Assembly: GCF_010093815.1 (NCBI RefSeq)
Contig: NW_022985549.1
Span: 1,823,494 to 1,887,493, forward strand
Source: Pseudovirgaria hyperparasitica
Taxonomy: Eukaryota; Ascomycota; Dothideomycetes; Acrospermales; Acrospermaceae
Direction: 5' to 3'
DNA length: 64,000 bases
A program made the position numbers and the translations under genes. The number at the start of each line of letters is the position of its first letter. Position 1 is the first letter of the stretch. The notes under the pieces were generated by a model, which saw nothing but the letters and a program-made list of their open reading frames with translations, had not been told where the DNA came from and did no database searches. This document shows, in pieces, positions 1 through 64,000 of the stretch.

Positions 1-30
1 GGGACGACGCCAAGTACTGACCATATCCAG

Positions 31-1288
<1,258 letters not shown>

Positions 1289-1889
1289 AATAACAGTCGC
1301 TATCCAACCTCCTCATATATCGCCCGCTTTTGCTTAGTGTAAGATAGATGATTAGGCGATTGTCTCCCGCATTGACACCAGCGCCTGCTGTAGTAGACGC
1401 CCTCATGTGACCTCGATAGTCGTACTTCCAGGGCTCGGTTGTGAGGCATCATCAGCCGTCGCTGCCTTATTCCGAGCTTGGAAATACTTAGGTTGAGGGC
1501 GGAGCTTGTCCGATGACCTAACTTCTCGTGCGTCTAATCGAGCCTTTGCATCCTCACGATTCTCCTTATAATTACTGCCATACGAACCCCCAAACCACCT
1601 AAGACTCTTCACCTATCCGTTCCTGCGATATATATCTGTCCATACGTCCTGCAGCCACAATATTTATACCGACTCACCTTGAAGTCAGACATCCTTCGAG
1701 CTGGACATAATAACCCATACAGGCTCCCAACACGGTCAGTCTCAGGTTTTCAGTGTCTGAAGCTGGACTCTTTGAAATATTTCACTCTACGGTGTCGTGC
1801 TTCCTTCCTGCGAGATTGGCAAACATTGGGACCTCGAGCGGTACACCATCCACTTACACTCACTTGCAGACCCGACGTCGGTTTTGTGG
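1289..1889. other. Intergenic, presumed promoter of the Ser-rich gene
   Basis: No gene is recognised. An AT-rich stretch (cgatatatatctg, aatatttatacc, 1627-1672) could be the core promoter of the downstream gene. The downstream reading frame stays open from about 1797, so part of this stretch could be coding or an upstream exon. Confidence 0.4.
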
Positions 1890-4795
1890 ATGCCAGTTGA
1901 TGACACCAGCTCATCCAGATCTCAATGCTTAGTGGTCTCGTCCGTCCAGTCGTATTGCTCACCGCCCTCTCGACGGGGAGCTACGATTGATACCGAACTT
2001 CACAATGATACCACAAAAGAAGAGGGATTGATACGCGATGAAAGTATATCTGCGGGGATGCCCAGTCCACTCTCACCGGAGCTGCGAGGTCAGTCTCTCC
2101 CGCAGATATCACAATCGGAGACGACCGCACAGATGACGCTTGCCGATAGCGAGACGTATTTTAGCAGTTCGATTGGGCAAAATCCAGCCCTGAAACGAAA
2201 TTCGATGATGCGACAAAAATCAAATTTGTCCATCGACTCAAGAGACAGCGACATAAGCATCCCCTCTGGACGGAAATCGGCATTGTCTATGGAGTCCAGG
2301 GATAGTGAAAAGAGTACCGTGCGCCCGTCGCGACGAAAGTCGGTCATGGCGATAGTCCTAGGATTGCGGGATACCGAGGCCAGAGAATTTCGATCTCTCT
2401 CAGAAACGAAGCCAGAAGAGAACAACCTTGAGGTTGTATCCGAATTCCCACAGATTGTTGTTGCTGATGTGAATGATACCGATACAAGTCAAGAGTACGA
2501 CTTGATGACACCTACTGTGGGGTTTCAAAATCCCTTTTGGGAAGATCCCATATCCAAAAGTCATCTGGCGCCGGACAAGAACATGCTTGCCCCAATACCA
2601 AGTCAGGTATCACTTGGGAGCGTTGGCACAACTGCGTCGTCAGCGTCTAGCATTGTTCGAGGGATCCGTCATGTATTGCCGCAGTTTAGCGCCACCGAAA
2701 CGCCCCCGAAGCCACGAAGGAGGTCGACTTTCGAGAGGGTCAAGAGAGAGCTCTTCCCTCAGCTCCCTTCAAAACCAGTTCTAGCAGCAAAGCGTCACAA
2801 AGCCACATCGCCGTCAGGAATGTCCAGGTCGCAACATATACGGCAGGTCAACCACGAGGCCGAGCTGTGCAAGTCAGAAAAGATCAGTACAGAGGACCGT
2901 CCCTCAGACGAGGAACTTCGACTGCGCAACGAGATTATGGGAAGTTCTCCTTTTAATGATAATCTGAATGTGGCGGAGGAGCAGAATAAGGGGGATAGTC
3001 CTGAACAGAAGCACACATTTGTCATACCAATACCCGAAGCTGCATTGCCAACAGAAGCAAGTACAGCCACGAAGATGTCCGAGTCTAAACTCAGGTGGCC
3101 AATGAAAATTGACTTGAGTGAGTTGAAACCCATTACATTCGGACTTGTTCCTACACCGACAAAGCCTCAACCACCGTCAAATCTCAGCCTACAAATGCCT
3201 GCATTGGAATCTATCAGCGAGACCCCCCAGATTATCTTTGATAGCGGTCTTTTTACACCGGCAGGATTCTCCGGTATGTACAAAATCTATCAAGATTGGC
3301 ATCCATACTGATCTAATATGCAACATAGACAAGACCCAGTCACAGCATCTTAGGTCCGTGAGCCGGGACTCTATGCGGCATACAAGGCGAAGGAAACCCA
3401 CTCCCAATAGTGAAGAGTCATCCCTGATCGGGTCGCCAACCCCTTTGTCAGCTGTCCAGCCCAAGTCTGGCCATAGACCAACTGTTAAAGCCTGGCTTCC
3501 AATGATGTCGCCCCAACGAGGGGTCAAAAGACCGCAGTCCTCGGAGTCGCTCTTCCCTAAGTCTGCGTCCCCTTTGCCACTGGCATCATTTCATAATGCA
3601 GGACGCCCCGTGAGAAGGTCTAGTGTATCAGCTGGGGCAACAGTATCCATGTTAAAGCCTCCTGGAATAGAAAGACGCTCTAGCACATCGACCCCTTCTA
3701 TGAACCCGAAGAAAGCGTGGAATGTATCAAGTCCTGAACAATGCGACAACACACAAGCCTCTTCAAATCCCTTCTCTCATATATGGAAGCCGTATTTACC
3801 TGAGAGACGCTGTAGTACATCAGCCCCCTCTCTCGACACAAAGGCCGTGTGGGATGTGTCTAAAGCTGGACTATCTGATAATACGCAAGTTTCTTCAGAT
3901 CAATGTGCTCAAACATGGAAGCCTCACGTGCCTGAGGCACACTCCGGCAAATCTACAACTTCCATCGAGACTAAAGTGTCAACGGCTTCACTCAAGTCCA
4001 AATCCAAGTTACAACCAATACCCGACAATGATGGAGCTGACGGACTGGAAGAAGCCTTGACTCGTCAGGAACACAAGGTGGATGTGCCTGGTGTACTGAT
4101 GCGGTCAAAGGTAATAAGTTGCAGGGACATGTGTCCGTTATCTAATATCCAATGCTAATCGAACACTGATACAGTCAAACACACGGCCACAGCTTCCTCT
4201 AAAGTTATGGCGAGCCTTCGGATCTTCCCAGCAGCGCACAAGGCCTGATAGTGAAGCAACTTCGCCGGCTACTAAAGTAAGTATAGAGCCTGGGGACGCC
4301 ACCGACATCCGATCCAGTTTGGGCACTGGCCGCAGGAAGACGAGCTATTTCTCAATGGAGAGATCACGATCAGAGGCGCAGACGGCGAAGGTATCTTTGG
4401 CAGCCCAAAAGAACCTTGCAACGAAGTCGAAAGTCATGTCGCAATATCTGGGCGACCGCTATCCTGCCGAGTCAACATCGCATTGGAACAGCGATGACTT
4501 GCTCATGTCTCAAGACGAGATACCACGCAAAAGTGGAGAGGTGCGGCCACTTTTGCCTGCCAGATCTGTTCCTAAGGATGGCGTACATTGGTTCAGAGTA
4601 AGGCTAGACTCCAAGGAAGATGATGACGAAGAAGGAATGGAAGAAGAAGACAGTACGGGGCCGATGAGACAGCATGAATGGGATTTACCAGAGCACTTGC
4701 CCGGGTCTCCGTTGTGTCCATTGAGTCCGAAGCATAAGAGCGGCGGGAAAGGATACTGTCCTATGCACAGTCGCCGAAAGACACACATCATCTAA
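1890..4795 (+). CDS. Ser-rich, probably disordered protein of unknown function with a 44-residue tandem repeat
   Basis: I do not recognise a family. Exons are 1890-3273, 3329-4110 and 4175-4795, giving about 928 residues. The first ATG in the frame is 1890; the frame is open upstream to at least 1797 without ATG, so an upstream start exon is possible. The protein is rich in Ser, Thr, Pro and basic residues and looks mostly disordered. It has repeated basic phosphosite-like patches (GRKSALSMESRDSE, RRKSVM, RRRSTF). Exon 2 encodes two exact 44-residue tandem units beginning PPGIERRSSTST and PYLPERRCSTSA, plus a degraded third unit. The C-terminus has an acidic run DDDEEGMEEED. This composition suits a scaffold or phosphorylation-controlled regulator, but that is inference only. 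Confidence 0.75.
3658..3999 (+). repeat. Intragenic 132-bp (44-codon) tandem repeat
   Basis: Unit 1 is 3658-3789, unit 2 is 3790-3921, and a diverged partial unit 3 follows from 3922. Units 1 and 2 have the same length in frame and share ERR.STS.PS, AW/VW-NVS/DVS, DNTQ.SS and a terminal WK. The repeat is well diverged at DNA level, so it is old and maintained in frame. Confidence 0.85.
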
Positions 4796-5101
4796 ACGTT
4801 AGACGCATTCCCGATTTTTGTCTTGTGATAGCTAAGAATATTGTCATGTGCGAGTATTGGCACTGCTGGGATGGAGCACCTGAATGTAAACAACCCTTCA
4901 AGCCTTCTACATTGCAAGGAGCGGCACATACGGAGCAGGCATGACTAGTCCCAAAGAGGGGTGCGTGGCTTAATCTGCTAAGTACCCGTACCGACCGCCG
5001 GGTGCACAGTGCATGGATCTATAATGGATGCTAGCGTCGCGCATCCACCGCGTTTCTTTTATATCACAGCTGTAACAAGCACCACCTCCATCCCAATCAC
5101 C
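4796..5101. promoter_or_regulatory. Short intergenic region upstream of CDC73
   Basis: Holds the 3' end of the Ser-rich gene and the CDC73 promoter. No distinct element other than the favourable ACCATGG start context at 5099-5105. Confidence 0.3.
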
Positions 5102-6400
5102 ATGGCTTCGTTCGACCCGCTTCTCCAGCTGCGTGAAGCCATCGCTAAAGGCCCGGCGCCGTTTCTCACTAAGTCAAGCGACGGCACGGCGACGGGTGAC
5201 ATCGTGGCCTCTCTGTCAGAAGCAACCCATCTCCAGTTCAATCACGACAACCAGCAGCGCCTGATACCTCTCACCACACCAACCCGCTTCGTCGTATCCG
5301 GAAACCCAGTCGACCTGCGGAACATCTATCTGGCTTGGATCAAGAAGGATGCCGCAATTCCAGAATATGTGGGAGAGGCGCGGAAGCTGAATGAGGAATT
5401 GGCAAAGAGCGGAGCGGTAGCAGCAGTACAGAACTTGCAATTTGTACAAAAGCTTGATTTGGTTGCGTGGCTTCAAGGTGCATCCGATGAGAGTGAATAT
5501 ATAAAACCTCTTGCTGCTGATGGGGAGGCGGCTCAGGCATCGGCCGACGTAGCATCTGGTGCGGCTGGTGGTGTTGCGACCGTTCCCTCAGCGGGTCAGG
5601 CTGCAAAGGGCCCAAAGCAGGTGGACTCACGGTTACTGGAGATCTATAGTGCGGAGAGGAAGATGGGAGACAGAAATAGCTGTCTCAGAGGAATTAAGCC
5701 GACGGTTTGTAACCCGCGACATATCTGAGATGCAGGACTGACGTAGTTCCAGGACTTCTCGCATGTGCGCAAATCAGCTGCAGTATTCCTGCACCACTCG
5801 AAGCAAAAGCCAGGTCAAGCGCCTCCAAATGCCGGCATGGCGCCATCGCTCCCTCTAAATCCCAAGAAGCCCCATCGCAGAATAGAACCGATCATCCTCA
5901 TCTCGCCCTCCGCCAGCTCCCTCCTCCGCATGTCGAATGTCCGTTCCTTTCTCGGCGAAGGTCTATATATACCTCCTGACACCGCCAATGCGTCAGTAAA
6001 TATCCTCCACATTGAGCGCACACTCCCAAGCATCGACCCCGCGCGACCGATGCGTTTCATTCTCGTAGACAGCTCAGACCAATTCAAGCCGGACTACTGG
6101 TCGCGGGTCGTTGCAGTCTTCACAACGGGTCAGGCATGGCAGTTCAAGAGCTACAAGTGGACACAGCCAATGGAGCTGTTCGGTCACGCTCTAGGTATAT
6201 ATGTGGGTTGGAGAGGAGACAGTACTCCTGATACAGTCAAGGGCTGGGGTAGGAGCGTCGCTACCATTCAACTGGATAAGTGGAACAATACACAGGGAAC
6301 GCACGGCAGATGGAGGGATAGAGAGGTCATGGAGAGCGTGTGGAGCGCGATTGAGGAGAGCATGAGGGGCAAGGGGTGGGCCAAGGAGGGACCGCGGTGA
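5102..6400 (+). CDS. CDC73: Cdc73/parafibromin, Paf1 complex subunit
   Basis: Subunit of the Paf1 complex, which travels with RNA polymerase II and promotes H2B ubiquitination, H3K4 and H3K36 methylation and 3'-end formation. Exons 5102-5704 and 5753-6400 give 416 residues (yeast Cdc73 has 393). The start ATG lies in an ACCATGG context. The conserved central motif ERKMGDRNS-LRGIKPTDFSHVRK is formed exactly across the 48-nt intron, which confirms the splice. The C-terminal half (about residues 240-416) is the Ras-like Cdc73 domain: PIILISPSASSLLRMSN, FILVDSSDQFKPDYWSRVVA and TTGQAWQFKSYKW. Residues 125-190 form an Ala-rich linker. Nothing looks broken. Confidence 0.96.
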
Positions 6401-7086
6401 ACAACACTTCGGGTGGTAACATCACAACCACGATGCTGATATATCTTTGTATAAACACGAACGGATTTACCGAAGCGGGCGTTCAACGGACAAGAGGATC
6501 CATTGCAGTATGTATGCATATTGGCCCGGGCGCATTGGCAACGTTCGAAGACTTAGTTCCATAGTCGGCCACGGAGCGGATGGTTTGAATCAGAATCCAC
6601 GGTGACCAAGCACCGCATATCATGTTTGACTCCAATATCTCGCGAAAACCGGATTGAACGCGACAATCCTTGCAATTCTTGTATTAATCTTTCTCGATCT
6701 TGTCATGAAACTCGCCTTAGTCATCACAATCATACTCACTCTCGCTGTCAGCTCTTCTCTCATCCGACCATCCCTTGCCTTGCAATCCTCCGTCACATCA
6801 ACCTCACCCGTCGCCAGGACTCCAAGATCCCAACCCGAAATGGCATTCCGCGCCCGAAAAAAGCTCCACTGCCCGTCCCGAAACAGTTTCAACGATCCTC
6901 TGCCTACGACTTCGGCTACCGGTCACTCCCAGCGCTAGCACCCTCGAAGTGAGTAATACAACTCAGCATTTCGAACCAACGCTATAGAACTAGCAAGATT
7001 CGAACTGGGTCAGACGAGTTCGTGAATAGAAACATCAATTTCGGATGTTAACTTTGGTTAATCAGCCGTCTAGCTCAACCGGACAA
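6401..7086. other. Intergenic region CDC73 / F-box gene
   Basis: Apart from the candidate secreted ORF at 6705-6938 nothing is recognised. The two flanking genes converge here, so most of it should be 3' UTR and terminators. Confidence 0.4.
6705..6938 (+). CDS. Candidate small secreted protein, 77 residues
   Basis: An ATG-started frame lies between CDC73 and the F-box gene. It begins MKLALVITIILTLAVSSS followed by a plausible AxA-type cleavage site (SLALQ), a clear signal-peptide pattern. The mature part is short, basic and Ser/Pro-rich with one Cys, ending in TAG 6936-6938. A good donor/acceptor pair just downstream (gtgagt at 6950, tatag before 6988) leaves open a different spliced structure. 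No homologue is recognised. It may be spurious. Confidence 0.3.
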   Translation: MKLALVITIILTLAVSSSLIRPSLALQSSVTSTSPVARTPRSQPEMAFRARKKLHCPSRNSFNDPLPTTSATGHSQR

Positions 7087-8109
7087 TCATGCTGTAGGGG
7101 TGTCTACATACCTGTTTGACGCCTCAAACTGTCCAAATACAACCGCCTTGTTCGTGTTATTCTCTGACTGCATAAAGCTTTGCTCAAACTTAAGCAGTAA
7201 TTTGCTCGTTTGTACTAGCAATTCTCGGTACTCGACTTCATAGCTCACAGGCGGGTCTTCCCCCGGTAGTAACACAACGCGCGGCTCCCGCCAAATATCC
7301 TTCTCAGCCACACCAAACCGGAATCCAATAGTCTTGTTCAGACCCAACCATGTAATATCCGGATCTCCAGACACATCAAGTGTGTGCAGAGCTCGCGGCT
7401 CGACCTCTGTGACTCCCCGTCCACGCACGCATCTCTCGCCCAGCCAGCGCCTGAACAGCCGCGTGAAGCCTTCCTCGACAAGCACGCACGACGTATACAC
7501 TCCTTTCCGCGGCCCGAGCTGGATCAACTGAATGCTCGCGCACAGCTGCGTGAACAGCTCATGGCTATCCAGATGGAGAACCTTGCGCACCGTCTCCTGC
7601 ATCTCGGCCTCGGTGGCAGCGTATCGCTGCGGCTTATCCGCCGTCGCGGGATGCGTGCGCGAGCCCGGTACGTCGCCTGCCGGATGCCGTGGTTTCGGCT
7701 GTGAGGAATCAGACATCTCGCGCCTAGGCACAAAGGAGGTGTAGAGGTGCCGCATTGCGTGTAATTGGGATGCGAAGGGGCGCTCGTGGGTGTCTGGATA
7801 GGCGACGTCGGGGAGCCAGAGTGTGTCGTCGAGGCCGGGGGTGCCGAGGGGTGTGCAGTAGAGGTGTGGCTCGGAGTATTTGCCTGAAGGAGGGTAGAGT
7901 TCGAGGAGGAGAGTGTGGGCTTTGCTGGTGCAGAGGGTGTGCATGCGTGTGCGGATGAGGCGGCAGATTAGGGAGGCGAAGCGGCGGGATGTGAGTGTCC
8001 AGGGGAGGAGGGTGGGTGTGCGGAAGGTGGAGAGGATTGCGAGGAGGAGTTCGTTTGGGAGGGTGTAGAGGGGGCTTGTGTGTTGAGTTTGAGGGGGTTT
8101 TGAGGCCAT
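7087..8109 (-). CDS. F-box-domain protein
   Basis: Single-exon gene of 340 residues. The start was placed at the ATG giving MASKPPQTQ (8107-8109); the frame is open upstream to 8211, but the extra residues look like translated leader. An F-box-like motif lies at about residues 13-50 (LYTLPNELLLAILSTF...LLPWTLTSRRFASL), the usual Skp1-binding position. The remainder has no repeat class I recognise and is typical of lineage-specific fungal F-box proteins, whose substrates are mostly unknown. The inferred role is substrate recruitment to an SCF ubiquitin ligase. The gene shares its upstream region with the Ecm11-like gene. Confidence 0.75.
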   Translation of the reverse strand: MASKPPQTQHTSPLYTLPNELLLAILSTFRTPTLLPWTLTSRRFASLICRLIRTRMHTLCTSKAHTLLLELYPPSGKYSEPHLYCTPLGTPGLDDTLWLPDVAYPDTHERPFASQLHAMRHLYTSFVPRREMSDSSQPKPRHPAGDVPGSRTHPATADKPQRYAATEAEMQETVRKVLHLDSHELFTQLCASIQLIQLGPRKGVYTSCVLVEEGFTRLFRRWLGERCVRGRGVTEVEPRALHTLDVSGDPDITWLGLNKTIGFRFGVAEKDIWREPRVVLLPGEDPPVSYEVEYRELLVQTSKLLLKFEQSFMQSENNTNKAVVFGQFEASNRYVDTPTA

Positions 8110-8509
8110 GTTTGTGTATATAGCGTTGTATAGCGTGGGATAGAGGTGTGTGGACGGTTTATGGAGTGTATGAAGGGGGATTATGAGATGGCTCGTTATG
8201 CTGAGCGACAAGGTGATTGCGGGAGAATGAGGTTGAAGAAGTTGAAGAGAGCATTGTAGCGCAGAGTGGTGAAGCGTACATGGTGACGATTCTTCATGCG
8301 ACTACCAGCCGGAGATAAGGAGAAGTGAATTAGCGTTGTTTGGAATCCGGGGTAAATCTGCCCGCCCTATCGATAAGCCTTAGCGTAAAACGTGAGTGCG
8401 CGTTCAAGCGCGTTCGAACGCGTGGGTCATCTTAATCTATTCACATCCTCGCACTCCTACTCATTGCAACCATCCCACTCTCAGATTATGCTTGCGTGCT
8501 GACCTCACA
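8110..8509. promoter_or_regulatory. Divergent promoter, F-box gene / ECM11-like gene, with MluI-box palindrome
   Basis: About 400 nt between two divergent starts. It carries a perfect 14-bp palindrome CGCGTTCGAACGCG (8409-8422) overlapping ACGCGT (8418-8423), the MCB element that MBF-type factors use for G1/S and premeiotic S-phase genes. A second GCGCGTTC copy lies just upstream (about 8398-8405). The link to the meiotic Ecm11-like gene is inference. Confidence 0.45.
8418..8423. promoter_or_regulatory. MCB (ACGCGT) element inside a 14-bp palindrome
   Basis: ACGCGT lies about 90 bp upstream of the Ecm11-like ATG, within the palindrome 8409-8422. This is the consensus of the MBF (Mbp1/Swi6) site. 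Confidence 0.45.
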
Positions 8510-10018
8510 ATGGAGAGATTCGTTGCTTCGAAGGAGAACAATCGTACAGGCTCACCCTTCGGCACGAAACCTGCACCAGCTCGCGATGTCCGGCTTCCAG
8601 AATTCAAAAGCGAAAACACAGCTCAGCCTGAGTATGGCTTGAGAGAGCGACCGCGCGCATTTCAAAATGTGCCGCAGTATCAGCCTCAGATAATACAAGA
8701 TTCAATGCCTCCACCTCCGCTTCAGCAACAGGCCAGGAATAGCTTATTTTCTTCCCGTGGGTCTTCGACATACGGTGCCCACAGAAACCCTTTTGAAGCT
8801 TCTGAAATCGGTAGCTTGGATGATAGTAGCATCACGAATCTTGATTTACCTGTTCCTCAACGTTTGCCTCAAAAACTCCATTTCGTCGAGCCAGCCCAGC
8901 AGCACCACCAGGACAACCAAGAGATGTATAGTGATGGCTATAGCCAGGGAAGGTCAAGCATAAATGGAGAGTCGCAGTACGACGAAGACGATGAAGAGGA
9001 AGAGCATTTTGCACAAAAGGTCGATGTGGAAGACGATGAGCGTAAAGGCGGAATGTATGACATAATGGAGACAGCCCGCGAGATGTATGACGAAGGTGAC
9101 TATCCGACGACTTCAATCGGCGAAGAGACGCAGACTGTGAACGACGCAGATCTAGTAGAACGTACAGGTTCTCCAGCTCTGCAGCAGCCAGTCCGACATA
9201 ATGGCCCGAAACGTCTGCCGACGCAGAATATGAAGCTGCAACACACTCCTACGTGGCCACCGAATGACGTTCCGCCCACTAACTGGCCTGCCGCAAAGAC
9301 TCGAGTTCAGACTCACACTAGTTTTGCCCAACGCCCGAATCCCAATGCCGTTGCTCGAGGCCTGCCTCCTAATAAAAATGTACCAGAGACTGTATCTGGG
9401 GTTACGAACGCCTTAACGGCCAAACAACCCAGATTTATCAAGGCGGAGCATCCACTGCCAGAGTCAAAGAGATTGCCGAAGCCTATAGTTGTAGCTTCAG
9501 CACCGCCCCCTATGAGCCCAGATCGTGACATTCGTGAGCAGGCTGCTGAAGAGAATATCGACGATACCTTCGTGATAGATTATGCCGAACCAATCCTATT
9601 CAAGAAGCCGTACTCTGACTTGGCGAAGGAGTCATTCGACCATGATCCAGCCGAGCCAGTCGTACCCTTTCCAGATAATCTCATGAACGCAGCTTTGCCG
9701 GACCGGATGCAATATGCCCGACAAAAGTTCAACCACGATCAAAAGACTGCATTCCTGTCATCCCTCGAACTCGAGGAATGGGAAGGTGCAGGCGAATGGT
9801 TTGTGGAAAAATTCACCGATGCCATGAAACAAGTCATCAGCAATCGAAGAGAGAAGCGTCAATTAGCGGCGAGATTCGAAGACGAAATCCGAGACCGCGA
9901 CCGGGAAGTGGCCCGGAAGAGGGCCCGGACTGAACAGGAGTTAAACTCAATGCGAAGTAATGGACAGAAGCTCCTGAACACGCCTCGTAAGGGTCGCTCA
10001 ACGCCTAAGAGACAGTAA
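8510..10018 (+). CDS. Ecm11-like protein (extracellular mutant 11 C-terminal domain)
   Basis: Single-exon gene of 502 residues; start at ATG 8510 (MERFVASKENNRTGS). The first ~380 residues are low complexity, with an acidic run (YDEDDEEEEHF) and Pro/Gln-rich stretches. The C-terminal ~110 residues carry the signature region of fungal Ecm11-type proteins: KTAFLSSLELEEWEGAGEWF followed by a basic coiled-coil-like helix (RREKRQLAARFEDEIRDRDRE) and a short basic tail. In budding yeast Ecm11 is SUMOylated and acts with Gmc2 in synaptonemal complex assembly. Whether that role holds in filamentous fungi is not shown by the sequence. The MluI-box palindrome upstream fits S-phase or meiotic expression. 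Confidence 0.72.
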   Translation: MERFVASKENNRTGSPFGTKPAPARDVRLPEFKSENTAQPEYGLRERPRAFQNVPQYQPQIIQDSMPPPPLQQQARNSLFSSRGSSTYGAHRNPFEASEIGSLDDSSITNLDLPVPQRLPQKLHFVEPAQQHHQDNQEMYSDGYSQGRSSINGESQYDEDDEEEEHFAQKVDVEDDERKGGMYDIMETAREMYDEGDYPTTSIGEETQTVNDADLVERTGSPALQQPVRHNGPKRLPTQNMKLQHTPTWPPNDVPPTNWPAAKTRVQTHTSFAQRPNPNAVARGLPPNKNVPETVSGVTNALTAKQPRFIKAEHPLPESKRLPKPIVVASAPPPMSPDRDIREQAAEENIDDTFVIDYAEPILFKKPYSDLAKESFDHDPAEPVVPFPDNLMNAALPDRMQYARQKFNHDQKTAFLSSLELEEWEGAGEWFVEKFTDAMKQVISNRREKRQLAARFEDEIRDRDREVARKRARTEQELNSMRSNGQKLLNTPRKGRSTPKRQ

Positions 10019-10394
10019 TCGTTTACGTAATTTGCTCGAGGGCATGATCATTTGCCAACGCGGTGTGGCTTACAGGACACGAGACGGAGTTCGGAAAAGT
10101 TCCCTATATCATCTGTGTCTCTCTACTATTTATGTTCACGTTTCGATCCATCAGTCTAGCGCATTCGTCTGCAGCGATACGCGAACATGCATTTACTGGC
10201 GCATTATACCCCCTACACGTGTCTGATATATCAATGGCATTTCATGTATTTCGTATGGCTCATGAACAAATATGATCACATCTCGTACGTCTCACTCTAC
10301 CGCTCTTAAAGACCTTTTCGATTCAACCCCGAGCCCTCGAATAATAAATCCTTCTCCGCTCATCATCACGCATCTATCCCCCTTTTCCATGCTC
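10019..10394. other. Convergent intergenic region
   Basis: Between the stops of the Ecm11-like gene and the SDR gene. No coding signal; presumed 3' UTRs. Confidence 0.4.
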
Positions 10395-11256
10395 TCAGAA
10401 CCACCCACCCATACTCCCATACACTTCACCTACAAACATCAGCACCCCCTTTTCGAAATCCATCATCAGCACAGGAAAACTCACCAGTAACATACGCACT
10501 GCCCTCACCCCCCAACACCCACCCAATCAACCCCGCAATCTCCTCCGCCTTGCCAACCCGCTTCAAACTCAACCTCTCAACCTCATCCCTGATATACACC
10601 ATCATCGGCGTATCAACATACCCCGGCGCAACAACATTCACCCGCACTCCCCACGCCCCCGCCTCCATCGCCGCACTCTTACTCATCCCAACAACCGCAT
10701 GCTTACTCGCCGCGTACGCCGCACTCCCCGCCCGCCCCGCTACACCCGCTATACTCGCCACATTCACCACACACCCCCTCTGCCCCGCGACCTCCATCCC
10801 CTTTCCCTCCCCCGGCATCCCCACCTCCGTTTCCCTCCCACACCCCATCGCCCGCAACTGCGCACGCATACAATTCCACACCCCCGTCACATTCACCCCC
10901 GTAATCCGCGCATACAACGCATCATCAACATCCCAGATCGGCGTAGCAGGTGGATTCCCCCCGTTCGTCCCCGCCGCATTGACAGCGCCGTGCAGCGCCC
11001 CGAACTTCTCCAGCGTGGCATCTATCCATTCATTCACGGCGCTTGCGTCCCTGACGTCGACGACGCGGTATATGAGTGGTGCGCTGTGGGTGAGGGAGAG
11101 CGTGGATGCGGCGGAGGCGAGCGCGGAGGCGGATATATCGGCTAGGGAGAGGGATGCGCCGTTGCGGGCGAGGTAGTGTGCTGTTGCGAGGCCGATGCCG
11201 GATGCGGCGCCTGTGATGGCGATTGTTTTGCCGGTGAAGGGGGGTGGGGTTGACAT
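10395..11256 (-). CDS. Short-chain dehydrogenase/reductase (SDR)
   Basis: Classical NAD(P)-dependent SDR of 268 residues in two exons (11256-10485 and 10429-10395). The Rossmann motif is TGAASGIG (about residues 15-22), the NAAG motif is present, the catalytic Ser lies in VNVASIAG and the YxxxK pair in YAASK. The first exon alone would end in an odd tail (EFSCADDGF). A 55-nt GT..AG intron (10430-10484) instead joins YVTG to EVYGSMGGWF, the usual SDR C-terminus. Third positions are strongly GC-biased. The substrate is unknown. It is separated from the PKS cluster by the RBR ligase gene and 1.5 kb, and lacks the cluster's promoter motif, so I treat it as outside the cluster. Confidence 0.88.
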
Positions 11257-11902
11257 TTTGGATTGGTGGGGGGCTGTGGAGAGGGAGGGTGTGAGGTTAG
11301 TGGGTTTAGGAGATGGTGGAAGCAGGTATTAGAAGGGAAGGATCAAGGGATGGGGGTGGGTGTGTATGTGAGGTATGTGTTTCGAGGATATATGGTGAGT
11401 GTATGGAGGCTAGCCTGAAAGGGGTAATATCAGGATGAGAATGGATATGTGAAGCGACTGACTGATAGTGCGAGTGTGAAACAAGGGGTATACAAATGTG
11501 CGATGTATGTGCTGTATCGCCAATAATCGGCAGAGGCTATGAGTGAACAAGTTCCTTACCGATTGAATGACAGATCACACCGTGCTATCGGATCAGAGGA
11601 CGGAGACCTAGATGGAGAAAGAAAGCGTGAGCCTATACGACAGGTGCAAACTGTGAAGATGAATAGGTTCGGTCAGTGTTGCATACGTGCCTCTGAAATA
11701 TACGAACCTCAACGAGGGGAAGCTGGAGCTGATAATGCGGGGCAGAAGCACATGTCTAGTGGGCCAGATCCATGTGGATGTGATAAGTAAGAATTCAGTC
11801 ATAATCTCGAGAACAATACATGGGTATCAACACCAAACCACACACACTGAACTCCGACGCTACTAATAATGCACAACCAACGAAGCCACATAAAGAGATT
11901 CA
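11257..11902. other. Intergenic region, SDR promoter and RBR 3' flank
   Basis: A short ATG-started frame on the plus strand (11539-11790, 83 codons) has no recognisable features and was not accepted. The rest is GT-rich leader-like sequence upstream of the SDR. Confidence 0.3.
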
Positions 11903-13852
11903 TTAAGCAATGACCGCATCCAGGAAACGGTCCAACAAGCTCTCAAGGGCCGCCCTTCGCAGCACCATCTGTCCTCCACCCCTCAGCTGAGCGAGCCCCT
12001 GCCGGGCGATGTCATCTTCGACCAGTGCATTGTTCTCTCTCCAGTTCTTCTCCGCTTCTTCTCCCGCCCGCTTCCTCAGAGCTTCCTCGTCTTCCGTCCG
12101 ATACAAGTCACACCGATCGCACTGCACACAGTTGGCCCCTGGTGTGCGCCGGAAGTGCTGACAGAAGTGTGCATAGCCCTCTGTTCCGATTTTATCGCGG
12201 CAGACGTAGCACATCGTATATCCGCACGTACAGCGCATCTTGTTGCAGCCTGATTCCTTGACAAAGTTCGTATGGCATTGCGGGCATGTACGCTTGACGG
12301 CGTCGGCCATGGCGCGCTCGACAGTGGTGCGGAGGGATGTAAGAGCCGACGAGTGACAGGTGTGGAGTGTGTTCGGTGGCCATTCGGCGCTGCAGGAGAG
12401 GCACGAAGAGCGAGCGCAGGCACGCGATCCGCAGGTAAAGCGGAGACCATGTCGTCTACGGGCAATGCGAGTGAGTGAAGCGGTGACCGGAGACAATAAC
12501 GGGAGTGGGGTCGGGAGGAGGAGGTAGTTGAGGTTGACAAAAAAGAATATGAAGAGAAAGACGAAACGTAGTATAGTGGAGAGAAGATTCGCAAGGCCGA
12601 AAAGGGAGATTGAAACTATCACCGGCTGAGGTCGAAGTGAGAGGGCTAATGGTGGCTTTGAGAGAGCGATTGTGTCGACTTCGGCGTATGGACAGAATGG
12701 GCATTGTATCAGCGGTATCTGGGACTTGATCAGAGCTTCGGTGGTGAAGCGCTCATTAAGCTTCCGCAGGGAGTCGGTCCCCTCTTTGCCCGATGAACGA
12801 AGAGCAATTTCGAGGGACTGCGATGTCAAGCGACCGCGGCATTCTGCGTTGCTCACAGCCATGCATCTCAGGCTGCTATTTTCAATATCAATGCTCCGCG
12901 ACCAACCTTGTCCATACAGCGCTTCGTCCACAGTGTGTCGTATGCATCGAAAGCATATGAAATGGCCGTCTTCATTACATGCACTGAGCTGCTCTATCGT
13001 AGAAGATGTAAAGCAGCATTCGCAGTCGTACATCTCTCCAAGTTCTTCGGCTTGCTCTTCATTCAGCTTTTCGGCCAACTCGTGGTCGTTCGCTACTTGT
13101 TCTGCCATTTGTGTTGCGATGATAGGCTCGATCAGTTGCTCGTACAGTTCCTTGTCCAGTTCGAAGTTGTTTGTCGATATCAAACGAGGTGTCGTTGGAC
13201 CGCCAGCTCTGCTCTCCCGGTGCCACTCTAACAGTGGATGATCCTCAACACCCGGCGATTTCTTCCGAGTGAAGAGTTTGGTGAGTGAATATCGCCAAGA
13301 TTGGGTGTTCAGCCCTAACAGTGTTGGACGCGAGTGAGTATAGGAATAATTGTGCTCGGCCAGCACCGCATTGATGGTTGAACGGCTTAGGTTCTTGAAC
13401 TCTTGATAGAGCTGCGCCTTGACAGCATCACGATAGCTTTTACTTCTAAACTGGTCTTCCAACACCAAAGGTGCTTCTCTCGTACCCTTTGCGCTCGTGC
13501 TCTTGTACTTATATTTTCGGCTAGGTGTTCCTTCTTCCTTCTGCTCGTCTTCACCATTGATCGATGACCTCCATCGGCCCGCCACGAACTTTGATTTATT
13601 CTTCAGCATGGCCTCAGTAACGACTTGGAGTCGGCTCTCATCGCCAAAAGCCATGAGCATTTCACGAAATACCTCTGGCTGCACGTCTGGGAAGATGTCC
13701 ACCAGAGCTTTCAAAGCATTGTTAAGATCACGCAGGTCCAGGGCCTCATGTAAGCCTTTATCTGGAGCCTCAGACGGGGATGCTGTCAGCCTGGTGCTCG
13801 TAGGGCGCTCTCTCGTTGACCGCCATGGCATCGAGGCAAACATCGTAGTCAT
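11903..13852 (-). CDS. RNF216-type RBR E3 ubiquitin ligase with N-terminal CUE-like domain and membrane-like insertion
   Basis: Single-exon gene of 649 residues from ATG 13852. The order is: CUE-like ubiquitin-binding region (about 35-80, with VDIFPDV and a later LL-type helix), a second helical segment, RING1 (CECCF...C..GHFICFRCI...C), IBR, and RING2 with the catalytic-Cys motif KESGCNKMRCTCGYTMCYVC. The end, YAHFCQHFRRTPGANCVQCDRCDLY, closely resembles the C-terminus of human RNF216/Triad3, so the family call is firm. The inferred role is E2-to-Cys-to-substrate ubiquitin transfer. Unusual: about 45 residues (positions ~405-450, bases about 12500-12635) are strongly hydrophobic (FVFLFIFFFVNLNYLLL) and sit between the zinc pairs of the IBR, as if two membrane helices were inserted. 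It could be membrane-bound; the insert may instead be a retained intron, but no good splice pair was seen. Confidence 0.88.
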   Translation of the reverse strand: MTTMFASMPWRSTRERPTSTRLTASPSEAPDKGLHEALDLRDLNNALKALVDIFPDVQPEVFREMLMAFGDESRLQVVTEAMLKNKSKFVAGRWRSSINGEDEQKEEGTPSRKYKYKSTSAKGTREAPLVLEDQFRSKSYRDAVKAQLYQEFKNLSRSTINAVLAEHNYSYTHSRPTLLGLNTQSWRYSLTKLFTRKKSPGVEDHPLLEWHRESRAGGPTTPRLISTNNFELDKELYEQLIEPIIATQMAEQVANDHELAEKLNEEQAEELGEMYDCECCFTSSTIEQLSACNEDGHFICFRCIRHTVDEALYGQGWSRSIDIENSSLRCMAVSNAECRGRLTSQSLEIALRSSGKEGTDSLRKLNERFTTEALIKSQIPLIQCPFCPYAEVDTIALSKPPLALSLRPQPVIVSISLFGLANLLSTILRFVFLFIFFFVNLNYLLLPTPLPLLSPVTASLTRIARRRHGLRFTCGSRACARSSCLSCSAEWPPNTLHTCHSSALTSLRTTVERAMADAVKRTCPQCHTNFVKESGCNKMRCTCGYTMCYVCRDKIGTEGYAHFCQHFRRTPGANCVQCDRCDLYRTEDEEALRKRAGEEAEKNWRENNALVEDDIARQGLAQLRGGGQMVLRRAALESLLDRFLDAVIA

Positions 13853-15321
13853 AGTGAGGGGAAGCAGCCTTGCGCGAGGGCCGGCGAGTGTGCCTTGGAC
13901 ATAGTGCGATGGGCCAGGATCAAGTAGGGACGAGTCGCGAGTGTAGGCAGACAGTGGTAGATGCAGTGTTGGACATAACAGGACATATATGAGGTTTAGT
14001 GCGTGATGCTGATGAATGCCGGGCGTGGTGGGAGAACATGAATATCGTGGATCAATTACTCCGGGAAGGAAGTGGATGCACAGCCACAATCACATGTCAA
14101 TAACGCCACACTTCTTATGCTGGATAACCGTGAATTGAAACACTATACCTCTGGACTAATTAATCGTTGCATTATAGATTCTCTAGACTCTCAAAGTAAA
14201 GGGATAGTCACTAGCTGAGTTATAGTAGAGATGAGCCTTAGTAGAAGTCCAATCAAACTAATTGACTACTAGGGTATCGTTAGGGTTTCTCTGTAACAAA
14301 TCATAGTATGTACTGTGTGGTACAAAAAATACGTCATATATATCCATACACATGCATACGTAAGCAGCAGGCCCGATATGTTCGCCTCCAAAATCGCTCC
14401 CTGCAATGGATCTTCATTACATCCCGTCCTCGTCCGACCTTCTCTTCGATTGCACCTCATCTTCCCATGACATGACGCATTAGACCCCTGCGTGCACTCT
14501 ATTTGTTGTGTTCCGTGTTCGGCGAAGCTCGACAACCTCACGTCTTTAGACTTGCTATCAGTCAATGCATCCTGAAACCCCTACACGAAGTCACAGGCTG
14601 CTTACAAAAGCGTCACCGAGCTAGGATGTTAATCTCACTTCTATGACATCTGTACGCTTGATAATCCTTAAGTTTCTTGAGCAGCCGCGGACTGTTCATG
14701 TATGTCAGATCGTAGCTGGGTCTATTACGTCGGCGATCCGGGGTACGTGTCTGTTACCTGCGTACATCTTCTATATGAGATTACCAAGCTTTCTGATAGT
14801 TTTATCCACTGTTGTAGTGTTGTGAAGCCATAGTGCGAAACGCAGACCGCATGGAGAGGCATAAGCTCTCATTCGCATACAGACAAGTATATAGAAGACA
14901 GCTAATGGTCAATGTAATTGAGGTGCACGGAGACTCTGAAACACGCGTACGTGGAAGCTTCTATCAACAAGGTATTGACTCGAGCAGCTGATTCTCGTAT
15001 GATGGACAGTTGCAGCTCTCTGAGTCGTGCTCTGACTCGCATGAGGGGACCATATCTCGACGTATACGTAGTGCTTAGTAGTGTCTTTGCATTGCTGCGG
15101 TGTAGGGTTTAATCAGTCACCGGCACGTGTAAACAGACCTTCGATATGGGTACCTCCCGTGACCAGGTTGCGACTGCGGCTCGTGGAGCCGTCTCCGTCT
15201 CGTGCCGTACCGCATTGATATAGCCGCTATGGGAGGTTCCCTAGAGCACACTACCTTGACGAAGTATAATTTCATTTACACATGAACAAGTATACTGACT
15301 CTTGTGCTCTTCACTAGTCAA
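13853..15321. other. 1.5-kb intergenic region at the left edge of the PKS cluster
   Basis: Divergent between the RBR ligase and the Zn2Cys6 gene. Short frames (for example 14269-14565 minus) show no domain or signal peptide. A GC-richer patch near 15140-15250 has accTCCCgtg, gccgtctccgtctcg and ggGAGGTt stretches that could be regulator sites of the transcription-factor gene. No repeat or transposon relic was recognised. Confidence 0.35.
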
Positions 15322-16451
15322 ATGTTCCCTCAAAGATCCTCATGCGACCGTTGTCGCCAGCAAAAGGTGCGATGCCTCAAGAGTTGGGAACCATCAACAA
15401 CCGGTAGTGGAGGCGGCGGCCATCTTACCCCGTGCGACCGATGTGCAAAGGTGGATGCACCATGTGTATACAGCTGTATGTCTTGTGTCTCCATTACACG
15501 AGGTCTATCCACAGTGCTAGACACACAGAACTAATTACTCCAATGGTAGTGAGGCAGAGAAACAAACGATCAAAAGGGGAAGACGTCCCATCCCCGAAAG
15601 CGAATACGCAGCTCAAGCAGGATCTCCCAACGGTGCTATCAATTCCGGATGTTGCTGGATACGATATCAACGACTTGATGATGCCATTGCCACCGCTCGA
15701 CATGGACATAGTCTGTATCGATGATGGCGACACGTACAGCTGGAATAACGGACCGGGCCTCACATACAACGGCGATGATGACAGCATGACCCAAGAGAGC
15801 TCAGGAACCGGGCCAACACTTTCTCAAGATGAAAGCAAAGATACTTTAACAGAGCAGCTGATGAAGTTAAGTCAGCGAGCCACGAGGGCCACACGAGAGT
15901 TGGAGTGCGGAGAAATTGTTTTGCCATTGACAGTAAATTCACCTGTGGTGAATGAAGCATTCGAGACCGCGAATGCCTTGGTGCGCATCATCAACAGTAT
16001 GCCGCTGACGGACAGCACGTATGAGTCCTCATTATTGTCCCGCGATAGCAGTCAACAACAGCTACCAACTTTTCTGGCTCTAGCCGCCTATCAGTACGTC
16101 CTCGGCCTCTTTCGCGCAATCTGTGGATCTATCAAATGTTCCTCAGGATCAATAGCCCAGGGGATTGAGCTGCAGCAACAGACATTGCACGGTGCTGGCT
16201 CGTGCTCCGCGCAATTCATCATGGTTTTGCAGCTTATCATGCATCTCCTCAATCGCATAGGTCGTAGTCTTCGAACAGGGAGCCGAAGGAACTCGGACCA
16301 ACATGAGCTTGGGGGTGGAGAAGTCGGTAGCCTACAAGGTGTTGTCGATTCTGCTCAAGTCATGCTTAGAAGTATGACTGATGAACATGTCAAGCTCGGT
16401 GGGGTGATTCAGGATCTTCAAGCTGGGATAGAAGAAGGAGTTCATATGTAG
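15322..16451 (+). CDS. Zn(II)2Cys6 transcription factor, probable cluster regulator
   Basis: Exons 15322-15475 and 15550-16451 give about 351 residues. The N-terminus carries the binuclear zinc cluster C-DRC-RQQKVRC...CDRCAKVDAPC with an unusually long Gly-rich loop (TTGSGGGG) between the third and fourth Cys. The 74-nt intron lies right after CVYS, the usual intron site in this family, and joins a basic linker (RQRNKRSKG). The C-terminal part is helical (LALAAYQYVLGLFRAICG), like the activation and dimerisation regions of AflR-type pathway regulators. It is short compared with general fungal regulators, as cluster regulators often are. It is the leftmost gene of the biosynthetic cluster and probably binds the CCGA/TCGG sites found in the cluster's intergenic regions (inference). 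Confidence 0.9.
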
Positions 16452-18336
16452 AATTAATGTAAAGTCGGAGAATATCTACAAATGTCTTGAAACCCCGAAG
16501 CCTCGTTGTGCAACAATGATCTGACTAAGGATGCAGTTGAAGAGCCGATTGCATAGAATCTTTGCTTTGATCTCATAAACTAAGGTCAACAAGGGCACGA
16601 GTATCACAGACTCGTTTCTTGACCAGCATAGCTTGCCTTGATGCGTGATGAAGACATGCATACAGCCGTATCTACGATACAGCCACTCAGAGGCAACTGT
16701 CCTACGTATCGCGAGCGATGCGGTTCGGAATTACTTAGACTCCTTCACAGGCTAGCTAACTGCCGATTCGTAATTGAAACACGTCTCTAAGAAGCCAAGT
16801 CTTCGAATGACCCCTTAATCAGATATATCACATTCGAACCTAGACTTGATAGGCGTTCCCAAGATTGTCTAATGTATTAGCCGATATCGGTTGAGATAGC
16901 TCTGAACTAGGCATCCACAAGCGGAGCCAAAACTTGCTTGTGACTCGACTACCCTGGCACATATGCTGAGTGAGGTTGAATCTGGTAAACATACGGATGG
17001 CACCAAGCCTATTGGAGTTACACTGTGGAGTATATGGACTCCCTGCATTTTCTCAAAACAGGGTCAGAAACAGGGTCAAGAATCAGCTGTCGATCTATGT
17101 TCGGTTAATCGACTCAGGGGTAGTTCTGGTCCTGCAAGCCAATATTGGCATGACTAAGTATCTCACGGCTTTGGCTTGTTCGTTCTTGGCAAGTCTTTCT
17201 ATAATATTCTAGACTAGCTTATAGGGTGCATGAACCAGGGTCCTGGATACCCGGCTCTGATATGGCTCAAGGAAATATCCCAGCTTTGATAAGACATCCT
17301 TGTCGATAAGCTTACAACTTGTCTGCAAGACATCCGACGTACTATGGTACTAGAAGGAGGTCCCACTGCGGGCCTACCCATAGTCCCTTGCGATGGATGC
17401 CGACGGCCATTGCCGCTCGTGGAGCTGCAAGGTAATCACTTAGCGCCCCTATCTCTCTATAGCAAGAATTTAGTATAGTATCAGCCGTCTTATATATTCA
17501 CTGTCCAATCACATGCTGGCTTGTTCAACGCCTTGTTTGTGCTTAGTCTTATGTATAGTGAACATCGATATTTATAACGCAGGACTCCGACAGTTGTAAT
17601 CAATGATTGTACAAATGTGTGTTTACGGTCCGTATTGTGTACAGACCAGACAATATCAAGTACTGCCTCGAGACGGGACTAGTGTCAAGTAATACAGCAG
17701 ATCTCTATTTAAAAATATACACGTTTCGGCGGCTACTCGCTAATCTCCACTAATCTATGATCACGAGCATGTGTCGTCTCGGTGCACTTGCCGGTGCTAC
17801 TCAAGTACTCGAGCTAAGAGTACAAAGGGTGATCTAATATATCTGGACACTTTTAAAACGGCTCAGGTTACAATATAAGTGATGCTGACATATACGACTT
17901 ACCGTTTAACGTTCATTCTCAATAAATGACTACATAAAATCGTTTGAAAAGCTTTCATTGTTGACCGTGATGGTCTTAGGTCCACTTCTCCGAGTCCTCT
18001 CTGCCTCTATTCGTGAATGTTCGGATTTCTTATTACACAAGGAATATTAACTAAATTGGCGAGGCCAATCTTCTGTCTGGGGTTCACATCAGAGAACTTT
18101 ACTTTCTAACGGGTCTACTAGAATGCCAAAGTCTGTCGACCTCAAAGTGAGGTAAAACATATATTCTAATGTTGCTAAGTTTCCCACAGACACTTGTATT
18201 CCTCACACATCGAAGAGAATTGTTTGCGCTAAGAACCATTCTATAAAACTAAGAGTTCAAGTCTACCACCTTCCTCTATAAGCTGATTTGGACGAGCAAG
18301 CATGAATATGCCTGAGAACTATGTTCTGAACCGTGT
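16452..18336. other. 1.9-kb gene-poor region inside the cluster
   Basis: No gene is supported. Frames are short and stops frequent. A short stretch at 17343-17430 (containing CDGCRR) recalls the start of a Zn2Cys6 motif but does not continue. The base composition is more AT-rich than the flanking genes. It could be decayed coding sequence, but I cannot show a family. Confidence 0.3.
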
Positions 18337-19508
18337 CTATGCGTCCACTAACGGAACCACCTGCCTCTTGGCACGTACATTCCCAACACGTAGATCGTTT
18401 ACGTACGTAGGAATACTCGCCAAACCTCCCGCCCTAATTTCCAAAGGATGATTCTTAATCCTGCCTTCGTTCAGCAACTTGTCTGCTAGGAGGAACAGAT
18501 TCAATCCAAAAGCTCGGTGCTCAGGGGTGCTAGGGCGTCCGTAAGTGCCCGGAATTTCAACTGGTGTTCCCATAATTGTAGGAGCCATCAACCAGTCGGC
18601 ACGGACATCTCGTCGCGTGTATTTGACGATAGGGCTAACAGCTTCGAGCGCGACATATCTGCCACCAGAAGAACCAATCGCCTCGTAGCACATCCGCATC
18701 GTCGATGCGTCGGTCACACAGTCGAAGACAGAGACAAGGCTGTTCGCGGTATACTCGCGGATGTCGGCGCCGCATGTAGACGAGCGGTAATCAAAGCATG
18801 CTGCGGCACCGAAGCTCTCGCATATGGCATTATTGGCAGGTGAACAGGTGACGATTGGTGTATATCCGGCTCTGTACATGTTCGAGTTAGTGAGATAACT
18901 CAGAAATACCACTTGCTTGTGCAACATATCATACTTGTACATATTGGAAAGGAGTAATCCACTTACATTTTGAGAAGCTGAGTGGCCATTGTTCCGGTAC
19001 CTGTTGCTCCTCCTGATACCAGCACGAATGAAGGTGTGTCTTCGGCGGATTTTGGACGTGGCAGTTCAAGGGCTAGCCCGGGTGCTTGAAAGAGAGCCAG
19101 TCCAGCAGTGGCAATGCCAAGACCCATTGAGCTTGCCTGTTCAAAGGATATGTTTTCGGGGACGTGGCAGCTTAAGTCCTCAGTCGCCAAGGCGTACTCG
19201 GCAAAAGCGCCCGCCGTCTTGTCTGAGGCGTTGAGGCCAAAAGTTACGGCGAGGATCCGGTCGCCTTTCTTGAACCTTGTAACACCTTCGCCGACTGAGG
19301 CTACGATACCAGCAAAGTCGCAGCCTCCTATTGCGCCAGGGGTATTCGAATAGTCTACGATCTTTGCGTCGTAGGGGCTCAGGGCGACTGAACGCACCTG
19401 ACACAGAATCATGCCCGGCTTTGGGGTGGGGATCTCGATATCGTCTGCGAGTCTGTAGCCGCCAGCCTCATCTCCGACGAGAGCTTTCATTGCTGTGCTA
19501 GGCTTCAT
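18337..19508 (-). CDS. LovC-type trans-acting enoyl reductase (MDR family)
   Basis: Two exons (19508-18967 and 18871-18337, intron 95 nt) give 358 residues, close to the 363 of LovC. The N-terminal GroES-like fold carries VRSVALSPYDAKIVDY and GCDFAGIVASVGEGVTRFKKGDR. The nucleotide site is FVLVSGGATGTGTMATQLLK, followed after splicing by IAGYTPIVTCSP. The structural and catalytic zinc ligands of alcohol dehydrogenases are missing, as expected for this group. Family members reduce the enoyl intermediate on partner PKSs that lack an active ER. The PKS at 28913 has no ER domain, so it is the natural partner. The gene is divergent from the GST gene across a 409-bp region holding cluster motifs. 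Confidence 0.92.
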
Positions 19509-19917
19509 TGTTGAGTTGAGTTGTGTGTTGGGGTTTATGCAAAGAGAATCTGATCGAATCGTCTAGAAATATCGAAAGAAGATGTTGCTGGCTTATGTGA
19601 CTATGTAATCCAAGATCTGAACAATGATCGCAACTAGGGACTGCTCACTATATCTACTCTGTGCGATCATGTGGGGCCATTTGGGCCATCATAGTCAGGA
19701 ATTCCGTTCGGAGCGCCGACCGGAGGTCCCACGTCGCCTCCGAAGACTGCTGAGCTGATACGGATTCCGGATAGCTTCCAGGGGTCAGTGGAGAATACTC
19801 TCCAACTCTAACTATCTGACGCCCCATCTGCAACTGATCTCACGACACAGTCACACTGACCATACTCCAACTTTCAGACTTAACCCATCAAAGGCTCGAA
19901 GACAAGTCTATTACACA
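19509..19917. promoter_or_regulatory. Divergent cluster promoter (trans-ER / GST)
   Basis: Contains TCGGAG at 19708-19713 and CTCCGA at 19738-19743, forming an inverted pair around CCGACCGGAGG. Similar sites occur in other cluster intergenic regions. A binding role for the local Zn2Cys6 protein is inferred. Confidence 0.45.
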
Positions 19918-20983
19918 ATGGCCTCGAATTTCTATCTTGAAGATACGCCGGCAGAGGTGAAGAATGCCAAGGTAAGTACTAGCGAGCTATAGTGTCCATT
20001 AGAATCTGTATCCGGAATTAACCAAAAGTGCTCAGGGGCTGCACCTAATTACTTCGAACACTCCTAATGGAAAGAAAGTGCAGATTATGCTTGAGGAGCT
20101 AAAGGAGTTGTATGGCACGGAGTGTTCGTAGATCTAACTCGTTTGTGTCTATGTACGAAGCCTTGACGGACCTAATAGACACTACGACAATAATCGACCT
20201 AAGTACCAACGAGCAGAAAAAGGACTGGTTCTTGAAACTTAACCCAAATGGTACGGGAGCGATATCTATACCTATGGATGATACTTATCTGCGACCGTAG
20301 GAAGGATCCCAGTTCTTATTGACAACACCCAAAATCCGCCTTTCCCAGTAATGGAGACTTCGGCAGAGCTGCTCTATCTCTTCAAGGAAGAAGACAAGAA
20401 GGCTGCGTTCGGCTACACCGATGATTATGGACGAAGCGAATGCCTGCAATGGCTTTTCTTCTGGCACGGCAGCGTATTGAAGTTTCTGCCGCCGATATGT
20501 CGTTTACACTAATAAAATTCTCAGGGTCAACCAATTCAAGGGCAGTTGGGCTGGTTCTCAAGAAATGCTAAGGACAATGAGGGTAAGTCATCAAAAAGTC
20601 ATTCCTAACTATGAAGCGTTTCTGACCGTCGCTGAACATAGTCGCTATCAATCGCTTCAAGAACGAAGTTCTTCGTATCTATGGTGTCCTTGAGCTCCAC
20701 CTTTCGGGTAAGTATACTGGCCAAGCTAAAGAATATCTTGCTGGTAAAGGCGCTGGCAAGTACTCTGTTGCAGACATCTCGACTTGGCGTAAGTGTTTGA
20801 TTCCTCAACAAGCAACGTAATTTGTATTGACACATGCAAGCTTGGTTAGATAGCTGGCACAAGATGGACCAGATCACTCAGGAGGACATGGACAATTTCC
20901 CACACTTGCAGAAGTGGATCGAACGTATCGGACAGCGGCCTGCAGTGAAACGAGGCACGGATCCTAAGACTTGGGCGATATGA
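19918..20983 (+). CDS. Glutathione S-transferase, Ure2p-like
   Basis: Seven exons (19918-19971, 20036-20123, 20179-20250, 20301-20473, 20525-20582, 20642-20788, 20841-20983) assemble into 244 residues. The whole path is supported by continuous family sequence: NTPNGKKVQIMLEELKELYG, STNEQKKDWFLKLNPNGRIP, METSAELLYLF (glutathione-binding segment), ECLQWLFFWHGSGQPIQGQ, then YGVLELHLSGKYTGQ and VADISTWPWLDSW in the helical C-terminal domain. Ure2-like GSTs occur in several fungal toxin clusters, where they conjugate glutathione to reactive intermediates or protect the producer. The gene is divergent from the trans-ER gene. Six introns in 1.1 kb is dense for this window. Confidence 0.92.
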
Positions 20984-21545
20984 ATGCGTATGACCGTATC
21001 AAGATGATCTGAGATAATCAATGTCTTGACTTGAGTGTTAGCTGAGACCTTGAATGAACTATGAGGAGAAATCTATATTTGCTAAATTGAGAATCAACAA
21101 ATTCCTAAATAAAATTACTGCCTCCATGCAAGAAGTAGTCGTCCATCCATGGTTGTACCTTGTCTTCGTCGAACTTTACTAGAATATTCGTTTCCCTGCA
21201 TTAGCGTCTCCATCAATAGCCCAGCAGGGCAATAGTAGTAGGTTCGCCGACTTTGTAGAATCGTTCTGATGCAATCTATGTTGCATCCACTTTCGCTCAT
21301 CCTAGTGCGTAGTCAGCTTCCATATTCCCTACCCTGCATTCGCGGCGGCAGTCGGAACTTCGGTCGGTCAATTATGCACCAGATCCGATCGATCCGACCG
21401 ATTGTTATTTTTGTGTCGGGCGAACTCAAATTAGTGTAATCATATCATTCGTTCATCATTAGAGTGCCTCTTGTGGTATCCTCGTTGTTTGACATTCTCA
21501 ATCTTCAATACATCTTTACACTAATCTGCTCACATATCTGTCTCA
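20984..21545. promoter_or_regulatory. Promoter region of the DLH-family gene
   Basis: Holds CCGA/TCGG-rich sequence at about 21345-21402 (GTCGGAACTTCGGTCGG and CCGATCGATCCGACCG), like other cluster promoters but without an exact CTCCGA. No gene seen. Confidence 0.4.
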
Positions 21546-22553
21546 ATGTCTTGTCCCGATTGCTTCCTTGGTGAGGTCTCTAAGGGCCAGCCAACTGGAA
21601 AGGAACTTGAAATACATGGCGTCCAAACCTACGTTACTGGGCCCGAAGCTGGTGTCAGTCCCAAGGGGATCATAGTCTACATTACCGATGCATTCGGCTA
21701 TGACTTTGTGAACAATCGAGTCTTATGTGACCAGTATGCTAAAAGGGGCTTTCTGGTCTACTGTCCAGACTTTATGAACGGTTTGTTTCACACCAAGACT
21801 TTTAGATTACATCCAACTTATAGATGCTAAGGCCGCTCCATGTCTCCTTCGATTATTGCTCCTATGCATACCATCTTAGAAAAGAAGTCATGGCTCTATA
21901 CTATCTTCGTCAAGCCATTCATACTTGTCAAGGTCCTCTACCACCTGATCCCCTGGTTTATGACGTGCAGCATCGCCAAGACGGAGGCCGGCGTAATCAA
22001 ATATTTCACGGCTCTTCGGACCTCGCCGCCTCCTTTCCAGACTAGAGACTTGAAGATTGGCGCTGCCGGATTTTGCTGGGGTGGAAAGCACACCGTCACC
22101 CTCGCACAAGACTATCCAGATCACCGCGTCACCCGACACTCATCCCAGAGCACCTCCTCGGCCCCTGAACCGCTTATCGACGCCGCCTTCTTAGTGCACC
22201 CAACCTTCATCAAGGTACCGGAGGACATTGACGCAATTAAGATTCCCATCTCCTGGTCCGTCGGCGAAGAGGACTTGCAGATGAAGACTGATGATATCAA
22301 GAAAATGAAAGCTATTCTCGAGAGCAAGCAAGACGCTGAGCACGAAGTCATACTTATTCCGGGTGCCAAGCATGGCTATGCAGTCCGCACCGATCCTGAG
22401 GATAAAGTTCAAATGGCAGCAGCGGAGCAGGCGGAGCAGCAGGCTGTGTCGTGGTTCTCGCGGCGCTTCACTCGTACACCTCGTACCGATGCTTCTCCCG
22501 TCGTACAGCGACCTGCCCAGGATCATTCAGCGAGCCTTTCTTCGGAATCTTGA
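21546..22553 (+). CDS. Dienelactone hydrolase family protein
   Basis: Alpha/beta-hydrolase of 318 residues in two exons (21546-21780, 21832-22553). The frame requires the acceptor after gctaag at 21831, giving the joint FMNGRSMSP, comparable to the FMNG-x-MP stretch of homologues. It starts MSCPDCFLG as usual in fungal DLH proteins. The nucleophile is the Cys of GFCWGGK; the acid lies in SVGEEDLQM and the His in GAKHGYAVR, so the Cys-Asp/Glu-His triad looks complete. A hydrophobic stretch around residues 95-125 (WLYTIFVKPFILVKVLYHLIPWFM) may associate with membranes. In the cluster it may open a lactone or act on an ester intermediate; the substrate is unknown. Confidence 0.88.
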
Positions 22554-23117
22554 ATATAAATCGTGGCAACTTGCCCAAAGATTGACCGGTCGGTGGTGAT
22601 TGAAGGATATCATCTGTGTGGACTTGTTTACCACTTCAATCCGAGCGTAACCGAACAAGAAGACTCATGAGGTGATAATTAAAGAGTTCATGAAGCGTAG
22701 TATATGCACAAGAGTTCCTCGTATGCAGTGCTTCTTGTAATAACGTGAAGGATTTTGATGTTATAACCTTGGAATGGCTTGAGTAGAATGCGAACTTTAC
22801 TGTAGAACAGGAAACTAGGAGGGCGCAGCTATTAACGTCACTGACAACAGCCAGAGGATTATAATTTAGGGTCTTAGTTCTGTCCAAATCTTATTTGCGA
22901 CGCGTTGTTTAATCTAACTAGGCGTTCGAATCTACTCATGTCGCTTTGGAGCGGAGCTCAACTCGGTTGATTGTTCCCAAAGTCGACCATCAGTTCACAC
23001 ATTTGTGGCATTTTTGCATGATCTTTCAATACGTTGTTAGATGTGGTGGTAAAGTGAATGAATCTCATCAACTACGGCGTTATCGTATGCATAGTACTCA
23101 GATATACAGCGAGTATC
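22554..23117. other. Convergent intergenic region
   Basis: Between the stops of the DLH-family and CMD-like genes. Only short frames, nothing recognised. Confidence 0.35.
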
Positions 23118-23843
23118 TCAAGACTCGGGGACCGAACCACCTGCCACGCTCTCCATCGTGCTTATAAGCAAGTATCCTCCGACCAGCTGAGCCAACGCAG
23201 CAACACCCTCTTTACCCAGCAATGCAACAGCGGAATCAAACTGTTTGTCTTTGATATTACCAAAGCCTCTTGCAACGCTCAACGCTAGCTCGTAGACGCA
23301 TTCCTCTCTGTCCGATAGGCCCTTTGGAAGATGCCCTGCGCTGGCTCGTTCGACTTGGTCCTGGGTCAAGCCTAATGATATTCCAATTTTCTGGTGAGCG
23401 TACTCGACGTAGTCACTCTTGGTGACAGAAACAGTCGCCAACGTGGTCAATTCGCGCTCCTTGGGGGTGAGGTGCGGCAGAGTGTAATAGGATTTTGAGT
23501 AGCTGAGGAACGGCTTGAAGGTTGATGGAGTGTAACAAAGAACTCCGAAAGGGCCGAGGAAGTTTCCCTGAGCGTCTTTGAATGAGAAACTCTCTCCTTG
23601 GAGCTCTTTGACGTCACGCTCTGTTTGCTCGAAAGCCTCTTTCTGTTCCTGGCTCCCAAAGACGGAGGGGAAACGGGGAGCTTTGGCAACCATTCTGGAT
23701 TCGTTGCGAATTGAAAATTCGTGTGAGGAAATAGCTGACACGGAAGACTGGTATCTAGAAAAATAATGAGACAATTTGAATGCAGATTTTGGGACCCAAC
23801 GTGTAACCGGGCGAGGGACAAGCGTGGCGACGTATTTAATCAT
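23118..23843 (-). CDS. Carboxymuconolactone decarboxylase / AhpD-like protein
   Basis: Up to 241 residues from ATG 23843; a shorter start at M51 (23693, MVAKAPRFPSVF) gives 191 residues and is equally likely. The longer form has an Arg/Ser-rich N-terminus that could be a mitochondrial signal. A pyrimidine-rich TTTTTCTAG just before codon 31 could instead be an intron end in the 5' UTR. The fold signature is ELTTLATVSVTKSDYVEYAH: it keeps the Glu and His of the CMD family but lacks the CxxC pair of AhpD peroxidases, so peroxidase activity is unlikely. Relatives occur in polyketide clusters, where some act as decarboxylases or cyclases. Divergent from the adjacent hydrolase gene. Confidence 0.8.
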   Translation of the reverse strand: MIKYVATLVPRPVTRWVPKSAFKLSHYFSRYQSSVSAISSHEFSIRNESRMVAKAPRFPSVFGSQEQKEAFEQTERDVKELQGESFSFKDAQGNFLGPFGVLCYTPSTFKPFLSYSKSYYTLPHLTPKERELTTLATVSVTKSDYVEYAHQKIGISLGLTQDQVERASAGHLPKGLSDREECVYELALSVARGFGNIKDKQFDSAVALLGKEGVAALAQLVGGYLLISTMESVAGGSVPES

Positions 23844-24100
23844 GGACAGCTAAGCATTGTAGATGGGACGTAGTCTTACGACCGATTGCGAACCTCCGTG
23901 ATTTGTACCGGAAGCTCCAACTCGGTAGCACAACTCGGTAGCAGACTGCTACCGACTCGCAATATCGGCAGTCGGGTCAGCTATGGGCAGCGGAGTGGAA
24001 CCTCCGACATCAAGATCTTAGATCAGTCTCACTATGCGATGCTAGCTAAAAACAAAGAGCAGCGCCAGCTCTTTCTTGTTCAACAAAAGACAAACAAACA
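23844..24100. promoter_or_regulatory. Divergent cluster promoter with repeated CTCGGTAG boxes
   Basis: 257 bp between the CMD-like and hydrolase starts. ACTCGGTAGCA occurs at 23920-23930 and 23933-23943, followed by an inverted near-copy TGCTACCGACT at 23947-23957. CTCCGA lies at 24002-24007. This arrangement of two direct and one inverted copy looks like an operator for a dimeric regulator. Confidence 0.5.
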
Positions 24101-25102
24101 ATGGCACCTACTCGCGAAGACATTGAGTTCAAGACCCTTGCCGGCATCACCTTGCGTGGATGGCTGTACCCAGCCGAAAAACGTGGACCAGGAATCATCC
24201 TTTCTGCAGGGGTATGTAAATCACCACGTCTGAATTTTGAAGAAGACTCCAAAGCCGACTAATTTCGATACAGTTCAATATGCCTAAGGATGTAGTCGTA
24301 CCAGATATTGCCGAATGGTATCACAAGCGAGGTTTCACTGCACTCATCTTTGACACATATGGCATCGGTGCGAGTGATGGTCTACCCAGACATGACGTGA
24401 GTTATTCTTTGCAACACGAAGCCAGCCAATTAGATGTCAACTGACATGCAATCGTGGTGGTAGAGTGATATGCTGAGGCGCATTGACGACTTCACCGACT
24501 CAGTGACGTGGCTCTCCCAGCATCCCCTTATAGATCCGGAGAAAATCGCAGTTTGGGGTCTCTGTTTTGACGGCAACATTATGCTTGCCACCGCGGCATA
24601 CGACCGTCGGATTGCTGCCGTAGTAACGGTTGCCCCGATGATCGATGTTACTGGTGACCCCGAACGCCGCGAAGCCATTTTCGAACTTGGACTGGCAGAC
24701 CGCGCTGCCCAACTTGCTGGGGAGGATCCCATGTACCTACCTCTGGTTGATGAAGACGGCATGACGCCACTTGGTCAATTCTTAGGCAATTTCTTCACAA
24801 CAATGGATAGCATGAAAATGCCCATTGAGAACCGTGTCACGGTCCATACCTATATGCGATGCCTCAACTGGAACATTCTACACCTACTGCCAAAGATCAG
24901 CCCGACCCCAGTGATCATGGTGACGCCTGAGCTCGACCAAGTATTCCCGGCAAGCAGGCAGAAGGAAGCATTTGACTTGTTGAATGAGCCGAAGGAACAT
25001 TGTCTTCTGGTTGGAAAGCATCACTTTGACTGGATGTTTGGAGATATGGACAATGCGTTCAGTCCGCAATATGAGTTCTTGAAGAAGCATCTGAGGCTTT
25101 AG
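24101..25102 (+). CDS. Alpha/beta hydrolase of the polyketide-transferase/thiohydrolase type (copy 1)
   Basis: Three exons (24101-24211, 24274-24396, 24464-25102) give 290 residues. The start MAPTREDIEFKTLAGITLRGWLYP and the block RGFTALIFDTYGIGASDG are typical of the fungal group that includes the fumagillin polyketide transferase Af380 and related cluster thiohydrolases. The nucleophile-elbow position reads VWGLCFDG (residue 112 is Cys). The acid candidate is in TPELDQVF and the His in GKHHFDW. Members act on PKS-bound or released polyketide acyl chains; the exact reaction here is unknown. The product is related to the second hydrolase at 27236-28309 over its whole length, including the same first intron position after the oxyanion strand. 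Confidence 0.87.
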
Positions 25103-25622
25103 ATTTATTGGATAGATTAGGAACGAAATAGATATACTCATTCTACCTGTGACTATATCATACAGTGTCCTGTGACGTTCTAGCCGAATTATCTATTGCT
25201 CAGTTCATGTAATGTATGTTGCTACAACCCCAAAGATTCAGCTGAGCATCTGAGCTACAATACACGGACACTACATAGCAGTCCACTTCTCAAATTCGAC
25301 TAATGCAGGAAATACTATTATCTTGACTTTGAACCTGAGTGGATACGTTATAACTCTGCCAGACACGCTTATGCGCTAAGAAAACAGCCACTAGAAAGTT
25401 ATCAGGAGACGAGAGTGTAAGCTCGGCTTACTGTATTTGCACCGGGCCACCGACTCGGGAGCCGGGGCATAGCAGATCCTTGTCGCAGTGAGGTCACTCA
25501 AAAAAGCTCCGATAGTTGCATTTAAAATCCACCGTAAGCCGTTTTAAGAACCACCGAGTATCAAGTTGCTTCTACATAGTACTCTTTATAAGTTTCAATA
25601 CCTGAGCCTACAGCCCTGCATT
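25103..25622. promoter_or_regulatory. Promoter region of the FAD monooxygenase
   Basis: Contains ccACCGACTCGGgagCCGG near 25446-25465 and CTCCGA at 25507-25512 about 110 bp before the ATG. No gene recognised. Confidence 0.4.
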
Positions 25623-26900
25623 ATGGTCTCCTCAGTGATCCCTGAATCAATATCCATTATCGGCGCCAGCGTGGGCGGACTCACGCTTGGTATCGTCCTC
25701 AAGAAATATGGCATTCAACCAAGGATCTTCGAATCACGAGAGCCAGGCTACGATTTCGGTGGTGCCGTCTCGCTTACTCCCAGCACTTTACGTATCATCG
25801 ACTCCATTGGTGCATACTCTCGCATCAAACCTCAAGGCTTCAGTTTCGAGGCCATGACATTCTTGACGGATCCTGAGCGCGAGACTACTGGTAAATTCTA
25901 CTTTGGACACAAAGACGTGTACGGGTACGATGGTCTGCGCATCACGAGGAAGGCGTTGCTCCACGAATTGACGGAAATGGCAAACGATGCTGGCGTCGAA
26001 ATCAACTATGGAAAAAAGTTTACCAAGATTGTCAATGAAACGACCGATGGTGTCATATTCGAATTCGCAGATGGGAGTCAGGAGAAAGCTCAAATGTTAA
26101 TTGGCTCCGACGGCATCCATTCGAAAGTCAGATCATGTATCTTCCCAGACATCCATCCACATTACTCTGGGTTTATAGGCCTGACGTACTGCTTCCCCCG
26201 CGATAATGTACGCATCGATGAGGGTTTCCCACTCCCAGTATCTTTGCGTGGGAGCCAAGGTGATGGCGCTATCATGCTACAACCTCAAACAGAAGGTGGA
26301 AAAGAGATTTTTGTAGGACGGCAGTTCAAGTTCGAAGAAAAAGATCGCTCAGGATGGGACAGTCTCTTGCAGGAAAAAAAAACTTTGATTGCAACCCTTC
26401 AGCGAGATTCTGCCGCATGGACACCACTTATCCAGAACGTGCTAGCACAAGCGAGCACTCCAGAGGCACATTTTCTGAACGTCTGGCCATTTTATACTGT
26501 TCCAAAAATGGAGAGATGGCATTCGTCAGCTGGAAAAGTGCTTATTATTGGAGATGCAGCACATGCTATACCACCTTCAGCAGGACAAGGCGCAAACCAA
26601 GCCTTTGAAGATGGTTACAGCCTCGCAATATTCCTAGCAAGTCTAAAGAATGTCCGCGTAAGCTTGTTGGATGCGTTGAAGACTTGGGAAGCCTATAGGA
26701 TGAAGAGAGTTGATGATGTATTGAAAATAACTAATCGACTTCTCACAATAAGGATGACAGAGGAGGAACTGGCGAGTGTTCCAAAGCACATGCAGTGGGA
26801 ACTCGATGGCAGTGAAGCGGGCAAGTCGCAGCTAGGGTGGCTATACCTTGCAGATATCGATCGCGATATCAAGAGTCTAGTAGAAAGTCTGCATATGTAA
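25623..26900 (+). CDS. FAD-dependent aromatic-hydroxylase-type monooxygenase
   Basis: Intronless gene of 425 residues from ATG 25623. The three family motifs are present: N-terminal dinucleotide site ISIIGASVGGLTLGIVL, the DG motif LIGSDGIHSKVR, and the second FAD motif VLIIGDAAHAIPPSAGQGAN. This is the salicylate-hydroxylase-like class, soluble or weakly membrane-bound, which uses NAD(P)H and O2 to hydroxylate or epoxidise. No clear C-terminal membrane anchor is seen. Within the cluster it is the only clear oxygenase; no cytochrome P450 was found between the regulator and the transporter. It probably tailors the PKS product after release (inference). Confidence 0.93.
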   Translation: MVSSVIPESISIIGASVGGLTLGIVLKKYGIQPRIFESREPGYDFGGAVSLTPSTLRIIDSIGAYSRIKPQGFSFEAMTFLTDPERETTGKFYFGHKDVYGYDGLRITRKALLHELTEMANDAGVEINYGKKFTKIVNETTDGVIFEFADGSQEKAQMLIGSDGIHSKVRSCIFPDIHPHYSGFIGLTYCFPRDNVRIDEGFPLPVSLRGSQGDGAIMLQPQTEGGKEIFVGRQFKFEEKDRSGWDSLLQEKKTLIATLQRDSAAWTPLIQNVLAQASTPEAHFLNVWPFYTVPKMERWHSSAGKVLIIGDAAHAIPPSAGQGANQAFEDGYSLAIFLASLKNVRVSLLDALKTWEAYRMKRVDDVLKITNRLLTIRMTEEELASVPKHMQWELDGSEAGKSQLGWLYLADIDRDIKSLVESLHM

Positions 26901-27235
26901 TAGTGACCGGGCAATGTATAGGTTATCATAACAGACAGGGTCATTCGGAAACATAGGTATCCATGCACTTCTCCAGTACCTCTCAATAACCCAAGAGGAT
27001 TGCTTCCTCAGTCTTACAAACTTCGCATTCAACAGCATGGTTACGTTTCTCTTCAAACTTTTATGACAGGAAGATCCCATCAGGATATATAGTATGGGGA
27101 TTGCATTATAAATGATTGTGTATATACGTCAAAGGAATGACACTGTGGAAAGTATATGCGCATGCTTACATACATTCCAATACCCAGCCTGGGTCGACAG
27201 ATGTGCATGAGAATTTGAGAGAAGCATTTCGTACC
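26901..27235. other. Convergent intergenic region
   Basis: Between the stops of the monooxygenase and the second hydrolase. Nothing recognised. Confidence 0.35.
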
Positions 27236-28309
27236 TTAGAAGCCTAGAACATCCTTAAGGAACGCTAGCTGTCCGGTCAGAAGCTCATCAATGTCAACGC
27301 TCAAAAAGTTTGCGTGACCCCTATCTTTGACAATTTGGAATCTTTTCTGTGGTGATTGCAAACTGTCGTATATGCTCTTCTGATACTCAGGAGGCACAAT
27401 CTCATCATTCTCAGGTGTCAAAATCATGACCGGGGTGGGGCTGACAGATGCAAATAGGTGTATGGGCTTCCACTTCGCATGGCGATAGAAGCTCTGAATT
27501 GTGAGACTGTCTCTGAAGGTCGAGGCAGCCTTCTTGGCTCCGACGATCCAGTTGGGAAGGTGAGCCTGTTGCTCAGGCGTCATTTTGGCTAGGTAATTGA
27601 AGAGCAGGAAGTGCTCGCCCTTTTCATTGAGAAGGGGCATATACGCCGGCGGTTCGCCTCGAAGCTGGTTTGCTCGGTCCTCAACTGCTCGGGCAACGAG
27701 GTCCTCCTGATCCTTAGGATCCAGGTACCACTCAGGCATGAGGCCTTGCGCTATGACAGCTTTTATGCGCCTATCGAATGCTGCAGCCTCAAGTGCTATT
27801 CCAGAACTGTAGAAGAATCCCCATACGGCTATGCGGTTTGGGTCAACCCAGCCGTCGTTCTGCAAAAACTGTTTTCTATTGTTTAGTGTATTGTTTATAG
27901 AGCAACCGAAGTCGCATTGATAGGTAGATACATACCGTGACGGCGTCAGAGTTGTCTTCGGCCATCTTTTGTGGGTCCAAATCGGTTCGGGGCATGCCAT
28001 CGCTCGCGCCAATAGAACGAGCATCGTAAACAAGAGCTGTCAGCCCATGACGTCCGAACCAAGCCGCTATATTAGCCACGAAGATTTCTCTTGGGCACAT
28101 AAACTATTGTATAGAATATGACTAGGTAAGCAAAAGTACCAACTAATATTCTTGATAGATTATGAGGCGTTTGTCCATCAAGGAAAACTTACAGCACCGT
28201 TAACAATCACTGCAGGACCGCCCTTGGGGCCCACGAACAGCCAACCACGCAAAGTCAAGCCATCGAAGGTCTTGAACTCGACATCTCTGCGTTCTTGCTC
28301 TGCAGCCAT
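27236..28309 (-). CDS. Alpha/beta hydrolase of the polyketide-transferase/thiohydrolase type (copy 2)
   Basis: Three exons (28309-28193, 28103-27936, 27868-27236) give 305 residues. The start is MAAEQERRDVEFKTFDGLTLRGW, followed after splicing by FMCPREIF and HGLTALVYDARSIGASDG. The nucleophile-elbow position reads VWGFFYSSG, so the usual Ser appears to be Phe (residue 114); a nearby Ser (116) could take over, or the enzyme may not be a hydrolase. The acid candidate is in TPENDEIVPP and the His in DRGHANF. It shares intron positions and overall sequence with copy 1, so the two probably arose by an old duplication. It is divergent from the PKS gene and shares its promoter region. Confidence 0.86.
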
Positions 28310-28912
28310 GATGATATAGGATTCAGAAAAGCTTAGTCTCGTGTCGAGTACTTCAGTAGAAGAGCAATGTGCGCCACCCTGCCAGGAGAAAACCTAGTCG
28401 TTAGGCTTCGAGAACTCAGTCGAGATTGCCGATCGAGCTTTCTAAGAAAGACAAAGAACTTCGACGTTAGATTAATGTTATTATTGTTCTGAGTCGGTAG
28501 AGGAACAGTCCTCCGAAAGGATCGGAGTATCGGAGCTAGGTCGAGTCTCCAGGGGCACAGGAGACCGGTGGGTCGCTTACTTTTCCGGTCCGGTCCGGTC
28601 CGGCGCTATCTGGACGACCGTACCGGTTCCTGCCCGACGTGATACTACAGCTCCGAAAGCGTTCGCTGTGTCTGAGGCTCGGATAGCGCATTATCTCACC
28701 TCTTCAAAACTGAATAAATATGTCCAACAACGACCTGCACGGTATCTCTGACGCGGCTTGCATTCCCACATCACTACTTCGTATGCCCAGCCACCGTCAC
28801 GTCCAAAACACACAAAGCGTGAAGCCTCCATGATATTGAGCTGCTATACTCTCAGATCGATTCAGCCAACCACTTTTCATAGTTCAATTGATCCTGCAGC
28901 ACAATATTAATC
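28310..28912. promoter_or_regulatory. Divergent cluster promoter (hydrolase 2 / PKS)
   Basis: The richest motif region of the cluster: CTCCGA at 28511-28516, TCGGAG at 28522-28527 and 28530-28535, CTCCGA at 28651-28656, GAGTCGGTAG near 28491-28500, and a 5-bp-period run of CCGGT (28585-28603). A co-regulating role for hydrolase 2 and the PKS is inferred. Confidence 0.5.
28585..28603. repeat. CCGGT pentanucleotide tandem run
   Basis: Three CCGGT units followed by CCGG, with another ACCGG nearby on each side. CGG half-sites at fixed spacing are typical Zn2Cys6 targets. Confidence 0.6.
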
Positions 28913-31900
28913 ATGGGCAGCTATCCTCAGTCTAACGATGGCCCACTTCGAGAGCCCATTGCAATCGTGGGAAGCTCTTGTCGCTTCCCAGGTGGTGCTA
29001 CTTCCCCATCAAAGCTATGGGATCTCCTCTCAGATCCCCGAGATCTTGTGCAAGAGATTCCCGCCAGTCGCTTTGATCCGAAGGTTTTCTATCATGAAAA
29101 CAGTCAGCACCATGGAGTATGTCCCGTTGGCTATCTCAAGAAACATATCTGAGTTCATTGGCTAACTGGTGTAACAACAGAGTATGAACACAAAATATGC
29201 TTATATTTTACAAGATGAACCGCGACTTTTCGACCGCGATTTCTTTAACATCAGCCCAAAGGAGGCTGAAGCGATGGATCCACAGCAGCGATGTCTTCTG
29301 GAGACTGTCTACGAGGGAGTGGAGTCGGCAGGTTACTCCATCCCTCAGCTCCAAGGGTCTTCTACTGGTGTCTTCGTCGGAGCAACATGCTTCGACTACC
29401 AGTCCATTGCAATGCGTGGCCTCGATAGCCTGCCGCAGTACTACGCCACTGGCGGGTCCATGGCGATCCTAGCCAACCGTCTATCGTACTTTTTTGACTG
29501 GAGAGGTCCGTCACTTGCCTGCGATACTGCTTGTTCGTCATCACTCGTGGCGCTGCACCAGGCAGTGCTTTCTCTTCGAAGCGGGGAAATCAACATGGCT
29601 GTTGCAGCGGGGGCAAACCTCATCCTCGGGCCAGAACTTTTTATCGCTTATTCGAATGTATGTTGTGCCATTAATGAGCATTCTTGGGCAGTCTCAGCTA
29701 ACATATGACATGATAGTTAAATATGTTGTCTCCCAATGGTCGATCCTACATGTGGGATTCATCTGCCGACGGATACGTACGAGGAGAGGGGTTCGCCTCT
29801 GTCATTCTCAAGACCCTTAGCCAAGCTGTTGCTGATGGTGACCACATTGAGTGTATTATCCGTGAAACCGGTGTAAACTCTGATGGTCGAACTCCAGGTT
29901 TGTAAGCCACGCTGTTCATAATGACGGTTGAATTAACCGTCATATAGGTATCACAATGCCAAGTGCAGAGGCGCAGTCCCAACTTATTCGAGACACATAT
30001 AAGAGATGTGGGCTGGATCCGGTGCGTAATCGTCCTCATTATTTTGAGGCTCACGGCACTGGTACTCCAGCAGGCGATCGTAAGTATACGATCATCACAA
30101 CAAAGGGATCTCGATGCTAAATTCCACCAGCTATTGAGGCACGTGCCATACATGATACTTTTTTCCCAGGACATCCAGGCCAGAATGACGGTCACCTCTT
30201 TGTAGGCTCATTGAAGACCATCATCGGACATACAGAGGGCACTGCTGGCCTCGCTGGAGTACTCAAAGCATCGTTGGCTGTTCAACACGGCCAGATCCCG
30301 GGCAACCTTCATTTCAAAGAGCTGAACCCGAAGATCCAGCCATTTTATAAGCATCTAAGGGTTCCAACAGGATTGACTTCGTGGCCCACTCTGCCCAAAG
30401 GGGAGCCACGCCGTGTAAGTGTCAACAGTGTAAGTCTTGACCTGCATCCAAATCGCAATTGAATCCTAATCTGAGGCAGTTCGGCTTTGGCGGAACCAAC
30501 GCCCACGCTATCATTGAGAGCTGGGATGGAGCATACGACCGCTATGCATCCTTGTCGAATCCGGGCGGACTTGTTGTCCTGTCTGCCAACTCGGCTCAAG
30601 CACTTGCAGCTAAAGCTACGACGCTGGCCGAATACCTACGGAAACATCCTGCTACAGATCTTGGGCGACTAGCCCGGACCCTATTCCAGAGAGGAGACTT
30701 CCTCTTCCGAGCCTCATTTGCCGCTGTATCTGCTGAGCAGCTTGCCGGAAAGCTTGAATCGCGCGCAGAGGCGCTCAAGAAGACTGCACGGATTCCAGCC
30801 ATTCCAAAGTCCCTACCGCCTCGTATCCTTGGTGTCTTTACAGGTCAAGGTGCCCAGTGGGCCACCATGGGCAAAGAACTCTACGAAGCATCATCTGTGT
30901 TCAGGAAGACGTTGGACCAGCTACAGAACAGTCTCGATACACTCCCTGAGAGCGATCGACCAAACTGGAAGCTAATCGACGAACTCTCTGCTCCAAGGGA
31001 AACATCCCGCGTTGGTGTAGCTGCCATCTCGCAGCCGATCTGCACAGCCCTTCAAGTCGCTCTAGTAGACGTTATCCGCGCAGCTGGAGTTGACTTTGCG
31101 GCCGTTGTCGGACACTCAAGTGGAGAAATAGCTGCATCGTATTGTGCAGGCTATCTTGACGCTCGGGATGCTATACGCGTTGCATATTACAGAGGTTTCC
31201 ATTCTAATCTAGCCCAATGCGATGGCAAGCGTGGCAAGATGATGGCCGTGGGCATGGGCTTGGACGCCGCGTTAGCATTCTGTGCTGAATTTGGCACAAA
31301 CCTCAAGGTAGCAGCCAATAACTCCACCACTAGCTGTACGCTGGCTGGTGATGCCAACTTGATTGACGAGGCCAAGGCTCAATTGGACGAGGACAAAGTC
31401 TTCGCCCGTGTCTTGGCAGTGGACACAGCATATCACTCTCATCACATGTTGCCATGCGCGGGTCCTTACCTTGAGTCGTTACGACAATGTGGAGTCAAAA
31501 CTCTGAAAGGCCCCAGAAAGTGCGAGTGGTATTCTAGTGTTTGGGGATCAAATGGCCGTAGTCGTTCTTTCAACGACGAGAAGGGCATGGAACTGCTCGA
31601 AGGCCAGTACTGGGTCGATAACTTGACCAACACGGTCCTGTTCTCCCAGGCAGTGAACCGAGCTGTGTCTGAAGAATCCTCAGTGTTGGACTTGGCACTA
31701 GAGGTAGGCCCGCATCCAGCTCTCAAGGGGCCAAGTTCCGAAGTGATCAAGTCTTTGACCGGCCTGAACCTTCCTTACAGCGGTGTCCTCAAACGCGGAG
31801 AAAGTGCTGTTGAAGCTTTTACCGATAGCTTAGGACTTATATGGTCCTCTTTCCCCTCGTCGCGTCCTCTCATCACTTTTGATGGCATATTACGGGCCTT

Positions 31901-34900
31901 GCCGCTGGCTAGTCCTAAGAAACCCAGCATTCTCAAGGGCCTACCAACCTATCCTTGGGATCATGATACCCTTAATTGGCGGGAGTCGAGAGCATCGCGT
32001 CTCTTCCGTGGTGGTCAGCCGCCCCACGAGCTGCTCGGTCGACCAACGATACTTGGTGAACAAGCTAGGCGAGAGGTCTATTGGCGCCAGGTTTTCAAAC
32101 TGAACGAGCTCCCATGGGTACGAGGCCATACCATACAAGGCGAAGTCCTCTTCCCAGCAACTGGATACTTGACAATGGCGTACGAGGCAGCAGTGCGTCT
32201 CGTCGATGACCAGGAGTCAATCCGTCTTGTTGAGCTCCATGATATCGAGATCGTGCGAACCATGGGCATGCAGGAAGACTCGTCAGGCCTGGAGGTTCTA
32301 TTCACTGTCCGCGTGACGGGTCAGACCGACAGCTGCATTACTGCCGAAGTGGCCTGTTACAGCGGCGACATTACCACGGCCAAGTTGGACGGCCCTGTGA
32401 GCTCGCTCACCGCACATTTCAGTGGTGGTGTGCGGCTTTTGCTGGGTCCAGCCCAGAGCGGCGACCTTCCCACCCGGAAGAAGCCTCTACTCCCAATGAA
32501 CACTTTGGATATGGACCAATTCTACGGTTATCTGTCGAAAGTGGGCTACAACTATTCCGACTCTTTCAAAGCGCACTCGGTTGATCGTCACCTCAACCAT
32601 GCCGTGGTATCTGTCTCGACACCTGCTGAATCTGCCTCAACATGTCCCTCAATGCACCCTGCAGTTCTCGACACCGCTATCCAAGGCCTCCTGGCCGCTT
32701 TTTCATACCCAGAAGACGGAAGGCTTGGGACAGTGTATCTCCCTACGGGCATTGATAGTGTCCGCATCAAAGTGGCATCTGACTCTCCCGACGTCTTGAT
32801 GGCAGACAGCGCTTTGACTTCCTCAGGGGAGAAGGGGCTCACGGGTGAAGTAGACCTTTTCAACGCAAGCGATTCAACTGTCCAAGTCCAAATGCGAGGA
32901 GTGAGCTGGACCGCCCTAAATCAAGGCCGGGAGCGCTGGCTATATGCAAGCGAGGAATGGGTACGAGACGCATCTCACGGCATCGAGCCTACCCTGAAGA
33001 CCAAGTTCTCTCCCGAAGATGAAGTGTTGCGGAAGCTCCTGGTACGAGTAGCGCATTTCTACTTACGCGCCCTTCGCAGCCAGATAAAGCCTTCAGAACT
33101 GATCGTTATGGGCAAACATCGTCGTCACATGATGAGATGGGTCCGTGAGCACCTGTTTCCCCAGATCGAGGCAGGCAAGGTGCCCGATATTGAGCCTGAG
33201 TGGGCGAATGATACGCTTGAAGAAGTGCAGCAATGGAGCGCTCCCTATATTGAAGCAGGAAACAACGACATGCTCATCCTGCACGCTGTAGGCAAAAACT
33301 TGCCTGCTATTGCTCGCGGAACTATGCCTGCCCTCCAGGTTATGCTTAAGGACGGCATGCTCGACCGTTTGTATGTGGAGGGAGTCGGTTTTGCCGACGG
33401 TAACCTTGATCTCGGGCCGTTGGTCAAGCAAGTTGCGCATCGATATCCCCGGATGAAGGTCCTCGAGGTCGGAGCTGGAACGGGTGGTACCACTCGCAGT
33501 GTACTTGAGTCTGTCGGCGACCATTATGGATCATACACGTACACTGACATCTCAGCCGGCTTCTTTGAGCCGGCAAAGGCAAAGTTTAGCGAGCACACAA
33601 GCAAATTGACGTTCAAGATGCTGAACATTGAGAAAGATCCGATAGAGCAAGGGTTCGTTGAAGGCTCATATGACATGGTCGTAGCCTCCAACGCGCTGCA
33701 TGCGACTCGATGCTTGAAAGATACGCTCAGCCACTGTCGCCAGCTGCTTCGACCTGGCGGATACTTGGTATTGCTAGAGATCACGACCAACCATCTGCCA
33801 ATTCAACTCATCATGGGCACGCTTCCTGGATGGTTCCTGGGCGCTGACGAAGGCCGCGTCTGGGTGCCTACGCTTAGTCTTGAGGAATGGGACAAGATAC
33901 TCAAAGAGACTGGATTCTCAGGTGTTGACACAAGCTCAACACCGTCCTTCTGTTCCGTCATCATGTCTCGGGCAACTACCGAGACCTTCGAAGCCATTCG
34001 AGAGCCACTATTAACTGCACCGCGCCCAGCAGCCCAGCCACTGGGTCCTGTTCTTATTGTCAGCAATGCGGCGTCAGAACTTGCATCCGGGTCACAAGCC
34101 CTCCTCACTTCCATCGAGGGTGTTACTCAATGCGATATTACAGGCCTCGAGGACATCAAGTGCCCCGTCGGAGCAGTAGTGTTGTGCCTCTCTGACCTGG
34201 ATAGTCCAGTCTTCGAGGAAATGACTGAAGCGAGATTCGAAGCTATGCAGACAGTCTTCCGCAATGCCAGCGTCGTTTTGTGGGTGACGTCAGGGGCAAC
34301 CTCGGGCAAGAACCCGCTGGCCAATGTGACAGTAGGATTGGGACGTACACTGCTGGCCGAACGTAGTGACTTGCAGCTTCAGTTCCTCGACGTTGATGAT
34401 CCAACATCTCTGGAGCCGTCTCTACTGGCGAAGCTTCTGCTCAGACTCACCGGAACAGATCAAGCTGATCTAAGCGAGATGCTCTGGACCCAAGAGCCTC
34501 TTCTTGCACTTAAAGATGGCGCGTTCTATATTCCCAGGGTTTTGCCTCTACAAGTTACCAGTCGTCAGTCTACAACGGAGCCATCCGTCGAAGTGGCAAC
34601 ACAAGATTCGGTAGAGAACGTCGTCACCGAAACCGGCCTTGATGAGCATAAAAGCACTTTCGCCGATAACAAGACCTACATCCTTTTTGGCATGACAGGA
34701 GATCTTGGAATCTCTATTGCTCGATGGATGGTGGAGAACGGTGCTCGAAACGTCGTGCTGACCAGCCGCCATCCCGATGTTCCGGAGGGAGTGTTCGAAT
34801 TTATGTCACAAAAGGGAGCCATACTGCGTGCCATATCAGCAGATGTTACGGACAAAGAAGGATTGAACAAGGTATACGCAGAGATCAAGTCGACTTTGCC

Positions 34901-36863
34901 ACCCATTGGAGGTATCATCAATGGCGCCATGGTACTCCGAGACCGCCCCTTTGTCGACACTACCTGGGACGACTTTGAGGCAGTACTTGCGCCAAAGGTT
35001 GCAGGGACTCGCAACCTTGATGAGCTCTTTGGTGAATCTGAGGCCCTGGACTTCTTCATTGTGCTTTCGTCTGCGACATCCATTGTGGGCAACATTGGAC
35101 AGTCAGCTTATAGTGCAGCAAACCATTATATGACAAGTCTCGTCAAACGTCGGCAGGGTCGTGGACTGGTTGGGTCAGTCGTAGTCATTGGCTTCCTGAC
35201 GGGCCTGGGCTACATCTTCCGTTCAGACAAGAAGCATCGCGCTGCCATTGAGAAGTCTCTCCTTCCACGGCTGGATCGACAAGCCGAGACAGATCTGCAC
35301 GATATGCTCATCAAGGCTATCGAGTGCGGACGACCAGAATCCAACCTACCATCCGAGCTCATCACTGGTATAAGGAAGAAGTTCACAGAAGCGTGGCACG
35401 AAGATGTGCGCCTATCAGGCTACCTCCTACAAGAAGGTGACAAGGAGGAAGGCGCCAGTCAGGAGCAAGCTGATGGGAATGTCAAAGTTGATATTCAGCT
35501 GGCTGCAACCAAGGATCCAAAGGAAGGTCTCGCAATCCTGATCAAGTGCTTCTCGCAAGCTCTGGGTAACATGCTCCAGCTCGATCCGGCCCAGATCAAC
35601 GCCGATATGCCTGTGGCTGAACATGGTGTTGACTCGCTCGTATCCGTTCGTATACGTGAGTGGTTCCTGAAAGAGCTCGGTGTTGACGTGCCGGTATTGA
35701 AACTCATGTCGACCAACCACACCATGTCGCGCGTATGCGAGGATGCCTTCGCAGGATGGCGAAAGCTTCGCTCAGGGTCTCAGGCAGAGTCCCAGACCGC
35801 TACCAAGACCCATGACGATCCAGAAATGGATTGGAAGAAGGAAGTAGCCGGGCTCATCGACGGCATTCCTGCCCTGGTCGCAGCTGGCGTTGACTCCGCC
35901 GACGTGCCTCGCACTAGCGCACGCCGCGTCGTCTTGACTGGATGCACAGGTTTCTTGGGTACGCACATACTTCGTAACCTCGTCGCAGACCCCAATACCG
36001 CAGAGGTGCACTGTCTCTGCCTTCGCTCGCGTCCTCTGCGCGTCAAGGACGCAAGGATCCACGAGTACAAGGGCGACCTAGTCAAACCGTTCCTGGGGCT
36101 GTCCGCGGCCGACTTCAAGCGCCTCAGCCAGACGGCCGACCTAATCATCCACGTCGGAGCCGACGTCGCGCATCTGAAATCGTACGAAATGATGCGAGCT
36201 GCCAATGTCATCTCGACGCAGACGCTGCTCGCGATGGCGACGCCACGCCACGTGCCCGTACACTTTGTGTCTTCGTCGTCCGTGGCAATGTTGCAGAAGG
36301 ATACAGCAGAGCTGTGGGAGGTGCCGCCGTCCAGCTTCTGGCCACCGTCGGATGCAGAGTCGCTAATGAAGAATGCGATTGGTTATGCAGCCAGCAAGTG
36401 GATGGGCGAGATCCTGCTGGAGCGTGCGGAGGGTGTTCCGGGCGTAGTCCATCGCTTCCCCAACATCATGGGGCCGGACGCACCCGAAGAGATCCCGCTA
36501 GTGGCCCTAGACCGCTACTGCATGAAGCTGCGGGCCGTCCCTGCGCTAGATCCCAAGCAGTGGGTCGGAGAGCTTGACGTCATCGAGGTTACTGACGTGG
36601 TGCCGGAACTCATGGCCACGGCGTATGCCCATGATCCCAGCAAGTCATTCGCAATTCACAACTACTGCAGCGAGAATAGATACTTGCTCTCGGATCTCGT
36701 GAGTATGTACAAGCAGAAGCTGGGTGGCACCGTTGAAGTCCTGCCGACACCTGAGTGGATGCGGAGGGCTAAGGACTTGGGCATGCCCAAGGGAGTGGAG
36801 GCTACTTGGACTGGGCACAATGAAGTGTTCATATCGCCTGTATTGCACAAAGGACAAAAATGA
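28913..36863 (+). CDS. Highly reducing PKS without ER, with terminal reductase domain (KS-AT-DH-MT-KR-ACP-R)
   Basis: Six exons (28913-29116, 29181-29657, 29717-29897, 29948-30079, 30131-30429, 30480-36863) give about 2558 residues. [17 protein letters not shown] and [13 protein letters not shown] (about 545-860): FTGQGAQW and GHSSGE. DH (about 950-1270): [14 protein letters not shown] and [25 protein letters not shown] near 1425. A structural pseudo-KR segment leads directly into the KR (GMTGDLG near 1835; catalytic SAYSAAN near 1975). No ER sequence lies between. ACP: GVDSL near 2149. [12 protein letters not shown] near 2252 and YAASKWMGE near 2400, a thioester-reductase domain that would release an aldehyde or alcohol. 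All catalytic residues are intact. This layout is known for betaenone-type PKSs that work with a LovC-like partner; such a partner is encoded at 18337-19508. Confidence 0.95.
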
Positions 36864-37766
36864 TTAGACATAGAGTATAGAGGCGACTGTAAATTGTATA
36901 GAGGCGACTATAAATTATATAAAGGCGACTGTAAATTGTATAGATGACAGTAGAATATTAGAACGCTCTCTCCTCATTGCACTTCATTCCAACGTTGGAT
37001 TCTGTTAATAGGATTTACAAAATACGATAGAAAACAGAGATGTAATAATACTGTATAATACAGCTCTTTTCTTATCGACATGCTCGTTCATGGAAATCAT
37101 CTCTCTTTAGTATTCGCTAACAACCTACAGTTTCATAAAGAGTAGATGAAACTTTTTCCTTCTACATATTTAGAGATACAAAAACTTCATAACATAATAT
37201 ATTATGGGTTCTAAGACGATCGAAGACCTATAATATATAGAATATAGCATTACATTTCATGGTGATGCACGTTTGTATAGAAAGTAATCCAGATTGAGCT
37301 CCGGTGTTTATATATATATACATCATTTTATCCTAAGAGAGAAGTTATCCCAAAAGGCCTGAAGTCGCAGGTCGTCATGGCAACTAGAGCTATGAACGTG
37401 CAAATGCGGGGCACATGGATTCTAGCCAGACGAGTTCAAAAACCCTCACCCGACCTCAATCTCAATCGCATCACCTCGTCTGTCCACCAACCCATCGTCG
37501 AAGCACCTCCGAAAAATCAATAAAGCTTTCATATTTCAATTTCAATGCTAATGCTACAAAGTGAACTACCTTGCGAGGTCTACTTGAGTATATTAAGAAA
37601 AGCTAGCCATGAGCGGCACCCATTTTCCACCCCTCTAACACGCATTCTACGCTCTCCTCTACCCCAAACCCAATGCTAAAATCATCGTACACATGAAATG
37701 AACTTCCCGCCTCGATCAGTCAACAGCACCGCCCTTCTCGCCCCTATGTTGGGGGAAATAGCCATC
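36864..37766. other. AT-rich convergent intergenic region with a short minisatellite
   Basis: Between the stops of the PKS and the transporter. Very AT-rich around 37000-37350. The only structure seen is the 21-bp repeat just behind the PKS stop. Confidence 0.4.
36876..36947. repeat. 21-bp minisatellite, about 3.4 copies
   Basis: Units at 36876-36896, 36897-36917 and 36918-36938 (consensus tatagaggcgactgtaaattg) with a partial fourth copy. It begins 13 bp after the PKS stop codon, within its presumed 3' UTR. Confidence 0.9.
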
Positions 37767-39770
37767 TCAAGCCTTGCTAGCAGCCTGCTTCTTTGCATTG
37801 ACATTATTCCACCTGGTGAGCATGCTGACAGGCACACAGATACCACAGCACGCGATTGTGATTGCAAAGGCAACCTTGATACCCCATGCATACGCGCGCA
37901 AGACGCCGTCGAGGTCGGCGCCGGTAAAGACGCGGTGCAGATCCGTGGCGCCGGTGGCGGTGACGAGGGTTGCATCGAGATTGGGTGCGGTGCTGGCGAG
38001 CTTTGCGACGAGTTGGTTGACGAAGCCGCACTGGGCGGCTGAGAGGAGGATTGTACCACCCATGGATCGACACCCTGGGAGAAGAAATTAGTAAAAGAGG
38101 CAGAAAGGGGGTAAGTAGGAGTGATGGCATGCTCGATCTGGTCGAAGGAGACTTACATATGATGATTGCCGTGGTGGGGGCTATATCAGCGGGTGCGGAG
38201 AAGGCCTGCGAGATGATGACGGGAACTTGCAGCGCGAGACCGTATCCAAAGCCGCCTAGGATCTGGTAGCCAACCCATTTGCCTGTCGATGTTCCAATGT
38301 CCATGGTGAAGAATAGACCGGCGGCGATGGTGACGATTACGGAGCTAACTGGCAAGTAAGGAGCTGCGACACCTGTCTTTGTGATGATCACACCCGAGCC
38401 GTATGTGGCGATGCCGAACAGGACGATGAGAGGGATGTTGCGGACACCCGAGCCAATCGGACTGGCGTTGTCGATACTTTGGAAATAAATGGGCAGGTAG
38501 TAGAGCGTGACGAAATAAGCGCCGGCAAAGAAGAAACCCCAAAGACCGTTGACCCAGACGTGTCGTTGACGCATCAGGCGAGGTGTTAGCATGGCGCGTT
38601 CGCCCTGCCAGATCTCTACTGCTGTGAGGACTCCAACGATGGCAACGAAACCGACGATCAATCCGATAACAAGACTAGAGCTCCACGGATGGGTCTGACC
38701 TCCATACTGAAGGGCTAGTAGCAAGGTGAGGGATGCACCCATGGTGAGCGTTGCGCCCAAGAAGTCCATTTGCAAAAGCTTCTCCTTTAATGTAGCTTGG
38801 ACCACCTTGGCAGCTGCAGGAGTCTTGAAGGTGACCAAAATGACAGCAGCGGCCAGACCACCGATTGGAAGATTGATATAGAAGCACCTAAAGTTGGTAT
38901 GTCAGACGAGGCCATTGCAGGAGCGGAAACTATGGAATAGTGCAACAAGGAAAAAGTAGTAAGTAAAACGTTGACTACTCACCATCTCCACGACGCTCCA
39001 TCAGTGAGTCCTCCACCAATGAGTGGTCCACACACAGCAGCAACACCATACGAAACTCCAATGACCGAGGTGTAGGTAGCTCGTTTCGTGGGCTCAGCCG
39101 CAAACGCCGAAATCGTGTAAACTCCAGGCGCAATACCCGAAGCACCAAGACCGGAAATAGCACGTCCAACGATCAGAGTCATTGAGTTCTGAGCGACTCC
39201 GCTGATCAAGCTTCCGAGTTCGAAGATGAAGATTGCGACCAGGAAGCTGGTTTTCAGTGGGAAGAATTTGTACACCTTGCCCCATAGTGACTGGAACGCG
39301 CCAAGCGTCAAGAAGTAAGCAGAACCGTACCACGAGATATCATCAAGCTTGTGGAATTGGTCCGTGATCTTTGGAATTGCGGTCGCGACGATGGTCTGCA
39401 TCGAGAGTGTTAGTTTATTAGCTTGATATACCACAGCGAAGACGACTCTGGAAGGGCGATATGAAGCAGAACTCACCTGGTCCAGAGAGATCAGTGTGAT
39501 ACTGAGTATGAGAGCAAGCATAATGAACAAGACCTCGATACCCTTTGGGTATGTCATAGGTTTCGGCGGCTCAGCGACAGGTTTCTCTTCGGTAGTAGCA
39601 CCATCAGCTTCAGGGGCATCTGATCTGGGTACACCATTGTCCGTCGAGGAGGCCGAAGAGGACATTTCGTTCGGCTTTTCCTTCTCAGGATCGACCTGGT
39701 GTGTATTGTCTCCCATATCTGCGAGCGTCCTGTCCTCTGGCAAGCGAGGCGGTGGTGTTGAAGGGGACAT
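37767..39770 (-). CDS. MFS exporter, 14-TMS drug:H+ antiporter (DHA2) type
   Basis: Four exons (39770-39477, 39395-38983, 38887-38157, 38074-37767) give about 581 residues. About 85 hydrophilic N-terminal residues precede the first membrane helix (IEVLFIMLALILSITLISLDQ). The splice joints restore the family motifs LDQTIVATAIPKI, WRWCFYINLPIGG and SMGGTILLSAAQ. Motif C-like GVAAVCGPLIGGGLTDGASWRW and the conserved SAYFLTLGAFQSLWG are present. Proteins of this type export fungal toxins or polyketides and often protect the producer. It is the right-hand gene of the cluster; its upstream region (39771-40110) carries the cluster motif. The start ATG 39770 was chosen over a longer open frame because homologues start with a similar polar tail. 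Confidence 0.92.
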
Positions 39771-41472
39771 ATCTGTTTGAAGGATGGTAAGAGTCTGTGT
39801 ACTTTGGAACCGCAGCCTCGAAGGATTCAGAGTGTGATGTAGAAAGTAGAAAAGAGAAATGTAAAATATGACCAAATATCAGTCAAAGTTGGCTTTTGAC
39901 TAGCGGACATGAGGATTTAGTACTAAAGGCGGGTAAGGCCTTTAACGCCGTTCATTCACTCCCCTGTCAAACCCCTACTAGCGTTAGATGCCGGAGCTAG
40001 ATGGATCTGATAGAAGGTCGTAAATCCGCTAACACCGTTCGTACTTACAGTGGATACAGTAAGATTCCGTTCACTCACCGACCGATTCGTGCTTCGGAGA
40101 TCATATGCAAGTAAGCTCTTCCGTCACCGTACACGAATCAGGTAATCGCGAGTGACCAAACAAGCTCCTTCGTCTTGCCTTTTGACCTTGCAACTTACTG
40201 TAATAGTTCGCATTCTACATACAACCAACTCAAGGCAAAAAAAAGGCTATATTCATAGTTATGCGCATCCATATACAACAGCAGACCTAGATGAAGGACG
40301 TCAGAGTGTACTGTGGGTTCACGAGTCAGTCATGATACAGCGGCACACGTGCCTTGACTCATGCGCGCCAATGACATCCATGATCGACCACATATACCCA
40401 CATATACATGGTGAGCCTCGACGCGGAGTGTCGTCAGAAAACAGGATAAGAAATTCCGACATGTTGCTTGGCGCGGTCCGATCAAGCCAAGGATTTTAAG
40501 ATTTGCCCTTTCTGTGCGGCGTGGCCCGACTCCCTAGGCTTACTTTCTTATATGGCGTAGATGTCTGCGACTCCGTGTGATTAAATGCCTTCATTGCTTC
40601 CAAGATGCTTAACGTGGCGTGATGCATTACCCTTATCGGAGCGATCATTTCTTGACAGAAGTCTTGTGCGTGTCTTGGTCGGCGGCTGATTCTCCTAACT
40701 CGACTCACTCAGCGACCACGAGATGCGTTCATTCACAGGATTCATCTTCAATGGTCGAGTGTTATACCGAATTTGCATGATGGAAGCATCTCGAAAGAAC
40801 AAGTGTTCATCGACCAGTGGTGGCTGGTGCATTAGACGGCGATAGGTCTTTAGATATATCCTTAACGGCAATATCGCTTACAATGATTCGTGTTTCAGGG
40901 AGAGAGACTCGTGCAACGGTATGTAGGAGCAGGGATTCTACAGAACCCGAAACTGGAGTATATTTCCGGTTCTTTTCCACTTGAGAAAAACTTTTCGAAG
41001 GTGATCTGCGGTTACATCCGTCGCTCGCAAGGCGTTTGTCGGAGCTAGTATAACTCTCATAGCATTGATATTGCGACAAGAGAATCAAATTTGCTGGAGA
41101 CATACAACGAACAAAAGGCTGCAGAAAGATGAACATATTGGAAAATGAAACAAAAAAGAGGACGACGACTCGTCAATTAATGCAACTGAATACCAAACAT
41201 TCGAAAACCAGGAACGCTTCTGACACCACGAAGAGATATGCCGCCCGTACGACCAGATCGCAAATCGATACTGTAGCAGTCGGAGTTATGGACACGAGTA
41301 CAGCGCTAAGTGATGCTACAGTAGTTCTGGAACAGCTCAGCAGTGATATAAATAATATTGAGGGTAAGTACCATAGGCCAAAAGGCACGCCGAAAATCCA
41401 TCGGTGTGGTACCGTATGGAAAAGTTTGAAGAACGATCGTAAACATGAATGTTTTATGCTACAGCGATATGA
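39771..41472. other. 1.7-kb intergenic region at the right edge of the cluster
   Basis: The first 340 bp upstream of the transporter hold CCGACCGATTCG and TCGGAG (40094-40099), matching other cluster promoters. Beyond that only unsupported short frames occur (40807-41136 minus; 41129-41485 plus, 118 codons, Lys/Thr-rich, overlapping the next gene's 3' end). No transposon was recognised. Confidence 0.35.
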
Positions 41473-42366
41473 TCAGTGTCTGTGATACTGATGAGCATGC
41501 TGATGCGCATGTTGATGCGCATGCTGATGATACGGTGGCTGCGGGTATGGCGGCTGCTGGTAGGGCTGTTGATACTGGCCTGGATACGGATTATAAGGTG
41601 CATTCACGAGCACCATCCTGAACGGCGCCATTATTGCAGAAATGATCCTTCCAGCTGCATCCAAAGTCGCCCAGATGACGATCAGTGCTAGTATGGCACC
41701 GAGGATCTTGGCTACCGAGTCCCATTGACACGGTGGAGGTGTAGGTGCCGGAGCTGGATCGGGCGCTTTCTTCTCCTCCTCTTTCGGGGGCGGTGGACAG
41801 CCGTATACGTATGTCGGAGGCTCGTCTTTCGAGGGTGGGCAGCATGGTTTAACCGGGTGGCAGAAGGGACGCGGTCCGGGACCTCCATCCCAGATGAATC
41901 GTGGATGTGGCGCCGGGGGATCTTCTTTCTTCGGAGGACCCAAATGGATGTGAATGGGCTTCTTTTCTTCTTTCGGAGGCTCCTCTGGCGGATGGATGAT
42001 GACGGGCCCGAATGGAGTATCAAACTTGTTCGATGGTTTGTCTTTCGGCTTGGGCTCAGGATTCAATGTCGTCCATCGATGGCTCGTTGAGTACTTTCGT
42101 TCTACATCTGGCTCCTTTTCGTCTTTCATCTTTAGGAGCTCTTTCCAACGTTGTCGCACGGCGTGTTCTGAGATCGTGGGTCCGTCCCGTGGGTAGTCAA
42201 TGTGCCGATAACTCATTGGTAGAGGCACATCGCCCGGAATGACCTCATAGCGCCATCTATACTTTATCTCGGGTATCTCTTCTTTTTCCTCTTTCTTCGC
42301 TGGAGGGGCGGGTGGTGCTGGTGCTGGCGGTGCCGGTGGCCACCATCCGATAACGTTTTTGACCAT
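41473..42366 (-). CDS. Proline-rich single-pass membrane protein with His-rich tail, unknown function
   Basis: Single-exon gene of 297 residues. I do not recognise a family. The N-terminal ~210 residues are very rich in Pro, Lys and Glu, with PPAPPAPAPPAPPAKKEEKEE at the start and Cys-Pro clusters (CHPVKPCCPPS, YGCPPPP). One membrane helix lies at about 217-239 (KILGAILALIVIWATLDAAG). The 58-residue tail has Pro/Tyr/Gln repeats and ends in HQHAHQHAHQHAHQYHRH, a possible metal-binding or pH-sensing segment. The tail is encoded by 12-bp repeats near 41490-41530. It lies just outside the cluster on the far side of a 1.7-kb gap, so no link to the pathway is claimed. Confidence 0.7.
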   Translation of the reverse strand: MVKNVIGWWPPAPPAPAPPAPPAKKEEKEEIPEIKYRWRYEVIPGDVPLPMSYRHIDYPRDGPTISEHAVRQRWKELLKMKDEKEPDVERKYSTSHRWTTLNPEPKPKDKPSNKFDTPFGPVIIHPPEEPPKEEKKPIHIHLGPPKKEDPPAPHPRFIWDGGPGPRPFCHPVKPCCPPSKDEPPTYVYGCPPPPKEEEKKAPDPAPAPTPPPCQWDSVAKILGAILALIVIWATLDAAGRIISAIMAPFRMVLVNAPYNPYPGQYQQPYQQPPYPQPPYHQHAHQHAHQHAHQYHRH

Positions 42367-43028
42367 GCTGCACGCAATGAAAGTTATGAGACCGTGTGGT
42401 TAACTTTTCGGTTGATGGAGAGCTCACTCAAGATTAGATCGTATCGAAAATTGTTAGACCATTGATCACGATCCAGATTCCGGGAACAGTGGAGATTGTT
42501 GCGATATTCAAGGAAGACTTCTTAGGCAGGGCTAACCCTTCCAGCGTTGGATACGTTCTCGAATTCAGGTCGGAAACGATATTTTAGTGAGCTGTACAAG
42601 GCATGCGACTGTACGAAATATTGGGATGATGAGAGCATGTAAACACCTCCATGTGACGGAATTTTATCGTGGGATCAAGGGATGTGGCGGGAAGCGAAGA
42701 ATGTGGGTAGTCGGCGACACAACGCAAGGGAGAAAGGAATGTCGACATCAGTAGGTGAGGCATGTAGCCTTCAATGACAAATACTCATTCCTTCCATGAG
42801 ACCATAAAACATCCACGATGATTCACATGTGCCTAGTCGCACCATGTATTGCGCTTCGCTTGTGGCTCTGAAAGTCGATGTTCGCGATAATGCTTCCCCG
42901 TTCACAACAGAAAGACCCGAGCCAACTCCCTTTCTTGTGTAGAAGCCTTTTCCCTTAGTACGCCAGGTATTTCAGAAACTCAAGTTCGCTCATCAAGAAA
43001 CGCCGAATGCTTTGTACGCCTCGTCTGG
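42367..43028. other. Intergenic region
   Basis: Promoter of the proline-rich gene plus the 3' flank of SEH1. No coding signal or structured element recognised. Confidence 0.35.
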
Positions 43029-44853
43029 TTAATCCTCGTTTGCGCCATCTATCTCAGAGTACTCCTTCCAAAGGTCATTCACACCCTTCTTCCATGTTCG
43101 AATGGTGCCGTCATCTCCAGTGGATATAAGCAAGTCCCCTTCAAAGATTAGTAAGAGTGCGAAGAGCAGAAACGTAGGGAAGGTAGACACTCACCCATCG
43201 GTGAGAACGCGACACGCCAGACTGCGCCGTGGTGATTTTTCAATTCGGCCACCTTTTTGACCAGATGCTTGACCCTTCCAGGGATCGTAACTTCTTGTGA
43301 ATCTTCGTTGGATTTTGACGCGCCGGCGAGTCCAGCACCGATGCCAGATGGACCAGCGCGTGAACCACGGGGGCGTGGCGAGCTTCGACCGTCAGTGTGA
43401 CCGTTGTGTATCGCAACAGTCGTATCCGATGCAGATTGCTTGTCAGTCTCAGCATTGTGTAGCTCGTAGATCCGTATAGCTCCATCTTTGCTTGCTGTTG
43501 CAATGATATCGTATCCTCTCATAGACCCGTTGGCCCACGAAAGGTCTCGTACGATAGATGTAGCATCGTTCAATTCGGCTGCAACATACCACTTTCTGTT
43601 CTTGTCTGTCCGAAAGATCTTCACCGTCTTCATGGCTGCTACAGCTAGAGAGAGTGACTTACGGTCAAGGCCTTCCCGCACAGCAGTCCAACAGGGTAGT
43701 TTTTCGTGGTGGAAGCAGACCTTGAATCCGGCTTCATCCTGGCGACTAGGAGTGGCACATACATAGGAATCATGCAGATACTGCCATTCGGCGATATTGT
43801 TGTTGTCTAAAGGTTCATACACGCTCAGATGGCCATCGCGTGTAATCAGAGCAAGGTAGGTGTCTTGAAATATGTTCTTGAAGTCCAGTGACATATATGG
43901 CACTTTTGTTTCAGGCGTCAGAGTCGTTACAAGCTTGAAACGTCGACCAGACTGAGGGACTTCGGTGACATCTTCCTGCCATAGTTTGAAGCGACCGTCT
44001 TCAGCAACGCTGCCCAGAATTTCTCCGGCATATGGTCCATTCCATTTAACCTGATTTGACATTAGCATCCATCTTAGCTCTTATAGATCTCGATGTTCCG
44101 CGAAGTATCGAATGTACTGCGTGTTGGGTTATAGGTCAGGGAGTCGGGAAAGCATGGATGATGTGAAATGACCACTCTTGAGAGCAATGATGGCTGTATA
44201 GTGCTACCACGCGCTGTCCAATAGATACTTACATCGACAATTTCAGCATCATGGGCTCTCCAGCTATCAGCGAGGTTCCAGTTGTCGTCCTTGCGATCCC
44301 AAACCTTCAGTCGGTGATCTGAGGAAGCTGTCACCATACGGGTACCGAAGTAGTTGAAGTCGACGGCCAGAACCAAATCCTGGTGTCCATGAGAGAAGCT
44401 CTGGAAGCCACGATCGGTAGCCATGCTTTTGGCAGCTTTATAGGCTCGCAGAACACTTGCTTGAAGCTTTTGGCAGACCTTATGATTCAACGTCAGGGCT
44501 GCGGCGCTACCATGGCTGAGAAGATCGATAGTGAGAATATGGGCAGCTTCTATCCGTTCAACTCTGCTGGCGAACTCGACAGCTGTATCAGACAAGTTAG
44601 ACTGGGTGCGTTTGCTTGCCTGAAAGCCAAAAGTAGATTTTGTGGGTTCGGGCGAGATGGAGGAGCAATCAGAGGCGGCTTGAGAGGGAAGACGAGAAGC
44701 TGAAATGGACTGTAGGAAAGCGGGACGGCAAAGCTTCAAGTTGACAGCCTCGAGTTTATCTTTGATAGGATCATTGATAGAATCCAAGACATCCGCTTCG
44801 TCTCCTCCGGCCTGGCGAGTCGCGCGACGTTGGTGAGGTTTCTCACGTTCCAT
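43029..44853 (-). CDS. SEH1: Nucleoporin Seh1 (WD40), with a long open N-terminal extension
   Basis: WD40 protein of the Nup84/Y complex of the nuclear pore and of the SEA complex that controls TORC1. Exons are (start)-44233, 44050-43195 and 43138-43029; the splice joints give EIVDVKWNGPYAGEI and FSPMGDLLISTGDDG. Seh1 signatures include FSHGHQDLVLAVDFNYFG, MVTASSDHRLKVWD and the end TGDDGTIRTWKKG..LW. Orthologues normally begin at the equivalent of MATDRGFQSF (ATG 44422-44424), which would give 385 residues. Here the frame stays open a further 143 codons to ATG 44853 (MEREKPHQRRATRQAG), with protein-like composition. Which start is used cannot be told. The first intron, 182 nt, is long for this window. 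Confidence 0.9.
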
Positions 44854-45170
44854 ACTTGAGTCGGAGCGGGCCAAGGGCTACTCTTAGCTAGTTAGTTGGC
44901 TACGCTTGGGGTCCTTGGGGTGTTCCAAGGTTGGAAACGGCGCGATCTCAGCGGTCGGTGTCAACTACTGCCGCCGCAACACCAACTAATCAGGAAGGTA
45001 CGAGCCGACTGGCCAGAACAGACGCGACACGCCGCCATAGTTATTAATTAACCAGACACCTGGCGGGAAAAATCACTCGTCCACTTCCGCGCGGCTCCAT
45101 TCTGCACTTCACTTATCATGAATTTGTCGCTATATCGCGTCTCTCCCTCCTCATCGGCGCCGCCATCGCA
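44854..45170. promoter_or_regulatory. Divergent promoter SEH1 / ALG7
   Basis: 317 bp between the longest SEH1 start and ALG7. No specific element is claimed; a TTAATTAA lies near 45042-45050. Confidence 0.3.
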
Positions 45171-46739
45171 ATGACAGTGTCGACTAGTCTGAGTCGCACC
45201 GAGACTCTCTCATTGTTCTCACTGTCGGCCGCCTGTGTCGGCATCATCGCAAACACATTTCAAGGCGACGGCGAACCCTTGATCGCATCAATAGCTTTCA
45301 GCGGAATTGCGTACGCTTCGACATATGCTCTCATAAGATGGTTGGGAGACGTGTTCATGCGAGCGGGCCTGAAGGGCAGAGACATGTCCAAGACAAGAAC
45401 AGATGAGATGTAAGAGCCGCACGCGCCTGCGGAAGACTCGCAATTTCAATATGCTGACCATGTTTGCAGTCCAGAGACAATGGGCGCTGTATGCGCTGTG
45501 GTCTACCTGCTCATCATCATCGTCTTCATTCCCTTCCCGTTCTACAAAGACATCGTCATGGCCACGTCAGGAGGTGGAAATCGCGATCTGGTGCTGGAGG
45601 TCCAGCACGTCGAGACTGGCAGACTGCTGCACCGGTTCCCGCATAGCAAGGTTAGACATGAAGAAGTCTTCACGGAAGTATTGAGATGATGACTGACTCT
45701 TGTCAGTTATCATCCTACTTGTCCGCAATCCTCTCTATCCAATCTGTAGTTTTGCTCGGAGTAGGTGACGATCTATTCGACATTCGATGGCGGCACAAGC
45801 TGTTCATTCCAGCATTCGCGGCGATACCAATGCTCATTGTCTACTTTGTAGACTTTGGTGTTACCCAGATAGTCATACCCACACCACTGCGTTCCTACTT
45901 CGGAGCGCTGTTTGATCTGGGTAGGATACATGCGTTGCGAAAACAGCGTGCATAACTGATTTCGTACAGGGTGGTTATACTACGCATATATGGCAGCAAT
46001 ATCAATATTCTGTCCAAACAGTATCAACATATTCGCAGGCATCAATGGTATCGAGGTGTCTCAATCACTGGTCATTGCCTCCTTGATCTGCCTCAATGAT
46101 GCTCTATACCTCTCACCCTTTACTGAGTATCCACACCCGGCGACAGACTCGCATCTGTTCTCCCTATACCTCCTGCTTCCGTTTATTGGAGTATCATTAG
46201 CACTCTGGGCACATAATTGGTATCCTGCGCGAGTTTTTGTGGGTGACACATACTGCTATTTCGCAGGAATGATCTTCGCCGTTGTCGGCATTCAGGGACA
46301 TTTCAGCAAGACGCTGTTACTGCTGTTCATGCCGCAGATTTTCAATTTTATATACTCAGCGCCGCAGCTCTTCCACATCGTGCCTTGTCCCCGACATCGG
46401 CTCCCGAAGTTCAATGCAAGGACAGGACTGCTAGAATGCTCCACAGCAGAATTCAGAAAACCACTTTCGCCATTGGTATCCGCTGTTATGAGGCTAATGC
46501 ACCGCCTCAGGCTACTTCGGATCGTCGAAAACGATGCCGGACAGATAACGGAGAGTACCAATTTCACCATCATCAATCTGTGGCTGGTATGGTTTGGCCC
46601 AATGAGAGAAGACCGTTTAGCTATAGGACTGCTCACTATGCAGACCATAGTGGGTCTCGTAGGGCTGTTCATCCGGCACCGGCTTGCACTGTGGGTGTTT
46701 ACAGCAGACAATTTGCATTATACATATTCCTCTGCCTAA
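45171..46739 (+). CDS. ALG7: UDP-GlcNAc:dolichyl-phosphate GlcNAc-1-P transferase (Alg7/GPT)
   Basis: First committed enzyme of N-glycan precursor assembly in the ER membrane, and the target of tunicamycin. Exons 45171-45409, 45470-45650, 45707-45920 and 45970-46739 give 467 residues. The joints restore DEIPETMGAV and FDLGWLYYAYMAA. Conserved active-site stretches are GVGDDLFDIRWRHK, NSINIFAGINGIEVSQS and WYPARVFVGDTYCYFAGM, separated by about ten membrane helices. The long ER-loop region PKFNARTGLL is also present. Length and motifs match fungal orthologues and nothing is missing. The N-terminus starts at ATG 45171 with no upstream in-frame alternative seen. Confidence 0.96.
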
Positions 46740-47350
46740 GTCAGGCCAAAGCCATGGTTCTGATAAGCTGCAACAGGAACCTCAGCAACAAGTAAATGAA
46801 TGGCATATATAGACCTACATGTATATAGATAATGCACCCACCTCCTGAAGAAGGGGAAGACAGCCACTGATCGGAACAGCATGCAGATCATATCTGCAGA
46901 CCATATCTGCAGACCATAAGCCGCGTGTTCCTACACTCTATGGGCCTACCTGTATGCGTGATTTATGGACTACAGTATGTTTTCGGAGTAGAGACCTGGA
47001 GTCTTGGAGACTTGGACTCCCTTGCAAGACGATGGAAGCAGCCCAAAAGTGCGGGGCAAAAAGCGGGAGTGGACTGTTGACACCGACGTCCGAGCCAGCT
47101 GACCAATCACAGCGCGTCTCTTTCTAAACCTCAGCACTGATGCAAGTTCCCTCCGATCTCGCTGCGCTGCTGCGATGCTACCGAAACAATATCTGCCTTT
47201 CCACTGCGTGAAATACTGCTCTGTCCGCCCTGCGTCTCTTTGATAACCCCAATCGTCTTTCAGACTGCTCATTCGTCTCTTGTGTTTCTTGCACGCTCTT
47301 CCAGTACTTTCGCATCTAGTTCCGTCGTCTAAGCGACCCCACTATACGCC
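46740..47350. promoter_or_regulatory. LEU1 promoter region
   Basis: Contains a 13-bp tandem duplication catatctgcagac at 46889-46914 and a CCAAT box at 47103-47107. No clear Leu3-type CCGG-N2-CCGG site was found. Confidence 0.4.
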
Positions 47351-49790
47351 ATGCCTGGAGCTATAAAAAAACCTCAGACTCTCTACGACAAGGTCTTCGA
47401 GGCTCACGTAGTCAATGAGCAGGAAGATGGTACTATCCTTCTTTACATTGACAGGCATCTAGTTCACGAAGTCACATCTCCGGTCTGTACATTCCGTTGC
47501 GCTAAAAAGGCACGTCCTGACCATTTACTAGCAAGCATTCGAAGGCCTAAGAAACGCTGGGCGGAAAGTGCGTAGACCTGACTGCACTTTGGCCACGACT
47601 GATCATGTATGTCTTGCATCTCGTTGACTTGGTCACAATGATAGTAGAATTAACAACCAGCAGAATGTACCGACTACCCCCCGTAAAAACTTTAAAGGCG
47701 TTGCAGACTTCATCAAAGAGGACGATTCGAGGACACAATGTGTGACTCTAGAGGATAACGTCAAGGCCTTTGGTCTCACATATTTTGGCCTTGGTGACAA
47801 GCGCCAGGGTATCGTGCACATCATTGGTCCAGAACAGGGATTCACTCTTCCCGGCACAACGGTCGTATGCGGTGACAGTCATACGTCAACCCATGGTGCA
47901 TTTGGCGCATTGGCCTTTGGTATCGGAACCAGCGAGGTAGAGCATGTCTTGGCAACCCAGACTCTCCTCACCAAGAGAAGCAAGAACATGAGGGTACAAG
48001 TTGATGGAGAGCTAGCTCCTGGCGTCAGCAGCAAGGACATTATTCTGCACGTTATTGGTCAGATCGGTACTGCAGGTGGTACTGGAGCTGTGATCGAGTT
48101 CTGCGGTTCTGCGATCCGCAATCTAAGCATGGAGGCCCGCATGTCTATATGTAACATGTCCATCGAAGGTGGTGCACGAGCCGGCATGGTCGCTCCGGAC
48201 GAGACGACTTTCGAATATCTCAAGGGCCGCCCATTGGCTCCAAAGGTCGATAGCGCCGAGTGGAAGAAGGCGACAGCCTATTGGTCATCCCTGAAGTCCG
48301 ACGAAGGTGCCGAATATGATCTAGATGTTTTCATTGACAGCAAAGACATCGCACCTACGGTCTCGTGGGGAACTTCACCTCAGGACGTGGTTCCAATCAC
48401 AGGGAAGGTACCTAGCCCAGACGATTTCCAAGACGAGGACAAGCGGAAAGCATGCATTCGCGCACTTGATTACATGGGGCTTGAAGCTGGAACCCCTATG
48501 CAGGAGGTTGTCCTCGACAAAGTCTTCATTGGATCGTGTACCAATGCCCGAATCGAAGATCTCCGCGCCGCTGCTCGGATCGTGAAGGGAAGGAAAGTAG
48601 CATCAAATATCAAGCGCGCCATGATCGTCCCCGGCTCCGGTCTCGTCAAGCAACAGGCTGAGTCCGAAGGTCTCGACACGATCTTCACAGATGCTGGATT
48701 CGAATGGCGGGAAGCAGGCTGCTCCATGTGTCTGGGCATGAACCCAGACATCCTCTCCCCCAAAGAACGCTGCGCCAGCACATCCAACCGCAACTTCGAG
48801 GGACGCCAGGGTGCAGGCGGCCGCACACATCTGATGTCCCCTATGATGGCCGCTGCCTGTGCTATCGCCGGTAAGCTTGCCGATGTGCGCAAAATCGCCA
48901 ACTTTCAACCCAGCGATGTTGCGCAAGGCAGCCCGAAAGTCGACGTCGCACCCGCACACCAGTCCGACATCGAATCAGACGAAGACCTCGACAGGATTGC
49001 TGACGCTCCTGAAGACAGCCCTGCCACTGTTTCCGGTAACAACAAATCCGCCTCCTCATCGAGTGGCGGCATGCCCAAGTTCGAGAAACTCAAGGGCATC
49101 GCCGCGCCCATGGACGTCGCCAATATTGACACCGACGCCATCATCCCCAAGCAATTTCTCAAAACCATCAAGCGTAGCGGCTTGGGTTCTGCATTATTCT
49201 ACAGCTGGCGCTTCGCCGACGACGGCAGCGAAAAGAAAGACTTTGTTCTCAATCAAGAGCCATACCGCAATGCCAAAGTGCTAGTCAGCACAGGCAAGAA
49301 CTTCGGCTGCGGCAGCTCGCGCGAACACGCACCGTGGGCCCTCCTCGACTTCGGCATCACATGTATCATCGCGCCGTCGTTTGGCGACATATTCTTCAAC
49401 AACACGTTCAAAAACGGCATGCTCCCATTGCGCCTCACGCCCGAACAGGGCCTCGATGCCGTTGCTGCCGAGGCCCGCGCCGGCCGCGAGATCGAGGTCG
49501 ATCTTCCCGGGCAGGTGATCCGTGACGCCGACGGGAAGCAGATCGCGACCTTCGAGGTGGAGGAGTTTAGGAAGCATTGCCTGTTGAACGGGCTGGATGA
49601 TATCGGCTTGACGTTCCAGCAAGACGATAAAATCAAGGCGTTTGAGGGGAAGAGGAGCAGAGAATATCCATGGCTAGACGGGAGCGGGTACTTGAGGAAG
49701 CACAGGCCTGGAGAGGCGGTGAAGGTCGAGGCCGTGCCAGTGCCGAAGACGAACAGGGGAGAGGTCAAGGGCGAGCCGTTGGAGTGGTAG
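47351..49790 (+). CDS. LEU1: 3-isopropylmalate dehydratase (Leu1)
   Basis: Aconitase-family [4Fe-4S] enzyme that isomerises 2-isopropylmalate to 3-isopropylmalate in leucine synthesis. Exons 47351-47482, 47532-47606 and 47664-49790 give 777 residues (yeast Leu1 has 779). The joints restore [17 protein letters not shown] and [17 protein letters not shown]. Cluster-ligand motifs include [13 protein letters not shown] and [11 protein letters not shown] Ser/Asp-rich linker (residues about 470-510) joins the catalytic part to the swivel domain, which keeps [15 protein letters not shown] and [13 protein letters not shown]. The gene is complete and intact. It converges with TIP41. Confidence 0.97.
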
Positions 49791-50431
49791 ATTTAATACG
49801 TTGTTCTGTTGAGCGGATACTGTGTATTGCGCCGGAATGGCAGAAAAGGTAAGAAGAAGTGGGAGGTTAATGATTCGACAAGTCGATTCTTTTGTTTTTT
49901 CAAACGGCCGACTCATGGGAGCGGAAGGCATACGTGCGTGGACGCTGGCGGTACGGCGTGGACACACGCTGGAATAGGCAATTTACGGTACATAGGTCAT
50001 GCAAATACTTGGTTGATGATTGTGCTTCTCATACGTCTACATCTGGCTCGAGGCTTCCACGTGAGGTAGTGCTGGCAGATTCAAATCGAGTCACTCCTCC
50101 AAGCTGTTGTGGAACGTGATAGATCAGGCCGAGACAGCCGTATCAATACTAGTTTCTCATGCGCCAGGCAAGATGTGTCCCTCACAACAGCTTTGCAGAT
50201 GTCGGCGCGCCTGAAACAGTGGAACAGGGCGTACCTGATAGGAGGAAGCATGGCTCAGCAATATGGAAGTGCTAGTGTCACGTCGTGCTGCTGTTGCAGT
50301 CTTGCCTGCCAGGATCAGAGCCTGTGGTTGGCTTAACAAACGCCATATCGTTTACCATCGGGTGCAACACGCTCCTCTGAAGCCTCATGGGCAATGAATG
50401 GCGATATCTTCGACCCCCGGGTACGCCGCCC
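49791..50431. other. Convergent intergenic region LEU1 / TIP41
   Basis: Only short frames without features; presumed 3' UTRs. Confidence 0.35.
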
Positions 50432-51528
50432 TCACTTCACCTTTACGCCGTCCAGCTTCCTCTCGACGACTTTTACCAAGTCCATCTGCACCAGCTCATT
50501 CGGATCGCGCATGACGCTCAACGCGCGCGCGTCCGCGACGCCCTGCCTCCTCAGACCCTCCCTTACCTTGCTATACTCTTCTTCCCTAGCGCAGTACTCG
50601 CGTATGACGACGCCGGTTTCAAACTCGATATACACTCTGGTGTCGCGAATGCGGAACAGGACGTCGTCTAAGCGCATGAAAAAGCGTGCTAGGATGAGCA
50701 GTCGCTGGGGCATGACGCGGAGTTTGACGGTGTAGAAGGAGATGCCGTTGTCGGCGAGCTCGTCTTCGTAGAGGGGTACTTCGTCGAAGAGGAGGATGGG
50801 GTCTCGGCGGGCGAGCAGATGGAGTGGGAGAGGGGTATCTGTTGTGGAGAATGTTGGTGGTGGTGAGGGACGAGTGGTCGGGGACGCAGGGGATGGCGAG
50901 GATCCGGCGTAGTCGGTGGTGTACGACCAGTCGAAAGGCTTGATGACTTCCTTGATATCCGAGGAATGGTGTTGCCTGTGACGTACACACAAATTAACAA
51001 GATGGACGCAAGGCAAAGTGGTGTGTCAGCGCAGCCCAATACACGATACTCAGCCCTCCGCATTGAAGCTCCAAACGGCAGTCCCATCCTGGAGGAGCCC
51101 GACGGAGCGTCATCGTACATTAACGCACTGCCAGTGGCGCGTGGGCGTGTAGAGCGAATTAGCACTCACCGATTCTCCTGCCACTCACGAGAATAGGCAA
51201 CTTTCAGCATCGACTTGTCGGTTTTGTCCACTCTGTCCAGCGCGTCGCCGGCGTTAAACTCGATGGCCCAGCCGCTGACCGGATGCTCCACGCGCACGTA
51301 GTTGTCGCCAAAGATCATCTCAGGGATTGCAATGCCCAGGCGTTCGGCCAGCTTCTCGATCGGGTCTGCCTTGAGGATGGGCAGCTTGCGCGTGGATATC
51401 GTGAAGCCATGCTGCGATATGGACTTTACGGCGGGGGACTGTGGGGTGGGCAACTGGGTGTCTGGCGGCGGGAGAGAGACGGAGGGGCTCGGGGACAAGG
51501 CCGAAGCGGTATCGGCGGTGGTCGTCAT
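50432..51528 (-). CDS. TIP41: Tip41-like regulator of PP2A/TOR signalling
   Basis: Two exons (51528-51170 and 50975-50432) give 300 residues. The product carries the TIP41 domain: FGDNYVRVEHPVSGWAIEFN, then IKPFDWSYTTDYAG, LLARRDPILLFDEVPLYEDE, LADNGISFYTVKLRVMPQRL and IRDTRVYIEFETGVVIREY. In yeast Tip41 binds Tap42 and modulates PP2A-type phosphatases downstream of TORC1. The N-terminal ~35 residues are Ser/Pro-rich and the central linker after TTDYAG is variable, as in orthologues. The intron (50976-51169, 194 nt) is about three times the usual length here. It joins ENR to QHHSSDIKEV without changing frame. The gene is divergent from the Aurora kinase gene. Confidence 0.95.
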
Positions 51529-52042
51529 TATTGGGCGATCCTCTCTACAGCCAGATCGACAGTGCCGTGAGCTTTACAGGCGTTGTGTGGTGCAAAGAAA
51601 GAGAAAAAGAATGATGGTGAAGGAGGAGACTCATATCATGGTTTTTAGCGGCTCAGGGCCACAATCTTAGGCTGAATTCAGGCATCGATCATAGTTCAAT
51701 CCAGCGGGGGGTGCAGGTGGTGCGTGCGCCTGCCGGGTTGTTGGTTGTTGTTGCCCTGCGCTACGTGCGACGTCGCTGGCCCAGTCAACAATACTAAACC
51801 TGCATGCTCGCTCATTCACTCACTCCAGCTCCCCCTCCCTCTCTCCCTCTGACGCACTCATTCACAGAGCCTGGAAAGGACCCGAGTTGCAACCTTTGCT
51901 CCTTCTCAACAACTTTACTTTACGATAAACCACCCATCCCCTCAGACACGTTCTGCGACAGCACTGCTTGTCGCCCTAATTTGTCCTTTCTACCTACATT
52001 ACTCCATCTCTTGTTTCTTTGCGCCATATAGCTTTATATCAA
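51529..52042. promoter_or_regulatory. Divergent promoter TIP41 / Aurora kinase
   Basis: 514 bp with pyrimidine-rich stretches (for example ctccccctccctctctccctct near 51828) upstream of the Aurora start. No specific site is assigned. Confidence 0.35.
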
Positions 52043-52858
52043 ATGGCGGATACAAGATCCCTGGAAGATCGTTTTGAACGAATCACTGTTACTGACGAGA
52101 ATGATGGCGGCTATATTACTCAGACGACCACGTACCACCATAAGTCGAAGGTAGACTCGCAATAGTGTAGCATTGTATAAGTCACTGCTAACAAGTCCAG
52201 GGCTCTCTCTCACACGCAATGAACCTCACTGGATTGGGCCAACCAACGAACCCGAACCGTATGAAGTTACCTCTACAACGCCCGCCCACCCAGAGTCAAC
52301 CCAAATCTGTCACGACAACAATTACGAAAGTCACCACCGTACCGACGCATCCACCGAGCAATCCATACCATGACTCGTTCGCCAGCTCAGGTGTCTCGCT
52401 GTCATCACGCTCCTCGGATGAGATGACCGTTGCACAAGTCGCCAGACAATCCATGTACAACCCCTTCCCTCCAAACAAGAAATGGCACCTCAGCATGTTC
52501 GAGATTGGCAAGCCACTCGGCAAAGGCAAATTCGGAAGAGTCTATCTCGCGAAGGAAAAGGCTACGGGCTTCGTCTGTGCTCTTAAGGTCCTGCACAAAT
52601 CAGAAATTTCGCAAGGCAAAGTCGAAAAGCAAGTGCGCCGCGAAGTCGAGATTCAATCTAATCTCTGCCACCCCAATGTTCTCAAGATGTTTGGCCACTT
52701 TCACGACTCCAAGCGCATATTTCTCATAATCGAATTCGCCGCCAGAGGCGAGCTCTATAAGCACCTCCGCGCCGAGCAGCGCTTCGCTGAACCCAAGGCC
52801 GCAAATTACATCGCACAGATGGCTTCCGCACTCAAATATTTGCACCACAAACACATCA

Positions 52859-52893
<35 letters not shown>

Positions 52894-53337
52894 GGTATCC
52901 ATGGCGAGATCAAGATTTCAGACTTCGGGTGGTCCGTCCACGCGCCCAACAACCGCCGCAATACCATGTGTGGCACACTCGACTATCTGCCTCCAGAGAT
53001 GATCAAGGGCACCGACGGCTACTCCGAGAAAGTCGATCTCTGGTCGCTAGGTGTACTTACCTACGAATTCCTTGTCGGCGAAGCGCCCTTTGAAGACGCG
53101 CCTATGATGACGCACAAACGCATCCAGCGCTGCGACATGACAATTCCGTCCTTCATATCCTCAGATGCGCGGGATCTGATCAGAAAACTGCTACAGGTAG
53201 ATCCTGAGAAGCGGATTACCTTGGATGAGATAGAACGGCATCCGTGGATCGTGAAGCATGTAACCACCAGCGCGAGAGCGTATGATCGTGGGAGCAACAG
53301 CAGTCGTGGCAGTGCGAGTAGTGGGAGTGAGTCGTGA
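52043..53337 (+). CDS. Aurora-type Ser/Thr kinase (Ipl1/ARK1)
   Basis: Catalytic subunit of the chromosomal passenger complex, correcting kinetochore attachment and acting in cytokinesis. Exons 52043-52150 and 52201-53337 give 414 residues. The kinase domain spans about 138-395: glycine loop [28 protein letters not shown], catalytic loop [19 protein letters not shown], and the Aurora activation segment [16 protein letters not shown], whose Thr is the autophosphorylation site. A basic/Pro-rich N-terminal tail of ~125 residues precedes it. The frame ends at TGA 53335-53337, but the same frame stays open for 81 further codons that encode RSPQQVV-type repeats (see findings), so the true C-terminus is uncertain. 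Fungi usually have a single Aurora gene. Confidence 0.95.
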
Positions 53338-54003
53338 CGGATAGTGAGGAGTCAACCACGACAGACCGTTGGGACATCTGCTAGGAGCGCGCCCGCGTCG
53401 GCCAGAAGCCCGCAGCAGGTTGTCAGGAGTCCACATCAGCTTGTCAGGAGCCCGCAGCAGGTTGTCAGAAGCCCTCAACAAGTTATCAGAAGCCCGCAGC
53501 AGCCTATCAGAAAGCCGCATAGTGCCACAAGTCCGCGTACAGTGGTGCAGCAGGTTGTGACAAGCTACAAATACGGTGTCTAATCAACAAAACGCACCGA
53601 GCATATTGTTCCTAGTACTTTCGCTTCTAGCGGTCTGGTGGTGGTATGATCTGGTGTGATTTGAACGTAGTAACGATGCCGTCTGTTGGCACATGGGTGT
53701 TTTATTTCTTCTTTGGCTTTCGGTATATATCATGGTATATGAGTTGTTTTTCTGGGTCTGGGCGAGGCGTTTACCGGGCATTGCTTAAAACACTTTCATG
53801 GACTTTCAAAACGATTGTTGTGATGGAGCTATCGTAGCATACGCGGTGCACATTTGGTTGGCATCAGAAACGGGAATACATCTTATTGGCATCATCATTT
53901 GAGGTGTATTCTTGTGTGATATGTTGCCTCTATCGTCCCTGACGACTCGTCTCTTTGCGCGGTGGCGAAACGTTCACACTATAGGCAACTGTCTGAGGAT
54001 ATC
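53338..54003. other. Region between Aurora and kinase-YEATS stops, with 21-bp coding-like repeat
   Basis: The first 246 bp continue the Aurora frame without a stop until TAA at 53581-53583. The rest is unrecognised and should be convergent 3' UTR. Confidence 0.45.
53401..53513 (+). repeat. 21-bp tandem repeat, about five units, behind the Aurora stop
   Basis: Units read in the Aurora frame as RSPQQVV, RSPHQLV, RSPQQVV, RSPQQVI and RSPQQPI. Most differences between units are third-position changes in this frame. Confidence 0.85.
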
Positions 54004-55726
54004 TTAGATGTATCTGGACGTCTTTATACAATCGCGTATTGATACACTCAACTTTGTGTAGTGCATGGGCTCATCTGTTTGGACACGCCAGTGCAGGAAG
54101 ATTGGACGCGGTCCGTCTGTGAATTCGGTATTCCAGGCTGCAGATCCCGATCCTTGCCGCCATTCGAATTGCTCCTTGAAGAAGACAAAACATCCAATCG
54201 TAAACGAGCCCCAGCTATCCGAATAGATCTCAAAGGGATGTTGTGAAAGCACACGTTGTGGCTCACGACAGCTAGGGTGCTGCGATCATAAATCAACTTG
54301 TGGGGTTCCCTTGTGCCTGTCATGATGGACTGAACATTAACTGTGGGACGCTTACCAGAAAACATATTACTTTATCAATGACATCTGGATTAGATGGCCA
54401 CAGGAAGAAACACCACTTGAACCGGGTTTCACCGGGGCGGTCTTCGTACGAATTCCCGTAGGTAATGGTTAGGTCCTCCATTTCTTTGACTTGTCCAAAT
54501 TTCGACCAGATGTGGATTGGGGCGCAACAAGTCTGGCACAGTTTTGTAGGTCCTACTATCTCGTCTAGTAGTTGCAGGTTGGCGTTCAAGTGCTTGATAC
54601 CTGGTCGAGATGGTGGCTGATGACGCAGCATCATCCGCACATCAGTCATCAAGAACGTGTCTCGTAGAGAGTTCAGAGCTATGACGTTGAACCAGTTCAC
54701 GATATGATCTAGATTGGCATGGAATGATCGGTCTCTGGCTGGCCTGAGAGCTTCCAACTCTTTCAAAGAATAGCCGTTACAGATACCGACAATCTCCAAG
54801 ATGATGCATCCAAAGGAGAACATTTCCGCCGACCTACCAGCACCCTCGTACGCCGCAACTTCCGGGGCAAAGTATTTCGGAGTGCCACGTTCGCCACCTT
54901 CCGTAACACTTTCGGCATCTGTCGAGAAGTCCGACGAGGTGCCAAAATCGGTCAGCCAAAGCCTGCCGTCCTGGCCGAGTAGGATATTTGCTGGTTTCAA
55001 GTCCTTGTGCTTGATTTTATTATCGTGCAAGTACGCAATTGCGGAAGCTGTGCAGCCAATAGTGTTGTATAGTCGAGTAGATATCGAGTCCTGGTTAGGC
55101 GTGTCTTCACATAGAAGATGAGATATTCGAAGTCTGGATAGGGCATACTGACTAGCGTCGTGTCCGTCACTGTCTTCATGGTACAGATGGTCAACATCTT
55201 CCATGAACGAGGCTAGGTCGCAGGTAGCGACCGGGTACAGTAAAAGTCCAACGATAGGCCCTTTCGTATAGGTTCCGACCAATTGGATGATGTGACGATG
55301 CCGCAATTTCTTCAAAATGTCAATTTCTTTTCTTTCCCTGTCACCCAGTTGTCTTCTGGTGAATTTGCGTTTCCAGGCGATTGCTTTGCCTTGAACTACA
55401 GTCTCATACACGCCGCCGTGGACGCCGTGCCCCAGAAGCCTTCCTTCGACCAACGGAACCTTCTCCTCCCGCGTAAATTCAACATGAGAGCTTCCTCGGT
55501 CGCACCAGTCCCAATCGTATGTAGTCGGTTGGAGGTCCGGCGGCGGTGAGCAGTTTGTATGGTACTTATGATACTCGAAATATTGATACACACCCGGTAT
55601 AGACACCCGAGGACTCGCATCACCATGCCCGTTCATAGCACTGACACTCTGACGCGCGATTACAGGACTTGAGATTCCAGTGGAGTCCTTCAGGTCATCG
55701 AGACCAGCATCCCAGCCCCAAGACAT
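54004..55726 (-). CDS. Protein kinase with a C-terminal YEATS-like domain
   Basis: Two exons (55726-54356 and 54279-54004, intron 76 nt with gtaagc donor and cag acceptor) give 548 residues. The kinase part spans about residues 90-330: LLGHGVHGGVYE, AWKRKF (Lys of strand 3), HKDLKPANILLGQDG (HKD in place of HRD), LTDFGTS and GERGTPKYFAPEV, so it looks catalytically competent. From about residue 436 the sequence changes to FKWCFFLWPSNPDVIDKVIC, and across the splice to FLHPSCREPQRV...PFEI...SWGSFTIGCFVFFK. This follows the YEATS pattern, with the HPSF-P-R segment and GWG-F-IG core most like the prokaryotic-type (pYEATS) branch. YEATS domains bind acyl-lysine or related ligands. A Cys-containing linker (CQTCCAPIHIW) lies between the domains. 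The fusion is unusual; the function is unknown. Confidence 0.8.
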
Positions 55727-56231
55727 GTTGTCCAGGCTTTGAGCAGGTCAAGACACGCTTGGTACAACACAAGAGGTACAAGTTCAATGATGGGAGCGTG
55801 AGCAGCCTCTCGAAGAAGAGTGAGAAGGCTGTCATCGCGTCTCGCTGCATTCTGCATTCAAGTCACAGCCTCGCTGCTCAGCGGCGGGCGCACGCAGGTG
55901 ATTCGCTGGCTGCAACGCCAATCCTCCATTTATGGGGCCACATGCTGTTAGGGAAGGTCGTACTTTGATGCATAGCATCCGGGACCATGACAATGGACTG
56001 TTGGGCGCAGTCTTGGGAAAGTAAGGACATGGAAGGAAACAAGGTGAATTGAAGCTACTATACACTACGGAGGAAGTAATAGATCTTAGCATAAGTGTGC
56101 ACGGCCGGTGTTTCCACGTACAGAAGGAACGTACCAGGCCCGTGCGCAAATTTCCATCCGACGTCAGTATCGCGAACGAACCCAGAAACCTCAATCACAA
56201 CCTCCATCCCATATCGAATCCGATCCACCAC

Positions 56232-56272
<41 letters not shown>

Positions 56273-56281
56273 AAATCCACA
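55727..56281. promoter_or_regulatory. Divergent promoter kinase-YEATS / ATP23, with CT microsatellite
   Basis: 555 bp. The last 50 bp before ATP23 hold an 18-unit CT run. No other element is assigned. Confidence 0.35.
56234..56269. repeat. (CT)n microsatellite in the ATP23 leader
   Basis: About 18 uninterrupted CT dinucleotides, 12 bp upstream of the ATG. CT-rich leaders are common before fungal starts, but a perfect run of this length is likely to vary between strains. Confidence 0.95.
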
Positions 56282-57097
56282 ATGTCCACAACCACCACAG
56301 ACACACCCGCCCCCCAACAACCCGCCTCACCCCCTCCCTCCACCCCAACAGACGCCTCCCAACTAAACACCTACTACACCTGGAGCACCTTCTTCAACAT
56401 CCTCCTCTCCCGCTCCACGCCCACGGAAACAGCCTCCTACTTCGCCGCGCGCGACCTCGCCAACGAAGCCAGCGACTGCGCCCGCTGCACCCAAACCGTC
56501 ACCTCGCTCTTCAAAACCTCGCCCATCGTGCGCTTCCTCCGCGACGAAACGCGCGCCCTCAGTGGCGGCCGCCACAGCGAAATTGGCCCCGCGCAGATCC
56601 ACTGTCGCCGCTGTACCACGCGGCAGAGCGGCGGGTTCGACATGGACTATGGGATTCTGCTGTGTGCGAATCATCTGCAGAGTAGGGCGCAGACGGAGGA
56701 TACGCTGGCGCATGAGCTGGTACATGCGTATGATCATTTGCGGTTTGATGTGCAGAGGACGGACTTGAGGCATCAGGCTTGTACGGAGGTGGGTTTTGTG
56801 CTTGCTGTCTAGCCTATATACATATACCCACAATCCCCCGTCACCACCTACTAACATACAACTGTATAGATCCGCGCCTCCACACTCTCCGGCGAGTGCC
56901 GCTTCACACGCGAGTTCTTCGGTCGTCGGCAGTGGAAGGTCACGCAGCAGCTGCAGGAATGCGTGCGGCGGCGCGCCACGCTCTCGCTCATGCATAGGCC
57001 TGAATGTAAAGATGAGGCGCATGCCAGTCGGATAGTGAATGAGGTGTGGGAGAGCTGTTTCCGCGATACGAGGCCGTTTGATGAGATATATCGGTAG
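56282..57097 (+). CDS. ATP23: Mitochondrial inner membrane protease Atp23
   Basis: Metalloprotease of the intermembrane space that matures the ATP synthase subunit Atp6 and helps its assembly. Exons 56282-56788 and 56870-57097 give 244 residues. The zinc-binding HExxH motif is [12 protein letters not shown] (about residue 140 onwards). Flanking family blocks are [24 protein letters not shown] joined by splicing to [17 protein letters not shown], and [10 protein letters not shown]. Several conserved Cys (CARC, CRRC) fit the disulphide-rich fold imported by Mia40. The first ~30 residues are Pro/Thr-rich. The gene is very GC-biased at third positions in its first exon. No defect is seen. Confidence 0.95.
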
Positions 57098-57497
57098 TAT
57101 GGAGGGGGGGACCGGGAGGGGAGATGAAAATTAGGAACAGGGGAAGGGGGAAGGGGGAAGGGATCCAGAGGAAATGAGATGTAGATGTGTGTATAGATGT
57201 GTGTAGAGATATGTATATATATACCCAAGCATAGACGAGTACTCCACGGACGGGCATCAAGCCTATGTAGCTGTATGTACAACAAATACTGTATAAAAAT
57301 ATTCCTCTCATCATGCTCACAAGTACACATAATCACACATAAACATATACTGCATGCATTCCTGGTGTCACATCACATCACATCACATCGCATCAAGAGA
57401 CGAGCACAGTCAAAAGACATTATATATATACAAAGATATACATGCAATCTAATCTAATATAATCTATACCTAACATATCATCCCTACGTGCTATCCA
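57098..57497. other. Convergent intergenic region ATP23 / MCD4
   Basis: 400 bp of purine-rich then AT-rich low-complexity sequence (for example ggggaagggggaagggggaag near 57138, a catcacat run near 57368, tatatata near 57421). Presumed 3' UTRs. Confidence 0.4.
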
Positions 57498-60400
57498 TTA
57501 CTGATTCTTCGCAGTCTTACCACTCCCATTCGCCCGTCGAACAGTATCCGTACCTTTTGACAGAGTGGAATTTCCATTTCCATTTCCATTCCTACTCCCA
57601 TCAACACCATCCTCCTTCCCACTCCCACTCTCATCCCCCTTCCCATCCCCACCGTCACCCTCAAACCCCACCCCCCTCACAAGAACCCCACTCCCACCCT
57701 CCAACCCCGCCACAAAAACCCCCAACGCACTAACAATACAAAACCGACTAATCGACGTGCCAATCTCCAACCAACTACCCTCGTCCCTCACCATCCAGAA
57801 GAACCTGACCGTCAGCCAGTCCGCCGCCGCCACAACGCCCATAAAAAGCGCACTGGGCGCAACACCAAGCCGCTTATTGAGAATACCGAGGTTTGCGGAA
57901 ATCAGGGCAAAGGGGATCAGGATTTTGTACATGAGCAGGGCGCCCTGGGAGAAGGGGTCGAAGATGGGGATGAGGCGGTAGACGGCGTCGAGGGAGAAGG
58001 AGGAGATGGATGCGATGTTGCCGGTGGAGAAGAAGGCGGATTGGAGGAGGTAGAGGAAGAAGAGGGAGGTGCGGAAGTCGGCGAGGGTGAGGGGGCGGTA
58101 GGGGGTGGTCTGGTTCGTTTTCGATGGTGATGGCGATGATGATTTTGATGATTGTTGGGGTTTGGTGGTTGCGGCGTGGGTGAGGAGGTGGATGTGGTGC
58201 TCCATGCGCACCCAGGTGAAGACGGTGAGGCTGAAGGCGAGATAGAAGAGGCCCTCGTAGGAGATTGTGAGGATGATGAAGGAAGGAGCGAAGGCGAGGA
58301 AGAGCACGGCGAGGCGGTGGATGTAGTGGCTGTTTGGACGGAGGCCGTGGAGGAAGGGCACGGCGAGGGATGCGACTATTCTTTCATGAGCGGAGTACTA
58401 TATATGAGAAAGGAAAGTAGAGCTTACGGAGCGTGATCCATCCAACGACCTGCGTCCCGAGCGGGAGACCTGTCTTCGCTTGTATCGATTCCGAACTAGA
58501 CTTTGTGACGAATATGGCGAGGACAATCAGTCCCACTTGCGCGCCCAGAATCGACCTGGCCAAGGAGTCGTCTTTTCCTTGCGCAGGCTGGCTCCTCGAC
58601 CTCGAATCGGCCAGTAAGTTCTTCTCGAAGATTACATAGAACGCGCCGACGATGAACATGAGATACCCTCCCAGCAATCTTTTCAACAATTAGCAGACTC
58701 TAAAATTCCTCTTTCGATCGCAGACTTACACTAGATTAAGATTTTCCACCTTGTTCGCAGGTAGTAAAGTGAATAGGCTCATGGAGCCACAGGCCAGAGC
58801 CCAGGTGGCAACAAGAACCTTGTTATCTGTCAAGAACCGCTTCCCATAGAACGCCGGCCATGCAATCGCTAGAAGATAGCAAACAGTATAGATCTCTCGA
58901 TGAAAGTAACTTTGAACCTAGTCAACATCAGAAAACAACACAGCATCCTAAGCACAGCCACACTCACCAATCCCTCCAACACTGCGATGAAAGCCAGCGT
59001 TTTGGCGGCAAAGGATATATAGTCCTGAGACGACGCGAGATGGCCAAGCAGAACTTCCTTTCCTTTGATCAATGCCCCACGTCGTGCAAACACCTCTTCC
59101 CAGAACCCGACTGGAAAGATGGCATAAAAGTAATATCTCCACGAAGATCGCTGAAATAGTAATAGCGAATAAATAGCGACAAGTGCCGAGGAGAAAGCAA
59201 TGGTGCTGGGCATGGTACGATTTGTTGCCGTCTTTCCACCCAGCACATGGAGGTCGATCATGGTAGTGATGGCGAAAGCGATCCAGCCGAAATATCCCAA
59301 GGTAATCAACACGCGCAGGAAGAGCCAGTCGTACGTCTGGAGATACCGCATCCCAGCCAAACCGGCGGCTATCATATCACGGCTCTGCTGTATCGCAGAA
59401 GCAAAGTCGTCAGAGTCAATCGCATTCCGGATAGACGCTATGCGATGATCGACCGAATGCTCCTCGTCTCCAAGGCCGGGATAGGGCTTGTATCGCAAGA
59501 GCTGCGCGCTCTTCTGCTCTTCCTTGACGCGGTACATCTCCATCACTCCCTGTGCGTTCACAAGCATGGCTTCTGCTTTCGATCTCTCGTCTGCATCGAT
59601 GTACTCCAGAGGAAGCTCACCAACCGAATTGACGGGGAAGTCAATGCCACCCAGATATGCCATCAAGGCCGCGATATCAGCCTGCGCGACATCGTGTCGC
59701 TGGACTTGATCAAGACCCCAGTCTGACGAGAACCCGTCCTCATGCCCCAGTGCAACGCCCTCTGCTTTCAACGGTTTCGCGACTCCTGAGCCCCAGACAA
59801 TCAGAGGCGTCCTAGTATTGTCCGGATGCCCGTCTCCATGGCTACCCCAGTCACTCATGCCATGATCTGCCGTGAAGACAAAAGCCGTCTTCCCATCGCC
59901 ATAAAAGTCATCAATCAGCTCAGTAATCTCTTTCACACCCTGATCCACAACCTTGATATTATTCAGATACTCCTTCGAATACGGTCTGTACGCATGGCCA
60001 TTCGTATCCAGGCCCAGCAAATGCAAAAAGAAGACATTCTTCTCCTGCCTAAGCTCCGCATCCAGCGTCGCATTCGTCTTCGCGTTCGCAAACATCTCCT
60101 TCACCTTGTCAAAGACCCAAACATCCAGCTCCAGCGCATCGGCCGTAAAGTCCTCCGCCTCATGTCCGTACGTGTCCCCGTCAACCCTTCCCGGCACCGC
60201 GCCTTGCACAAACATGGGCAGAATGTCCGGACTCCCCCAACTCCACGTATGGCGGCTGCGGTTGAACACGCTGTCAAAGTTGACTGGGTTCAGCTTCCAC
60301 CCCGTCGTCACCGCGGACACGTCTTCGTACAGGCCCGCGATGAGCGCAACATGGCCCGGGCGCGACTCTGTCGGAACTCTCGTATGTGACACGCCAAACG

Positions 60401-60785
60401 TGCCATGTTCAAGTACACGAGAACGTAGATACGGTGCAAGCGGACGTGGCACCAGCGCGTCTGGGGAGGAAGGGTCAGAGGACGAAGGGTCCGGGAACGA
60501 TTGAAAGGCCTTGTCAGCGCGAAGTCCGTCACCTATAGCACACGCACACAGTCAGTCATTGCACAATCAACACCCAGAAGTACGTTCAGTTGAGTAGTAC
60601 CTACCAACAAAAAGCACCACTCTCTTCGCCGGAGCAGTCTTGCCCAGTTCCTTCCAATCCACACCATACGCCTTCATGCCCGTGACAATTGGACTGACAA
60701 AATATATATCAAAGATGGAATATATGTAGATCAAGTGGAATACCACCGCGATAGCGAGGAACGCACCACGAGTGATGCGCGCCAT
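57498..60785 (-). CDS. MCD4: GPI ethanolamine phosphate transferase 1 (Mcd4/PIG-N)
   Basis: ER membrane enzyme that adds phosphoethanolamine to the first mannose of GPI precursors. Five exons (60785-60605, 60532-58968, 58917-58730, 58678-58428, 58375-57498) give about 1020 residues. The N-terminal signal anchor is GAFLAIAVVFHLIYIYSIFD. The alkaline-phosphatase-like catalytic domain has VLFVGDGLRADKAF, the nucleophile Thr in RVPTESRPGHVALIAG, FTADHGMSDWGSHGDG and THDP-like NTRTPLIVWGSG. The C-terminal half is multi-pass membrane, with joints LEGLVQSYFHREIYTV and WITLLASLAVPFLHG. The last acceptor must be the AG at 58376-58377 to keep frame. The tail is Gly/Asn-rich (NGNGNGN). Intact. Confidence 0.95.
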
Positions 60786-61886
60786 GCTTGCTACCGGGGG
60801 TCTGCGGAGGAGCTGTGAGATTCGCGCGGGAATACAAAAGGCAAACGAGCGGGTTGGACGTGTGAGAGAGTGAGAGACTGCGCTGGCGAAGTATGAGCAT
60901 GAAAGACGACACGAAAGACAGGAGAAAGATCATGGGATGTGCAAGACATCTGTGATGCAATATTATTTGGATGCCAAGCCCTACAATGATGGAGTGCGGC
61001 GGACGGGACGCGCAGGAGCCCAGCGCGCCCCACGTTTTCGGGTCGCCCCTGACTTGGACTGCTGCGCGTACTTCCAACATGAGCCAAGTGCTTTTGGGCG
61101 AATAGGAGGCTTTCAAATACCCACACGAAAGTGTCGATCTCTCATATCGCCTACGACATGCACTTGATCAGTGTTCACGCATACTTGGAAAGTTTATCAA
61201 AAACAGTAGTCTCTTCAAAGTCTTCTAGCTATGTACCTTCACGAACTTTCACCGAGGTGAGGAGAGCACTACTCCAACATCTCCTGATATCCCACATACC
61301 CAGTGATAATGTGGTTCTCGCGTCATCCCCACGCGTGCGCACTTTCTTCACCAAACAGGAGAATAAAACAAGTCTAGTAATCAGCCACTGCTCCGAAGAG
61401 CACGGTAGAAAAGGTATCTTGCGAAACGAAGAGCAATAAAAAAAAGGTTTGACAGGTCAAGATTGAACACCCCGTCGGTCGATAGGGGAGGGTCGGTTGA
61501 AAAGGTATCGTGGTAAAGGACAGCCGGGCAAAGAGAAGGCATGCCCCTGAAATAGGAAATCAAGAAGGCGTCAGACGGACATGGTTGGTGTATATGCGAA
61601 AAATAAGCTCGAGGCTATGTGGTAGATTGTGGCACGTAGGCCAGATATCCAGGTAGATAATGGAATATGCTGTTAGACACCGCATAGTGTCGTCCGCTGG
61701 AGGTTGTTGTCAAAGAGCCAAGCCAGGTAAATGAAGAGAGTTTTAGATTTGAGAAGCAAATAGTGACCAGAATATCCAAAACAGCGCCACGAAAAGCGCT
61801 CCCGTCAGTCGCGTAGAATACATAACGTTCGTATCGTTGGAGAAGACCACGCCTCAGATACTGCACGTCGGATGCGAGTTGGTATC
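60786..61886. other. 1.1-kb intergenic region MCD4 promoter / MSB2 3' flank
   Basis: The 100 bp before MCD4 are the presumed promoter; the part nearer 61886 should be the MSB2 3' UTR. Short frames show no features. No RNA gene was recognised. Confidence 0.35.
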
Positions 61887-64000
61887 TCAGTTCCATCCGA
61901 GTGAGTTCTCAGCCGCGACTGGTGCCGAAATCTGCGCAGTGCGCACGCTGCGCTCGTTGGTGCTATTGCTATTGTCGCTGTTGCGACTATCGCGGCCATC
62001 GACAAATGGATCATCAGGTTGGTTGTGGGCACCAGACATCCATGCCGGTGTGACGCCGTTGTAAGCCATCTCACTGTTGCTGCGTTGGCTGCTGTCGACC
62101 GAGCTGTTGCGATTGTGGCCTCGCATGGCACGCTTCTTCTTGTAACGACGGGCAATGAAGAACATGGCAGCACCGTAGGCAGCAACACCTCCAATGGCAG
62201 CGAAAGCAATGCCGACACTGCTTGCAACGACAGGAGACTTGGAACCAGCACCTCCGTCCATGGTCCCACTATCGTCACCAGTGCCGGAAGGGTTGGTAGG
62301 GTCTGCGCTGTAAGGGTTGTTCGGGCTACCGCTGTCCGGAAGTTCTCCAGCTTGCAGTGGGATCGCAGTATTGATGACGTTCATTAGGTCCGCGACAGGC
62401 TGCACATCGTTACTGTAAAGAGCCGACCTGGGTGTGTGAAGATCAATGTTTAGCTTGTCAAACATGTCACTTGGAATGTAGAACATGACCAAGGTCGTAA
62501 CGTAGCCCATAGTACCGGTGGTGTCGTAAGGTCGGATAGAGTTCATAACGACTTGACCGTCCTTAAGCTTCAAACCATCTTTAACACCCTGTCCGAGGAA
62601 GGAGAAGATCTGCATCGGTGACTCCGAGTTCCGTACTACGAATGGATAGTTCAGTTCTCGTTTGAACCCAATCTGAACCAGTGTCGAGTTTGCTGGAGGA
62701 GTCGCCATACCGCCAGGAGGCTGAATGACTTTGGGCATTTCGGTTGGGATTCCAGAGGGAGTTGGAACGGGCTCGGTTCCGGAAGGCGTCGGGTCCATCC
62801 AGATTGAAGTCTCGATGATCTGAGAGGTCAACGAGTTGGTACCGACGGGTGTTTGGGTCAAGACAAAAGTGGGTTGGGCGGTAGTGGCAGGTGGCTCGGA
62901 AGGAGTAGCTTCGGAGGGAGTAGCTCCGGTAGTGTAAGCTCCTGTTGGGGTCGCTTCAGTTGGGAGGCTGTCGGACGGAGTGGCCTTTGAAGGAGTTGCC
63001 CCGGAGGGTGTAGCGTCCGTTGGGCTGGCTCCAGTGGGAGTGGCATCAGATGGCGTGGCGTCCGATGGTGTAGCCACACTCGTGCCAGGAGTGGGAACTC
63101 CGGTGGGAACATCACTGACTCCAGTGGACGGGCCAGTAATGCCAGGCGTAGGGGTGCCACCGGTGATTGGTGTCAGTAAACTCGTGAGTCCGGAGACGAT
63201 TGATGGGATCAGACCGCCGTCAGAGGTTGGGGTAGGAGAAGTGCCAGTCTCGGGGTTTGTGTAGTCGGCTGTTGGCGATGGGCTGCCTGGAAGAAGGGTG
63301 TCCAGAATCGAGCTCAAACCAGGAATGAGACCGGAAGGTGCTTGACTTGGTTCTGTTCCGATTGCAGAACTGAGGCCGACCGTGATGTCGCCGGAAGTAG
63401 GTACAGGCTCTGGGGTGGGAGTCGGCGTCAGAATTGGAGTCAAGATTGGACTCAGAATAGGGTCTAGAAGGCCACTATCCTCTGGGGTCGGCGAAGGGGT
63501 TGCGTAAGAAGCCGGGACTCCTCCAGTCGTTCCTACATCTGTAGGAATAGGCGTGGCAATTGGCGTCTCGACAGGCGTCTCTGCAGTTGACGGCTGTGGT
63601 AAAAGGTTCGTCAATATAGGATCAAGGAGGCCGGCTGATGACTGAGCTGGTGTCTCGACTGGAGTTTCTCCGCCATCAGATGAGACGGGTGCTGTGGTCG
63701 GGGTGAGAGGGCTCTCTGGGACACCACCGGTTGATCCGACGCTGCTACTAGGGGTTGGTTTGGGCAGAAGGGGCGAAAGAACAGGGCCGAGTAGACCACC
63801 GTCTGATTGTGACGACGGTGCCTCTCCACCGGACGACGACGGCTGCTGAGAGCCTGAAGGGGCGTCCGAGGGAGAATCGGAAGGGTTGTTTGAGGGTTTA
63901 TCAGAAGGAGTGTTGGAGGGCTCATCAGGATTGAGATTTAGCAGATCAGACAAAAAGCCGCCTCCAGTTTGCCGCGTGGTGACCTCTGGTGAGGTAGATG
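61887..64000 (-). CDS. MSB2: Msb2-type signalling mucin, 5' part outside window
   Basis: Cell-surface sensor upstream of Cdc42 and the filamentous-growth or pathogenicity MAP kinase pathway. At least 704 residues are visible; the frame runs off the right edge, so the signal peptide and more mucin repeat are missing. The N-terminal part is a Pro/Thr/Ser-rich mucin region with degenerate blocks GGLLGPVLSPLL, GLLDPILTNLL, GLLDPILSPILTP and a run of ATPSDATPSDATPTG pentapeptides. The conserved extracellular domain follows (TLVQIGFKRELNYPFVV, PYDTTGTMGYVTTLVMFYIP). One membrane helix, then a short basic cytoplasmic tail (RRYKKKRAMRGHNRNSS). The extracellular domain next to the membrane identifies Msb2 rather than a generic mucin. 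Confidence 0.88.
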   Translation of the reverse strand, partial: STSPEVTTRQTGGGFLSDLLNLNPDEPSNTPSDKPSNNPSDSPSDAPSGSQQPSSSGGEAPSSQSDGGLLGPVLSPLLPKPTPSSSVGSTGGVPESPLTPTTAPVSSDGGETPVETPAQSSAGLLDPILTNLLPQPSTAETPVETPIATPIPTDVGTTGGVPASYATPSPTPEDSGLLDPILSPILTPILTPTPTPEPVPTSGDITVGLSSAIGTEPSQAPSGLIPGLSSILDTLLPGSPSPTADYTNPETGTSPTPTSDGGLIPSIVSGLTSLLTPITGGTPTPGITGPSTGVSDVPTGVPTPGTSVATPSDATPSDATPTGASPTDATPSGATPSKATPSDSLPTEATPTGAYTTGATPSEATPSEPPATTAQPTFVLTQTPVGTNSLTSQIIETSIWMDPTPSGTEPVPTPSGIPTEMPKVIQPPGGMATPPANSTLVQIGFKRELNYPFVVRNSESPMQIFSFLGQGVKDGLKLKDGQVVMNSIRPYDTTGTMGYVTTLVMFYIPSDMFDKLNIDLHTPRSALYSNDVQPVADLMNVINTAIPLQAGELPDSGSPNNPYSADPTNPSGTGDDSGTMDGGAGSKSPVVASSVGIAFAAIGGVAAYGAAMFFIARRYKKKRAMRGHNRNSSVDSSQRSNSEMAYNGVTPAWMSGAHNQPDDPFVDGRDSRNSDNSNSTNERSVRTAQISAPVAAENSLGWN
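62885..63100 (-). repeat. Pentapeptide ATPS/TG(D/E) mucin repeat
   Basis: About a dozen degenerate 15-bp units encoding ATPSD, ATPTG, ATPSE and similar, within the MSB2 mucin region. The copy number is likely to vary between isolates. Confidence 0.75.

What the first reader, a model, noticed from the sequence alone, without database searches (positions are those of the whole stretch)
15322..39770. Biosynthetic gene cluster built on an ER-less PKS-R with a trans enoyl reductase
Nine enzymes or accessory proteins and a transporter lie together with a Zn2Cys6 regulator: trans-ER, GST, DLH-family protein, CMD-like protein, two related alpha/beta hydrolases, FAD monooxygenase, PKS (KS-AT-DH-MT-KR-ACP-R) and MFS exporter. 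The PKS-R plus LovC-type pair is known from betaenone-type pathways. I do not recall a described cluster with this full accessory set (two Af380-like hydrolases plus DLH, CMD and GST, no P450). The product would be a C-methylated reduced polyketide released as an aldehyde or alcohol, then oxygenated.
Basis: partly seen in the sequence, partly recalled or inferred. Interest (0 to 1): 0.8.

Follow-up and report, generated by a model that had tools for sequence, protein, structure and literature searches.

The report
Reductase-ended cousin of gregatin cluster
A fungus carries a complete gene set for an unknown small molecule; it is a reductase-ended relative of the gregatin/fujikurin pathways, and in several fungi the set pairs a chain-handling enzyme with a sister copy that has lost its catalytic residue and whose job is unknown.

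Summary
The ten genes are present at the stated coordinates and form a real fungal polyketide cluster (PKS identical to Pseudovirgaria hyperparasitica) between non-biosynthetic genes. Betaenone is not shown to be the closest comparison. The PKS is sister to an R-less lineage named "Polyketide synthase 19", and both "Af380-like" hydrolases are GrgF-family proteins (52% and 39% identity; GrgF fuses the chains of gregatin). Two things were missed. (1) The hydrolases are not equivalent: HYD1 keeps the GrgF cysteine (GLCFDG), HYD2 has Phe there (GFFYSS). The 24 Phe-type rows among 80 form one clade, support 100/99 without the elbow columns. HYD1- or HYD2-types share a contig with 21 of 37 close PKS rows (window included) and with 0 of 68 others examined. 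(2) This PKS subclade lacks about 270 residues at the ER position that its sisters keep. Most likely the cluster makes a C-methylated, possibly chain-fused polyketide released by reduction and oxidised by the FAD monooxygenase. Product and HYD2 function are unproven. New variant of a known kind.

The parts
15322..16451 (+). Zn2Cys6 regulator, join(15322..15475,15550..16451)
   Evidence: PF00172 E=6.7e-05; start and junction set by hand on the sequence
18337..19508 (-). trans-enoyl reductase (LovC type), 358 aa, 2 exons
   Evidence: best PDB match LovC 3b6z E=2.1e-66; 72.9% identical over 273 residues to the reductase half of an Aureobasidium gene model fused to a HYD1-type hydrolase, P0155
19918..20983 (+). 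glutathione S-transferase, Ure2p-like, 7-exon model
   Evidence: PF14497; PDB 4f0b E=6.3e-37 and PcUre2p entries
21546..22553 (+). dienelactone-hydrolase family protein with Cys nucleophile elbow GFCWGG, 318 aa
   Evidence: PF01738 E=2.6e-23; motif; only distant PDB relatives
23118..23693 (-). CMD/AhpD-fold protein without the AhpD redox cysteines, 191 aa
   Evidence: PF02627; predicted fold matches CMD/AhpD entries, TM 0.70-0.76 in the first seven rows; 0 of 19 aligned sequences, the window's included, have Cys at either AhpD position
24101..25102 (+). HYD1: GrgF-family hydrolase, Cys112-Asp236-His265, 290 aa
   Evidence: GrgF 6lzh E=1.5e-105, 51.8% over 284 residues
25623..26900 (+). FAD-dependent monooxygenase, single exon, 425 aa
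   Evidence: PF01494 E=8.4e-29; distant flavin monooxygenases in PDB
27236..28309 (-). HYD2: GrgF-family paralogue with Phe114 in place of the nucleophile; Asp250 and His280 kept; 305 aa (P0121)
28913..36863 (+). PKS: KS-AT-DH-MT-(psiKR)-KR-ACP-R, 2558 aa, 6 exons, no ER
37767..39770 (-). MFS exporter (TRI12-like), 3 exons
   Evidence: PF07690, PF06609; membership in the pathway rests on position only

Best explanation
A biosynthetic cluster of the gregatin/fujikurin kind in which the PKS carries a C-terminal reductase. Steps, with their standing: (a) the PKS with the trans-ER builds a C-methylated, partly reduced chain [inferred from domains and the LovC/GrgB precedent]. (b) HYD1 takes the acyl chain from the ACP onto Cys112 and transfers it, most likely to a second short chain as GrgF does (Claisen fusion), otherwise to another acceptor or to water [inferred from 52% identity to GrgF and the kept Cys/Asp/His]. 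(c) HYD2, with Phe at the nucleophile position, should not form an acyl-enzyme; it acts either as a non-catalytic partner of HYD1 or as an Asp-His acid/base catalyst for cyclisation [loss of the nucleophile shown, role inferred]. (d) The R domain releases the product as aldehyde or alcohol [inferred from intact motifs]. (e) The FAD monooxygenase oxidises it [inferred]; DLH, CMD-like protein and GST act late or protect against a reactive carbonyl product [guess].
Against: No product, expression or enzyme data. The same family holds a thioesterase (DcsB) and, by name, fumagillin-type acyl transferases, so HYD1 need not fuse chains. GrgF reads GLCFGG where HYD1 reads GLCFDG, and HYD1 lies outside GrgF's clade. 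An R domain could make a separate acyl-transfer step unnecessary. CysD rows are not one supported clade. No HYD1- or HYD2-type link was found for 16 of the 37 close PKS rows (capped lists). Linkage of FMO, DLH and GST in other species was not tested. GrgA and the fujikurin PKS themselves were not compared.
Confidence: 0.5

Rival explanations
1. Betaenone-like single-chain pathway: the PKS-R with trans-ER makes one chain, the R domain releases it as aldehyde/alcohol, and the hydrolases only edit stalled chains or act late.
For: Intact R domain and LovC-type ER; an R-bearing Colletotrichum PKS shares its contig with a Ser-type hydrolase instead (P0045/P0212), so GrgF-type enzymes are not obligatory beside a PKS-R.
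Against: HYD1- and HYD2-types were found on contigs of this PKS-R clade only (21 of 37 against 0 of 68 rows) and keep separate, uniform elbows, which is more than an editing role needs.
Confidence: 0.3
2. Epoxidation route: the FAD monooxygenase makes epoxides and the two hydrolase-fold proteins open or cyclise them (as recalled for aurovertin-type pathways).
For: One FAD_binding_3 monooxygenase and no P450; HYD2, with Asp and His but no Ser/Cys nucleophile, could act as acid/base catalyst.
Against: Both hydrolases match GrgF and DcsB, acyl-processing enzymes. The FMO's best PDB matches are mostly ring hydroxylases by name, but they are distant, so this is weak.
Confidence: 0.12
3. HYD2 is a decaying duplicate without function.
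For: Nucleophile lost.
Against: The HYD2 clade has 24 full-length rows, all with Phe at the elbow (18 read GFFYSS, 6 are close variants), with Asp and His kept. Of the 19 other HYD2-type rows in that alignment 18 are 66-84% identical to the window's HYD2 and one, P0193, 47%. It shares contigs with the PKS.
Confidence: 0.05

Closest known systems
Gregatin cluster (GrgA PKS, GrgB trans-ER, GrgF chain-fusing hydrolase)
   Same: HR-PKS with trans-ER and a Cys-nucleophile GrgF-family hydrolase (HYD1 51.8% identical to GrgF). GrgF-type hydrolases share contigs with 7 R-less relatives of this PKS, so GrgA is presumably of that lineage; GrgA itself was not in hand.
   Different: Here the PKS ends in R and lacks the ER region; a second, nucleophile-less GrgF paralogue is present, plus DLH, CMD-like protein and GST.
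Fujikurin (PKS19) cluster of Fusarium fujikuroi and fujikurin-like clusters
   Same: PKS, ER, hydrolase, regulator, transporter (PMC5468452 passages); a hydrolase named after FFUJ_12241 falls in the CysG clade with GrgF (P0185). That the R-less 'Polyketide synthase 19' rows include the fujikurin type is inferred from names.
   Different: R-less rows keep 308-342 residues at the ER position (measured rows); their linked hydrolases are of the CysG type (7 rows)
Betaenone PKS-R (Bet1 with trans-ER Bet3; recalled)
   Same: HR-PKS ending in R with a trans-ER
   Different: As recalled, betaenone genes include a P450 and an SDR and no GrgF-type pair. Not compared by sequence.
DcsB (thioesterase, PDB 7d78)
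   Different: Ser elbow GMSFGG; 30% identity

Membership tests
HR-PKS with C-terminal reductase (PKS-R) | KS-AT-DH-MT-KR-ACP followed by an NAD_binding_4 domain with Rossmann motif and YxxxK | tested here: met
HR-PKS with C-terminal reductase (PKS-R) | product released as aldehyde or alcohol | not testable with these tools
   needs expression
LovC-type trans-enoyl reductase | MDR protein closest to LovC, not to ordinary alcohol dehydrogenases | tested here: met
   LovC E=2.1e-66 and a second 'Enoyl reductase' sequence 1.1e-65, next match 1.5e-19
GrgF-type chain-fusing hydrolase (HYD1) | GrgF-family sequence with Cys-Asp-His | tested here: met
GrgF-type chain-fusing hydrolase (HYD1) | place inside the CysG clade that holds GrgF (elbow GLC[FW]GG in most rows) | tested here: not met
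   GLCFDG; outside the CysG clade (support 99; 100/99), in a neighbouring group
GrgF-type chain-fusing hydrolase (HYD1) | fuses two polyketide chains | not testable with these tools
   needs assay
GrgF family, catalytic member (HYD2) | nucleophile at the elbow | tested here: not met
   Phe114 at the turn between strand 103-113 and helix 115-126 of the model
AhpD / carboxymuconolactone decarboxylase (CMD-like protein) | CMD/AhpD fold | tested here: met
   17 of 19 aligned members match PF02627
AhpD / carboxymuconolactone decarboxylase (CMD-like protein) | AhpD redox cysteines CxxCxxxH (motif recalled) | tested here: not met
   0 of 19 aligned sequences have either Cys
Betaenone-type cluster | PKS closest to Bet1; P450 and SDR tailoring genes (recalled) | tested here: inconclusive
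   no Bet1 sequence available; no P450 or separate SDR among the ten genes
Gregatin/fujikurin-type cluster | PKS, trans-ER, GrgF-family hydrolase, regulator, transporter together | tested here: met
   composition from PMC5468452 passages
Gregatin/fujikurin-type cluster | PKS without R domain (inferred from the R-less rows linked to GrgF-type hydrolases) | tested here: not met

The most novel reading that the evidence does not exclude
A two-protein chain-fusing device: an active GrgF-type enzyme (HYD1, Cys) works with an obligate nucleophile-less paralogue (HYD2, Phe), as a heterodimer or as two successive steps, to join two polyketide chains made by one PKS, and the fused chain is then released by reduction as an aldehyde. 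That would be a new release-and-fusion logic for fungal iterative PKSs and a conserved pseudoenzyme partner in secondary metabolism.
Probability: 0.25. Interest if true: 0.78.

Novelty: new variant of a known kind. Interest (0 to 1): 0.55.

Why it matters
Fusion of two polyketide chains by a hydrolase-fold enzyme is rare (a passage of PMC12304814, says 'only very few known' PKSs join two chains head to head and names GrgF). This cluster family ties that enzyme class to a reductase-ended PKS and to a paralogue that has lost its nucleophile yet is kept in fungi of several classes. It gives a ready genetic test of what a hydrolase-fold protein without a nucleophile does in biosynthesis, a natural case of a PKS that has shed its ER region, and a target for finding the product in several species.

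Tried and rejected
AflR-type regulation: the recalled AflR site TCGN5CGA occurs 0 times in the 11 intergenic stretches scanned. TCGGAG is the top 6-mer in five cluster intergenic regions (8 against 1.27 expected, P=5e-5), but among 1352 six-mers this is about 0.07 after correction, so no claim is made.

Betaenone as nearest relative: not adopted; no Bet1 sequence was available, and the PKS tree and the hydrolases point to the PKS19/gregatin side.

AhpD-type peroxidase for the CMD-like protein: rejected, both redox cysteines are missing in 19 of 19 aligned sequences. CMD as a fixed core gene: not supported; it shares a contig length with the PKS in 4 of 37 close PKS rows, the window's own included. 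Its search gave 20 proteins, itself included, and the Lophiostoma relative P0258 has another contig length (217572) than the Lophiostoma PKS (32613).

Horizontal transfer: the C-terminal part of the PKS is 76-79% identical between the window and Xylaria venustula, Clonostachys solani and Penicillium angulare, of other classes. This is suggestive, but no housekeeping baseline was computed.

That the missing PKS region is an inactive ER is inferred from its position between pseudo-KR and KR and from recalled HR-PKS architecture; no search matched it to an ER.

Literature: nine counted searches were answered. One search (at least 4 of PKS, trans-ER, GST, DLH, CMD) gave 0 papers; one search gave one, on ascochitine; of 84 papers and 25 I saw ten listings each and none describes this arrangement. 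The library is open-access only. The gregatin paper (JACS 2020) was not read; I saw passages of PMC8403587, PMC8902786, PMC8948627, PMC5468452 and PMC12304814.

Not tested, because the three protein searches went to PKS, the hydrolase pair and CMD: FMO, DLH, GST, regulator and MFS relatives in other genomes. Viral, phage, plasmid and prokaryotic collections were not searched.

Rows dropped: one search used the 78 of 120 hydrolase rows of 255-345 aa plus HYD1, GrgF and DcsB (81); the same without DcsB (80). One search used 40 of 120 PKS rows. One search used 105 of 120 PKS rows, 101 of 120 hydrolase rows and 15 of 20 CMD rows; the lists were capped at the best 120 and only one contig length is printed per cluster, so links are lower bounds, and equal length stands in for the same contig. 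The window's HYD1 was entered by hand there. Bathelium's HYD2 (P0131) has another contig length and tag series than its PKS and HYD1. The R-motif test missed rows that carry PF07993 (for example P0008, P0031). The elbow of one fragment, P0231, could not be read.
Full report
What is there. The window lies on contig C1 of a 35-Mb fungal genome; its PKS is identical to a protein of Pseudovirgaria hyperparasitica, a dothideomycete of the order Acrospermales. Ten gene models fill 15322-39770: regulator, trans-ER, GST, DLH-family protein, CMD-like protein, HYD1, FAD monooxygenase, HYD2, PKS and MFS transporter, with Pfam support for each class. G+C is 0.45-0.50 over 14-30 kb.

The PKS. Motifs of KS, AT, DH, MT, KR, ACP and R are intact. 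The stretch between pseudo-KR and KR, where an ER would sit, leaves 47 residues between my two anchor motifs here. It is 34-116 residues in the 16 measured of the 20 closest rows, 314-338 in 12 of the 13 measured of the next 17 (the exception, P0023, has 61), and 308-342 in the measured R-less rows. So this subclade has lost about 270 residues at the ER position; that they are a dead ER is inferred from position. In a quick tree of 40 chosen rows built without the R and ER-region columns, the 32 R-bearing rows are one side of a branch (SH-aLRT 100) against 8 R-less rows, and the subclade of 18 rows around the window's PKS is also supported at 100. Its named rows include Dothideomycetes (Pseudovirgaria), Sordariomycetes (Xylaria, Clonostachys), Eurotiomycetes (Penicillium) and Leotiomycetes (Leptodophora).

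Linkage. The protein search prints the length of the longest contig of each cluster. Taking equal length as a sign of the same contig, HYD1- or HYD2-types share a contig with 21 of the 37 closest PKS rows (20 of 36 without the window's own), both types with 8 (7 without), among them contigs of only 22, 33, 33 and 38 kb. For 16 of the 37 no such link was seen. None of the 68 other PKS rows examined shares one with either type, whereas 7 share one with a GrgF-type (CysG) hydrolase and 1 with a Ser-type. Locus tags agree: in Alternaria dauci CMD, HYD2 and PKS are ACET3X_002057, 002060 and 002061; in Bathelium CMD and HYD1 are M1821_006710 and 006711 (its HYD2, M1822_004741, bears another tag series and contig length); in Talaromyces atroroseus PKS and HYD2 are UA08_02969 and 02971; in Plenodomus PKS and CMD are J1614_008546 and 008554. 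The Alternaria numbers fit the window's order CMD-HYD1-FMO-HYD2-PKS, though the two genes between were not seen. In Aureobasidium one gene model fuses the trans-ER with a HYD1-type hydrolase (P0155), which places them side by side there.

Accessory genes. The CMD-like protein has the AhpD/CMD fold but lacks both AhpD cysteines in 19 of 19 aligned sequences; a Glu-Arg-Glu-Leu run and an Ala-His pair are invariant instead. It shares a contig length with the PKS in 4 of 37 rows, the window's included, so it looks optional. The DLH-family protein has the Cys elbow GFCWGG. The GST is Ure2p-like. The FMO has the usual FAD motifs and only distant solved relatives; in its own genome the next match is 27% identical.

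How it likely works. I think that the PKS and trans-ER make a C-methylated chain, HYD1 moves it by way of Cys112, most likely onto a second chain as GrgF does, HYD2 assists without covalent catalysis, the R domain releases the product by reduction, and the FMO oxidises it. Shown: the architecture, the intact motifs, the loss of the nucleophile and its conservation, and the linkage of PKS, HYD1 and HYD2. Inferred: every chemical step. The main rival is a plain betaenone-like reductive release in which the hydrolases are secondary.

Novelty. Each protein class is known, and the core is that described for fujikurin/gregatin clusters (PMC5468452 passages). New here, as far as the searches go, is an R-ended PKS without the ER region joined to a recurrent pair of Cys-bearing and nucleophile-less GrgF paralogues. 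I therefore call it a new variant of a known kind, of moderate interest, with one clean question to test: what HYD2 does.

Noticed in passing
own genome G000:C12:832996-833751 and G000:C7:695449-696189 (L009, L010): GrgF-superfamily hydrolases with Ser elbows (GISLSA, GMSLGG) lie within 2 kb of other ketosynthase hits, so further PKS-hydrolase pairs seem to exist in this genome.
   Followed up: partly
own genome G000:C27:16546-16959 (L011): A CMD-like paralogue (34% identical) about 7 kb from a ketosynthase hit at C27:8753; unlike the window's protein it has a cysteine at the first AhpD position before the conserved His.
   Followed up: partly
window 19708-19743, 28511-28656, 24002, 25507: TCGGAG/CTCCGA recurs in four of five cluster intergenic regions; suggestive of a regulator site but not significant after correction.
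   Followed up: partly
Verticillium dahliae P0167 and Fusarium sp. P0189: Two hydrolases have the HYD1 elbow GLCFDG yet branch apart from the HYD1 clade; their clusters were not examined.
   Followed up: no
Monosporascus P0193: Deep sister of the other HYD2-type rows with elbow GFFWSG, so loss of the nucleophile predates the main HYD2 clade as sampled.
   Followed up: no
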